A stretch of DNA of 54,148 bases from Gaeumannomyces sp. JS-464 (Eukaryota > Ascomycota > Sordariomycetes > Magnaporthales > Magnaporthaceae): contig NGZR01000015.1 of the NCBI GenBank assembly GCA_002197995.1, forward strand, positions 1 to 54,148, written 5' to 3'. Positions 1 through 54,148 of the stretch are shown here, piece by piece. Numbering within the stretch: position 1 is the stretch's first letter; every line of letters starts with the position of its first letter. A program made the translations under genes and the position numbers. The notes beneath the pieces were generated by a model. That model had not been told where the DNA came from. It worked only from the letters and a program-made list of their open reading frames with translations, and made no database searches.

Positions 1-1632
1 GTCAACGTCAGTCGTAACCCGTGTGTCGTAGGTGTAAAGTGGGTCGTGTGTGGTGTGTCCGTAGTGTAAGTAAAGCCGCCAACGTGTAAAAGTCCGTCAA
101 AGGTCGTAGGGAGTGTGTAACGTCCAGTGGTAGCGTGTAAAGTGTGTGTCAAAGTAGTAGGGTAGTAAGTGTGTGTACCCGTGAAGTAGTCGTGAAAAGT
201 GTGTGTGTCAACGTACAAACGTCCCCACAAGTCGTGTGTAGAAAGTAGTACCGTACCACAGTGTGTGTAAAGTGTGGTAGTGTAAACGTACCGTAAAAGA
301 GCGTGTGTAGTCGTCGTAAGTAGTGGTGTGAGGTGTAAAAGTAAACCGTGTAAGTCAAACAGGTGTGTCCCCAAGTGTGTGTGAAGTGTAGGGTGAGTGT
401 GTGTGTGTAAGTGCGTAGTAAAAAAACACCCGTGTCAGCGGTCAGGTAAAACCACGTGTAACCAGGTGAAAGGTCGTGTGCAGTAGTGTGTCGTAGTGTG
501 TGCAAAGTGTCGTGGGCGTGTAAAACGGGCGTCGTAAGGTCAGGGAAAGCGTAAACGTGTAAAGTGTGGTCAGAGTAGTGTGTGTACCGTCGTAGTGTGT
601 AAGTACGGCGTGTGTAAGTAGACACGTAGTGTCGTAGTGTGTAGTACCGTGTCGTAAAGAAAGAGTGGTGTGTACCGTGTCGTGTGTCAGTGTAAAGCGT
701 AGTAACGTGTCGTGTGTAAAAAGGTAAAGTAGGTGTAAGTGGTGTGTAGTAGGGTGTAAGTAGCGGGGTAAGTGTAGTGTAAAAGTGAGTCAAGTAAGTA
801 AGAGTAGTAAAGTCCGTCGTAAACCAGAGACGTCGTAGTAGTGTGAAAAGAGTGTCGTGCCCCCAAGTGTGTAGGTGTAGTAGTGTACCGTACGTCCAAA
901 GAACAAGTGTGTAAGTGTGTGGTGTCGTAACAGAGCGAGAGTCGTGTGTGTCAGTGAAGACCGTAGTGTGTGAAAGTGGTAGCGTGTGTGTACCCGTAAA
1001 GCCGTGGTGTGTGTACACCGTAGGGGTCGTGAACGTAAGTGTCCGTACGTAGTAAAACACCCGTGTCGTCCAGTCAGGTAAAGTCCGTGGTAAGTAGTAA
1101 GTGTAGGAGTGTGTAAGTCGTGTGAAGGTAGAAAAAAAGAGTGTGTGTGTGAGTGTAAGTAGTGTCGGTAGTAGTAGAAGTAGTGTGTGTGTGTGTAGCA
1201 AAAGCAAAGCCACCACCCCGTAAGTACGTAGTGTACGGAGGTAGGTAGAGTAGTAACAGGTAGTGTAAAAGTGTGTGTGTAGTGTGGAGTAGTAGTAAAA
1301 ACCAAGGTGTGTCCCGTGGCGTCGTCAGAGACACCGTGTACAAGTAGTGTGTAGAAAAGTAGTGTGAAGAACCGGTCGTGCGTCGGTGTGCGTCGTGTGT
1401 ACAGAGTAGTAGGACGTAGTCGTGAGTGTGTAGAGTCCGCGAGTGTACCCAGTGTCCAGTCCGTGTCAGTAGGAGTGAAGTCGTCGTAAGTGAGTGGTGT
1501 ACGTAGTACCCGTCGTAGTCAGTGTAAGTGAGGCCACGTAGTAAAGTAGTGTGTCGTAAAGTAGTAGGTGTGTAGGTGTAGTGTAGAGCGTGTGTAGGGC
1601 GTGTACCCGGAGGTGTGTGGGTGTCGTGTGTC
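1..1632 (-). mobile_element. cox3 intron 3, group I, left copy, truncated by window start
   Basis: The intron follows cox3 exon 2 (5' end near 1632, where decoded text reads GTGAAAGAACCAAAC). A conserved core lies at about 1330-1480; on the minus strand it reads GGGTAATCGCGGATC and then CAGATAGTCC. The intron encodes a LAGLIDADG endonuclease downstream of the core and runs off the window. The same intron is complete at 15463-17246. Confidence 0.78.
13..1230 (-). CDS. LAGLIDADG homing endonuclease, cox3 intron 3, left copy
   Basis: This intron-encoded endonuclease would cut an intronless cox3 allele so that the intron is copied in by repair; some relatives also act as maturases. Two LAGLIDADG helices are visible: ITGFTDGEGCF (about 1051-1090) and WLSGFTDAEGCFF (about 419-470). 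Between them is a fold typical of the two-domain family (FQIGLHEKD-like strand). The C terminus has the family signature KDHLTRKG, but here the frame breaks into TAG, because one A is missing compared with the right copy, which reads on as LTRKGLDEL. The start is not determined; the frame is open to about 1230. Confidence 0.85.
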
Positions 1633-1791
1633 ACAGGTGCGTAAACGTAGTGAAAAAAAGCGTCAGAAGTAGTAGCCAGTAAAAAAGTAAAGCGTGTCAG
1701 AAACGTAGTAAACAAGAGTAACACCGTAAAGTGTGTAAGTCCCGTGTGTGTGGTACAGCCAGAGGTGGTGGGTCACCGTAAAAAAGGTCAG
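1633..1791 (-). CDS. cox3: Cytochrome c oxidase subunit 3, exon 2, left copy
   Basis: Decoded minus-strand translation gives TFLGDHTLAVQKGLNLGV followed by ILFIVSEALFFMAIFWAF and FHS, the highly conserved central helix region of COX3, a core inner-membrane subunit of complex IV. TGA is read as Trp in AIFWAF. It is flanked by group I introns on both sides. A run of six T here is five in the mirror copy, so one of them is a sequencing error. Confidence 0.93.
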
Positions 1792-3377
1792 TAAGTGTGT
1801 GTCAAGTAGTAGTGTACGTAGTAGTGTGAGTGTGGACGTGTGTAGTAGTGTAAGTCAAGTAGGGTGTGTAGTGAAACGGTAGTGTGAGTCGTGTCAACGG
1901 TAAAGGTCGTCGTGAGGGTCCGTACGTAAGAGTAGTAGTGTCGGTCGTGGTGTGGGTGTCCCGTGCGTGAGTAGCCCGTAAAAGAGTAGGGGTGTGTCCA
2001 GCAGTACAGGTGTAAAGTGTGTAACGAGGGCACGTGTGTGTAGTGGTAGTAACCACGGTAGCAACAGTAGCGAAGTGTACGTGTAAGTCGTAGGTGTGTG
2101 TCCGTAGTGTAAGTGTCGTCGTAAGTGTGTGTGTAAGTCGTACCGTGTGTCAGTCAGGTAAGGGTGGTGTGGTGTGTAGAAAGTGTAGTCAGTAGTGTAG
2201 TAAACGTGAAACGTCAGTGTGTGTACAGTAACGTAGTCAGTAGTGTGTCGTCACACCGTAAGTGGAGTAGTGTGTAGTCAAAAAGTAAAGAGTAAGTGTA
2301 AAAAGTGAGTAGTCGTGTAGTCGTAGTAGAAGAGTAGTGGTAGTAAAGAGTAAGTACGTGTCGTGAGTCGTGGGTGTGTGTAGTGTACGTAGTGTAGTAA
2401 CAGTGTGTGTAAAGTGTAGGTAGTCGTAAAGTAGTAAAGAGTAAGTCGTCGTCCAGTAAAAGGTGTGTCAGTACGTACAAGAGTGGTAGGGTGTGTAGTC
2501 GTAACAAACGGTGTGAGTCGTAAGTCGTAAACCGTGTAAACGTAAGTAGTGTGTGTCACGTGTACAGAGTCGTGTGTGTACGAGGTAGTCGTGAGTGTGT
2601 ACCGTGTGTGCGTGTGTCGTAGTAGTAGTGTGTAAGTACCAAAAGTGGTCCGGTCAGCGTGTCGGGTAAAACCAGGTGTAAGTCAACGTAGTGTAGTGTA
2701 GTGTGAAAGTCCGGTCGCGTGTGCGCAGTCCAAGTAAACGTGTGTCAGAGTAGTAGAGTAAGTAAAGTAGTGTGTAGTCAGTGTAAAAAAGTGTCAAGTG
2801 TAAGTGTGTAGTGTAAAGGGTGTAGTAGTGTGTGTAGGGTGGTGTCGTGTAAGTGTGTGTCCAGTGGTAGTCAAAGTGTGTAGTAAAAGAAGGTAGTACC
2901 GTGTCGTGTGTAGTCGTCCAAGTGTAGTAGTAACGGTAGAGGTAGTGTGTGTGTACCGTGAGTAAGTGTGAAAACGGTCCGTAGTACCACCGTAAGTGTC
3001 GTGAGTGTGAAGTAAAGTGCAAAAAGACCGTAAAGTGTAGTCAAGTAGTGAGAAGGTAAAAACGTAGTGTCGTAGGAGTGTAAGGTAGTGTCGTAGTGTG
3101 TAAGGGTGTGGTAGTGTGTCCGTAAGTGAAGGAAGTAGTAGTAGTAGTGACCAGTCACCGTGTCGTAAAAGACCACGTGTAAAGTAAGTAGTCCAAAGTA
3201 AAGTGTAGGAGTGTAGTGTGTGTGTAGTAAAGTAGTGTGTGTGTAGGTAGAACAAGGTAGAAGTGTAGTAGTAAAGTCGTAGGTCGTGTAAGTGTGTAAG
3301 TGTCGTGTCGTGTGTGGGGTAGTAGCGTGTGTAGCGTGGTGTGTGTCAAGTAGTCAAAGAGTGTCGAAGTAGTAGTA
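1792..3377 (-). mobile_element. cox3 intron 2, group I, left copy
   Basis: The intron lies between COX3 residues ending IIAEGT and those starting FLGDHT. A group I core is at about 1890-2000, reading on the minus strand AGCAGGGAACCAACAGACG and then CAGAGACTTTACG (R-like element). It encodes a LAGLIDADG endonuclease whose frame continues from exon 1. The mirror copy is at 13738-15282. Confidence 0.8.
2090..3370 (-). CDS. LAGLIDADG homing endonuclease, cox3 intron 2, left copy
   Basis: First motif YLSGLLEGDGHIYIPS at about 3149-3195, followed by NPRIVFTSHIDNLGLF and an FQLSGKNTYVI strand. Second motif WLTGFTEADGHF at about 2640-2695, with TGA used for Trp. The reading frame is open from cox3 exon 1, so the product may be made as an exon-intron fusion that is then processed, as known for other fungal intron proteins. 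Predicted role is intron homing into cox3. The 3' end is approximate. Confidence 0.85.
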
Positions 3378-3666
3378 GGCGTGGTACCCGTCGTGCGTAG
3401 TGTAGTAGTCACGGAAGTCAAAAAGACAGTAGAGTGAAAGTGTAGCAGGTAGTGTAAAGCGTAAAGTAGTAAGTGAAGTAAGTAGTCCAGTGTAGTGTAA
3501 AAGTGTGGTGCAGTAGAGTAAGGCCCCACGTAGAAGGTGTAAAGCGTAAGTAAAGAGTAGTACGTAGAAGTAGTAAAGGGTCAAGGAGAAGGAGAAACGT
3601 AAAGTGAAAAGGAGTGAGTCGTGTGGAAAGTGTACGTGTCGTGTACGTGAAAGTAGGTCAAAAAGT
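3378..3666 (-). CDS. cox3: Cytochrome c oxidase subunit 3, exon 1, left copy
   Basis: Translation reads TISVRSNFQDHPFHLVSPSP, then WPLYSSISLLALTSSGAL, and ends MSFWFRDIIAEGT. This matches the COX3 N terminus: HPFHLV motif, first two helices, and WFRDI before the conserved loop. No in-frame ATG is visible. Upstream in-frame codons are AT-rich (ATA or TTG could start), and indels in the A/T runs could hide the true start. Confidence 0.92.
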
Positions 3667-4101
3667 GTGTGTGTGTGTGTGTAGTGTGTAGTAGTGTAGT
3701 GTAGTATGGTAGTGTGTGTCCCGTAACAGTGTGGGTGTGTGTAGTAGCGTGCGTAGTGCGTCCGTGAGTGTGTACGTACGGTAGGTACGTACGGTAGCGA
3801 GTACCAGGGTAGCAAGTGTGAAAAAAGTAGTAGTGTAGTGTGTCAGTGTAGTCAAGTAGCGTGTCCGTACGAAGGTACGAAGGTACGAAGGTACGAAGGT
3901 ACGAAGGTACGGGTACGGAGGTAAGCAAGCGAAGCGTAGCGAAGCCAGCGTACGTAGTGAAAGTACAAGCCAAGTGTGCGTGTAGTGTGTCAGTAGGTAG
4001 CGTAGCAAAGCAGTCAGTGTCGTACGTGTGGTGTAAGCGTAGTAAAAAAGTGTGTGTAAGGTAAGTGGTAAAGTAAAGTAAAGCAAGCAAGCAAAGCAGC
4101 A
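3667..4101. repeat. Spacer with GC hairpins and TACGAAG tandem repeat
   Basis: No gene seen. At 3866-3912 the decoded text has about five copies of TACGAAG. At 3905-4000 come GC-rich hairpin units with GCTAGCGAAGCCAGC and CTATGAAATACAAGC, and then the mirror form TTATTTCATAGTAGC. These belong to a dispersed family found at many sites in the window. The complementary version of this spacer is at 12983-13423. Confidence 0.75.
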
Positions 4102-4189
4102 AGAGGTACGTAGGAAGTCGAACCCAGAACGTGGAAGGTGTGAAGCGTGTCGTAAGTGTGTGTACCAGTGTAAACGTACACGTCGTGTA
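4102..4189 (-). tRNA. trnW: tRNA-Trp (UCA), left copy
   Basis: Decoded minus strand folds with acceptor AAGAGTG/TACTCTT, a D arm with AATGGTA loop and a T arm with TTCGATT. The anticodon loop is one base short here (CTTCAA). The mirror copy at 12889 has CTTCAAC, giving anticodon TCA, the tRNA needed to read TGA as Trp. The short loop is best explained as a sequencing deletion. Confidence 0.8.
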
Positions 4190-4204
4190 GTAAAAGTAAG
4201 TAGT

Positions 4205-4291
4205 AGGACCGTGAGGGAGTGTCGAACCCCCGTCCAGTGTACGAGTGTAAAAGGTCAGTAAGGTACGTACCAGTGTAGTACGAAAAGTCCC
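4205..4291 (-). tRNA. trnK: tRNA-Lys (UUU), left copy
   Basis: Acceptor GGGATTT pairs with the 3' end. The anticodon stem TATGA/TCGTA encloses loop CTTTTAA, anticodon TTT. The T arm contains GTTCGAA. Confidence 0.88.
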
Positions 4292-4557
4292 GTACGGTAG
4301 TGTAGGTAGGTACGGTAGTGTACGGTAGTGTAGGTAGTACGGTAGTGTAGGTAGGTACGGTAGTGTAGAAGGTGGTGCGTGTGTCCAGTACGTGTCGTGT
4401 AGTAAACGTGTCGTAAGAAGGTACGTGCGTGTAGTGTGTCAGTACGTGTCGTGCACGAAGGTAAGCAAGCGAAGCGTAGCGTACGTAGTGAAAGTAAGAA
4501 GACGTGTAGGTACAGGTAGGTGCGTACACACAGAAGCAAGCAAGCAGGTAAGTCACA
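4292..4557. repeat. Direct repeats of TACGTATTAG and GC hairpins
   Basis: About five direct copies of a unit like TACGTATTAGTAG lie at 4292-4372. From 4380 to 4545 come GC-hairpin units including GCTTATTTCATACTTC and GCTACTATGAAATAAG. No gene is visible. Mirror copies are at 12570-12775. Confidence 0.75.
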
Positions 4558-4646
4558 GTACGAGTGTAGGTCGGACGTCGAACCGACAGTACGCGTGGTG
4601 TGTGGAAGACAGGTAAGTCCGTACCAGTGTAAAGTGAGTAAGTCGG
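4558..4646 (-). tRNA. trnG: tRNA-Gly (UCC), left copy
   Basis: Anticodon stem ACTGT/ACAGC around loop CTTCCAA, anticodon TCC. T arm GTCGG-TTCGAGT-CCGAC. Acceptor ACGATTA pairs with TAATCGT. An apparently identical tRNA occurs a third time at 23686. Confidence 0.92.
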
Positions 4647-4837
4647 TGTGTGTGGTGGTGAAGCGCGTGTGCGTGTACGTACGAAGGTACGTACGTGTCG
4701 GTAGGTAAGCAAGCGTGTGCGTGTAGTAGTGAAAGTAAGAAGACGTGTCGACGTGTCGGTACGCGTACGGTAGTAAGTAAGTAAACGTGTGTGTAGTAGT
4801 AGTGTGTAGTCGTAGTGTCAGTGTGAGTAGTAGGTAG
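4647..4837. repeat. GC hairpin spacer
   Basis: Contains TACTTCGTA and GCTTATATGAAATAAG units of the dispersed hairpin family, then AT-rich sequence up to trnN. No gene is seen. Confidence 0.65.
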
Positions 4838-4922
4838 GTCCCGTAAGAGTGAAGTCGAACAGTCGTAGTCGCAGCAGTGTAACAGGTGCCGAGCGTCGTA
4901 CCGGTGTGAGCGTAGTAGGGAC
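4838..4922 (-). tRNA. trnN: tRNA-Asn (GUU), left copy
   Basis: Acceptor GTCCCTA, D arm GCTC-AACGGTA-GAGC, anticodon stem CGGCA/TGCTG around CTGTTAA (anticodon GTT), T arm with GTTCGATT. Confidence 0.92.
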
Positions 4923-4925
4923 AGT

Positions 4926-5027
4926 AGGAAGAAAAGGACGTCGAACCGTGTCGACAGCGTAGTGAGTAGCGTAAGTGAGGTGTGTACAGCGTCAACCCGG
5001 TCAGTACCCACAAACGGAACCGTGTCC
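4926..5027 (-). tRNA. trnY: tRNA-Tyr (GUA), left copy
   Basis: Class II tRNA with a long variable arm. Acceptor GGAAG/CTTCC, loop CTGTAAA with anticodon GTA, T arm GAAGGTTCGAGTCC. It lies directly 3' of rns, as is common in Pezizomycotina. Confidence 0.88.
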
Positions 5028-5249
5028 GTGAGTAGTGTAGAAGTAGTCAGTGTCGTAAGTAGTGTGTGAGTCGTGTCAGTCAGTAGTAAGTCGTAGTGTG
5101 TAGTGTAAGTAGTGAGTAAAAGTAGTGTGTAAGTCGTAACCGTGTCACGTGTGTAGAGTGTAAAAGAGTCGTGTGGTAGTGAAAAGTACAAGAGTCGTGT
5201 GGTAGTAAGTGTAAAGTGTAGTACGTGTGTGTGTGTGTGTGTGGTGTAA
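5028..5249. other. AT-rich spacer between rns and trnY
   Basis: Decoded AT-rich text with a near-perfect inverted or direct pair around 5160-5212 (ACAAGATCTTGTAT seen twice). No gene is recognised. Confidence 0.5.
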
Positions 5250-6860
5250 AAAGTCAGTGTAAGTCCCGGTGCAACGTGTCCACGTACACGAACCGGTAGT
5301 GTGTCGACGTGTAACACGTAAGTGTAGAGGTAGCGCAGTACGAAGAAGTGTCGTAGTGTGTAGGTGTGTGTCGTAAAGTCGTGTAGTACAGTGTGTACGT
5401 GTAGTGTAGTACAAGTAGAAAAGCAAAAGTGTAGTGTGCACCCACGTCCGTGTGTCAGCAGTGGTGACGAGGTGGGTGTAGGTACCAAGTCCGAGGGTGT
5501 GGAGTGTCACCGGTGACAGTGGGTGAGTGTCACGAGTGTACGTAGGTAAGTGTACGTGTAGTGTCAGTGGTAGCCGAGGTGTGTCAGACGTACAAGTCCA
5601 GTAGTGTCGTGTGTGTGTAGTCCGTAGTGTGTGTGAGAGTGTAGCGTGTAAAGTGTCGCAGTGTGTGTGCAGTCGTCGTGTGTGGTGTGTGTAGGAAAGT
5701 GGTGGCACGGTCGTAGTAGCCCACAAGTGGTAAAAGCCAGTGAGTGACGTGTGGTCGTGTAGGTCCCGTGTGTGTAGTCAGTGTAACCGCGTAGTGTAGT
5801 GGCGAAGTCGGCGTCGTAGTAAAAAGTGTAAAGTGTGTAGTAAAGTAGAGCAAGGGCGTGTCCGGTGTAAGTGTGTCAGGAGTGTGTAACCAGTGTAGTG
5901 TGTCACAACAGTGTAACGTGAAACAGCCGGTGCAACAGTCGTGGTAGTAAAGTAGTACAGTAGTGTGTGGGTAAGGGTGTGTGTGTCGGTGGAGTCAGTC
6001 GAAGTGTAAACAACAGTACGTGTCACGTACGTGGGTGGTCAGAAACGGGTCGTAGGTGAGTGTGTCAGGTGTCCGGTGTGGTGTGCCAAGTGTGTACGTC
6101 GTGTGAGGGTGAAAGTGCGTGTACACGTGTGTCAGTGTGTAGTAGACCAACGTACGTGAGTGACGTCCGCGTGGTAAACGTAAGTGTGTGTGTGTCGTAG
6201 TACGTAAAAAAAAACACAGCGTAGTACGTGTGTAAAGTACGTAAGTAGTAGGTAGTGTAGTGTAGTGTAGTGTGTAAGTAGTAAAGTAGTAGTGTAAAGT
6301 AAGTACGTAAGGTAGTAGGTAGTGTAGTGTGTGTAGTGTGTGTAGTAGTAAAGTAGTAGTGTAAAGTAAGTAAGTAGTAGTGTGTAAAAGCAACCGTAGA
6401 GTAACAGCCCGTGCGTACGAAGGTAGTGCAGTGGCGTAGCCGAAGTGGCGTAGCCCGTGCGTACGAAGGTAGTGCAGTGGCGTAGCCGAAGTGGCGTAGC
6501 CGAAGTGGCGTAGCCACGTAGGAGAGGTCAGCGTGACCGTAGTGGCAGTGTAGTAGTGTGTGTCGTGCAAAGACGTACGTGTGGGGTAGTCGTAAGTCCG
6601 TGTGTGTCGGTGCCCGTGTGCCGTGTCGGTCCGTGTCAACGGTCAGGTGTGTGTAAGAGTAAAAGGGTGTGCCGTGTCGCCGTGTAACCAGGTCCGTCGT
6701 AAGGTAGTCACAGAAGTGTGTGTAGTCGTCGTCCGTCCGTAGTAGGTACGTACCGTGTGTGTCAGTAGTAAAACGTCGTAGGTGTACAGTGTGTGTCCGT
6801 GTGTAGTAGTGTGGAAGTGTAGTAACCGGTCGTAGGGTACCCGTGTGTAACACGGCAAGT
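5250..6860 (-). rRNA. rns: Small-subunit rRNA, 3' exon, left copy
   Basis: Read on the minus strand, the text matches the 3' half of SSU rRNA. Seen are the 790 loop GGATTAGATACCC (about 6585-6600), the 900-region AATTCGATGATCCACG, the 1190-1200 region CAAGTCATCATGG and the 1370 region GTAATCGTGAATCACC. The 3' end near 5250 is approximate. The 5' part of the gene is missing from the window: upstream of about 6860 the sequence becomes intron and then reaches the duplication axis. Confidence 0.9.
6405..6520. repeat. GC tandem insert in an rns variable region, left copy
   Basis: Repeats of ATGGCTAGCCGA (five visible) alternate with TGCTACGAAGTATGCA palindromes, inside rns between conserved blocks. 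Expansion of GC units in an rRNA variable loop is tolerable for function. The mirror copy is at 10565-10685. Confidence 0.8.
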
Positions 6861-8522
6861 GTGTACACCCGTGGGCAAAGAGGTGGTAAAGTGTGTGTGT
6901 GTCAGAGTGTGTAGTCAGTAAAAGTGTAAGAGGAGTAAAGTCGTGTAGTGTCAAGTGTGTGCCCGTAGTAGAGTGTGCCGTACCCGTGTAGTGTCAGTAC
7001 CCGTCCGTGTGTAGTGTGTGTGTGGTAGTGTGTGTGGCCGCACCAGTCGTGTCAGGTGTAAAGTGAACGTGTGTAGTGTGTGTGTCAGTGTAAAGTCGTG
7101 CGTACAGTAACAAAAAGTCGGCAAAAGTCGTGTGTGGCCGTGTAGTCACCGTAAGAGTAGGAGTAGTGTGTGTGTCAAAAAAACGTAGTGACGTGTGTAG
7201 TCAGGTAAGTAGTCGAGTAAAGTGTGTAAAAACGTGTGGAAGTGTCAGTAGTACAGTCCCGTGTGTGTGTGTGTGTAAGTGTGTACCACAACCGTAAGGT
7301 AAGTCGTAGTCAAACGTGTGTGTCAGTCAACAGCGTCAGTCACGGTAGTGTGTGGTGAGGTGTAGTGTGTAAGTAAACGTGTAAAGTAGTAGTGTGAGTA
7401 GTCCAGGTGAACGGTCGTGTAGAGTGTGTAGACAAACCGTACCAGTAAACAACCGTGTCAGCGTGGTCACAAAGTCCGTGAGTAAGTCAGGTGTACAACG
7501 TGTGGAAGTACGTAAGTGAAGTAAGTCGTGGTAGTGTCGTGTAGTAGCGTGGGTAGTAAGTAGTGTAGGAAAAGCAGCCGTGTGTAAGTGTGTGTCGTGA
7601 GTAGACCGTAAAGTGTGTAAAGAAGCCGTGTAAGAGAAGCGTAGTGTGTGTGTAAAAGACCAGTCGTGTAGGTGTAAGGTGGTGTCCGTGTGTAAGTGTG
7701 TAAGTGTAGGTGTCAGTAGGCGTGCGTGTGTAAAAGGTAAGGTAAGTCCGCGTGTGTGTGTGTGTGTGTAGGTAAGTGTAACGGAGTAGTGTGTAGTCGT
7801 AAAGTGCGTGTCAAAAGCACAGGTAAGTGTGTCAGTCGTAAAGGTGTGTGGTAGTGTCGTAGTAGTGTGAAGTAAGAGTGTGTGTGTGTCCAGAGTACAG
7901 TGAAGTGTGTGCCCGTACGTCCGTAGAAAGTGTGTGTGTAAGTGCGTGTGTCGTAAGTAAGTGCGTCGTAGTCGTGTGTAGTCAGTGAAGAGTGTAAGTG
8001 TGGAAAAAAAGGTGTGGTACGTCGTGTCAACCGTAGTGTGTCGTCGTGTGTGAGTCGTGTAGGTGTAAAGCGTAGTGTCGTAAAACAGTCCGTGTCACCG
8101 GTCAAGTAAAGTCCGTGGTGTAAAAAGTCAAGGAGTGTGAAAGTGTAGGTGTGTGGGTGTAAGTAAGTAGTGCCGTAGGTGTGGTAGAAGTAAAACCGTG
8201 AGTCGTGTGTGTGTAGTCGTAAGTGTAGTGTAGAAGGGAGTGTCGTGAGTCGTGAGTAAGTGTGTCGTGTGTCGAAACCCAGTGTAGAGGTACACCGTGT
8301 AAACCCGTGTGCAAGTGTAAGCAAGTGTGGTCAACGTACCAGTCGTACGTCGTGCGTCGTGTGTGTACAGGTACGTAGTGTACCAGTGTGTACAAGTACG
8401 TGACGTGTAGAGTCCGCGAGTGTACCCAGTGTGTCAGGTGTGTCCGTGTCAGTCCAGTGTCGCGTGTAGTGTACGTGTGTACCGTAAGGAAGTGTAGCGT
8501 CAGCCACGTCAAGTAGTGTGTC
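6861..8522 (-). mobile_element. rns intron, group I-like, left copy, 5' part lost at axis
   Basis: The sequence between the rns exon and the axis contains intron core text at about 8400-8510 (minus strand: GGGTAATCGCGGATC, CTAAGTCAGTATTG), similar to the cox3 intron-3 core. It is followed by a LAGLIDADG gene. The 5' splice site and upstream rns exon are not in the window. Confidence 0.65.
6925..8180 (-). CDS. LAGLIDADG homing endonuclease, rns intron, left copy
   Basis: First motif FLTGFIDGEGCFRIAL at about 8085-8130, preceded by NQTNFNPW. Second motif WLSGFVTAEGCLW at about 7440-7495. Between them are the usual FFQLNLHEKD and LLESI segments. The predicted role is intron homing into rns. Start and stop are approximate because of frame noise. 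The second motif has Val-Thr-Ala in place of the usual Asp-containing stretch, so one active-site acid may be missing. Confidence 0.8.
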
Positions 8523-8609
8523 AGTAGTGTGTGGTGTGTGTCAGTCAGTAGTGTGTGTGTGTGTGTCGTCGTGTGTGTCCGTGGTGTGGGTAAAACCAGT
8601 GTCGGTACG
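8523..8609. other. Spacer at the axis of the inverted duplication
   Basis: About 55 decoded bases separate the arms. The last matching block on both sides is CAAATATG followed by A/T-rich sequence. The spacer is pyrimidine-rich on its left half (runs of T, then CTCTTTTTCC) and shows no gene. A missed sequencing adapter or a fold-back point would look like this; I cannot prove either. Confidence 0.6.
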
Positions 8610-10240
8610 TAAACCAAAGTAGTGAAAAGTAGTGTGTGAGGTGGCGTGAGCGTAAGTGTCCGTGTAGGGTAAAGGTAAGTAAGCGAAGTGGAGTGAAGGA
8701 AACGTGAAAGTGGGGTAAGTCGCGGAGTCGTAAGGTCAGGTAGTGTGGTGTAAAGTGGGTAAGTAGGTACGTGGTAAAGAGCAACGTAGAGTGGGTAGGT
8801 GTGACAAGTGTGCGTGTAAGTGTGCAAGGGGTGTGTAAGGGTGGTACGTCGTAAGTGGGGTGTGTCGAAAGAAAGTGTAGTCAGAGTCAGAAGTCCCGTG
8901 TCGTAAGTAAAGTGTAGAGTAAAAAGAGTCAGGGTGTGTGTAGTGTCGTACAACGTAGGCAGTAGTGTAGTGTAACCAAACGTAAGTGTGTCACCGTGTG
9001 AGTGTGTGTGTAACGAGTGTAGTGTGACGGGTGAAGGAGTGGTGTGTGTAGAAGTAGCGTGTGTAACGTAAGAGTCAACAGAGAAAGTAGGGTGTGAAGA
9101 GGTACAACGTGTGTGTGTGTGTCCAAAGTGTAAGTCGTGTCAGTGAGTAAAGAGTAGAGCAGTGTAGTGTAGAAAGCAGTGTAAAAGTGTGTCGTAGGAG
9201 GTAGGGCAAAGTGTCAGTGGTAGTCGTGGAAAAAAGTCGTGTAGTGTCAAGTAGTAGAAGTACAAACGTGTGTAGAGTGAAAGTGTACGTGGTGTGTGTG
9301 TGAAGCAGTGTGTAGAGTAAAGTAGTCCGGTGTAAGTGTACGTAAAAAAAAGCGGAGTGTACGTGTACGTGTGTGTGTAAAGCAGCCGTAGTGAACGTAA
9401 GTGTAAAGTGTAAAGGAACACGTGTAACGTAAAGTGGGTCGTGTGTGTAAAAAGTAGCGTGTCGTCGTGTAAGGCGTGTCGTGTGTAAAGTGTGTAGGGT
9501 CGTAGTCAGAACAAGTGTAAAGGCGTGCGTGTGTGTCCGTAAGTAGTGTAGTACCAGCGTAGTAAGAAAGTACAGAGTGTAGTGTAGTAGTGTAGGTAGT
9601 GTCCAAGGTGTGGTAACGTGAGTGTAGTCAGGAGTGTGTGGTGACAGCGTGAAGGGTGTGGTGTGTGTAGTGGGTAGGGTGTGTGGTCGTAAAGTCGTAA
9701 GACGGTGTCACGTGGAGTAGTCAAAGTAGTAGTGTGTAAGGTGTGTGTAGTGTAGTAACGTCAACACAGTACGGTGAGTGAGCGTGGTGTGAGTGAAAAG
9801 GTGTGTGAGTAGAGTGTACGTGTAGGGTGTGGTGGGTAAAGTGTAACAAGAAAAAGGGAGTGGTAGTAGTGAAGTGTCCAAGTGTGTGTGTAAAGTGTGT
9901 AGTCGAGTAGTGTACGTGAGTAAAGGTCAGTAGTGTGTGTGTGTGTGTGAAAAAGTAGTCCGTAGTCGTGTAGGGTGAGTAAGGCCAAAGAGTGTGTGTG
10001 CCGAGTGTGTGTGGTGTAGTGGTAGCAGAGTGTGTAAGTGAAAAGTAAAGGTGTCAGTGTGTAACGTGAAGAGTGGGTGCGGCCAAAAGTACAAAAAAGT
10101 AAAGGAGGGGTAGTGAAGTAAGGGGTAGGCAAGTCGTAGTAGGGCAAAGTGTGAAGTAAGAGTGTGTAGTCCGTCGTGTAAGTGTGTGTAGTGAGTAAAG
10201 TCGTGAAAAAAGTGTGTACACGTCGTGTGTGCCCAGGGGT
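8610..10240 (+). mobile_element. rns intron, group I-like, right copy
   Basis: Core text at 8640-8780: GGCTGAGCTAATTCC, AATGGGTAATCGCGGATC, then CAGTATTGTTAAATGG. It is followed by the endonuclease gene and then rns exon near 10241. The 5' splice site lies beyond the axis and is absent. Confidence 0.65.
8960..10150 (+). CDS. LAGLIDADG homing endonuclease, rns intron, right copy
   Basis: Mirror of 6925-8180. First motif at about 9015-9050; two bases (AG) before the motif are missing compared with the left copy, giving ACGATTTATTGACGG. Second motif at 9615-9660 (TATCAGGATTTGTGACAGC). Comparing the two copies allows consensus repair of the frame. Confidence 0.78.
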
Positions 10241-11798
10241 GGTAAAGTGTGCCGGTGGTGTAAAGGGGTACCGTAGACGGGTGTAGTAAGTGTCCAAGTA
10301 AGTAAAGGAAAAGTGGTAACGTAGGGTGTGTGTAGTAGTGAAAGGGTAGGTACGTAGTAGGAGGAGAGAGTAAAAGTGTCGTGGTGAGTACGTGTAGAGG
10401 ACGTGGGTGTAAGGCGAAGGCAACCGTGTGTGTAGTCGTGTAAAACGTGACGGTGTGAAGGACGAAGGCAAAGGGCACGAAAAGGAGTGTAGAGTACCCA
10501 AGGTAGGTCGTGTGTGCAGAAAAAGTAGTGAAGTGCCAGTAGGGTCAGCGTGACGTCGTCCGTAGGTGGCGTAGCCAGTGTCGGCGTAGCCAGTGTCGGC
10601 GTAGCCAGTGCAGTACGTGTCGGTAGCAGGGCGTAGCCAGTGTCGGCGTAGCCAGTGCAGTACGTGTCGGTAGCAGGGCGTGGTGTAGTCGTAGGGTGTG
10701 CGTGTGTGTAAGTAGTAGTGTAGTGTAGTGTGTAAGTAGTAGTGTGTAGTAGTAAAAGTAAAAGTAAGTACGTAGTACGTGTAGTGTAGTGTGTAGTAGT
10801 GTGTAGTAGTGTAAAGTAAGTAAGTACGTAGTACGTGTAGGTAGTGTGTAAAGGTAGTAGCGTGGTGGTGTGTGTGTGTGTGTGTGTAGGTAGTAGAAAA
10901 AAGTGTAGGTGTGTACAGCGGAGGTCAGTCAGGTAGGTGTGGGTCGTAGTAAAGTGAAAGGTGGTAAGCAGTGTGTCACCGTCAAGAGGTAAAGTGTGGC
11001 AACAACGGAACGTGAAAGTCACGTAGACCGGTGTGTCGTGACACCAGGTAGGTGAAGGTAGTGTGGTGGTGTGTAAGTGTCGAGTGAGTCCACGAAAAAC
11101 CGTGTACCACAAGTAGTGGTAGTAGTGTGTAGTACAGAGTGGTGTGCACGGCGTGGTGTGTCAGGTGTAAGTGGTGTGGTGAAAGTAAGTGGGTGTAAAG
11201 TCCAGTGAAAGTGTAACGGAAGCCCGTGTGCGTCGTAGTGTGTAGTAAAGTGTGTAAGTGTGTGTGTAGTAGAGCCGAGTGTCGCCAGTAAGTAGCGGGT
11301 GTAAGTGAGTAAAAGGGACGTAAGACAAGGTCAGTCAGTGGCGTGTGTGTACAGTGTGGTGGGCGTAGTAGACGGTGCCACAGTGTGTGTCCGTAAAACA
11401 AAGAGAGTGCAAAAGTGCGAAGTGTGTAAGCGTAAGTCGTCAAAAAGTAGGAAAAAGAAGTAGTGGAGTGTGGTAGGTCGTGAAACGTCGGCGTACAGTG
11501 AAGTAAGGTAAGTGTACGTAGGTAAGTCGGTGAAGTCACCAGTGGTCACGGGTGAAGTCCAACCGTCGGAGTGTGGGTACGTAACCACGTCGGTCACAGT
11601 GCGTGAAAGGAGGTGGGGTGCAAGTAAGTGTGTGTGCGTGTGTCGTAGTGTGGTAGTAAGTAAGGTAAAGTGGTAGTAAGAGTGTAGAAAACGTAGTAGT
11701 AGAGTGTCGTGTCGGTAGTGCGCGTACGTCGTAAGTGTAGGTGGTGTAAGGTCGAAAGTACGGGTGTCGGTGGTAGGTGGAAGGTGTGCACGGGAGTG
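10241..11798 (+). rRNA. rns: Small-subunit rRNA, 3' exon, right copy
   Basis: Plus-strand copy with GGATTAGATACCC at about 10485-10500, immediately before the GC insert. The 3' end, near GTTGCACGGGATT (about 11785), is approximate. This copy leads in native order into trnY, trnN, trnG, trnK, trnW and cox3. Only about two thirds of the gene is present. Confidence 0.9.
10565..10685. repeat. GC tandem insert in rns, right copy
   Basis: Mirror of the insert at 6405-6520; repeated GGCTAGCCATTC units and GCATACTTCGTAGCAG palindromes. Confidence 0.8.
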
Positions 11799-12017
11799 TA
11801 AGTGAGTGTGTGTAACAAAAAAAACAAGGTAGTAAGTGTGTAAGTGTAGTACAAGAGTCGTGTGGTAGTGTGTCAGTACAAGAGTCGTGTGTGTAAGTCG
11901 TAAAGGTGAAGGGTGTAGAGTGTAAAGTAGTGTGTGTGTAGTCAGTGTGTAAAGTAGAGTGTAGTAGTGAGTGAAGAGTCAAAGTAGTGTAGAAGTGAGT
12001 AGTGTCGTAAGTAGTCA
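11799..12017. other. AT-rich spacer between rns and trnY
   Basis: Mirror of 5028-5249; no gene seen. Confidence 0.5.
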
Positions 12018-12128
12018 GGAAGGGTGTCCGGTGTGTGGTGGGGTAGTGACGGGTGTGAGCGTGGTAAACGTCAGTGTAGCGTAGTCAGTAGCGTGGTCGA
12101 AGGGTGTCGAGGTCCGTGTGTCGTGTCC
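12018..12128 (+). tRNA. trnY: tRNA-Tyr (GUA), right copy
   Basis: Starts GGAAGGTTCCGTTTG and ends GTTCGAGTCC plus acceptor strand. Long variable arm, anticodon GTA. Mirror of 4926-5027. Confidence 0.88.
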
Positions 12129-12132
12129 GTAG

Positions 12133-12220
12133 TGGTCCCGTAGTAGCGTCAACGGGTAGAGCGTCGGCACGTGGTGTAAGTGCGTGCGAGTAGAGTGGTG
12201 TCGTGTCAGTCGTGTAGGGA
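12133..12220 (+). tRNA. trnN: tRNA-Asn (GUU), right copy
   Basis: GTCCCTATAGCTCAACGG start, loop CTGTTAA, end TCTTAGGGAC. The T loop is missing two bases compared with the left copy (GTTCTTCATC against GTTCGATTCATC), a likely read error. Confidence 0.88.
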
Positions 12221-12402
12221 CGTACGTAGTAGTCAAGTGAAGTAGAGTAAGTAAGTAGTAAAAAGGTGTGTAGTGTAGTGTAGTACGGTAGCGGTACGAA
12301 GGTCGAAGGTCGTGTCGTGTGTGTGTCAGTAGTAAGCAAGCGTGTGCGTGTACGTACGAAGGTAGGTACGTGTCGGTAGGTAAGCAAGCGCGTGTCACAC
12401 AA
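12221..12402. repeat. GC hairpin spacer
   Basis: AT-rich segment, then TACGAAG, GCTTGCTTAC and TACTTCGTAG hairpin units. No gene seen. Mirror of 4647-4837. Confidence 0.65.
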
Positions 12403-12492
12403 ACGAGTGTAGTCAGTGTGTAAGTGGGTAGGAGTGTACGTGGTCGTGTCCAAACAGCGGTAGTGGTCGGGTGTCGAGGTCCGACGTAAGTC
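12403..12492 (+). tRNA. trnG: tRNA-Gly (UCC), right copy
   Basis: ACGATTATCATTTAATGG start, loop CTTCCAA with anticodon TCC, T arm GTTCGAGTCCGAC. Same tRNA as 4558 and 23686. Confidence 0.9.
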
Positions 12493-12775
12493 GGTAGTGG
12501 TGAGTGTACGTGCGTGTGCGTGTGCGTGTCGTGGTGGTGGTAGCACGTACGTGGTACGTAAGGTCGTGTCGTGTAGTGTGTCAGTAGGTAGCGTAGCGTG
12601 TCGCGTGTGCGTGTACGTGTCGGTAGCAGAAGGTAGTGAAAGTAAGCAGGTACGTGTCGTGTAGAAGGTGTGTAGTAAGAAGGTAGTGGAAAGCACACGT
12701 GTCGTAAGTACGGTACGTACGTAAGTACGGTACGTACGTAAGTACGGTAAGTACGGTACGTACGTAAGTACGGTA
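12493..12775. repeat. GC hairpins and TAATACGTACTAC direct repeats
   Basis: A TTATTTCATAGTAGC hairpin near 12573, a TACTTCGTAG unit near 12615, then about four direct copies of TAATACGTACTAC at 12699-12773. Mirror of 4292-4557. No gene seen. Confidence 0.75.
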
Positions 12776-12868
12776 GGGAGTGTGTCGGTGTAAGTGGGTA
12801 GGTACGTGTAGTGACGTGTGTGTAAGTCGGTAAGTGGAGGGGGGTGTCGAAGTCCCGTCAGGGTCCGT
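12776..12868 (+). tRNA. trnK: tRNA-Lys (UUU), right copy
   Basis: GGGATTTCG start, loop CTTTTAA with anticodon TTT, GGTTCGAATCCC T arm. It differs by small indels from the left copy near the D arm. Confidence 0.86.
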
Positions 12869-12888
12869 AGTAGTAGTAGTGTGTGTAG

Positions 12889-12982
12889 TAAGAGGTGGTA
12901 GGTGTGTAAGTGGGTAAAAGTGTAGAAGCGTGTCAACCGTGTCCAGGTGTGGGGTGTCGAGTGTCCGTAGGTACGTCGTGTG
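12889..12982 (+). tRNA. trnW: tRNA-Trp (UCA), right copy
   Basis: AAGAGTGTAGTTTAATGG start; anticodon loop CTTCAAC between GAAG and CTTC gives TCA, which decodes TGA as Trp, consistent with Trp-TGA codons in the proteins here. Confidence 0.86.
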
Positions 12983-13423
12983 CGTGCGTGTGTGCGTGTG
13001 CGTGTGCGTGTGTAGTGGTGTAGTGTGTACAGTGTACGTGTAAAAGTGTGTGTGTAGTAGCGTGTAACAAGGTAGAAGTGAGTGCGTGTGTGCGTAGCGT
13101 ACGTAGTGAAAGTAAGCAAGTGCGTGTAGTGTGTCAGTAGGTAGCGTGGCGTGTCGCGTAGCGTGTCGCGTGTGCGTGTACGTCCGGTACCGGTACGTGT
13201 CGGTACGTGTCGGTACGTGTCGGTACGTGTCGGTACGTGTCGGTAGGAAGCGTAGTGTGAGTAAGTGAAAAGTAGTAGTGTGTGTGCGTACCGTGGGTAG
13301 TCGCGTACGGTAGGTACGTACGGTAGGTAAAGTCAGGAGCAGTAGCAGCGTAGTAAAAACCAAGTGGTGTAGGGAAAAGTACAGTAACGTAAGTAAGTAG
13401 TAAAGTAAAAAAAAGTGTGTGTG
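12983..13423. repeat. GC hairpin and TACTTCG tandem spacer upstream of cox3
   Basis: Mirror of 3667-4101. Holds GCTTGCTTGC units, GCTACTATGAAATAAGC, TTATTTCATAGTAGC and about five TACTTCG copies (13195-13245). No gene or clear promoter is recognised. Confidence 0.75.
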
Positions 13424-13737
13424 TGACGTAGTGTGTCAGGTAAGAAGGTAAGTGTGTCCAAGAGTCAGTCCGTGTGTGTCAGTGTGTAGGTGTGTCGTCC
13501 GTGTCGTCCGTGTGACCGTGTGTAGTAGTGTCGTAGGTAGTAGTCGTGTGTAGTGTAGCGTGTGTAACGTGTCGTAGGTGGGGCCGTGTAGTCGTAGTGC
13601 ACAAGTGTGTGTAAGTAAGTGGAGTAGTGTAGTGTCAGTGTAGTGTGTAGCGTGTGTAAGTACGTGCGTAAGTGTGTCAGTCGTAGTGGTCGTGTGTGTG
13701 TGAGTGTCCGGTGAGTAGTAAGTAGCAGAGGGGTACA
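13424..13737 (+). CDS. cox3: Cytochrome c oxidase subunit 3, exon 1, right copy
   Basis: Plus-strand copy of exon 1, the copy in native order with the rest of cox3. It encodes the COX3 N terminus (HPFHLVSPSPWP, then WFRDIIAEGT at the 3' end, about 13700-13737). No ATG is evident at the start; the preceding text is AAAAAAATTTTTGACTATT. COX3 is a seven-helix core subunit of complex IV in the inner membrane. Confidence 0.92.
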
Positions 13738-15282
13738 GCCGTAGTAGTAGTGTCGAAGTCGTGTGTGAGTAGTGTGAAAACAGCGTAAAGCGTAGTACCC
13801 AAAGAAGAAAGTGTAAAGTGTAAGACGTAGAGTGTGTAGTAGTAAGTGTCGTACGTGTGGTGTCGTACGTAAAAAGTAGTGTGTAGTAAAAGTAAGTCCG
13901 TAAGTGTGTAGTGTGTGGAGTAGTGTAGTGTGTAAGGTGGGTCGTGTGTGTAGAAGGGTGAGTGGGTCAGTAGTAGTAGTAGTGTCCGTGTCAGTGTAGG
14001 AAAGTACAACCGTGTAAAGTAGAAGTACGTGTAAGTCCGTAGAAGTAGGTGTGTGTGTACGTGTCGTCAGTAGTGTGAGTAAGTGTGTAGGGTCGTGTGT
14101 GTGCAGTGTGTAGTGTCAAGTCAGAAGTGTAGGGTGGGTAGTAGGACGGTGTGTGTCAAGTGTAGTCAGGGTAAAAGTACGTCGTACGGTGTAGTAGTAA
14201 GTGTGGAGAGTAAAGAAGGGTAGTACGTGTGTGTGTAGTAAAGTGTGTGAGTACAGTGGAAAAGTGTAAGAACACCGTAAAAGTAGTAACCGTGTGTAAG
14301 TAAAGTGTAAGTGTGAAGTGTGTGTGTGTAAGTGAGTAAAGTAGTGTGTAGTGTAGTCGTAGTAGTCGTGAAAGGTGTGTAGTGTGGAGTGCGCAAGCGA
14401 CGGAGTGTGTCAAGTAAGTAAGTAGGTGAGTGTAACGTGTGTGTGTACCGAAGCGTGACGGACAGTGTGTGTGGGTAGTGTAAAGTAGTAGTAGAAAGCA
14501 AAGGGTAAAGTCAGAGTACGTCGGTAAAAGAGTCGTGGTAAGGTGAAAAGTAGTGTAGGTGTGTAAGGGTGTAGAGTGTAGAGTCAACGGTGTGTGGTGT
14601 AGAAACCGTACAGTCGTGTGGTAGGTAGTGAAACCGTGTGTGTAGTGGAGAGAGTGTAGTCGTGTGTAGTAGTGTGTAGAGTACGTAAGTGTGTAAAAGT
14701 GGTGTAGTAAGTAGGTAAGTAAAACCAGAGTCAGAAGGTAGTGTAGTCGTGTGTAGTACAGTAGTCGTGTCGTAGTAGAGTAAGAGTAGTCAGTGTGTGT
14801 AAGTGTAAGTGTAGTGTGTGAGTAAAGTAGTCCAGTGTAGTGTAGGGTGAGAAAGTAGTGAGTAGGTGTAGTGGTAAAAGTGAGGTGTGTCAGGTGTGTA
14901 GTAAGTAGTGAGTAAGTGTGTCGTAAACAACACCGTGTACGTGAGTGAAGGGTAGAGTGTAAAAAGTGTAGAGAAGTGTAAGTAGGAAAACGTAGTGTAA
15001 GGTAAGTGTCGCGTAGTGGTGTGCGTACCGGTGGTGGTGTAGTACAGTAAGGTGCCGTCGGTGTAAAGTGTGTACGTGGTAGTGCGTGGAAACCCGTAGT
15101 CGTGTGTAGTAGGGCGTAGTCAGCAGGGAACCAACAGACGAAGTAAAGTAGTCGTGTAGGTAGGACCCGTCAGAGACGTGTGTACGGTGTGAAGAGTCAA
15201 GTACGGTGTGTCAGTAAACCGTAGTGTGAGTGTAAGTAGGTCCAAGTCAAGTAGTAGGTAAGTAGTAGTGTGAAAAGTGTAG
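13738..15282 (+). mobile_element. cox3 intron 2, group I, right copy
   Basis: Encodes the endonuclease at 13745-14990. Core elements at 15110-15200: CAGCAGGGAACCAACAGACG, then GGACCTCAGAGAC. The intron ends before the exon text ACTTTTTTAGGTGACC. Confidence 0.8.
13745..14990 (+). CDS. LAGLIDADG homing endonuclease, cox3 intron 2, right copy
   Basis: Mirror of 2090-3370. First motif (SGLLEGDGHI) at 13926-13980; second motif (GFTEADGHF) at 14424-14472. Its frame is continuous with cox3 exon 1. Confidence 0.83.
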
Positions 15283-15462
15283 TGACGTGTGTGTGTAGGG
15301 TGACCACACGTCGTGGCGTGGTACAAAAGGGAGTGTAAAGTGTGTAGGGTGGTGTAGTCGTGTGGTGTGTAGTAGGTGTGTCGTGAAGCGTGTGTAGTGT
15401 GTGTGTAGTGGCGTAGTAGTGTCGTGAGCGTGTGTGTGTGTGTCAGTAGGTGTGTAGCACGT
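15283..15462 (+). CDS. cox3: Cytochrome c oxidase subunit 3, exon 2, right copy
   Basis: Encodes FLGDHTLAVQKGLNLGVI and the SEALF helix. One T fewer than the left copy in the TTTTT run breaks the frame here. The exon ends near GTTTAGCACT, followed by intron text GTGAACAAGAACC. Confidence 0.92.
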
Positions 15463-17246
15463 GGTGAACAAGAACCAAACGTCCGGGGTAAGCCCGTAAA
15501 GCGTCGTAAGTAACGTAAACGTAGTAGTGTGTAGAAAGTAGTGTGTAGTAGGTGGCCGTCAGTGTAAGTGAGTAGAGGGGTAGTAGGTAACAGTCAGTGT
15601 AGAGAGTGTCAGTCCGTAGTGAAGGAGTGGAAGTGGGGTAAGTCGCGGAGTCGTAAAGTCAGAGTAGGTCCGTAGTAGTCGTGGTAAAAGAGCAACGAGC
15701 AGACGGGTGTCGTGTCAAGTAGTGTGTGTCGTAAAGTAGTGTGGTAAGGGTGGTGCGTCGTGAGAGCCAGGGAAACGTGTGTGTGTGTGTAGTAGTAGTC
15801 CAAGTAAAAAGTGTGTAAGTACGTGGTGTAGTAGTCGTACGTCCCCGGTAAGTAGGTAGTGTAGGGGGTGGGTGGCGTGTGTGCGTGTGTGTGCGTAAAA
15901 AAAGTAGTGTCGTAGTAGTACGAAGTAGTGTAAGTCAAAAGTCGTGTGTGTGTGTGTGTCGTACGTGTCAAGAGTGTAAAGTCCGTAAGTGTAGTAGTGT
16001 ACAGGAGTGTGTACGTGAGTGGAGAAGGGGTGGTGTGTGTAGTAGGTAGGAAGTGTAGGTGTCAGACCCGTAGGGTGGTAAAACAGGCGTGTGTAGGGGT
16101 AAAAGCGTACAGTGTGTCAAAGTAGGGTCGTGTCAGTGAAAAAGAGTCGTCGCGTCGTGGTGTAGAACAAAGTGTAAAGTGTGGTGTCGTGTGTGGAGGT
16201 AGGGTAAGTAGTAACGTAAAGTGTGGGGCAGAAGTCGTGTGTGTCAAGTAGTAGAGGTCGTCGTGGGTGTGTAGAGGAGTGTGTAGTAGTCGTGTAGTGT
16301 AGTGTGAGTCAGTGTGTGTAAGTAAGTGTACCCGCGTAGTGTAACCGTAGTAAACAGTGTAGTAACGTAGTGTGTACGTGTGTGTGTAAAGAAGGTGTAG
16401 TAGCGTGTGTAAGTGAAAGAAGGGTAAACAGTCGTGTGTCGTGTGTAGAAGGGTAGTAAAGTAGAAGTAGGTGGTCGTGTAAAGCCGGTAGTGTAAAGTA
16501 GAGGGTAAAAGTAGTCGTGACAAGTGTGTAAGGTGTGTAGCGTGTGTCCCGTGACGTGTAGAGCCCGGTGTGTGTAAGCCCAGAAGTGTGTGCAAAGTAG
16601 AAAGTAGTGCAAGACGTGTGTCACGTGGGTGTAAGGTGGGTGTGTGTACGTGACGCGTGAAGGGGTGGTGTGTGTGTGTGTAGTAGCAGTGTAAAAAAGT
16701 CACCGTAAGTGTCAAAAGTGTAGGGGAAACGTGGTGTGTGAGTGTAAGGGTGTGTAGTGTGTGTAACGTCAACAGTAGTGTAGAGAGTAAAGCGTCGTGT
16801 GTGTAGGGTAGGTGTGTAAGTACAAACGTGTGTAAAAGTGGTGGGTAGGGTAGTAGTGTGTCGTAAACCAGAGTGTGGTGGGGAGGTGTGTGGTAGGTGT
16901 GAAAAAGTGTGTGTCAGAGTAGTGTCAGGGGTAAAAGTGTAGTACCGTAGTAGTGTGTGAAAAAGTGTGTAAGCGTACAGTGGAGGTGTAAAGTCCCGTA
17001 GACGTGTGTGAGGAGTGTGTGTAAGGTGTGGCGGCGTGTGTAGTGTAAGTAGGAAACAAAGACCAGTGTGTAACGTAGAAAAGGGGTGTAGAGTGAGGTG
17101 TGAAAGTGTAAGTAAAAGGGTAGAAGTGAAGTAAAAAGAGAAAAGTAGGTAGTAAAAGTGTGTAGAGTAGTAGTAAAGTCGTAGTAGTGTGGTAGCGTAG
17201 TACGTGTAGTAGTGTAAAGGTAAGGTGTGTACAAAGTAAAGGTGAG
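15463..17246 (+). mobile_element. cox3 intron 3, group I, right copy, complete
   Basis: Lies between COX3 residues ...HSLAL and TPTIELG. Core at 15630-15715: GGGTAATCGCGGATC, CAGATAGTCC, AGAGCAACGAGCAGACGG. The LAGLIDADG gene follows. The 3' splice site is near 17246, before AACACCAACCATTGAG. Confidence 0.8.
15840..17151 (+). CDS. LAGLIDADG homing endonuclease, cox3 intron 3, right copy
   Basis: Motifs GFTDGEGCF (16004-16040) and WLSGFTDAEGCF (16621-16675). The C terminus is intact here: HLTRKGLDELKLIKGRMNKK, then a stop near 17151, the usual end of this family. This copy shows that the stop in the left copy is a one-base deletion. Start approximate. Confidence 0.87.
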
Positions 17247-17639
17247 GTGCGTGTGTAACACCAACCAGTGTGAGGTGTGGGGTCGTCAAGTGACCACCAA
17301 GTAGGGTAGTAGAACCCAGTAAAGTCCAGTGTCGAGCGTGCCAAGTGGTGTGAACACGTGGTAAGTGTGTGTAGTGTAGTCGTAGCGGAGCGTACGTGGT
17401 GACAGTAGTGCACACCAGTAGCAGTGTCAAGGGTAAAAGAGAAGGAGCCGTGTAGTAGTGGGTGTCAGGTGTGCGTACAAGTAGTGTAGTGTAGCAGTAA
17501 GTCGTGTGTACAGGCGTGTGTCAAGGAAGTAGAGGTAGTAGGTGGTAGTCGTGTCGTGTGTGTACGTAGTAAGGTGACGGGTGCCGTGTGTGGGACGTGT
17601 GGTGTGTGTACGTGTCGGAACGGGGGTGTCCAGTGGCGT
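17247..17639 (+). CDS. cox3: Cytochrome c oxidase subunit 3, exon 3
   Basis: Encodes LTPTIELGSQWPPIGIEPI, NPFELPMLNTVILLSSGATV, TYAHHSIQGKREGAL and FGTCFYFGTGFHG. This includes the conserved HH-containing loop and the FHG motif near the end of COX3. TGA is Trp in SQWPP. The exon ends at ...CATGGCT, so the first base of the next Leu codon precedes the intron, with the U expected before a group I intron. Confidence 0.94.
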
Positions 17640-17699
17640 GTGTGTGTGTCGTAACCCCGTGTGTGTGTGTGTGTGTAAAGTAGTAGTGTAGCGGGTGTC

Positions 17700-18996
17700 A
17701 GGTAGGGTGTCGTACCGTACCGGTGTAGTGTGTAAAGTAACGTAGTAGTGTAAGGTGTGTAACAGTGTAGTACAGTAAGTAGAGTGTCGTACGTAGTAGG
17801 TACGTAAGAGTACAAGTCGAAGCGTGTGTCCCCGTGTAGTGGGGTGTACAGGGTGTGTGCGTGACGCAGAAGGAAGGTGTGTGTAGGTGTGTGTAAAGTG
17901 TAGCGTAAAAAAGGTACCGTCGAGTAGTCGTGGCGTGAAGGTGGTAAGTACCAGCAGTGTGTAGGTAGTGTGAGGTGTGCAGTAGCAAAGAGTACACAAG
18001 TGTAAGTGTAGAGAAAGTACACGTCCGTGTGTGTGTGTGGTGGTAGGGTAGTGGTGTAGGTGAACGGTAAAGACAGAAAGTAGTAGTAGTAGTAGTAGGT
18101 GGTGTCAGGTCGTGTACCGAGAGTAAGTGTAAGTGGTCAGTGTAGTACCGTCAGTGTGTGTGACAAAGTGTGTCCGTGTGTAAGTGTCGTCAAAAAAAGC
18201 GGAGTGTACCGTGTGTGTAGTGTGTAAGCGGTGGGTGGTAGAGCGTGTGTGTAGCGTGTGTAAAAGCGTAAAGTCGTAGTGTGAGGGTAGTGTAGGGAGA
18301 GTGTAGTAAGGTCGTGTAAAGCGTGTCAAGTGAAGTACCGGGTGTGTAGTCCGAAACAGTGTAAAACGTCAAGTGTGTCCAACGTGGTAGTGTACCGTGG
18401 TACCACGGTCCAGTGTAGGTCGTGGTGTGTGTCAAGGGAGTACCGTGAGTCCGTAGTGTGAAGTGGCAGGGTGTGTGTGGTAGAGTGGAGAGGGGTGTGG
18501 TGTGTGTAGTGGTGTAAGGGTAAGAAAAAAGTAAGTGCGTGTAGTGTGTAGTGGTGGGTAGTCAGGGTGTAGTGTAGTAGTCAGTGTCGTCGTAGTAGTC
18601 GTCAACACGCGAGAGAGTGAGGCGTGTGTAGTGTAGCGTAAAGTGTAAGACGTAGTCGTAGGGGTGGTGGGTAAGAGTCGAGAAAGGTGGTCAACAAGAC
18701 CGTGTCGTAGGTGCGTACCGTGTGTGGTGTGGTAGTAGTAAAGTGTGTAAGTGACGGTGGTAGTGAGTAAAGTAAGTCCCGTGTGTGTGTGTCCAAAAAG
18801 TGTGTCCGTGTGTACAGTGGAGGTAAAGGTCGTAGTGGAGTGTGGTAAAGACGTGTGTAGGTACGAGTAGCGTGAGCGTGTAGTGTAAGAAGTAAAGTCC
18901 CAGTAGTAACGTCGTGAAGGGTGTGTAAAGAAGAGTAAGAGTCGTGTGTAAAAGTCGTGGGTAGTGAAGTACGTGGGTAGAACAGTAGTAAGTGTA
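17700..18996 (+). CDS. LAGLIDADG homing endonuclease A, cox3 intron 4
   Basis: First motif LWVTGFADAEGSFSF at about 17837-17885, then IEKYTPFF- and IPHFDKFPLISQKKADYLLF-type segments (18150-18240). Second motif region near 18440-18490 reads AGF.DGEGCF with an extra T breaking the frame (GGTTTTTGTAGATGG). The C-terminal half has FFQKFPLHGVKSMDY and ends MNTGRTYN. The full two-motif length is typical for the family. Core A follows it, so it probably belongs to that intron. Confidence 0.85.
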
Positions 18997-19859
18997 GGTG
19001 TAGTGTGTAGTCGTCAGTGCCCCGTGAGCCAAAGGGGTACGCCGTACGTGTCGGTAACGCACCCGTGTGTACAGGGTGGTGTCCGTCGTGCGTGTCGCAG
19101 AGCGAAGCACCCGTCGTGGGTGTAGGAGCAAGGCGTAAGTGTAAAAAAAAGTAAAAAGTGTAGGTGGTAGGGTCCGTGGTGTGTAAAGTGTGTAGTAAAG
19201 TAGTAAGCGTAGTGTGTGTAGTGTAAGTGTAACAGAAAAGTAAAGGTGTAAGTGTGCAGTGAAGAGTCGTGTGAGTGTGTGTACGTAAGTAGTAAGGTAA
19301 GTCAAGAAAAGTAGTGCAGCCAAGTAGTGTGTGTACGTAAAGTGTAGTGTGCGAAAAAGTAGTGTGTAGGTGGTGTAAAAGGGTGTCAACGACGTAAGTA
19401 AAAGAAGTGTAGTCGTGTGTGGTGCGTGTGTACGTGTGACGTGGTAGTGGTGTAGTAGTAGGTGTAAGAAGAGTAGTAGGTCGTGAACAGGTAGTGTGGT
19501 GAAAGTACGTGAAAGTAACAGTAAGTAGTAGTGTAACGTGTAGTACGTAGTGGTGTAGTCAGTAGTGTAGGTGGTCAGTGGAGTGTAAGTGTGGTAGGTC
19601 CGTAGTAAAGTGTGTAGTGTAGTAGTAAGTAGTGTACGTAGTGGTGTGTCGGTGCGTGTCGCGTGTAAAAGCAAGTGTGCCGTGTGTGTAAGTGTGGTGT
19701 AAGTACGGTCAGGTCCCGCAAAGGTCGGAGACAGTAGTGTACGTAAGAGTAGCCGCGTGTCGCGGAGGGAGACGTGTGTAAGTAGGGTCGCCAAAGCAGC
19801 AGCAGCGTACACGTGCCCGTAAAAGAAGGGGGCCGAGGTCCCAAGTCCGTGGGGTAGCG

Positions 19860-21346
19860 TGTAGCGTGCGGGAAAGGCGTGAGAAAGTGTAAAGTAGTGT
19901 GTCGTAGTCCCAACAACGTGTCGTACCAAAGAAGCGTAAGTGTCGTGTAGTGTCGTGTGTAGAGTAGAAGAGTGTGTAGTAGAGGTGAGTGTGTGGTAGG
20001 GGTGTGTACGTGAGTGGAGAAGGGTAAGTGTGTCCACAGTGTAGACGTGTACAGAGTGTGTGTAAAGAGTACCAAGTGTAGTAAAGTAGTGCGTCAAGTG
20101 TGTACAGTGTGTCAAAGTGTAAGTGTGTACAGTAAGGAGTGAAAGTCGAGGGTGTGTGTAGAGGTAGTAGTGTAAGAAGTACGTGTGTAAAAGTGGTGGG
20201 TCAGTAGTGTGTCGTAAGGTCGTAAAGAGTAAAGGTAAGGTGTAGTGTGTGGTAAAGTGACAGTAAAGTGTCAGTGTGGTGTAGTAGTGGTGTAGTAAGT
20301 ACCGTAGTAGTGTGTAAGTGTAGTGGTGAAGTCGTGTAAGTAGGTGTCAAAAGTACCAGTCAGTGTGTGTAAAGTGTAGTGTGTGAAAAGGCAGGTCGTG
20401 TACGTAACGTGAAAAGTAAAGTAGTCAGTGTGTAGTCAGCGTGAAGGGTAAAGTGTGGCGTAGTGTAGTAGGGTGTAGTAAAAAAGAAAGTGACAGGGTA
20501 GTGAAAAAGTAAAGTGAAGTACCGTGGGTGTCGTAGTGTAGGTGAGTAGAAGTGTAAGTAGTAACGTAAAGTAGTGTGAGTGTAGCCGGAGTGTAGTGTG
20601 AGTGCGTGAAGCGTACCGTGTGTGTCAACGTAAGTAAAGTAGTGGTACCGTAGGGTGTGTAAGGTGTGGAAAAGTCAGTAGTGTAAAGAAGTGTAGAGGT
20701 GTGGTAGTAACAAAAGTAAAAGAAGTGTGTAGTGTAAAACAGGGTAAGTGGTGTGTGTAGTGTAACGTACACCGTAGAGAACAGTAAGTGGTCGAGTAGG
20801 TAAGTCCGTACAAGTAGGTAGTGTAGAAAGTAAGTAAAAGTACAGTGAACGTAGTAAAGTAGTGTGTGTAAGTACCCCGTGTAGTGTGTAGTGAGGAGTG
20901 TCGTAAGTGTAGTAAAGAAGGAGGTAGTGTAGTGTAAAAAGTGTGTGTAAAAGCGTAAAGAGTGTGTGTGTCAGTGTAGTGGGTGTAAAGTGTGTGGGTA
21001 GAGTAGTGGTAGTGTACAAAGGGTGTAGTCACACGTACACGTCGAAGGGTAAAGTACAGTAGTGTGTGAGTGCAAGTAAAAGTGTACACAGTGTAAGTAA
21101 AGTAGTAGAGTGTAACAACAAAGGTGAAAGTGTAGTGTGGGTAAGTAAAGAACGGTAGTGTGTCAAGTGTGGTGTGAAAGTAGACAAGTCGTAGTGTAGT
21201 CCGCACGTGTGTAGTGTGTAGTCGTGAGTAGCCCGTGTAGTGAGAGTAAGAGTCACAGGGGGTACGGGTAGTAGTGTAGAAAGTACGGAGTAAAGTGTAG
21301 GTAAGGTGAAGTCGTGCGTAGGTAGTGGTGTGTGTAGTAGAGTAAG
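19860..21346 (+). CDS. LAGLIDADG homing endonuclease B, cox3 intron 4
   Basis: First motif WFVGFTDGEGNFHI at about 19990-20045, then TFQINLHKDEIEVLEYIK. Second motif WLAGLIDAEATFSTNK at about 20575-20640. The C terminus has GYHTTLEGKYIFDAIKLHIN and then NTDKLVSESASMFYR before the stop. It is longer at the C terminus than endonuclease A. It precedes core B, so it probably belongs to the outer or downstream intron. Confidence 0.85.
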
Positions 21347-21946
21347 TAAGTAACAAGTAGGAACAGTGTGTAGTAGGTAGGTAGTGAGGTGAAGTGGTGC
21401 GAAAGCGTAGTGTAAGTAGTCGTCGTAGAAAAACGTAGTGTAAAAAGTGGTGTGTAAGGTGTCAGGGTAAGTGTCGTGTAGTAAAGGGGTAGTACGTGTG
21501 TGTGTAAAGTGTAAGTAGTAGGTAAGTGTAGTAGTAGTAGTAAAAAGTGTGTGTGTGTGTGTAAAAGGTGTAAGTAGCAAGAAAGGTCAGTGTGTGTGTC
21601 GTGGTAAGGTAAGTGAGTAAGTGTGTGCGTGCCAAGGTAGTAGTAGTGTGGTGTGTAGTGACAGTAGTAGTAAAGGGTCCAACGACGTAGGTCAAGTGTA
21701 ACAGTGTGGTGGTGTACGTGTGTAAGTAAGAGGTAGAGCGTGTGTGTGACGAGGCGTCGCGTGCGTGTAGCAGTAAAGGTAAAAAGTGTGACGGTAAAGC
21801 GTGTGTGTCAGTAGTGTAAGTGTGGTGTAAAGTGTAGTGTGTGTAGTGTGTGTGTGTGTGTGTGTAACAAGCACGTAAGTAGTGAGTGACAGTAGGTCGT
21901 AAGTCAAGTAAGTGAGAAGTGTAGTGTGGTGTAAGTAGTCAGTGTG

Positions 21947-22184
21947 GTACACGGTGTAGTAAGTGTGGAACAAGTGTGTGTGTGGTCAGGTGGCGTGTGT
22001 GGTGACGGTAGTAGTGGAGTAGTCAGCGTAACGTGACAACCAGTCAGTGTGTAGGAGTGTGTGAAGCGTGGGTAGTCCGTGTGTAGTGTGACAGTGTGTG
22101 TGGTAGACGGTGTGGTAGTGACGTGTGTGTGTGTGTAGTAGTAGTGTGTCGTAGTGTGTAGTGTAGTGTGAGGGTGTCGTGTAA
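21947..22184 (+). CDS. cox3: Cytochrome c oxidase subunit 3, exon 4 and stop
   Basis: Encodes HVIIGTIFVSV, then NHHLGFEAGILYWHFVDVVW and LFLYISIYYWGS before TAA near 22184. This is the invariant C-terminal helix pair of COX3. One or two indels are apparent around 21990-22020. Confidence 0.94.
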
Positions 22185-22280
22185 GTGTGGTAGGTGCCGG
22201 TCCGAAGCAGTACGTGTCGCGTAGTCCCGTACCCGTGTGTGGTAGCGTGTGCGTAGACCGTGTGTCGGAAGTACAGTGTA
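22185..22280. repeat. Short spacer with TACTTCG-type hairpin
   Basis: Contains CCGAAGCATACTTCGC and then TAGCTTGCTAGACC, related to the dispersed hairpins. It lies directly upstream of the acidic ORF. Confidence 0.5.
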
Positions 22281-23439
22281 AGTGAAAGTGTAGGTAGTCG
22301 TGTGAGTACGTAAGTGTGTCAGTGTAAAGTGTGTAGCAACACAAAGGTGCGTAAAGCGTACGTCCGTGTAGTGTGTGTAGTGTGTAGTAAGTAAAGTCAG
22401 AGTGAGTGAGGAAAAGTAGGTGAGTGTCAAAGTAGCGAGTGAAGAAGTACGTCAGTCAGTCGTGTCGTGAGGTCAGAAGAAGAGTGAAGAGTCCAAAGTA
22501 AAAAAAAACGTAGTGTGACGAAGTGTGTGAGAAAAAAGGTGGACGAGTGTGTAGTAGTGAGCAGAGAGTGTACGTGTGTGTAAAGTGAAGCAAGTGGAAA
22601 AGCAACAAGCGTGGAGGTGTGTGTGCCGTAGAGAGTAAGTGAACAACGTGTCAGGAGGTGTGCAAAAGTGTGTAAGACCGTAAAGCGTGTGTAAAGTAAA
22701 GCGTAAGGAGTAGGTACAGAAGTGTGTGTGGTCGTAAGTCGTGGAGTGAAGCGTGTGTGGAAGCGTGAAACAAGTCGTCAAGTAGTGACAACAAAAGTAA
22801 GTGAAGAGGTGAAAGACAGAGAGAAAAGCAGCAAGTGGAAGCGAAAGGAAAAAAAAAACCAAGGTGTGTACAGTCGTAGAAGGTACCGTGAGTGAGTGGA
22901 GTAGTGTCAGTGAGTGTAAGAAAAAGACGGTGCGTGCGGTCGGAAGTCGTGAAGTCAGCGGAAAAGTGAAAAGTGTCCAGGTACAAGGTACAAAACGGTC
23001 CGTAAAGTGTAGTCGTGAGTGAGTAGTGTCAGTCCGTGGGTACAGCGTACAACAGGTGTAAGGAGTGGGTCCAAGGTACAGAGTAAGTAACGTGTAGTCG
23101 TGAGGAAGAGTGTCAAGGTACAAGGTAAGTAACGTCAGTCGTAAGGAGTGAGTGTCAAGGTACAGGGTAAAAAGTCCACCGTAAAGAGTGTCAGTCAGGT
23201 AAAAAGTCAGTCAGTAAAGGCGGGTGGAGAAGTCGTGTCGTAAAGGGTGAGTGGAGGAGTCGTGTCGTAAAGGGTGAGTGGAGGAGTCGTGTCGTAAAGG
23301 GTGAGTGAAGGAGTCGTGTCGTAAAGGGTGAGTGGAGGAGTCGTCCGTAGTAGAGTGTAGTGGTACGTGTGAAAAACAAGCGAGGTGAGTAGTGCCGTGA
23401 GTGTGTGTGTGTGTGAGTGCAGAGTGGAGGAGAGTGTAG
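22281..23439 (+). CDS. Unrecognised acidic, Ser-rich repeat protein with signal-like N terminus
   Basis: I do not recognise this gene. From ATG at 22281 the product begins MKLVS, then (after restoring one apparently missing T, inferred) LILISLNLATQSAKATP, a hydrophobic segment like a signal or membrane anchor. Next is an acidic stretch (SDDEENSDSNSDEEYSSSSE), a charged, probably coiled-coil part (TIDEFEKKVDDLYEQRLLLN and on), and a basic patch (KRKEKK, LRKRRAAS). A Ser/Asp/Asn-rich linker leads to four or five SSKGDGG repeats and a C-terminal PIDYVLEKQASDMPDFFDAD ending at TAG near 23439. About 300 residues. At least two indels are needed to keep the frame (about 22730 and 22850). It lies between cox3 and trnG, same strand. 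Composition (Ser, Asp, Lys, Gly) is unlike the neighbouring hydrophobic proteins. It could be of plasmid or transfer origin; that is inference. Confidence 0.7.
23221..23345 (+). repeat. In-frame 21-base tandem repeat encoding SSKGDGG
   Basis: Decoded unit TCTTCTAAAGGTGATGGAGGA repeats about four times with one G-to-A variant (DEG in place of DGG), inside the acidic ORF. The frame is preserved across all units. Confidence 0.85.
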
Positions 23440-23685
23440 GTAGTAGTAGGTACGTAGTAAAGCAGGTGTGTAGTAGTGGTGTAAGTGTGTAAGTGTGTGT
23501 AAGTGTAAAGTAAAAGTAGTGTGTGTGTGTAGGTAGCGTGTGCGTAGTGTGTAGCAAGCAGTAGTGTGTAGTGGTAGTGAAGTACAAAAGGTGTGTGGTG
23601 TAGTGTAGTAGTGGTAGCGGTACGAAGGTCGTGTCGGTACGCGTGGCGTGCGTAAGCCAGCAGGTCAGCAGCAGAAAGTAACAAA
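23440..23685. repeat. AT-rich spacer with GC palindromes
   Basis: Contains TAGCTTGCTATTTAGCAAGC and GCGTACGAAGTCTTCGTACGC palindromes, then AGCCAGCAGTCAGCAGC, up to trnG. No gene seen. Confidence 0.55.
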
Positions 23686-23779
23686 ACGAGTGTAGTCAGT
23701 GTGTAAGTGGGTAGGAGTGTACGTGGTCGTGTCCAAACAGCGGTAGTGGTCGGGTGTCGAGGTCCGACGTAAGTCGGTA
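23686..23779 (+). tRNA. trnG: tRNA-Gly (UCC), second locus
   Basis: Decoded sequence appears identical to the trnG at 4558 and 12403 (anticodon loop CTTCCAA). It is outside the inverted duplication, so the genome itself seems to carry two trnG copies in direct order. Confidence 0.93.
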
Positions 23780-24011
23780 GTAGTACAAGTAGGTGTAAGT
23801 GTGTACCGTAGGAGTGTGGTAGTAGGTGTGAGTGGGTGTGTGCGTGTAGTGTGTCAGTACGAAGGTAAGAAGCCAGCGTGCGTGCGTACAACGTGCACCA
23901 GCGTGCAGCGTAAACGTGTGTAGGAGTGTAAAAGCAACAGTGTAAGCAGTGTAGTCCGTGTAAGGGGTAAGGTGAGGTGTAAAGCGTAGCGTCGTGTAGT
24001 GTGTGGTAGTA
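23780..24011. repeat. Spacer with GC hairpins
   Basis: Holds GCTTATTTCATACGAAG and CAGCTGCTACAACTGC units; otherwise AT-rich. No gene. Confidence 0.5.
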
Positions 24012-24103
24012 AAGAGTCGTAGGTAACGTGTAAGTGTGGGTAAAGGAGTGTCCCGTGTGGTCACGGGAAGTAGAGTGCCGGGTGTCGAAGTCCGGGTCGT
24101 AGG
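24012..24103 (+). tRNA. trnD: tRNA-Asp (GUC)
   Basis: Anticodon stem TTCCC/GGGAA around TTGTCAC, anticodon GTC. T arm GCCGGTTCGAATCCGGT. The acceptor is partly mismatched, probably by read error. Confidence 0.88.
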
Positions 24104-24231
24104 TGTCGGTAGCAGTCGTGCGTGGCGTGGCGTGTAGTGTGTCAGTAGAAGCCAGCAGGTAGAAGGTAAGCCGTGCCGTACGTGTCGTGTAGTGTGTCAG
24201 TAGGTAGTGTAGAAGGTACAGCACGAAGGAA
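24104..24231. repeat. Two GC hairpin units between trnD and trnS
   Basis: GGCTTATTTCATAGAAGCC near 24127-24155 and CTTCTTATTTCATAGTAG near 24182-24206 are members of the TTATTTCATA hairpin family. Confidence 0.7.
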
Positions 24232-24332
24232 GGAAAAGGTGTGTCCAGTGGGTAAGGGTAAGAGTAGTGTGTGCGTAAAGTAGTGTGGTGGTGTGTGTAC
24301 ACCGTGGAGGGTGTCGAGTGTCCGTCGTCGTG
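24232..24332 (+). tRNA. trnS: tRNA-Ser (GCU)
   Basis: Class II tRNA. Acceptor GGAAAAG/CTTTTCC, anticodon loop TTGCTAA with GCT, T arm GGAGGTTCGATTCCT. Confidence 0.88.
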
Positions 24333-24498
24333 TGTGTCCGAAGTGTAAGTAGTGTGTAGGTAGTGTAAGTGGTGAGTGTAGTGTGGGTAAGTGTAGTACG
24401 TAAGTAGTAGGTAGTAGTAGTAGTAGGTGTAGTGTAGTAGAGTAGTGTAAAAACGTAAACGTGTGTAGTGTAAGGAGAGTGTAGTGTAAAAAAAAAGT

Positions 24499-24850
24499 AG
24501 TGAAGTAAGTGTGTAGTAGTGTAGGTAGTGTCGAAGTGTGTAGTACAAAGTGGTGTAGTAAGTAGTAGACAGTGTGTGTAAGGTGGTAAGTGTGTCGTGT
24601 GTGTGTGTGTGTGTAGTGGTGCCAGTAGTGTGTGGTAAGTGTGGTGTAGGTAAAAAGTCCGTAGTAGGTGGTCAGGTAGTGTAGTGTGTGTAAGTAGGGT
24701 GTGTAGTGTGCAGGGTAGTAGTCGTGTCGTGTAGTGTGTAAGTGTAGTAAGTGTGGGTGTGTAACGTGTGTAGTAGGGGTGTAGTCGTGTAGTGTGTAAG
24801 TGTGTGTAGTAGTGTGGGTGCGGGTGAGGTGGTGGTGGTAGTAGTGTGAG
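24499..24850 (+). CDS. nad6: NADH dehydrogenase subunit 6, exon 1
   Basis: From ATG at 24499 the product is MNNLY, then (one T apparently missing at codon 6) LVFEFIQMLYNIDILSVIS, CAIFVIVSKNPIVSVLFLIG and LAYL/LSYLILYIGAVSVL. The KNPIVSVLFLI segment and the YIGAVSVLF motif are diagnostic for ND6, a membrane-arm subunit of complex I. The exon is interrupted after AVSVL, where text turns to intron near 24850. Confidence 0.9.
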
Positions 24851-25199
24851 GCGCAAGAGTCGTGTAGTGTGTGTGTGGTGTGTAAGTCACGCCGCGGTGA
24901 GGTGTAAAAGTCGTGTACGTCGTAGTGAGGGTACGGTGTGTGTAGTGTAAACACAAGTGTGTGTGAGCGAAGAACGAGGAGCGTACAAGTGTAGTGTGTG
25001 TGTAGTCAGTAGTCGTAGAGTGTGCGTACAGTAGTGTAAAGTGTGTGTGTCGTGTGTTGTGTAGTGTAGTGTGTGGTGTCGTACACCGTAAGTAGTAGGT
25101 AGTCGTAAGTGTAGTAGGTCCGCGTAAGTAGTGTACAAAAGGTCGTGTGGTGTGTAGTCAGGGGTGTAAGGGTGTGTAGCAGCAAAGTAAAAAACAGTG

Positions 25200-26822
25200 T
25201 AGTGTCAACGTCGTAGGTAGTCCGAGTGAGTAAGTGTGTGTGTAAGTGAGTGTGTGTCAGGAGTGTGTGTCGGAGTGCAGAGGGGTAAGTGTGTAAGTAG
25301 TAAGTGTAGTGTGTGTAAAAAAGTAAACGTGTGGGTAAGTAGTAGTCGTAGGTGGTCGTCAGTGTGTAGAGTGTGTAAAAGTGTGAGGTGTACAGTGGTG
25401 TGACGACAAGAAGTGCGTGTGTAAGTGTGTGTCAGTAAAAAAAAAGTGTAAAGTAGTAGGGTAAGTGACAGTGTGCAAGTGTGTACGAGTAACAGCGTGG
25501 TAGAGTGTGTACAGGTGTACACAGTCCGTAAAGAGTAGTGTGTACAAGGTGTAAGTAGAAAGTAGTGTGTGAGTAAAGTAGTAAGTGTGTAAAGTACAAC
25601 AAAAGTAGTGTGTAGACGTACGTGTAGAGTGTGTGTAAAAAAGCGTGTGTCAAGAGTGTGTAGTCAAGAAAGAAGTGTAAAACAGGTGTAAAGAGTGAAG
25701 AAAGTCGTGTGTAAGTAGTGTAGTAGTGTAAAGTAGTGTAAAAAGTGGGAGTGAAGTAGGTGTCGTCGAAGCGTGCGTGTGTGTACCGTGGTAGAGCAGT
25801 AAGTAGTGTGGTGTAGTGTACAGAGTGTAGTGTGAGTGTAGTGTAGGGTGTAAGTAGAAGGAGAGGGTGTCGTGTGTGTGTGTGTGTAGAGTAGAAGGTA
25901 AAAGTGGAACCGTAGTCGTGTGTCGAGTGTACGTCAAAGCGTACAGTACAACAGTACGTCGTGAGTGGAAAGAGTAAAAGAGTGTAGTGTGTAAGTAGAG
26001 TAAAGTGTAGGGTGTGTGAGTAAAGTAGTGTCGTAGTAGTGTGTAAAGTGTAAAGTAAGTGTCGGTCACAGTAGTGTGCAAGTAAGTAGTCAAAGTAAAG
26101 CGTAGAAAGTAACAGGTAAACCCGTGTGAGGTGGTGTCGTGTAGAGGTAAAAAAGTACGTAAGTGGTGTGTGTAAGTGTAAGTAGTGTGTAAGTACCAGT
26201 AGTGTGTAGAGTAAAAGTGACAGTGTGTAGTCACGTAAAAAGGTGTGTAGAGTGTAGTAAGAGTGTGTGTAAAGGTAAGTAGTGGTAAAGCGTAGTAGTA
26301 GTGACGGAGGTGTGTAGTAGAAGTAGAGTAAGTAGTAAAAGAAGTGTAAGTGTCGTAAAAGTAGTCGTGTGTGTGTCGTAGTGAAGTAACGTACAGAGTG
26401 TAGTCGTACGTAAGTGTCAGAGTAGTAGAAAAAGTGTACAAGGGTGTGTAGGTAAGGTCAAGAACGTAGCGTGAAAGTAAGTAGTAGTGCGTAAACCGTA
26501 CGTAGTGTAGTACAGTGTGTAAAGAAGTGGGTCGTGTCAAGTGTAGAGTAGTAAGTAGTCAGGAAAAGTCGTAGTGTAACAGGCGGTGTGAACGTAAGTG
26601 TGGTGGTGTGTCGAGAGTGTGTGTAAAAACACGTGACGAAGTGTGTGTAGCGTGTCGTACGTGTGTAAAGTGAAGCCGCAGAAAGTAGGTAGGGTGGTAG
26701 AGTGTGTGTAGAACGTAGTAAAGAAACAGTGTGTAGCGTGACGCAGAGTACAGGGTGAAGTAGTGTGTGGTAGGTAAAGTAAGTGTAGTAAAAGTAAAAA
26801 GTAGGTGGCGTGGTAGTGTGTA
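25200..26822 (+). CDS. LAGLIDADG homing endonuclease with C-terminal NUMOD1-like tail, nad6 intron
   Basis: First motif GFSDAEGNF at about 25245-25290, then NKLGNISSVSFRFKIELHVD and DDKNALIFI. Second motif WLLGLIEGEGSFFLDRSK at about 25815-25900, followed by FSITQSYIQ. The C terminus (26620-26770) has FKNTDEVLASTLNEAAEIVG, a NUMOD1-type DNA-binding helix-turn-helix tail. The combination is known among intron endonucleases. Several frame indels. Confidence 0.83.
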
Positions 26823-26936
26823 AGTAAGTGTAGGTGTAGTGTAGTGTGTGCAGCGTAGAGCGTAGCAGTGTAGAAGTGTAGGTAGGTAGCGTGTGGCGTG
26901 TGCGTGCGTGTGTGCAGCAGTAAGGTACGCGTCGCG

Positions 26937-26981
26937 TACGAAGGTACGAAGGTACGAAGGTACGAAGGTACGAAGGTACGC
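26937..26981. repeat. TACGAAG tandem repeat, about five copies
   Basis: Decoded (TACGAAG) tandem within the nad6 intron, same unit as at 3866-3912 and, in complement, near 13200 and 52295. Bounded by GCTTGCTGC-type GC text. Confidence 0.85.
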
Positions 26982-27405
26982 CGTAAAAGTGTAAAGTAAG
27001 TGTAAAGTGTAGAGGAAAAGAAAGAAGGGTGTACAACCGGTACGTAGTGTGTCCAGTACGTCAGTAGAAAAAGTGTAGGGTGAAAACGGGTGTAACGACG
27101 GTCCGTAGGTGTGAAGACCGGTCGGCAGGTGTGGTAAAGTGGTCGCGTACAGACGTGGGTGTCACCGGGGTGTAGGGTGTGGAAGTACCGTGGTCCAAAG
27201 TGGTACAGGTCGAAGTGTCGTAGTAACGAGTGTCAGTAGTCGGTAGGGAGGAGGGACAAGTACGTAGTGTGTACACAGTAGTGTAGGTAGTGTAGTCGTG
27301 TGTAGTACACGGAGTAGAAACGTCCGTGGAGGTAGTAGTGTAAGTACGTCGTGTAAGAGTAGTAACAAGCGTAGTAGTCGTGTAGGTGTAAGTGTAGAAG
27401 TGTGG

Positions 27406-27984
27406 GTCAAGTGTGTAGTGTCGTGTAGTGTGTAGTAGTGTAAGTGGTGTAAGTGTAAGTAGTAAGAAGTAAGGTGAAGTGTAGAAAGGTAAGTACGTAG
27501 AAAGTAGGTAGTGCGTGTGTGTAGCGTAGTGTAAGTAGTGTGTAGTGTAGTGTAGTGTGTAAGTGTAGTGTCGTGTGTCGTCGTAAGGGTAGTGTGCCGT
27601 GTAGTAAGTAGTGTAAGTAGTGGTGTAAGTGGGTAGCGTCGTAAGTAGTAGAGTGTCAAAGTGTAGTGGGTAGCGAAGCCGGCGTGTAAGTAGAGTAAGT
27701 AGTGTGTAGTGTAGTGGTAACAGGAGCAGTGTAGTGAGACGGAAAGTGTGTAGCCGAAAGTGGGACACAGTGACAAGGTAGTAGGAAAGTGGTGAGTGGT
27801 AGTACAAACGTACAAGTGGTAGTGACGTGTAGTAAGTGGCGTAGGTGTGTAGTGTCGTGTGTAGTGTAGCGAGTGGGTCGGAAGGTAGTAGGTGTAGTAA
27901 CGTAGTGTAGCAAAGGAACCGAGTGTCCGCGTGGGTGTCCGCGTAGGTGTCGTGGTGTAACGGGTAGTAGGAGGGAGGAGGTGT
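27406..27984 (+). CDS. nad6: NADH dehydrogenase subunit 6, exon 2
   Basis: Encodes ELESNTRNSMLLAINIY, an insertion-prone loop, then GALWDGNLAEMGHMTS, IGNVMYTNYNVWLIMASL and AMVGSIVITISKGTDSAG, ending at TAG near 27984. NLAEMGH..SIGN..YTNYN..WLI and AMVGSIVI are the ND6 C-terminal signature. Small indels are present. Confidence 0.9.
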
Positions 27985-28019
27985 AGGTAGGTAAGTCGGG
28001 TGTGTAAGTAAAAAGAAAC

Positions 28020-29425
28020 GTGTAGTAAAGTGTACCGTGCGTAAGTGGTGTAGAGTCGTGTAGTGGGTACGAGTAAGTAGCAGGGTGAGTAAAAAAGTGT
28101 ACAGTCCGTAAGTGTGAGGTGTACGGGGTGCGTGTACGCGTGGTAGCGCGTGTACGCAGGTAGCGCGTGTACGTGCGTGTCGCAGTGAAAGTAGGTAAGC
28201 GCGTACGTGCGTAGCGAAGCAACCCCAAAGGGGGTAGCACACAGAGTGGGTGAAGGAGTCGTGTGTGTCAGGTGGTCGTAGTGTGGTAAAGTCGTAAAAA
28301 GTAGGTAAAAGTAGGGTGTGACGTGTAGTAGGTGTCCGTACAGTGTGTGCGTAGTAGAAGTGTACAGTAGGTAGAGAGTAGTAGAGTGTGTAGTAGTAGT
28401 AGAAGTCCAGGAGGTGTGTGTGTGTGGGTGGTGTGGGTAAGTGGTGTAGTAGGTGTGTGGAGAACAAAGGGTCAGTGCAAGTCGTGTGTGCGTGGTAAAG
28501 TGTCGTAGTAAAAGAGTCGTAGTGTAAAGTGGTAAGTGTAGTACCCCCAGTGTGTGAAAAGGTACGTCGTGTGTAGTGTAACAAAAAAAGAGGTAAAGTG
28601 TGTGTGTGTACGTGTGTGTAAAGTGAAGTGTAGTCAGGTGTGTAAGTGGTCGTGAAAAAAAACAGTGTGTAACAGAAGAAGGAGTGTGCAAAGAAGTGTG
28701 GTAAGGTAGTGTAGAGCGGGTAAGTGAAGTAAGAAAACAACAGGTAGAGTGTCGTGTAGTACGTAACCCGTCGTAAAAGTAGTAGAGTGGTGCGTCGGTA
28801 GGTGTCCAGAGTGTGACGAAAGAAAAGTAGTGTACGTCCAGAAGTGGGTGTAGCAGAGGTGTGTACGGAGTGCAGAAGGGGTGGTGTGTCGTGTGTAGTG
28901 TAAGTAGTGTAGAGTGAAGTAGAAACAAAAGCGGTGTAGTGTGAGCGTACAGCGGTGTAGTGTGTAGGTCGTGTACACAACACGTCAAGAGAGTGTGTGG
29001 TCGGTGTAGTGTGTCAAGTGTAAGTGTAGTAGAAGTACGTGTAGGGTGTAGTGGGTGGTAGTGTAAGTAGTCGTGAGTAAGGTCGTAAAGACACAGGTGT
29101 AGAAGTAGAAGTAAGAGAGGAGTGTGTACAAAGTAAGTAGTGTGGAAAAGTGGTAAGTGTCCAGTGTGTGTGTGTACGTAAGTGTACCCGTGTGTACAGA
29201 GGTAGGTAAAGTGTAGTGTAAAGTGTGTCCGTCGAGTGTGTGTGGTGCGTACGCGTGCGTGTCGCGTGGCAGTGGTGGTAGCAAAGCGTACGTAAGTGTA
29301 AAGACAAAGCACAGTGTGTAACGTGAAGAAGGGTAGTAGTCGTAAAGTGTAAAAGTGTAAGTGTAAAGTCGTGGTCGCGTGTGCGCAAGTGAAGTAAAGG
29401 AAGAAAAGAGTGTAAGTAACAGTAA
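28020..29425 (+). CDS. Free-standing LAGLIDADG gene broken by GC inserts
   Basis: Downstream of nad6, with no exon seen 3' of it before the tRNAs. Reads LPANVRSYGTIIAGDKKLHP, NWVTG, then a GC insert (about 28118-28245), then DGEGSFSVSIV. The FAIELHSRDIDLL, FFGVGNVIVWRTKGH and LLTKKR segments follow. Second motif WLAEFTDAEGCF at about 28845-28890. A second GC insert (29238-29285) splits NFLDFC from VAKLLIKDKAHLTEEGI. The ends are typical (MNKGRK). It is either a decaying pseudogene or read through by removal or bypassing of the inserts; unproven. Confidence 0.78.
28118..28245. repeat. GC hairpin insert inside a LAGLIDADG motif
   Basis: Decoded TAGCGCTTACGCAGTAGCGC, then TTCGCATGAAATAGTAAGCG, then AACCCCAAAGGGGT, placed between VTG and DGEGSF of the first LAGLIDADG helix. 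The same GCTTACTGCTTCGCATGAAA unit recurs twice at 53785-53870. Confidence 0.8.
29238..29285. repeat. Small GC hairpin insert in endonuclease C-terminal region
   Basis: CTACGCTGCTTCGCTGGCAT lies between FLDFC and VAKLL codons of the free-standing endonuclease. Removing about 20-30 decoded bases restores the family sequence. Confidence 0.6.
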
Positions 29426-29708
29426 GTAAAGTGTAAAGTAAGTGTAAAAAGTCCAGGTGTGTGTAGGTAGGTGTGTAGGTGGGTAGGGTGCAAGTAGGTA
29501 AGTAACGTAGTAAAACCAAAACAGTGAAGAAAAGTAAAGTCGTAGTAAGTAAGTGTAGTGTAGTGTGGGTGGGTAGGCGTACGAAGGTACGTACGAAGGT
29601 ACGTACAGCGTAAAGCGTACAGTAGTCGTAACAAAACAAGTGCGTGTACGTGTCGGTAGGTAGACGTACGAAGGTACGCCGTACAAAACAAAACAAAAAG
29701 TAAGTAAA
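29426..29708. repeat. Spacer with TACGAAG palindromes
   Basis: AT-rich text, then TACGAAGTACTACGAAGTAC and TGCTTACTTCGTAGTAGAC units between 29578 and 29680. No gene seen. Confidence 0.6.
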
Positions 29709-29800
29709 GGGAGAGTGTAGTGTGTCAAGTGGGTAGAAAGACGTGTGTGTGTACACACAGGTAGGGTGTAAGGTGGTGTCGAAGTCACGTGTAGTCGTCG
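29709..29800 (+). tRNA. trnV: tRNA-Val (UAC)
   Basis: Acceptor GGGAGAT/ATCTCTC, D arm TTTC-AATGGTA-GAAA, T arm AAGTGTTCGAATCACTT. The anticodon arm reads ACTTTTTACACACAGT; a missing G would give a perfect ACTGT/ACAGT stem with anticodon TAC. Confidence 0.8.
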
Positions 29801-30296
29801 TCAGTAGTAGTAAGTAGGTAGTAGGTAAGTGTAGTGCGTGTAGTGTCGTAGTGCAGTACGTGTCGGTAGTGCGCGAAGTGGGTAGGTGGTGTGTACGTGT
29901 AGTGTAGTGTGTCGTACGAAGGTAGCGGTGCGTGTAGTGTGTCGTGTAGTGTGTAAGTAGGTAGGTACGTGCGTGTACGTCCGGTAGTGAGGTAAGCAGG
30001 TACGTGTCGGTACAGGTAGTGTAGGTAGCAGCGGTAGGTGCGGTAGTGTAGGTAGCAGCGGTAGCAGCGGTAGCAGGAGTACAGAAGGTAAGCCAGGAGT
30101 AGAAGGTAAGGGTGTGTGCGTGTGCGTGTAGTGTGCGTGTGGTGTGTGCGTGGCGTACGTAGTGAAAGTAAGAAGGTAAGCACGTACGTAGTAGTAAAAA
30201 AAAAGTGTAGCGTCAAGTAAGTGTAGTAGAAGCGTGGTGTGTGTGTCAGAGGTAGGTGTGAGGTGGTGTGGTAAGTGTACGTGTAGTGTGTGTAGT
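29801..30296. repeat. GC hairpin cluster between trnV and trnI
   Basis: Dense hairpins: GCATACTTCGTATGC, CTACGAAGTAGCG, GCTTACTCCGTATGAGTAAG, several GTAGCAGCG units (30020-30075), and GGCTACTATGAAATAAG (30150-30172). The last part is AT-rich. No gene recognised. Confidence 0.75.
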
Positions 30297-30391
30297 AAGT
30301 GTCGTGTGTAGGTGTGTAAGGGGTAAAACGCAGTGTGTGTGAGTAAGAAGTGAGTAGTGTCAAGGTGTCGAGGTCGTGTGGAAGAAGTGTA
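30297..30391 (+). tRNA. trnI: tRNA-Ile (GAU)
   Basis: Acceptor AATTCTT/AAGAATT, D arm GTTT-AAGGGTA-AAAC, anticodon stem CATTT/GAATG around TTGATAA (anticodon GAT), T arm TCAAG-TTCGAGT-CTTGG. Confidence 0.9.
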
Positions 30392-30392
30392 A

Positions 30393-30507
30393 AGAGAAGT
30401 GTGGTCCGAGGTGGGTCGTAAGGAGGGTAAGTGTGTGAGGTGTGTGTAGTGAAGTCGTAGTAAAGGGTGTCCAGTCCGGTGTCGAAGTCGGAGTAGTGTC
30501 GTCGTGA
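30393..30507 (+). tRNA. trnS: tRNA-Ser (probably UGA)
   Basis: Class II tRNA. Acceptor AGAGAAT/ATTCTCT, D arm with CCGAGTGGTCTAAGG, variable arm, T arm TCCGTTCGAATCGGA. The anticodon region GTAATTTGAGTTTTA fits TGA, but the stem is imperfect, so the anticodon is uncertain. Confidence 0.75.
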
Positions 30508-31111
30508 GGTAGGTAGTCGTGTAAAGGAGTAGCGGGAGTAGGCGTGTGCGTGTAGGTGTCGGTAGCGGTGTGTCACGTGCGTGGCGTGTACGTACGCGTG
30601 TCGTGCGTACGAAGGTACGTACGTGTCGGTAGGTACGTGTCGGTAGCAGAAAGTAAGGTAGGTAAGCAGTGTAGCAGTGTAGCAGTGTAGCAGTGTAGCA
30701 GGTACGTGCGTGTACGTGTCAGTAGGAAGGTACGCGTGTCGCGTAGAAGGTAAACACGAAGGTAGTAGCGGTACGTGTCAGTACGAAGGTACGTCCAGTA
30801 GGAAGTAAAGTAGTAGTGTGTCAGTAGGTAGCGGTAGGTAAGCCAGCCGTACGTGTCGGTGTGTGAAGCAGGTAGGCGTGTAGTGTGTCGTGCGTGCGTG
30901 TAGAAGGTACCAAAGGGGTCAGAAGCACACGTAGAACGAAGGTACGTACGTACACAGTAAAGTAAGTAGTAAGTAAGTCGTGTAGTGTGTAGTGTAGTAA
31001 AGGTAGTGGTGTGTGTGTGTAGTGCGTGTACGTGTCGTAGGTAGGTGGTGCGTGTACGTGTCGTGTAGTGTGTGTAGTAGGTAGCCAGCAACAAAAAGTG
31101 TAGTAAGAGGT
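30508..31111. repeat. Large GC hairpin cluster between trnS and trnP
   Basis: About 600 printed bases with no gene. Units include TACTTCGTAG and TACGAAGTAC, four copies of ATTAGC (30666-30695), GTACGCTTCGCTAGAAG, ATTTCATAGTAGCG and GAAGTACCAAAGGGTCAG. The densest stretch of the hairpin family apart from 51712-53860. Confidence 0.75.
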
Positions 31112-31204
31112 ACGGAGTGTAGAGCCGGGCGGGTGTAGGCGGTCGTCAGTGTGTGGGGTGTGGAAAGTAGGTGTGGGGTGTCGAGTGTCCGTAAGTAAGT
31201 CCGA
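31112..31204 (+). tRNA. trnP: tRNA-Pro (UGG)
   Basis: Acceptor CGGATTA/TAATCCG, D arm AGCCGGGCGGTTAGGC, anticodon loop TTTGGGT (TGG), T arm with GGTTCGATTCC. It is the last tRNA before rnl, the usual Pezizomycotina position. Confidence 0.88.
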
Positions 31205-33069
31205 GGTAAGTGTAAAAGTGTAGTGTAAGAAAGTGAAACAGGAGTAGTAAGTAGTAAAGTAGTGTGTAGTGTACAGTAAGTGTGTAGTGGTAGTGTGTAA
31301 GGTAGTAGTAAAGAAACGTAGTGTAGTGGGTAGTGTCGTAGTGCGTAGTGGTAGTGTAAAGAGGTGGTAAAGTGTGTAGTAACAGTGTGTGTGTAGTAGT
31401 AGTAGTAGTAAAGTGTGTGGTAAGTAAAGTGTGTAAGTGTGTGTAACGTGTGTAGTGTGTGTGTAGTAGTGTACAGTAGTAGTAGTAGTAGTAAAGTGTG
31501 TGGGTCAACAGTAGTGTAACGTCGTGTAGAGAAAGTGTAAGGTAAGTAAACGAAGCGAAGGTGAAAGTAGTCGTGTAGTGTAGCGTGTCAGGAAAAGAAA
31601 GTCAAAAGAGAGTGTCGTAGTAAGTGTAGGTGGTGAACGAAAAGTAGAGTAAGCCGTAAGTAAGGTAAAAGTGGGTAAGTAAAACGTGGTGTGTGAAGTA
31701 AGTAAGGGGAACCGTGTCCGTCGTAAGGCGTAAAGTAGTAAGTACAGTAAGCAGGTAGGTGGAAAGGTACCGGTGAGGGAAGTGTGAGTAAGTGTGAAAG
31801 TAGGTAGGTGTGTAGTAAGCAGCGTCGAGCAAGTAAAGTGGTAAGAGCGGTACCGTGTGTGTGCAGTAAGGTGCGACAGTGTGAAGCGCACAGTAAGTGT
31901 AAGTGGTGGGTGAGAGTGTCCACCAAACCGTGTGTCCAGTGTGGGTGTGTGACCCGTAGTCCAGTACAAGCGAGGAGAGGTAAGTCACCGTGGGTGTGTG
32001 AAGCGTAGTGGAGACAAGTGGTAACAAGTAAGTCCGTAGTCAGTAAAGAGTCGGAGGTGCGTAGGGTAAGTGAAGTGTCGTAGTGAGTGAACGAAAGGTG
32101 AAGTAGTGCAGTCGAGGCGTGTCGGTAAAAGGGTGAACAGTAGACGCAAGGTGTGTAAGGTGTAAGTAGTCACGACGGTACGTGTGTGTCGTGTAGTGCG
32201 TGAAGGTACGGAAGTGGGACAAAAGGTGAGTACGGAGGTAAAGCAGTACAAGTCGTAAGGAAGTGTCAGCAACGGGTAAGTAGTGTGGTGGTGAACAGTG
32301 GGTAAGCCCGTCAACCGTGTCACGTGTCAGGTGTGTGTAAACAAACCGTGTCCAAAAGTAAGGGTGTAAACAACAAAACGAAGAGAGGGTAACAGTAGTA
32401 AGGACGTAAAGTCCGAAAGTGTGGTGTAGTAGCGGGGTGTCAGGGGTAGAAGAACGGTCGTAAAAAGCGAACGCAGGGTGTAGGTAAGTAGACCGTGCGT
32501 GAGAGGGTGTGAAGTGACGTGTAAGTCCGAGAGGAGTGCGTGACGTGTAGACAGTGTGGTGGGTCAGTCGGTAAGTGTAGTAAGTAGTGTCGTGAAAGTA
32601 GTAAGAAACCAGCCCGGGGTGTCAAAACGTGGTGTAGTCAGTAGGCAGTGTAAGGAAACAAAAGGTAGGTAGTCGAAGTGTAGTCGACGGGTGTAAACGT
32701 GTAGTAGTCCCGACGTGTGTGTACAGTAGTAGAGAAACGTGTGTCGTGTCAAACAAGTCAAAGTGTAAACGTCCGTGAGGTGGTGTAGGTGGTCAACGTA
32801 CAGGTAAAGAGGTAGACAACCGTACAGTGTAAGGTCAAGACGTGTCGAGTAGAAGTACAGTCAAGGTGTAGGTAGGAGTGTGGTAAAAGTCAACGTAAAA
32901 GTGAGAAGTAGAAGTCGGCGTCAGAAGTGTGTAGCAGTGTGGGTCACAAGGTGCCGCGTGTGAAGTGAGGTAAACAAGTACAAGGTAAAGTAAAAGTAGT
33001 GGTGAGTAGTCGTCCACGTCAAGTAGTAAGTAGAAAGTGTGTAAGTAAAACAGTCGTAGTGAAACAAAA

Positions 33070-35312
33070 CAAAACAAGTGTAGTGAAGTCGGTGTGTAAG
33101 GTAGGAAGAGTGGTGAAGTGTAAAGGACGTGCGTGGTCGTCGTAAGAGAAGTCGTAGTGCGTGTGCAAGTGTGGGTAAAAGAGTAGTCGTGTAGGTACAG
33201 AAAGAAGGGTCGAGTAAAAGAACGTGTCGCAAAAGAGGTGAAAGTAGTGAGTGTGAGTGTGAAAGAAAGCGTGAAGTCAGGTAGGTGTAAAGAGTCGTGC
33301 AGGAGAAGAGTAGGTGTAGTCGCGTACAGTGTGAAAGGAAAGTAGTGTAAAGAAGGTGGTAGTCAGTGTGTACAAGTGAAAAGTGTACGTGTAGCGTCAC
33401 CAGAAGCGAAAGCGTAGTCGCAGGTGAGAAGAGGTAAGTAACCACACAAAGGGTGGGAAAACAGCGTGGAACAGAGTAAGGGTAGGTAGTGAAAAAAGTC
33501 CACGAGAGTGTAGTGTGAAAGTGCGTAGTACAAACGTCGTAGAGGGAAGTAGGTGTAAAAACCCAAAAGACGTAGTCGAGCGTCAACCAGTGTGAGAAGA
33601 GGTAGTAGTGAGTACCCAAAGCCAAGTGTCGAAAGAAGTAAGGCCGGTGTAGGGTAGTACCGTACGTGTGTAAGTCGACAGAGCAGGTGTCAAGCCAGTA
33701 GTAGTCAGTGTGTAGGGGTGTGACCCGTGCAGGTAGAAGGTAAACGTCCGAGTCCCAAGTGTCAGTACGGAGTGTCAGGAAAGTGTGTAGAGTACACAGG
33801 ACGCCAGTGTACAGCCAGTAAGAAGGTGTGTAGTGTGGACAAGAAAAGGTCAGTCCACACGTGGAGTACGTGTGAAGCAGAGTAGTAGTCGTAAAGTGCG
33901 TGTGTGAGTAAAAGTCGAGTCACGAAGTGTCCGTAGTGTAAAGCACACACCAAGTAGTGGTCAGTAAAAGTGGGTGTCGTGTAAACAAGTGACGTAAAAG
34001 TCGTGGAGGTAAGTGGACCAACGTAAACGTAGTAGTAGAGACGTGAAGAAGGAACGTCCGCAAGGAGGAAGTAAGTAGTCACCGACGTGTGTAGTGGTAA
34101 CAGTAGCGTCGTAAAGTGGGTAGTGTGAGAAACAGTAGTAAGAGAGTCAGTAACCCGTCGTGTAAAGAGGAAGTGTAGCCCGTGGAGGTCCACGGTAAGT
34201 AAGAGTACGCGGAGTGACAGTGGGTGTAGTAACGTGCAAAAAGGTAAGGAAAGTAGCACAAAAGAAGTAGTGGAACGTAGTGTGAAGTGACGTGTGTCGT
34301 GCAAGAGAGGGGAGTGTGAAAGTGTAAACGAGAAGAAGACCGTGTAAGTAACGCAGTGGTAAAAGAGTGTGGGGTGTCGACGTGTGTCGTAGGAGTCCAG
34401 TAGTCAGCAGAAGTGAAGTGAAAGTGAAACCCCAGACGTGAACAGCGCAACAGACCAAGACACGGGTGGTGTAAGTAAGTGTAAACCAGTCGTAGCAAGG
34501 GGTAAAGAAACGTGTAAAGCGAGGTAGTGTAACAAAAGTAAGTAGTGTAGTGTGAACAAGCCGTAGTAAGAAAAAGTGTAGTAGTCGGAGCGTGTAACCC
34601 AAGTCGTGTGAGAGGAGTGAGGAGAACAGTAAAAGAAGTCGTCCGTAGTCACACGTCAAGAAGGTAGTGTGTAGTAACGAGTAGAGTCACGTGAAGTCGT
34701 AGTCAAAAGAGTGGGTAAAAGTGAGTCACACGTGACACAAAGGGGTCAGTGTAAGGAAAACGTAGTGTCGTCAAAGTAGTAGTGAGTGTCAAACAACCAC
34801 CCGAAAAGTGGAACGTGAGGAAGTAGTCCCAAACGTGAGAAACGTAAGTAAAGTCGTGTGGGTGAAAGTCGTCCAGTAAGTAAGTCAGAAGACCGTGTGT
34901 AAAAGTGTGGACAAAAAGTCCAGTACAGTGTAAAGAAAAGTCGTGAAGGTAGTGTAGTGAAGACAGAAAAAAGAAACGTCAGTAGAGGCGTAAAGTGTGT
35001 AGACAAGAAGGTAGTACAAGCGTAGTGTCGAACAAAGAGTGGTCCGCGTGTGGTAAGTGAAGTCCGTGTGCAGTAACGAGTGAAGTACGGTGGAAGTGTA
35101 CAGTCACAGTCAGTGTCCACGGAAAGTCAGGGTGGAAAGTAGTAGGTCGTGTGAAAACAGTGTGGTACCGTGTGTACACGAAAGTAGTGGTCACAAACAA
35201 GGTGTACGTCAGTGGAAAGTCAAAGGTGTGTAGAAAGAGTGTCAAAAGTAGAAAGTACCAGAAAAGTCGTGAAAAAACCAAGAAAGAAAAGAGGTAACAA
35301 AAGGTGAAAGTA
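33070..35312 (+). CDS. Group II intron protein: reverse transcriptase, maturase, HNH endonuclease
   Basis: Helps its intron splice and copies it into new DNA sites. Domains in order: N-terminal RT0-like region (LKGNIKEVYHLQWKLLSSPE, AIAVRRV), RT fingers and palm (PLRRVYMIPKANSKEIRPLG, SDPNSYGFR, CFDKIDHEFLL), TPQGGIISP, and the catalytic YADD in VHVIRYADDMVITAKSKE (about 34195-34260). Then the thumb/X maturase region (LNPILRGWGEHKRI, about 34590-34640) and a C-terminal HNH zinc-finger nuclease (CPLCNE, VELHHIIPRKSGG, ICHKQ; 35030-35200). The YADD residues are intact. The start is unclear because of indels upstream of 33200. Stop near 35312. Confidence 0.9.
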
Positions 35313-35454
35313 ACGTCCCGTCGTGTAGCGCAAGCGAAAGAGTGGAGTGTCGTGTGTAAGTAGTAGACGTACAGTGTGGCGTAAGTAGAGAAGGAACGAA
35401 GTCGTCCAAAACGGTGGGAGTAGAAAGTGTCGTCGTGTGAGCAGTGAGTGTGCA

Positions 35455-35505
35455 CGAGCCGGTGGTGCGGGTGAAAGGTCGCACGCACGGGTGTCGTAAG
35501 GGGGG
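35455..35505 (+). ncRNA. Group II intron domain V, rnl intron 1
   Basis: Decoded hairpin GAGCCGTGTGCGGTGAAAGT with its 3' strand CGCACGCACGGTTC: the catalytic domain V fold, AGC-like triad in its usual place near the base. Followed by GGGGGGAAAGTCTGAGAGG. Confidence 0.9.
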
Positions 35506-36758
35506 GAAAGGTCGTGAGAGGACCGTACCGTAGTCCCAAGTGTGGGGTCACCAAGGTGTAACAGTGTAGAGTGCAAGCGTAAGTGTGCGGTAAGTGTAAA
35601 CGTGAGTCAGTAAAAGAAGTGAAGTAGGTGGTCGTAAAGGTGTAGACCCGAAGCCGTAGGTGAGTCGTGTACGTAGTAACCAGGACGTAGTAACGGGTCC
35701 GAACGGGGTAAAAAAAGTAAGGGTGTAAGCGTCGTGTAGTGTCGTAAGCCCAGTGGTGGAAGGTAAACCGTGTCGTGCAAGTAGTAGTCGTGTCAAAGTG
35801 TGACGGGAAAGCCCGTAAGTAGCAAGTCGTGTAACGTAACGTGTAAGTAGTAGAAAGTAGTAAGTGTAAGGGCGCAGGGTAAGTGACGTCGCGAGAGTAG
35901 GTAAAAGTCAAGAGTGTGAGTGTGTACGAAAGGTAAAAGTGGGGTGAGTCCGCAGTCCAAGCGTGTCACAGTGTAAAGTGGGAAGAAGGGTGTCAGTCGA
36001 CGTAGAGTGGAGGGTAGGCAGTGTGTAGTGTGTAGTAAGGTGTGTAGTGTGACGTGCGTAAAGTGTGAGTGTGCGTGTAAGAGTAGTAGGTCAAGCCCCA
36101 AGTGGAAACAGTGTGCAGGGGTAAGTAGTAAGTGTGTAGTGGTGTGTGTAGTGTGAAAGTACGTCGTAGGTGTAAAGTGTCGTCCCGTGTCCGTGTACGT
36201 GTCGGTAGGAAGGAGTGGTAGTAGGGTAGCGTGGTAAGTGTGGTGGGTAGTGTGTAAGAGTAAGTGTAGGTAAGTGTGAAGTGTGTAGGGTGTGTGCAGC
36301 AGTAGTGTGGCGTAAGGTCGGCGTGTCAACGTAAAGACGTGTAAGTACGACAGGCGACGTACCGTGTGTCGAAGGGGTAAACGTGTAAGAGTAGGGGCGT
36401 GACCCCCGTCGAGTGTCGTGTAGGTGGTCAAGTAGGGTGTAGTGGGTACAGGTGTGGTCGGTAGTGTACGGTGTAGTAAAGGTAGTGACCGTGTGTAAGT
36501 GTAGCAAAGGGTCCGGACCGTAGGTAGGTGAGTACGTAGCAAGCCGCGTAAGGTGAGCGTGTGTGGTAGTGGTGAGTGTCGTAGTGTCGTAGTAAACACA
36601 GTAGGTGTGTGTGTGCAGTAGTAGTCGACCCACGGTCGTAGGAGTGAGGGTAGACAAGGGTACGTAAGTCGACGTGTAAAAGTGTGAAACGGTAAAAAAA
36701 AAGGTCAACAAAAACACAACAAAAAAGTGTGTAAAACGTAAAGTAAGTAGTAAGTGTA

Positions 36759-38960
36759 GTGGTCGGAGTGTGTAGTGCCCAGGTGGGTGTAGAGTAGTGA
36801 GGACGCAGAGTACAGAGTAAAAGTACAGAGTGTGTAGCCGAGTAAGTCGGCAAAAAGCAGGGTGGTGTGTAGTCGTGTGTGAGGTGTAACAAGTGGTAAG
36901 GTGGAAAGTAAAGTAGTGGTAGGAAGGTGTCGTAGTGTAGCGTGTAAGGTGGTCAGAAGTGGTAGTACGTACGTGTGTGAGGTCGCCCGTAGTGTGAAAA
37001 CAAAAGTGTAGTGTAAGTAGTGTCGTGTGTAGTGTGGTGTGGGTGTGTGTAGTAGAGTGCGTGAAGGAGTGCGTGTCGAGTCGTAGTAGTGAGAAAAGTC
37101 CGTCGTAGAGTAGTGTCAAGGTGTGACAAGGTAAAACCGGGTCGTGTGTGTAGTAGTAGGAGTGTGCAGTAGTGTAAGGAGTGTGTAGTGTAGTGTAGTG
37201 TAGAAAAGTAGTAAAAGCGTGTGTGTGTAGAGTGGTAGGGTAGAAGTAGTAGTAAAAAAACCGAGTACAGGTGCAGTGTGTACAAGGTGTGAAAAGTCGT
37301 CGAGTGGGTAGTAAAGTAAACGTAAGTAAAGAGTACGTGGGGAAGTAAGTCCGTGTGTGTAGTGTAGGTCAAAAAAGAGCCGAGTGTGTCGAAGTGTAGT
37401 GTCAAAAAAGCGTGGTAGAACGTAAGTAAAGTCAGGGGTGAACAGTCGTGTACAAGTGGAAGGAGTGTAGAAAAAAGTGTGGTAGCAAGTGTAAAGCCGT
37501 CAAGTGAAGTGTGTAGGGTGTGTAAGGTGAAAGGTAGTGTGTGTAAAAGCCGTGTCCCGTGACAGTGTAAGTGTCGTGTACGAGAGGCCAGTGTAAGTGT
37601 CAAACGTCCGGTCGTGGTAAGTAGACGTCGTAAGTGTGAGTGTAGCGTGGGTGTGTGCGTGAAGGAGAAGTCAAAGTGTGTGTGCGTAGTCCGGGGTGTG
37701 TCAAGGTGTCAGGTAGTCGTGTCAGTAGTGTAGGGTAAAGTCGTGGTAGTCAGTGTAAGAGTGTGTACGTAGTGTACGTCAACAGTAAAAGAGAGTAGTG
37801 TGTGTGTGTGGTGTAAAGTAGGTAGTGTGAGAAAGTCGGTGTAGGGGTGCGGACAAGGTGTAAGGAACGGTGTCAACGTCAGTGTCGTGTGCGCAGAGTG
37901 TACAGTGGTGTACAAAGTGTGTCAGAGAGTAGTGTAAGTGAAAAGAGTAAGTACCAGTGTGTGTGTGTGAAAAAGTGTCCGTGTGTAACAGGGTAAGTAA
38001 GAAACGTGGAGTGTAGTCGTGTGACGTGTCGTGGTAAGGGTGTGCGTGAGCGTAAGTAAAAAAGTAAAGGTGTCAGTGTGTGACGTAAAGAAGGGTGTAG
38101 AGTGAAAGTGTAGTGTAGTGTAAAGAGTGGAAGTGAAGTAAAGGAAGAAAACACGGGTAGTAGTCGTGTAGAGGCGTGTAAGGTGTAAAGTAAGAGGTGT
38201 AAAGTCGTGTAGTGTACGTCGTGTGTGTACGCGCCGGTGAAGTAGGGAGTAGGGTCGTAGTGACGTACCACAGTAGTGTAAGTGTAAGAGCGTGTGTAGT
38301 ACGTCGGTCAGCAGCAAGTAACGTAAAAAAAAGGTAGTGTAGTGTCCAGGTACAGGTGTGTACGGTGTCCCGTAGCGTAAAAGCAAGTAGACCGTAGTAG
38401 AGTAGAGCGCGTGTGTGTAAAAGTACGGGTGTGTCGTAAGTGTGTCGGTGTGGTAGTAGTGTGTGTAGAAGTACGTGGTACGTGTCGTGAAAAGTGGTGT
38501 AGTGTGAGTCGGTGAACAGGTAGTGTACGTGTAGAGTACAAGTAAAACCGTGAAGTACAAGTGTGGTGTGAAAAAGCGGGTGTCCACGGTGTAGGGTGTA
38601 GTACACAGTAAGTGAAGCGTGTCGTGTGTAGCCAAAAGTGAGAAAGTGTGTGGTGGTGTAAGGTGAGTGAAGGTGAGAAAAAGAAAAGCCAGGTGTCAAC
38701 AGCGTAAGTGCGTGCGGCGGCGTAAGTAGAGGTACCGTAGTGTGGTAGGTGTGAAAACAGTAAAAACGTAAGTGAGAGTAAGTAGAAGTACAGTGTAGGT
38801 AGTGACAGAAGGTAGGAAAAGGTACGTAGGGTGGTACAGTAAGAAGTGCAGGTCGGGTCAAGCAAGTGTGTCAAACAAGTAGGCGTGTAGTCAAAAAAAC
38901 GGTGTCGTGAGGTAACAAAAAAAAAGTAAAAGTGGAAGTAAGTAAGTGTCAGTGGTGAGT
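36759..38960 (+). CDS. GIY-YIG homing endonuclease split by a LAGLIDADG insert
   Basis: From ATG near 36759 the 5' part encodes MSDLCPVVRYEDADTD, then the catalytic N terminus KSGVYLWVNNVNGNKYVGSS (GVY...YVG = GIY-YIG) and SISLSVRM, ending IENKIINS near 37028. The 3' part resumes at about 38407 with ALLKYGFSNFVVYILEYC, REQYYLDTIKPEYNI, AGSTLGYTHNEASLAKM and a NUMOD-like tail (VVENIKTNEIIEYISMTEVG). The intact relatives in introns 3 and 4 run HRALLKYG and HAALLKYG without interruption, so the break lies exactly before ALLKYG. Nuclease function as one polypeptide would require removing the insert. Confidence 0.85.
37028..38160 (+). CDS. LAGLIDADG homing endonuclease nested inside the GIY-YIG gene
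   Basis: Begins in frame with the upstream GIY-YIG codons: VGFIDAEGCFEVYMRKSSRY (37035-37105), then IGLHIKDLLLLENIKAFL, VGRIYKK, SQKRADFELFKKAVELI and HLTMEGLEKIVAIKASLN. The second motif WLAGFAEGESNFAIRVSSS is at about 37640-37700, and the C terminus HLTKEGLDEIIIKDGMNKGR is near 38150. Complete two-motif length. No group I core was recognised in the 38160-38406 remainder, so this may be a bare gene insertion or a poorly recognisable intron. Confidence 0.85.
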
Positions 38961-39225
38961 GTAACGTAAGTGTGCAGTGTAACAAAAAGAAAAGAGAGGT
39001 AAACAGTAAAGTGTAGTAGTGTAGTCGTGGTAAAGTGGAGTAGGTGTAAGTGTGAAAACGTAGTGTGTAGGGAGAAAAAGTCGTCAGCGTGTGTGCCGTA
39101 AGTGTAGAGTGGGCGTAAAGAGAGTAAGTCGTGGTAGTCGGTCGCAAAGAGTAGTCCGAAGAGGTGTAGTGGGTAAGGTAAGGTGAAAGACAAGTGTCGT
39201 GACGTAGGAGTAGCGTGGGTAAAAA

Positions 39226-41204
39226 GTGTGAGTGGTAAGCAGGTCGTGTGTAGTGGCCAGCGTGGGTAGGCGGACAAGCCGTACGTAGTAAACCAGTCAA
39301 AGTGTGACGGGAAAGCCCGTAAAGCGTAGTCGTCAACCAAACAAGAGGTGGGTAACACAGTCGTGTGGTGGCACAGGTGTAAGTGACGTCGGTGGGTAAG
39401 GGTAAAAGTAGAGAGTAGAGTGGTACGAAAGGAAAGTGGGGTAAGTCCGCAGCCAAGGTACCGTGGTAAAGTGTAGTGTAGTGTAAGTAAGTGAGGGTAG
39501 TGCAGGTGTCAGTCGACGTAGAGTGGTGTGGGTGACGGTGTAGTGTGTCAGTAGCGGTGTGTAAGAGTAGTAGGTCAAGCCGTCACCCGAAAGGGGTGCA
39601 GAAGTAAGTGTAAGGTAGTGTGTAAGTCGGTAGTCAAGTAGTGTGTGTAAAGTGTAGCAGTGTGTCGGTGTGTGTAGTAGCGTGTGCGCAGGTCAGTAGG
39701 GTAGTTAGTAAGTAGTCGTAAGACGACGCGTGGTAAGTGTAGTACCGTGACCCGTGTGTGGGTGTAGGGGGTGTACGAGTGTAGGGGTACGTCCGTAAGT
39801 CGGTACGTCGGTACGTCCGGTACGGAAAAAGTGTCGTAGTCGGTAAGTAGTGGTGTAACGCGTAAGTACGCGACAGTGGTAGTGTCAGTAGTGAAAGACG
39901 TAAAGTAAGTAAAAAGTGAAGTGTGTACCCAACGAAAGTGTAAAGTGTGTGGTAGCGTGGTGTGTAGTAAGTGTGGTGGCGTGTAGTAAAGCGTCGGTAG
40001 TAGTGTAAAAGAGAACAAAAAGTAGGGCAGCGTGGTAGTAGTCGGTGTGTAGGTGTAAGTAAAGTGGTAAGTAAGTAAAACGTGTAGTAGTAGGGTAGGT
40101 ACGTAGTAAACGTGGTGTCAAAGTAGAGTGTGTACAAAGTAGTGTGTCAAGTGTGTAAAGGTAGTGTGTAGCGTGAAAGAAGAACACCGTAGTGTCAGTC
40201 GTGTGCGTCGTGTGTGTAAAGGTAGTGGAGTGTCGAAAACGTGTGTACGTGTGTAAAGTACGTGGAAGTAGTGTGGTGAAGAAGGGTGGTAAACCCGTAG
40301 TAACAAGAGAACAGGTAGTGTAGTGTGTGTCGTAAGGTGTAAAGCCAGAAGTAGTAAGTAGTGTGTGTAGGTACAAGCGGGGTGTCGTGTCGTGTGTAGG
40401 AGTAGTAAACAGTACGTGAAACGTACGTGTGTGGAGTGTGTCGTGTGTAAAAAGTGAAAGAAAAGGTGTAGGTGAGTAAGTACAAAAAAAAAGTGTGGTC
40501 GTAGTAGCGTGCAACAGGCCGAGGTACGTGTACAGAGGAAGAGTAAGCAAAAGAGTGTGTCGTGAGTGCCCGGTAAAGGGTAGTGTAGTACGTGTGTCAG
40601 CGTGAGACGTCGGGTCGTAAAAGTAGTCAGTCGTGCGGCGTAGTAGCGTCGTGTAGAGGGTGGTGTACGTGGTGAGTAGGTGTAAAAAGTGGTAAAGTAC
40701 GTAAGTGAAAAGGTGTAGAAGTGTGTGCAAGGTGTGTAACGTGAGTGCAGCCAAAGTACAGTAGGAGGTAAGGTAGACCAGCAGGTAAGAAAAGTAGTAG
40801 TGTGAGTACGTAAGTAAAGTGTAAGTACAAGGAAGTAGTACCGTGTGGTAGTGTAACGTAAAGTAAAGTACGTGTAAGTGTAGTGTCGGTGTAAAGTGGA
40901 GTAGCAGTAAGTAGTAAGTAGCGTAGTGTGTAGGGAGAAGGACCCGTAGCGTGTGTACCGTGTAAAAGGGTGTAAAGGGGGTCAGTAACGTGGTGTGTCG
41001 TGCGAAACCGTAGTAAAAGGTAGGCAAGTGTGTGTAAGTAACAGTCGTGTAGCAGGGTACAGAACGTGTAAGTCGTCAGACAAGAGTGGTAAAGTGTGTG
41101 TCAGTGGTGAAGTGTAAAGGTAGGTGCGTCGTGTAGCGTGTACGTAGGGTAGGTGCGTGTCGTGTAGTGCACAGTGAAAAGTACAGTGTGTGTAGTCGTG
41201 TGGT
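39226..41204 (+). mobile_element. Group I intron 3 of rnl
   Basis: Core at 39290-39600: CATCAAATTGACGGGAAAGC, GTAATCCGCAGCCAAG (Q), TGCAGTTCATCGACTAGATG (R), AAGATATAGTCAAGCCTCAC (S). Encodes a GIY-YIG protein. Closely similar in core to introns 2 and 4, so the three seem to be relatives at different LSU sites. Confidence 0.82.
39914..40870 (+). CDS. GIY-YIG homing endonuclease, rnl intron 3
   Basis: GIY-YIG core YRLVNKCNNKTYIGSTINCS (about 40030-40130; the first motif is degenerate, reading QLYRLV or AVYRLV depending on frame), then RALLKYGFENFTLNI, ILEYCEEGVNPITREQYYF, LKPEYNIL and GSSLGYKHTE. C terminus NVNTNEKLEFASLTDAAKYI and SRPAVRKYI is a NUMOD1-type DNA-binding tail. Full length, with minor indels. 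Confidence 0.87.
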
Positions 41205-41340
41205 AGTAGAGTCGGGGGAGTCGGTGAAGAGTGTGTGTAGTCGGGTGAGGTAGTGGTAGACGTCGGAAGTGGCAAAGAGTGAAGTAGTGTGAAGTGAGTC
41301 GGACAGTAGAAGTGAGTAAGGGTGTAGTAAGTACAGCCGT

Positions 41341-43300
41341 AGTGTGTGGTAGAAGGTGAACCGTGTCGTGCGTAGTAAACCGTGTCAAAGTGTGCGGGAA
41401 CACCCGTAAAGCAAGTCAGTAACCAAGGTAAGAGGTAGGTAAGTACAGTCGTGTAGTGGCGTCAGGCAAGTGACGTCGAGGGTAGTGGGTAAAAGTCAGT
41501 GAGTGTGAGTGGTACGAAAGGTGTAAAGTGGGCAAGTCCGCAGCCAAGCACGACGCAAGCGTCGGTGGTGCAGGTGTCAGTCGACGTAAAGTGGTAGGGT
41601 GTGGCGCAAGCGTGTAAAAGTAGTAGGTCAGGCCGTCAGTCCGAAAGGAGTGCAAGTGGCAAGTAAAGGTAAGTGTGTAGTGTGTGTGTAGTGTGTAGTA
41701 AGTGTGTAGTAGTAAAGTAGCGTGTAGTGTGTCAGTAGGTAACGTAGCGTAGTGTGTAGTAGGCCGGTGTCGTGGCAAAAGACGTGTAAGTACGACAGGC
41801 GACGTACCGTGTGTCGAAGGGGTAACGGAGTGTGTAAACGGGCGTGACACCCGTGGGTGTAAAGTAGGTGGTGTAAGTAGGGTGTAAGGGTACGTGCAAG
41901 AAAAGAGTGGTGTGCAAAGCGTGTGCGTAGTGTGTGTGTGTGTAAGTAGCCGGACCGTGGCGGCGACGCGTAGGTAAGTCCGAGAGTGAGGTAAGTGTGT
42001 GTCCAGTGTACCCAGTGGTGTGTGGTGGGTAGTGAGACAAACACGTAGGCGTGGTCGGCCGTGTGTAAGTGTAGTAAGTAACAGTCAAAAGGTCACAAAA
42101 AAAAGTGTGTGTAGTGTAGTGTAAAGTAACGGGTGTAGGTAGCGTCCAAGTAAAAAGCGTACGGCAGTGTAGTGTAAAGTAAAAAGACGTAGTAGTGTAC
42201 AGGAGTAACAAAGGGTAAACCGTGGGTAGTGTGTAGTCGGTAGAAGTGTAAGTAAAGTGTAAAGTAAGTAAGTGCGTGTAGTGGTAGGTAGGTGGAGTGT
42301 AAAGTGTGTAGTCACAAAGAGTGTGAGGTGAAGTAGTGTACAAGTCAAAGGTGAAGTGTAAAAAGAAAGTGTCGTAGGCCGTAGTGTCAGTGCGTGCGTG
42401 TGTACGTGTAAAGTAGTGGAGTACGAAAAGTGTGTGTAGTAGTAGTAGTAAGTGTGTAGAAGTAGTGTGCCGAGCAGAGTGAGCGTGTAGTGTAAAAGAG
42501 AACAGGTAGTGTACGTGTGGAGTCGTAGTGTAAAGTCCGTGAAAGTAAGTAGTAGTGTAAAAGTAGTGCGTAGTGTCGCGTAGTGTAGGGGTAGTAAACA
42601 GTACGTCCGTGAAAAGTAGTAGCGAAGGTGTGTAAGGTGTAAAAAAGGTGTGTCACAGGAACGTGTAAGGAGTAGTAGTGTAGTCGTGTCAGGTGCACGT
42701 GTAGGAAAAGAAGGTGTAGGTCAAGAAACGTAGAGAGTAAAGTGTAGTCGTCGTGTGCGTACAGTCGTAACGTAGTAAAAAAAAGTAACCCGTCGTGTGT
42801 CACCGTGAAGCGTGTGTAGCGTAAGTAGTGTACAGCGTAAAACGTACAGAACGGTGAAGGAGGTGGCGTGGTGTACACGTGTGTGTAAAGTACGTCAAAC
42901 GTAACGAAGAAGTGTAGAAGTGTGTCCGTACGTGTGTAACGTAAAGGTGTGCGGAAGTAGTGTGTGGGGTAGTAAAAAGACAAGCGTAGTACGAAACGCA
43001 AGTAAAGTAGAGGAAGGTCGTGTAGTGTAAAGGACTGTGTAGTCGGTGGTGTGTCAGTAAAAAAAGGTAGGCAGGTGTGTAGTACACAGTAAGGTACGTA
43101 AGTGTAAGTAAGTAAAAGTAAAAGTGTACGTGTGTAAGTGTGTGTAAGTCGTAGTAAGGGTGTAAAAGGTCAGGGTGTAGTAGTAACCGTGGTGTGGTCG
43201 TAAAGTGGAGTAGCGTCAGTAAAGAGTGTGTGGGCGTAGTGTGTAGGGAGTAAGAGTGTAAGCGTGTAGTGTAGGTACAGTAAGCGTGTAAAGTGTGTCC
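41341..43300 (+). mobile_element. Group I intron 4 of rnl
   Basis: Core at 41375-41660: TTCAAATTGCGGGAACACCC, GCAATCCGCAGCCAAGC (Q), GCAGTTCATCGACTAAATG (R), AAATATAGTCAGGCCTCATC (S). The shared block CTTAATACGACAGGCGAC is at about 41780. A GCTTATTTCATAGTAACTAGC hairpin-family member (about 41719-41747) sits in the intron. Confidence 0.82.
42080..43062 (+). CDS. GIY-YIG homing endonuclease, rnl intron 4
   Basis: KPGIYRWINKLNNNAYVGSG gives both GIY and YVG motifs (about 42215-42300), then FNLSQRLSEYYKS, HAALLKYGYENF, EYC, REQYYLDLLNPEYN and GYKHT. C terminus LEFPTLTKVAEYLGIKRQA, then INRGSLIKGLYRV before the stop: a NUMOD1 tail. The T at 43036 (one of the stray unencoded Ts) is needed to keep GLYRV in frame. 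Confidence 0.88.
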
Positions 43301-45339
43301 GGTGGTAGTGGTCAAAAGGGAAACAGCCCAGAACAAGAGGTGTAAGGGTGTCCAAAATGTAGTGTAGTGTAAGGTGAAAGTGTAAGAAGGTGTGTGTAGT
43401 GTGTAAGGTCGACAAGGAGAGTAGGCGTGTGGAGGCAGCCAGTAAGTGTAAAGACCGTCGGTAACAGAGCGCGTGTGGTGTAAGGTGTGTGTAAAGCAGT
43501 CGAAAAGTAGTAACGGAGTCGTAAAGTAAGTAGTACCGAGTACCGTGGTCCAGTAAAGTGTAAGAGTAAGTGTGTAGTGTAGTGGTGTAGTGTGTAGTGG
43601 GGGTAGCAGAACGGTGTGGGGTGTGTAGTAGTGAGAGTGTGTGTGTCGTGTAGTGTGTGTGTAAGAAAAGTGTAGTAAGTAGTAACGTCAAGGTGAGTAA
43701 GTGGGTGACAGTGAGGTAACGTAAAAAGAGGTGTAGTACGTCGTCGCCGTGTAAGCGTGTAGTGGCGTAAGGTAAAGGTAACGGCCGTCGTAAGGTGTGT
43801 GTGTGTAACCGTGAAGGGTGTAAAAGTGAGTGAGAAAAGTCGTGTAAAGTGTAAAAAGACAACAGTGTGTGTGTAAGGTGAAAAGGTGGTGCAGGAAAGT
43901 GTGTGTGTAAGTAAGACAGTAAAGTAGTGGACCAAGTAAAACGTAAAAAGAGAAGAAAAGTAGTAAGTGTCAACCGTACCGTATAAGCGTGCAACAAGGT
44001 AAGCGTAGGTAGAGGAGTACGAAGGCGGTAAAGTGAGAGTAACAAGTCAGTAAAGGAACGTCGGCAAAAGTAACGTACCGGTAACGTGTAGGGAGTAAGG
44101 AGGGCGTCAGTGTAGTGTCGTGTGAGTGTAAGTAGTCAAGGTAAAAAGGAAGAAGCAGTGAAAGTAGGTGGTGTGGTACGACGTGTGTAAGTGTAAACAA
44201 AGCACGTGTGTGCAAAAAGAGTGAGTAAAGTCGTAAGGTAGTGTGAGGTGGTGAAAGTCGTGCCCGAGTGGTCGGCGTGGGTGTAACGAAGAGTAACGTA
44301 AAGTGTGTGTGTAAAGGGTGTGGGTGGTGTGCAGGAAACCCCGAGTGAAGTGGCGGCCGTGTAACGGTGAGGGTCCGTAAGGGTAGCGAAAGTGCCGTGT
44401 GGCCGGTGTAAAGTGCGGGTCGTGTGCAGTGAAGTGAGTGGTAACGAGTACAACAGCGTGGTCGTCGTAGTGAGTGTGACGTCAGGTGAAAGTGTGGAAG
44501 TAACGTGGTGCAGAGTACAGGTGTGTACCGTCGTAGAGTAGACGAGAGGTGCGACGTAGCGTAAGGTGCGTGTAAAAACAAGTGGTGGGTGAAAACCCAC
44601 CAGAGTAACCCGGTGTAGTCGTGAGCGTGTAGTGGTGGCAGTGCAGTGTAAGAGGTAAGTGTTGTGTGTTGTGGTGAAGCCCACAAAAGTCCGTGCCGTG
44701 TGTGTGTGAGTAAAGGGAGGGTGAGCGTAGTAGTGTACGTAGTGGAGTAACGTAAAGGTGAAGTCGTGCGGTCGTGAAGCGGTAGAGTCGTAGAGCGTCG
44801 TAGTGTCGTCGTACAGGTAGAAAAAGTGTGTGTAAAAAGTAGAGGTGTTGTGGTGTAAGTGTGGTAGTAAACAAGGTGTCGTCGGTGTGTGTGTAGTGTA
44901 AGTGGGGTCGTAAGTAGTGTAACCGTACGGTAGTAGCAGGAGTCCGTAAAGGTAAAAGTGTAAGGGTGGTGTGTGTGTAAGGTAAACGTAGGTAAGCCCC
45001 AGTAGGTGCCCGTAGTACAGCGGTAGTAAGGAAGGTTGTAACGTGGTGAAGGTGTAAAGTGTACAGTGTAGGGGGTAAAGGATGCGTCGTAAAAAGCGAA
45101 AGGTGTCGTAGTGTGTAAGTGAGTAGAAAGTAGGGTGTAGTGTGACGTAAGTGTCGAAAGAAGTGCGTGACGTGTAGAGGTGGGGTGGTGTGTAGTGTAA
45201 ACGTAGTAACGGTAAAGTGTGCAGTGTGAGTGTGGGGTACCGGCGTGTGTCGTGTAAGGTGAGTACGCAGTGTGGTGTGTAAGTGGTAGCGTAAGAAAGA
45301 GGCAGTGGCGTCCGGTAGCGTGTGTGTGTAAAGAGTGTA

Positions 45340-46556
45340 AGAAAAAAAAACGGGAGTAGAGAGAAAAGACACAGTGACAAACCCAAAGTAACAGTGTCAA
45401 AAGTAGTCAACGAAAAGGTGTGGAGTCCGTAGTGGTGAGGTAACAGGGAGTGTGGTAGACGCGGAAGGGTAAGTGTGTGTAGCAGTAGTAGTGTACAACG
45501 AAAAAACGGAGTAAAGTGTGTAGGTGCGTAGTGTGTGTGTAAAGGTGTACACAGAAAAGGTACGTGTCACGTAAAGTAGTGGTGTAGGTAGCGTGTGTGA
45601 AAAAGTGTGTGTGTGTAAGTGTGCGGGTAACAGTAGGTGTAGTGTGAGTAAGTAGGGAAACAGAGTGGAGTAGTAAAGTGTGTAACGGTGTGTCGTAAAG
45701 TGTGGTCGTGAGTGTGTGAGTAGTGTAGTGTAGTACCGTCAGTGTGTGTGAGTAAAGTAGTCCGTGTGTAGGGGTGTCGTAAGCAGTGTGTGGTGTGTGT
45801 GTGTAAGGTGTGTGTAAGAAAGCGTAGTGTGTGTACGTGTAGAAAAAGCGGTAGCGTGGCGTCCGAAGGAGGAAAGAACAAAGAGTAAGAGTGTCGTGTG
45901 TGTGTAGTAAAAACAGGTAGTGAAGTAAAAAAGAGTCGTGTAGTGAAGAGCGGTGTGAAACGTAGTCGTAAAGTAAAGTGTAGTCGTGTGTAAGTGTGTA
46001 CAGTCCGTGCGGTGAGGTACAGGCCGTGTGTGGTGGAGTGGGTGAAGGGTGTGGTGTGTGTCAAGTGGTAGAAGTAGCCAACACGTGGTAAGGTAGAAAC
46101 GTGTGTACGTGTACAGTGTAGGTGGTGTAAGTCCGTACCGTGTAGAGAGTAGCGTCAAAACAGGTCACGAGTGGTGGAAGGTGTGTGAAGTGCGTAGTGT
46201 AAAGAGGTAGTGTGTCGGGTGGTAGGGTGTAGTCGTAAAACCGTAAGGTAGTGAGTAGTGTAAGAGTGTGTAAAGTGAAGTCGTAAAAAGTCGTGGTAGA
46301 GGTGTAAGTAGAGTGTAAGTGTAGTGTAAGTCAAGAGGAGGGTAGGTGTAGTGTAAGTGTGTGTGTGTGAGTAAAGTACCCCGTGTAGTGTAACGTGTCA
46401 AAGAAGTGTGTAGAGTGTAGTGTCAGAGTGTGAAAAGTGTAAGTAAGTAGAGGTGTAAGAAAAAAAAGTGTCACAGTCGGACGTCCCGAGGGGAAACAGG
46501 AAAGTGAGTAAAGTAGTCAAAGTGTAGGGTAGTGAAGTAGCAAGTAGAGTAGTGTA
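45340..46556 (+). CDS. LAGLIDADG homing endonuclease in group II intron 5
   Basis: First motif WVTGIVDAEGNF at about 45430-45480, then SIYYNEKTDKFSAIFKVTQK, FFNCGNIVIDNRETDGYKFN and IIIPHFDKYPLGS. Second motif WVQAFVDGEGCFQCRIA at about 46020-46080, then FTYISVNPTLEIAQNSHDVK, KEYFGVGYLKPKYD and DKYPLLTSKNLDYSDWK. The C terminus is IKLGMNSNRY. A possible GC insert near 45845-45875 (AGCTGGCTCCGAAGGAGG) breaks the frame. Confidence 0.85.
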
Positions 46557-46798
46557 GAGTACGTAAGTAGTAAGTCAAGTAGTAGTCAGAGTAAAGTGTA
46601 AAACGTAAGTGTAAGTCAGTAAGTCCACACGGTGTGTCAGAGGCGTGAGGAGGTAGCACAGGTAGTGGTGTGGTAGTAGTCGTGGTGTAGGGTAGTGTCG
46701 TAGTGTGGTGGGTGTGTGTAGTGAGGTCCACGTGTGAGTCAGGTGGCAGTAGTGTGTGGTAGGTGTAGTAGGTGTAAAGTAAAAAGTAAAGTGCGTGT

Positions 46799-46852
46799 GA
46801 GCCGGTAGTGCGAGTGAAAGGTGTGCACGGTACGGGTGTCGTGTAGAGGGGG
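46799..46852 (+). ncRNA. Group II intron domain V, rnl intron 5
   Basis: Hairpin strands GAGCCGTATGCGATGAAAGT and GCACGTACGGTTC: the conserved catalytic domain V, close to the 3' splice site. Confidence 0.92.
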
Positions 46853-47234
46853 AAAGTGTGTAGGTAAGTAAACGACCGTAGTCGTCGACAGACCCGTAGT
46901 GCAGCGTGTGTACGTGGTGTACGTAAGTGTAGTGTGAGGTAGTAGGTAGGTGACAACGTGTGTGTAGAAGTGTAGTAGTGTAAGTGCGAGTGAAAGTGTG
47001 AAGTGTGGTACCGTGTAGTGTGTGGAGTACGTAGTAGTGTAGTAGGCGGTAAGCGTCGTGTAGTGTGTAGGGGTGTGTAGTACAAGTGTGACGTGTGTAA
47101 GTGGGTGTGGTAGTAGTAAGTAAGACCCGTGGTAAGAGGGGAACAGTGTGCGTAGGAGACAGGTGTGTAGTGCGGGGCACAGACCCCACAAAGAGGTAAA
47201 GTGGGGTGGTGGTCCAACAAAGTAAGTGTACAGT

Positions 47235-47545
47235 CGTAAGTGTGTGTGCGTGTCGTGACCCGTGTGTGGGGTAGAAAGTAAGCAAGCGTAGTCGCGTCGA
47301 CAGTAGAGTAGTACGGAAGTACAGAGCGTGGTCGGTGTAGGGTGGTAAACGTAAGTAGTGTAGTGTAGTGTAGTGTGTGTAAGTAAGTAAAGTAAAGTAG
47401 TGTGTAGTGTAGTGTAGTGTGTGTGTGTGGTGTGTGGTAAGTGTGTAACAGACGAGTGTAAGTGTAGTGGGGTGGTGTCGTACGAAGGTACGCGTGCGTG
47501 TCGTGACCCGTGTGTGGGGTAGAAAGTAAGCAAGCGTACGTAAAG
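47235..47545. repeat. GC hairpin inserts in an rnl variable region
   Basis: Two copies of a unit TTCTGACCCTTTGGGTAGAA followed by ATAAGCAAGC (about 47250-47288 and 47498-47535), with a TACGAAGTAC element, lie between conserved LSU blocks at 47220 and 47850. They probably expand a surface loop. Confidence 0.75.
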
Positions 47546-48530
47546 TAAGCAACCGTGTGTAAGTCGTGTAGTGGTAAAAGTCAAAGTGGTAAGTAGTGTG
47601 GTGTGTGTAGTGTGTGTGTAGTAGTAAAGTAGTAAAGTAGTGTGTGTAGGGTAAGAGGTGTGTAAGTGTAGTGTGGTGAAAGTGTAGGTAGTAGGTGTAA
47701 GTAAGTAGTGTAGTGAAGTAGTAGTGTCGTAAGTAGTGTAGTGTAGTAGGTGTAGTGTAGTAAAGTGTAGTGTGCGTACCGTCGTACGTGTCGGTAGAAG
47801 GTACGTAAAAGACGTAGCAGTAAGTAAGTAAGTGTGTAGTAAGTAAAAGGTGTAGTACAGTAGTAGACCAGGGTGTGTAACGGCGTGTAAGTCGTGTGCC
47901 GTGTACGTGGTGTGTGAGTGTAACAACAAAGTCGTGTACAGGTCGCGGTAAGCGGGGCAGTAGGAGTCACGAGACACAGTAAAGGAAAGGGTCGTGTGGA
48001 GTGTGTGTGTGGAAAAGCGTACGCGTAGGGAGTGGTGTGTGGTCCGTGTCAAGTGGTGTGTAAGTAGAGTAGTAGTAGCGTGTAAGCGTGTGTAGTAGTA
48101 GTAGTAAGTAGTAAGTGTAGTGTGAGTAAGTAGTAGTGTGGGGTCAAGTGTGTCAAGAAGTGTACGTGTGTGTAGTGCAGTGCAGTACGTGTCGTACGGA
48201 GGTAGCGAAGGTACGTGCGTGGTGCGTCGTGTAGTGTGTCAGTAGCAGCAACCAAAGGGGTACGCGTACGTCCGGTAGAAGGTAGGTAAGCACAAGTACG
48301 TGTAGGTAGGTAGTAGCAAGGTGTAAAGAAAACGTGTGAAGCGAAGCGTGTAGTCGTGTAACAGTAAGTAAGTAAGTAAGAGTAAGGTACGGTGTCAACG
48401 ACGTAGTAAGGGTGAGGTAAGTGGTGTAACAAGTAAGTCCGTGTGTAAGTAAAACCCAACAGTGTGTGTGTGTGTACGTAGTGGTGTGTAGTAAAGTGTG
48501 TAAAGTAAAGTACAAAAGGAAAGTGTGTGT

Positions 48531-50440
48531 AGTGCCACACACAAAGTACGTAAAAAAGTGTAAAGTCGTAGGTAGTGTGTGTGTAAGTAGAAAGTAGTGT
48601 AAGTAAGTAAAGTACAAAGTGTAAGTACCGTGTGTGTAAGTCAAGTCAAGTGTAAGTACGTACAGGGTGAAACGTAAGGTAGTGTGTGTCCGTGTCGTGC
48701 AGTCGTAAAGAAGTGAAAAAAGTAGGTGGTAGTAGTGTCGTGTAGTAAGTCAAAAGTACAAGTAAAAAAGTGTGTCCGTGGTGTGTGTAGAGTGTCAAGG
48801 TGGTGTGTAGTAAGTAGTAAGTGTAAGAAGTGTACGTGTGTAAGTGTGTAGTAGTGTGTGTAACCAGTAAGTGTGTGTAGTGTGTCAAGTAAGGTCAAAA
48901 GTAGTCAAGTCGTCCGTAAGTACGTAAGTAAAGTCAGTAGTAAACAAAGTGTGTGTGTGGTGTAGGTAAACCGTGAAAGTAAAACAGTACGTAAGTGTCG
49001 TAAAGCGTCGTGTAGTAACGTAGTAGTAGTACAGTAGTAGTAAGCAAGGAAGAGTCGTGTAGTGTAAAAAAAGTGTAAAGTAGTAGTGTAAAGTAGTGGT
49101 CGTGTGTGTGTGTAGTGGAGTAGTGTCGTGTCACGTGTAGGTGTAAGGTGAACGTAAAAGTGTGTGTCGGTGTGTGTCGTGGTAGCCCGTGCGTGCAAAG
49201 CAGCAGGAGTGGGGTGGTGTGTCACAGCAAACAGTGCGTGTGCGTACGCAGTACGCAGAAGACGTGTCCGTACAGCAAAAAAAGAGGGTGAGGTACGTAG
49301 TAGTGTGTACGTAAAACGTGTGTAAAAGTGTGTGTCGTGGTGTGTAAAGAAGTGTAAGTACGTGTAGTGTAGAAGAGTGTAAAAGTGTAAAGCGTGTAAG
49401 TCGTGTAAGTAAAGTAGTAAAGTGTGTGAAGAAAAAGTGTGTGTGTAGTACAAAGTGTAAGGTAAAGTGTAAGTGTAGGTAGAGTGTGTAGTAAGTAAAA
49501 AAGGTGTGGTAGTGTGTAAGTAGTAGGTAAACGTGTGAAGGTAGTGGTGTAGTGGTAGTAAGTAGGTGAGTAGTGTGTGTGTACAGAAAGTAGTGTCGTC
49601 AGTCAAAGGTGTAAGGAAGTGTGTGTAAGTGCGTAAGTCCGTCGTAAAGTGTGTGAGTGGAGTAGTGTGTGTAGTGTGTAAGTAAAGCGTAGACGTGTCC
49701 AGTAGTGAAAAGTAAAAGTGTAAGGAAAGAAGTGTAGAAGTAGTGTAAGTACGTGGTAAAGTGTGTGTGAGTGCGTAGTAAGGTAAGTAAAGTGTGTAGA
49801 GAGTGGTGTAAGTAGTGTAAGTAAGAGTAAGTAACAGGTGTGCGTGCGTGCGTAAGCACGCGTGTCGCGTACGAAGGTAGTGCAGTAGGTGTGTAGAGTA
49901 AGTGTGTGTAAAAGAGTCGTGTGTAGTCAGTAAGTGGTGTGTGTGTGTGTGTAAGTAGCGGAGCACGTGTCGGTAGCGGGGGTGTACAAGTAGTCAGAGT
50001 AGTAGACGTCGTAAAAAGTGTAGTACGAAGTAGTAGTAGTAAGTACGTAGTGTGTGTGTAAGTGTCGTAGTGTAAGTGTAGTAAAAAGTAGTAAGGTGGA
50101 AGTGTAGAGTGTGTGAAGGTGTAAAGGGAGAGTGTAACGTAAACGGTGTGTGTAGAGCGTGAGTAGAGTCGTGGTGTGTGTAAAAGTGTAAAAGTGAAAA
50201 GGAGGGGTGTAAGAAAGTAGTAGAGTGTCGTCGTGTAGTAAAGGGTGTGTAGTCAGTGGTGGTAAAGTGTGTCAGGGGTGTGTCACGTGTCACCGTAGGT
50301 GGTGCAGGTAGTGTCAAGTAAGGTACAGTCAAAACGGTCAGTGGTGTGGAGCGTGTGTGTGCAGGTAAAAGGGTGTGAAGTGTACGTGCGTAAAGTAGTG
50401 TGTGTGTAGTGGTAGTGCGTACGTGTCGTAGAAGGTAGCA
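48531..50440 (+). CDS. rps3: Ribosomal protein S3 of the mitoribosome
   Basis: Starts MPHTNTKKLNLVF at 48531. Conserved pieces: TGETKYFPSASKEWKNSVYS, YNQNTIKN, SSVYNIIKNYFNLY, EIKHTNSKALITIYTYNRE, VVFNIVNLKYVMYNSDIFT, and near the C terminus ISGIRFEVKGRLTKRFRADR, SYKGLSCVNFRG, SVQYSISTSKRHVGAFAVKG. This is the fungal RPS3/S5 family encoded in the omega intron; it serves small-subunit assembly and the mRNA entry region. GC hairpins interrupt it at about 49185-49275, 49835-49890 and 49950-49985. Several indels; stop position uncertain. Confidence 0.88.
49185..49275. repeat. GC palindrome insert inside rps3
   Basis: CCTGCTGCAAAGCAGCAGG is a perfect stem of eight with an AAA loop, followed by CATGCTTGCTACGCATACGC. 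It lies in the variable middle of rps3, where length is poorly conserved. Two smaller units are at 49835-49890 (CTGCTGCTAAGCACGCTTCG) and 49950-49985. Confidence 0.7.
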
Positions 50441-51400
50441 GTACGTGTCGGTAGCCCGTGCGTGTGTGCAGGGCGTACAAAGGTACGCGTAGGTGGTGTA
50501 GTGTAGTGCGTAGTACGTGTGCGTACCGTAAGTCAGTAGTAAGCAGTACGTGTCGTGCGTGTAGTGTGTCGTGCGTACGAAGGTACGTACGAAGGTACAG
50601 TAGGTACGTGTCGGTAGCAGGTAGCGGTAGCGTGGTAGCCAGCCAGCAAGCCAGCCGTACGTGTCGGTAGTGAAGCAAGCACGTAAGTAGGTAAGGTAGA
50701 AAAAGTAGTAGCGAGTGTAAAACAGTAGGTAAGGTAAAAGTGAAGAAAGTAGGTCGTGAACCAGTGTGTGTGGTGAGAAGTGTGGAAAGTAGTGTGTAGT
50801 GTAGTGAGTAACAAGGTGTGAACAGGCGTAAGTGTGTGCGCAAGAGGTGGTGCGAAAGTGACGTGCGCGGGTGTGGCACCGTCGAGTGGTCGGCGTGTAA
50901 CGTGTAGTCCGTCAGTGGACGCAGAAACGTAGTGGTAGGGGTGCGACGTGGTGTCGGTCGAGTGTAAAAAGTGTACACGAGCGTGGGGTGTAAAGTACGG
51001 TCGGTGAGACAGGTAGTGGGTGTGTCGTAGTCGTGTCGTAGAGGGAAGTGTAGAAGTAGTAAGTAAGGAGGTAAGTCGTAGGTACGAAAGGAACAGTGGG
51101 ACGTGGTGTAGTGTCGTACGAAAACGGTGTGTGGTAAGTGTGTGTAGTGTAACCGTAGTGGGTGTGTACCGTGGTGTGGTGTGTAGTGGTACCCAAGTAG
51201 TGTAAGTGTGTAGTGTAGTAGTAACAAACAAGTGTGGTGTAGTAGTAGGGAGTGTGTGTACGTGTGTCACGTGTAAGGTAACAGTGAGTAGCAGTAGGCA
51301 GTGGCAGGGAAGCGTAAGGTGTAGGTCAAAGAGTAAGGTGGTGTGAAAGCAGTAGTAGACACGAAGCGTGTACCGTGTAAGAGTAGTGTGTCGTGTAGTA

Positions 51401-51611
51401 GTAGTACGGTAAGTAGTAAGTAGTGTACGAGAAGTAGGCGTGTGTGTAGTCGTGGTAAGAAGTCGTAGAGAGTGTGTGTGTAGGAACAAAGGTACGTAAG
51501 TGTGTAGTAAGGTGTACGTAAAGTAGTGTGTGTAGTAGTCGTGTGTCGTGTGTGTGTGTGTGTGTGTAGTGTCAGCGTGTAGGTGTCCCGTACGTACGGT
51601 AGGGAACCAGG
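51401..51611. other. AT-rich spacer after rnl with one inverted repeat
   Basis: No gene. The end of the stretch has TAGTTCCCTACTACGTAGGG, a CCCTA/TAGGG inverted pair just before trnT. The rnl 3' end near 51400 is an estimate. Confidence 0.5.
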
Positions 51612-51711
51612 CCCCGTGGGCCGTAGGTGTAGCAGTAAAAGGTAAGTGCAAGTGTGGTGTGTGTGGTAAGTCAAGTAGAAGCAAGGTGCGAGTACGTGTG
51701 CACCGGGCGTG
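51612..51711 (+). tRNA. trnT: tRNA-Thr (UGU)
   Basis: Anticodon stem ATTGT/TCAAT around TTTGTAA (TGT). T arm GCAAG-TGCGATA-CTTGC. The acceptor 3' strand is ACCGGGC; the 5' acceptor text looks damaged by GC-rich sequence or indels. First tRNA after rnl, as usual in Pezizomycotina. Confidence 0.8.
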
Positions 51712-52095
51712 TAGTGTAACGTGTAGTGCGAAGGTACAGCAAGCCGTGTGCGTGGTACGTGTCGTAAGTACGGTACGTACGTAAGTACGGTACGTACGTA
51801 AGTACGCAGCAGTAGTGTGTCAGTAAGTAAGGTAGTGCCGTAGTGTGTCGTGTAGTGTGTCAGTAGGTAGGTACGTGTAAGTACGGTACGTACGGTAGCA
51901 AAGCGTACGTAGTGCACGTACGCACAGAAGGTAAGCACGCACGTAAGGTAAACAGTGCGTGTGTGCGTACAACGTACGCGTACGTGCGTACGAAGGTACG
52001 GTAGGTAGTGTCGGTAGGTACGTGTCGGTAGCAGAAAGTAAGAAGGTACACGTGTCGGTAAGGAGTGTAGTGTGTGTGTAGTAAGTAAGTACGTG
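51712..52095. repeat. GC hairpin and TAATACGTACTAC repeat cluster
   Basis: AGCAAGCCTTGCTGTACTTC palindrome, three TAATACGTACTAC copies (51767-51805), two TTATTTCATA units (51812 and 51850), and GCACTACGCACAGAAG and TACTTCGTAG elements. No gene. Confidence 0.75.
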
Positions 52096-52192
52096 TGGAG
52101 TGTAGGTCGGTCGTAGGTGGAAAGACAGTAGCGTCGTGTGTCAAGTGCGTGAGGTCGCAGGGTGTCAACGTCCGTGCCGTAGGTCGTAAGTG
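52096..52192 (+). tRNA. trnE: tRNA-Glu (UUC)
   Basis: Acceptor GGATTAG/CTAGTCT, D arm CGTCTAGTGGAAAGACA, T arm CGCAGGTTCAACTCCTGC. The anticodon arm TAGCTCTTCAATGCTGA suggests TTC with an indel. The position after trnT supports Glu. Confidence 0.78.
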
Positions 52193-52281
52193 CGGAGTGT
52201 AGTGGTAAAGTGGGTGTAACAAGTGTGTGTGACGTCAGTGACCAAAAAAGTAGTAGGTGTCAAAGTCCGTAGTAGTCCGCC
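52192..52281 (+). tRNA. trnM: tRNA-Met (CAU), first
   Basis: Acceptor GCGGATT/ATCCGC; anticodon region TTTTTGACTCATGACCAAAA contains CAT; T arm TATAGTTCAAATCCTATA. Confidence 0.83.
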
Positions 52282-52785
52282 GTGCCGTACGAAGGTACGA
52301 AGGTACGTGTCGGTACGTGTCGGTACGTGTCGGTACGTGTCGGTACGTACGTAAGTACGTAAGTAAGTAAGTACGGTACGTACGTAAGTACGGTAGCAAA
52401 AGCACGCGTGTGTGTAGTGAAAGTAAGCAAGGTACGTGCGTGGTGTGTGTGTAGTGTGTCAGTAGGTAGCAACCAAAGGAGTACACGTACGTGTCGGTAG
52501 TAAGGTACGTGCGTGGTGCGTGTCGTGTAGTGTGTCAGTAGCAGCAACCAACCAAAGGGGTACGCGTACGTGTCGGTAGAAGCGCGTGCGTGTCGTACGA
52601 AGGTACGTGTCGCACGAAGGTAGGTACGTGTCGGTAGGTAAGCAGCCGTGTAAGTAAAGAAGTAGTGCGTGTGTGTAGTAGACGTGTGCGTAGTGGGTGT
52701 ACGAAGGTAAGCGTGTACGTGTCGGTAACGTAGTAGTAGGTGTGGTGCGTGTACGTAAGGTAAGCAGCGTGTAGTGTGTAGGTGA
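52282..52785. repeat. Dense GC hairpin cluster
   Basis: About six TACTTCG copies (52296-52345), TACGTACTAATACG units, CTTTTATGAAATAAGC, and two copies of a composite element: TTATTTCATAGTAGCAACC, then AAAGGATACACTACTTCG (52451-52498), and TTATTTCATAGCAGCAACC, then AAAGGGTACGCTACTTCG (52527-52575). Related composites are at 48230-48275 and 53665-53715. No gene. Confidence 0.8.
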
Positions 52786-52880
52786 GGCGTAGTAGCGTGT
52801 AAGTGTGGGTAAAGCAGTACGTGCGTCAGTAACAGGTACGTGTACGTAAGGTGGTGTCAAGGTCACGTGTGTAGCCGTGT
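52786..52880 (+). tRNA. trnM: tRNA-Met (CAU), second
   Basis: Acceptor GGCTATA/TTTAGCC, D arm with AATTGGTA, anticodon stem TACTG/CAGTA around CTCATAA (CAT), T arm AAGTGTTCAAGTCACTT. One of the two Met tRNAs is presumably the initiator; which one is not decided. Confidence 0.87.
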
Positions 52881-52882
52881 AA

Positions 52883-52989
52883 GTCCGAGGTGAGTGAAAG
52901 TGTGGGTAGACAGTAACAAACGTGTAAAAGTGTGTGGTAGGGTGTAAGTAGCCAGTAAAGGGTGTCGAGGTCCGTGTGTGTGTCGGAGT
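52883..52989 (+). tRNA. trnL: tRNA-Leu (UAA)
   Basis: Class II tRNA. Acceptor TCCGA.../...TCGGA, anticodon stem ACAAA/TTTGT around CTTAAAA (TAA), T arm AAAGGTTCGAGTCCTTT. Confidence 0.86.
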
Positions 52990-53871
52990 AGCGTACGCAG
53001 TGGAGAGAGGGTAGTGTGTGAGTGTACGTAGGAGTAGTAGGGGTAGTGTGTAGTCGTAAAAAGTGTGTGTAGTCACCAGGTGTGTGTGTGTGTGTGTAGT
53101 GTGTGTGAGTGTGTGTGTGAGTGTGTGGGTGTGTGGTGCGTACGAAGGTAAGCAGTAGAGTGTACCGGTACGTGTACGTACGAAGGTAGTGAAGTGTAGT
53201 GTGCGTAGCGTACGCACGTGTCGGTAAGGAGCAAGCGTAAAGCGTACACGTAAGTAAGAAGTAAGTAGGTGTGGGCCGTGGCGTACGTAGTGAAAGTAAG
53301 AAGGTACGTAGTGTACGTCGTGTGTGTGTGTGTAGGTACGTGTCGGTAGGTGAGTGGTAAGGTAGTGCAGTGGTCGTACGTGTCGGTAGGTGGTACGGCC
53401 GTACGTGTCGTGCGTGCAACGGAGGTAAGAAAGCAGCGGTACGTGTCGGTAGTGCAGGGAACGTGTGTAAGAGTAAAGTACCCGCCGTAGGTGTAACGGA
53501 GTGGTAGGTGCGTGTACGTGTCGTAGTGTAAAGTAAGGGGGCGGTACGTGTCGGTAACACGTAGTCGTGTCGCGTGTAAGTGTGCAGTGTAGTGTGTAGA
53601 AGGTAAGCACACGTACGTAGAAGGTAAGCACACGTACGTAGCAAGGTACGTGCGTGGTGCGTGTCGTGTAGTGTGTCAGTAGCAACCAAACCAAAAGGGT
53701 CAGCGTACGTGTCGGTAGAAGGTACGTAAAAAAAAGTACCGGGGGTGCGTACCCCGTGTGTGGGGGTGTGCGTGTCGCGTGGCAGGTAGCGCGTGTACGT
53801 GCGTGTCGCAGTGAAAGTAGGTAAGCGCGTGTACGTGCGTGTCGCAGTGAAAGTAGGTAAGCGCGTGTAGC
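52990..53871. repeat. Longest gene-free stretch: GC hairpin cluster
   Basis: About 880 printed bases with no gene. After an AT-rich, T-rich part (53040-53130) come many TACTTCGTA / TACGAAGTA units, GGCTACTATGAAATAAG (53280), two GTAAGCACACTACTAGAA copies (53602-53640), the composite TTATTTCATAGCAACC + AAAAGGGTCAGC (53668-53705), a GC hairpin TACCGGGGTGCTACCCC (53737-53757), and two copies of GCGCTTACTGCTTCGCATGA at 53789-53862. Confidence 0.8.
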
Positions 53872-53969
53872 GGGGGAAAGTAGGTAGTAAGTGGGGTAGG
53901 TAGTAGCAAGTGTGTGTGCAGTAGTGTGGTGTGTGGTCCGGGTGTCGAGTGCCCGGGTGTGTCGTCCAC
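53872..53969 (+). tRNA. trnA: tRNA-Ala (UGC)
   Basis: Acceptor GGGGAAA/TTTCTCC, D arm with AATGGGTAGTA, anticodon stem CAATT/ATTG around TTTGCAT (TGC), T arm TCCGGTTCGATGCCCGG (one mismatch). Confidence 0.87.
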
Positions 53970-54005
53970 AGTAGTCGTGTGTCAGTCGTAGTCCAGTGTC
54001 AGTGT

Positions 54006-54105
54006 GCGTCAGTGGTAACGTCAAGTGTGGGTAGAGGTGAAAGTACGTGAAGAGTAGTGTGTGTGTGGTGTAGTAAGGTGTCGAAGTCGTGTAGTCGTGT
54101 GGGCA
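54006..54105 (+). tRNA. trnF: tRNA-Phe (GAA)
   Basis: Acceptor GCTCATG/TTGGGC with wobble, D arm CTCAATTGGTAGAG, anticodon stem AATAC/ATATT around TGAAG (GAA), T arm TAAGTTCGAATCTTA. Last gene in the window; the final 43 bases show nothing more. Confidence 0.86.
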
Positions 54106-54148
54106 AAGAGTGTCGTGTAAAGTGTAGTAAGGGGTAAGTGAGTGGAAG

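Follow-up and report, generated by a model that had tools for sequence, protein, structure and literature searches.

Contigs with a G ahead of practically every T in a Gaeumannomyces assembly: probable fungal mitochondrial DNA from aberrant PacBio RSII reads

Introduction

The known systematic errors of single-molecule base calling, homopolymer errors among them, are context-bound and partial, and they survive consensus. The pattern described here is likewise systematic and consensus-resistant, but it extends to practically every occurrence of one base. Palindromic PacBio reads that result from missed SMRTbell adapters (PMC6218980) resemble the present contigs in their fold-backs and in the short loop at the turn. 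Five loops found here resemble the adapter in read direction. In such reads, however, the bases are correct, whereas here practically every T also has a G, and this G may be the reason that the adapters were missed. Fold-back artefacts in long reads share with our contigs the near-perfect inverted duplication of the read and are ascribed mostly to library preparation (PMC12870357). The passages on them in that paper describe no base-specific insertion, whereas such insertion is present here.

Results

The window, by which we mean the whole 54,148-nt stretch of DNA that was analysed (contig C7 of the Gaeumannomyces sp. JS-464 assembly), contains 13,287 Ts, of which 13,276 are preceded by G. A dinucleotide count over the full length gave 13,276 GT, 4 AT, 1 CT and 6 TT, reproducing exactly the 11 exceptions reported in the initial annotation. 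Eight of the 11 lie close together; drawing 11 Ts at random 20,000 times never gave so tight a cluster. Replacement of each GT by T, hereafter decoding, reduces the window to 40,872 nt with a G+C content of 31%. The features located in the window are as follows.

1..54148, plus strand: contig C7 (the window), one G added ahead of practically every T
1..17103, no strand assigned: fold-back, in which decoded positions 1-12713 match their own reverse complement at 96.9%
1597..1976, minus strand: COX3 fragment in a fold-back arm (decoded frame, code 4; PF00510, E 3.8e-18)
3291..3787, minus strand: COX3 fragment in a fold-back arm (decoded frame, code 4; PF00510, E 4.6e-16)
8533..8597, plus strand: fold-back loop that, by adapter score in read direction, resembles the SMRTbell adapter of PacBio
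10484..10499, plus strand: small-subunit rRNA string GGATTAGATACCC (decoded; string search), with a reverse-strand copy at 6583-6599
12016..12983, plus strand: tRNAs Tyr(gta), Asn(gtt), Gly(tcc), Lys(ttt) and Trp(tca) (decoded; ARAGORN)
16601..17144, plus strand: LAGLIDADG endonuclease fragment (decoded; PF00961, E 5.1e-14)
19526..20251, plus strand: LAGLIDADG endonuclease fragment (decoded; PF00961, E 1.1e-13)
31764..31781, plus strand: large-subunit rRNA string AAGTACCGTGAGGGAA (decoded; string search)
33744..34194, plus strand: reverse transcriptase fragment (decoded; PF00078, E 6.4e-17)
34480..35141, plus strand: group II intron maturase domain (decoded; PF08388, E 5e-09)
43036..45083, plus strand: eight Ts lying close together, out of the 11 that have no added G (T count)
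44375..44393, plus strand: large-subunit rRNA string CCTAAGGTAGCGAAAT (decoded; string search)
45210..45632, plus strand: LAGLIDADG endonuclease fragment (decoded; PF00961, E 5.3e-05)
52096..54106, plus strand: tRNAs Glu, Met, Leu, Ala and Phe (decoded; ARAGORN)

Decoding restores recognizable genes. ARAGORN called 22 tRNAs in the decoded window (three with an unresolved anticodon) and 0 in the raw text, and it likewise called 0 in all ten controls, namely conversion of GT to G, replacement of GT by G or T at random, removal of 13,276 randomly chosen Gs (five runs) and three shuffles of the decoded text. Among 10 decoded frames searched against Pfam, two contained COX3, one RVT_1, one GIIM and three LAGLIDADG_1, while three had no domain. 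The claim of the initial annotation that the window is a mitochondrial sequence in which T has become GT is borne out. Its small- and large-subunit rRNA strings GGATTAGATACCC, AAGTACCGTGAGGGAA and CCTAAGGTAGCGAAAT were present in the decoded text and absent from the raw text, and GTTCGAATC, which it had also named, occurred at six places in the decoded window and at none in the raw one. Other details fared less well: neither nad6 nor the YADD motif could be confirmed in the decoded text, nor could a second copy of group II domain V, GAGCCGTAT being present once, at 46799. Ten further conserved rRNA strings had no exact match, or only a doubtful one, in the decoded window, and an Rfam search of the raw window returned 0 matches. 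Read with code 4, the minus strand of the raw text gives an open frame of 18,049 codons. The decoded window contains a UGA-reading Trp tRNA, COX3, and introns with homing endonucleases and a maturase, all of which are expected of fungal mitochondrial DNA; the decoded Trp(tca) tRNA fits the reading of UGA as Trp.

Inverted duplication about a short loop, the mark of a missed SMRTbell adapter, was found in the window and four other contigs of this kind, that is, in 5 of the 18 tested, with junctions inside encoded text; the remaining 13 showed no fold-back in the stretch read. The loops were scored against the sequence of the PacBio SMRTbell adapter. The window loop scored 12.0, compared with 5.8 for the reverse complement. 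Taken singly, the scores of the five loops were reached by 380 (the window), 82, 948, 8 and 810 of 20,000 random windows. Taken together, the five loops scored 66.6; random windows gave 36.2 +/- 4.0, none of 20,000 reaching 66.6, and the reverse complement gave 29.8. A score of 66.6 was attained by 29 of 3,000 shuffled adapters and by 179 of 3,000 adapters shuffled in blocks of five letters. Judged by the reverse complement and by random windows, the likeness to the adapter appears strong; as regards the order of letters, it appears only moderate.

Gaeumannomyces sp. JS-464 was sequenced on the PacBio RSII and assembled with FALCON. The 34 contigs examined, each 10,429 bases or longer, comprise 53,005,781 bases, compared with a published total of 53,151,282 in 80 contigs, and a P450 from them matches G. 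hyphopodioides at 89%. Of the 25 contigs shorter than 150 kb, 20 were encoded in the stretches read, ten as T to GT and ten as the reverse complement, A to AC, while the pattern was absent from the sampled parts of the nine Mb-size scaffolds. These encoded, or ghost, contigs number at least 20, plus part of a 21st, and would total 613 kb if each is encoded throughout. Where G+C was computed, 13 of 15 decoded ghosts were AT-rich. Among themselves the ghosts diverge by about 3 to 6%, and they differ from clean copies by many single-base deletions. The ten encoded contigs in which exceptions were counted have 1 to 19 each, scattered and locally clustered; the mapped exceptions of C13 do not coincide with those of the window, the nearest being at decoded positions 32481 and 32489, respectively.

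Clean counterparts were identified for the rDNA, for a cox1 fragment and for the start of C9, and all three agree with the ghosts once the added Gs are removed. The clean rDNA of C10 matches decoded ghosts on opposite strands, C16 at 98.7% and C19 at 98.3%, and the added G is present at 1,217 of 1,220 (C16) and 1,018 of 1,018 (C19) kept Ts. Ts that already followed a G still gained one in 232 of 240 cases (C16) and 283 of 287 (C19); with a G assumed ahead of every T, the alignments have 111 and 97 internal gaps, compared with 293 and 323 if a G is assumed only where there was none. The rule is that one G is inserted ahead of each T, even after an existing G. Similarly, the clean cox1 fragment of the 3-Mb scaffold C31 is identical to decoded ghost C27 at 705 of 724 bases, with an added G at all 230 kept Ts and 10 of 240 Ts lost. 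C9 passes from clean to encoded over about 2.5 kb, with Gs per T of 0/38, 0/78, 3/80, 26/68 and 36/75 and then about 0.85, and its clean start covers part of the locus of the window itself. The insertion follows each strand's own direction, the two strands of a locus lying in separate contigs. As in a read-level artefact, a clean copy exists in the same sample and each strand is in error in its own reading direction.

Two decoded rRNA pieces searched against the whole assembly matched only ghosts (C13 and C15; C7 and C4) and no clean mitochondrial rRNA, in a search that was lossy, the first piece's own source window being missing from its matches. A match to GGATTAGATACCC in scaffold C1 was dismissed as chance, the locus having no match to decoded ghosts, and a second COX1 match, in C33, corresponds to none of the decoded stretches of ghosts with which it was compared. 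Encoded 16S and 23S strings had 0 matches in 84,980 prokaryote genomes, and hence no second instance of this encoding was seen among them.

Discussion

DNA of this kind is found in part elsewhere in the assembly without the added Gs, and the pattern therefore very probably reflects a systematic error of sequencing and not biology, in line with the non-biological origin first proposed. We consider it probable that the window is fungal mitochondrial DNA with a G ahead of practically every T, and that it derives from a minority of PacBio RSII reads in which every T was called as G plus T. The error would have arisen in the reads and been too systematic for consensus to remove. Bad reads of opposite strands would overlap neither each other nor clean reads, giving strand-specific ghosts. 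The added Gs may also mask hairpin adapters and so yield fold-back reads, and such reads, together with reads about one third longer, may be favored as FALCON seeds. Only for high-copy DNA, the mitochondrion and the rDNA, would bad reads suffice to assemble. It is tempting to speculate that a single T pulse is split into G plus T, since, on the RSII instrument, the dyes for T and G lie next to each other in the spectrum. No account of a T-to-GT error, or of a dye cause, turned up among the papers that our literature searches listed.

The initial annotation had allowed for either a text-level or a base-calling change, and it is the latter, with its origin in reads, that is favored by the occurrence of both orientations, the clean scaffolds and copies alongside, the gradual transition in C9 and the fold-back junctions within encoded text. 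A search-and-replace edit of the finished assembly file, turning t into gt, would account for the near-exact pattern in the window and for its decoding by plain string replacement. It is nevertheless very improbable: half of the 20 encoded contigs carry A to AC and other contigs are untouched, C9 changes gradually, exceptions are scattered and locally clustered, encoded contigs contain fold-backs, and ghosts diverge among themselves and show many single-base deletions relative to clean copies. Still harder to credit is that the molecules truly carry this sequence, or that a modified T was misread, whether through an encoding of biological origin or through hypermodification of the mitochondrial DNA. 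The effect is indeed concentrated in apparent mitochondrial DNA, as the AT-rich ghosts indicate, and the lossy search of the assembly yielded no clean mitochondrial rRNA. Yet nuclear rDNA also has ghosts next to its clean copy, C9 contains part of the window's locus in clean form, decoding is needed before standard tRNAs and proteins appear, and a physically added G would disrupt every gene. On these grounds we reject text edit, biological encoding and modified DNA.

An error in the reads could also stem from software, for example from one movie base-called with the wrong dye or chemistry calibration, rather than from single molecules. Such a cause would explain equally well why a minority of reads carry a deterministic error, and why both strands do so. 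Both the gradual transition in C9 and the clustering of exceptions suggest instead a state that varies along the read or a mixture of reads, although neither separates the two firmly, and we regard the software origin as unlikely. Reads that call T as G plus T remain our preferred source. A bolder extension, which we put forward tentatively and hold to be doubtful, is that single RSII molecules can enter, and gradually leave, a hitherto undescribed state in which every T is read as G plus T, and that such ghosts hide organelle genomes in other public long-read assemblies. Were this so, a one-line decoding would recover those genomes.

Encoded text conceals genes: neither gene finders nor composition statistics nor RNA models work on it, as the empty tRNA and Rfam searches of the raw window illustrate, and one published fungal assembly contains such text in at least 20 contigs. 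Such contigs would be easy to detect elsewhere by a proportion near 1 of Ts that follow G, or of As that precede C. Two observations go beyond the initial annotation, namely the inverted duplication at window positions 1-17103 and the extension of the pattern to the other affected contigs, including the part of a 21st.

A T-to-GT pattern throughout the window

Within the window, which is the complete contig C7 of an assembly of 53,005,781 bases in 34 contigs, 13,276 of the 13,287 Ts are preceded by G. This dinucleotide count agrees with the initial annotation, according to which practically every T follows G with 11 exceptions (AT four times, CT once and TT six times). Eight of the 11 exceptional Ts are clustered at 43036-45083, a concentration equalled by none of 20,000 random draws. 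Because C stands after every A, the raw minus strand reads as a single open frame of 18,049 codons in code 4 (window 2-54148), which is a trap for gene finders.

Replacing GT by T yields 40,872 bases with a G+C content of 31%. The tRNA and protein searches that the initial annotation had proposed after decoding bore out its reading: ARAGORN found 22 tRNAs, including three with an unresolved anticodon and one Trp with tca, and none in the raw window or in ten control texts. Furthermore, seven of ten decoded frames gave Pfam matches (COX3 twice, RVT_1 once, GIIM once and LAGLIDADG_1 three times), the other three being without a match. A string search found three rRNA strings in the decoded window that are absent from the raw text; most of the other rRNA strings sought had no exact match in it. 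The decoded window is fungal mitochondrial DNA with introns, its frames disrupted by numerous small deletions. In its decoded SSU region (window 10344-10869), short G+C-rich units such as GGCTAGCCATTCGGCTAGCC recur several times.

Spread across the assembly

Data for Gaeumannomyces sp. JS-464 came from HiSeq 2000 and PacBio RSII and were assembled with FALCON, SOAPdenovo2 and HaploMerger2 into a reported 53,151,282 bases in 80 scaffolds with an N50 of 7.46 Mb (PMC5543644). We examined at least 500 bases from each of the 34 contigs. Among the 25 contigs shorter than 150 kb, 20 proved to be encoded in the stretch examined ('ghosts'), ten as T-to-GT and ten as the reverse complement, A-to-AC.

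Contigs below 150 kb, classed by the stretches examined
T-to-GT: C6, C7, C8, C11, C13, C14, C17, C18, C20, C28
A-to-AC: C3, C4, C5, C15, C16, C19, C22, C25, C26, C27
Partly encoded: C9
Clean: C10, C21, C24
Mostly N: C2

The nine larger contigs (1.2 to 15.7 Mb) showed no encoding in the samples taken from them (0.5 to 10 kb each, plus further loci). A 17-base encoded string had at least 53 genome matches, all within contigs classed as encoded; its backward control had at least four. Contig C1 encodes a P450 that shares 89% identity with Gaeumannomyces hyphopodioides and 84% with Magnaporthiopsis poae.

Clean copies of encoded DNA

Over its first 5,000 bases C10 is nuclear rDNA, in which Rfam recognized SSU, 5.8S and LSU as well as a group I intron; its ghost counterpart C16 gave no Rfam match. 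Once decoded, C16 and C19 are 98.7% and 98.3% identical to this rDNA, on opposite strands. Relative to C10, G is present at 1,217 of 1,220 retained Ts in C16 (41 Ts lost) and at all 1,018 in C19 (13 lost). Ts already preceded by G also gained an extra G; thus, the rule is one of insertion and not that T must follow G. In a COX1-matching piece of scaffold C31, 705 of 724 bases agree with decoded ghost C27 and a single base is mismatched; G was present at 230 of 230 retained Ts of C27.

C9 captures the onset itself. From 10140 onward it matches the window's own locus, and Gs per T on the reverse strand rise over successive 250-base bins (0/38, 0/78, 3/80, 26/68, 36/75) to about 0.85, a ceiling that is low because the alignment scores Ts after G as not inserted. 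No strong context effect was seen in this transition (0.56 after C, 0.45 after A, 0.44 after T). The T-to-GT pattern does not belong to the organism itself.

Fold-backs and adapter-like loops

Decoded positions 1-12713 (window 1-17103) match their own reverse complement at 96.9%, and such fold-backs occur in five of 18 ghost contigs tested, in the stretch examined (C6, C7, C11, C15 and C20). Fixed 70-base windows at the five turning points were scored against the SMRTbell adapter. The five loops summed to 66.6, against 36.2 ± 4.0 for random windows (reached by 0 of 20,000) and 29.8 for the reverse-complement adapter; this score was also reached by 29 of 3,000 shuffled adapters and by 179 of 3,000 adapters shuffled in five-letter blocks. 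Letter order alone is therefore moderate evidence of adapter identity. The loops are adapter-like in the read direction, which gives T-to-GT as the direction in which the error was read. Passages of a published account describe missed adapters as producing fold-back reads of this kind (PMC6218980).

A possible mechanism

What is established is the insertion of G before each T, on both strands and in separate contigs, together with clean copies, gradual onset and fold-backs. We infer that the error resides in a minority of RSII reads. Error-bearing reads from opposite strands could not overlap, which would make the ghosts strand-specific, and adapters in encoded form would escape recognition. 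Encoding lengthens the text by a third (54,148 versus 40,872 bases for the window), and lengthened and fold-back reads may have been preferred as seeds, with assembly of ghosts probably limited to high-copy DNA. The T and G dyes are spectral neighbours, and it is tempting to speculate that a single T pulse was split into G plus T; a literature source for this dye proximity was not found. Searches of the open-access literature turned up no description of an error like this. The encoded 16S and 23S strings were absent from 84,980 prokaryote species, one genome each; hence the error, if it recurs, is rare there or spares rRNA.

Elements in the clean sequence

A clean element of C9 (1-9891, locus L010) carries perfect terminal inverted repeats of 85 bases and three frames, one for a type B DNA polymerase (1252 codons), one for an RNA polymerase (1079) and one for a GIY-YIG protein. 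It looks like a linear mitochondrial plasmid; a single N, at 10139, lies between it and the mitochondrial DNA that follows. C31 is presumably nuclear because of its 2.99 Mb size, and its cox1-like piece (around 2170651; L028 1093-1816; 97% to decoded C27) probably represents mitochondrial DNA copied recently into the nuclear genome. A second COX1 match, on C33 around 374184 (L029), has an in-frame TAG and had no counterpart among the decoded ghost stretches compared. The group I intron lies within the nuclear 18S rRNA gene (L011 1535-1822, minus strand; Rfam 57.6 bits).
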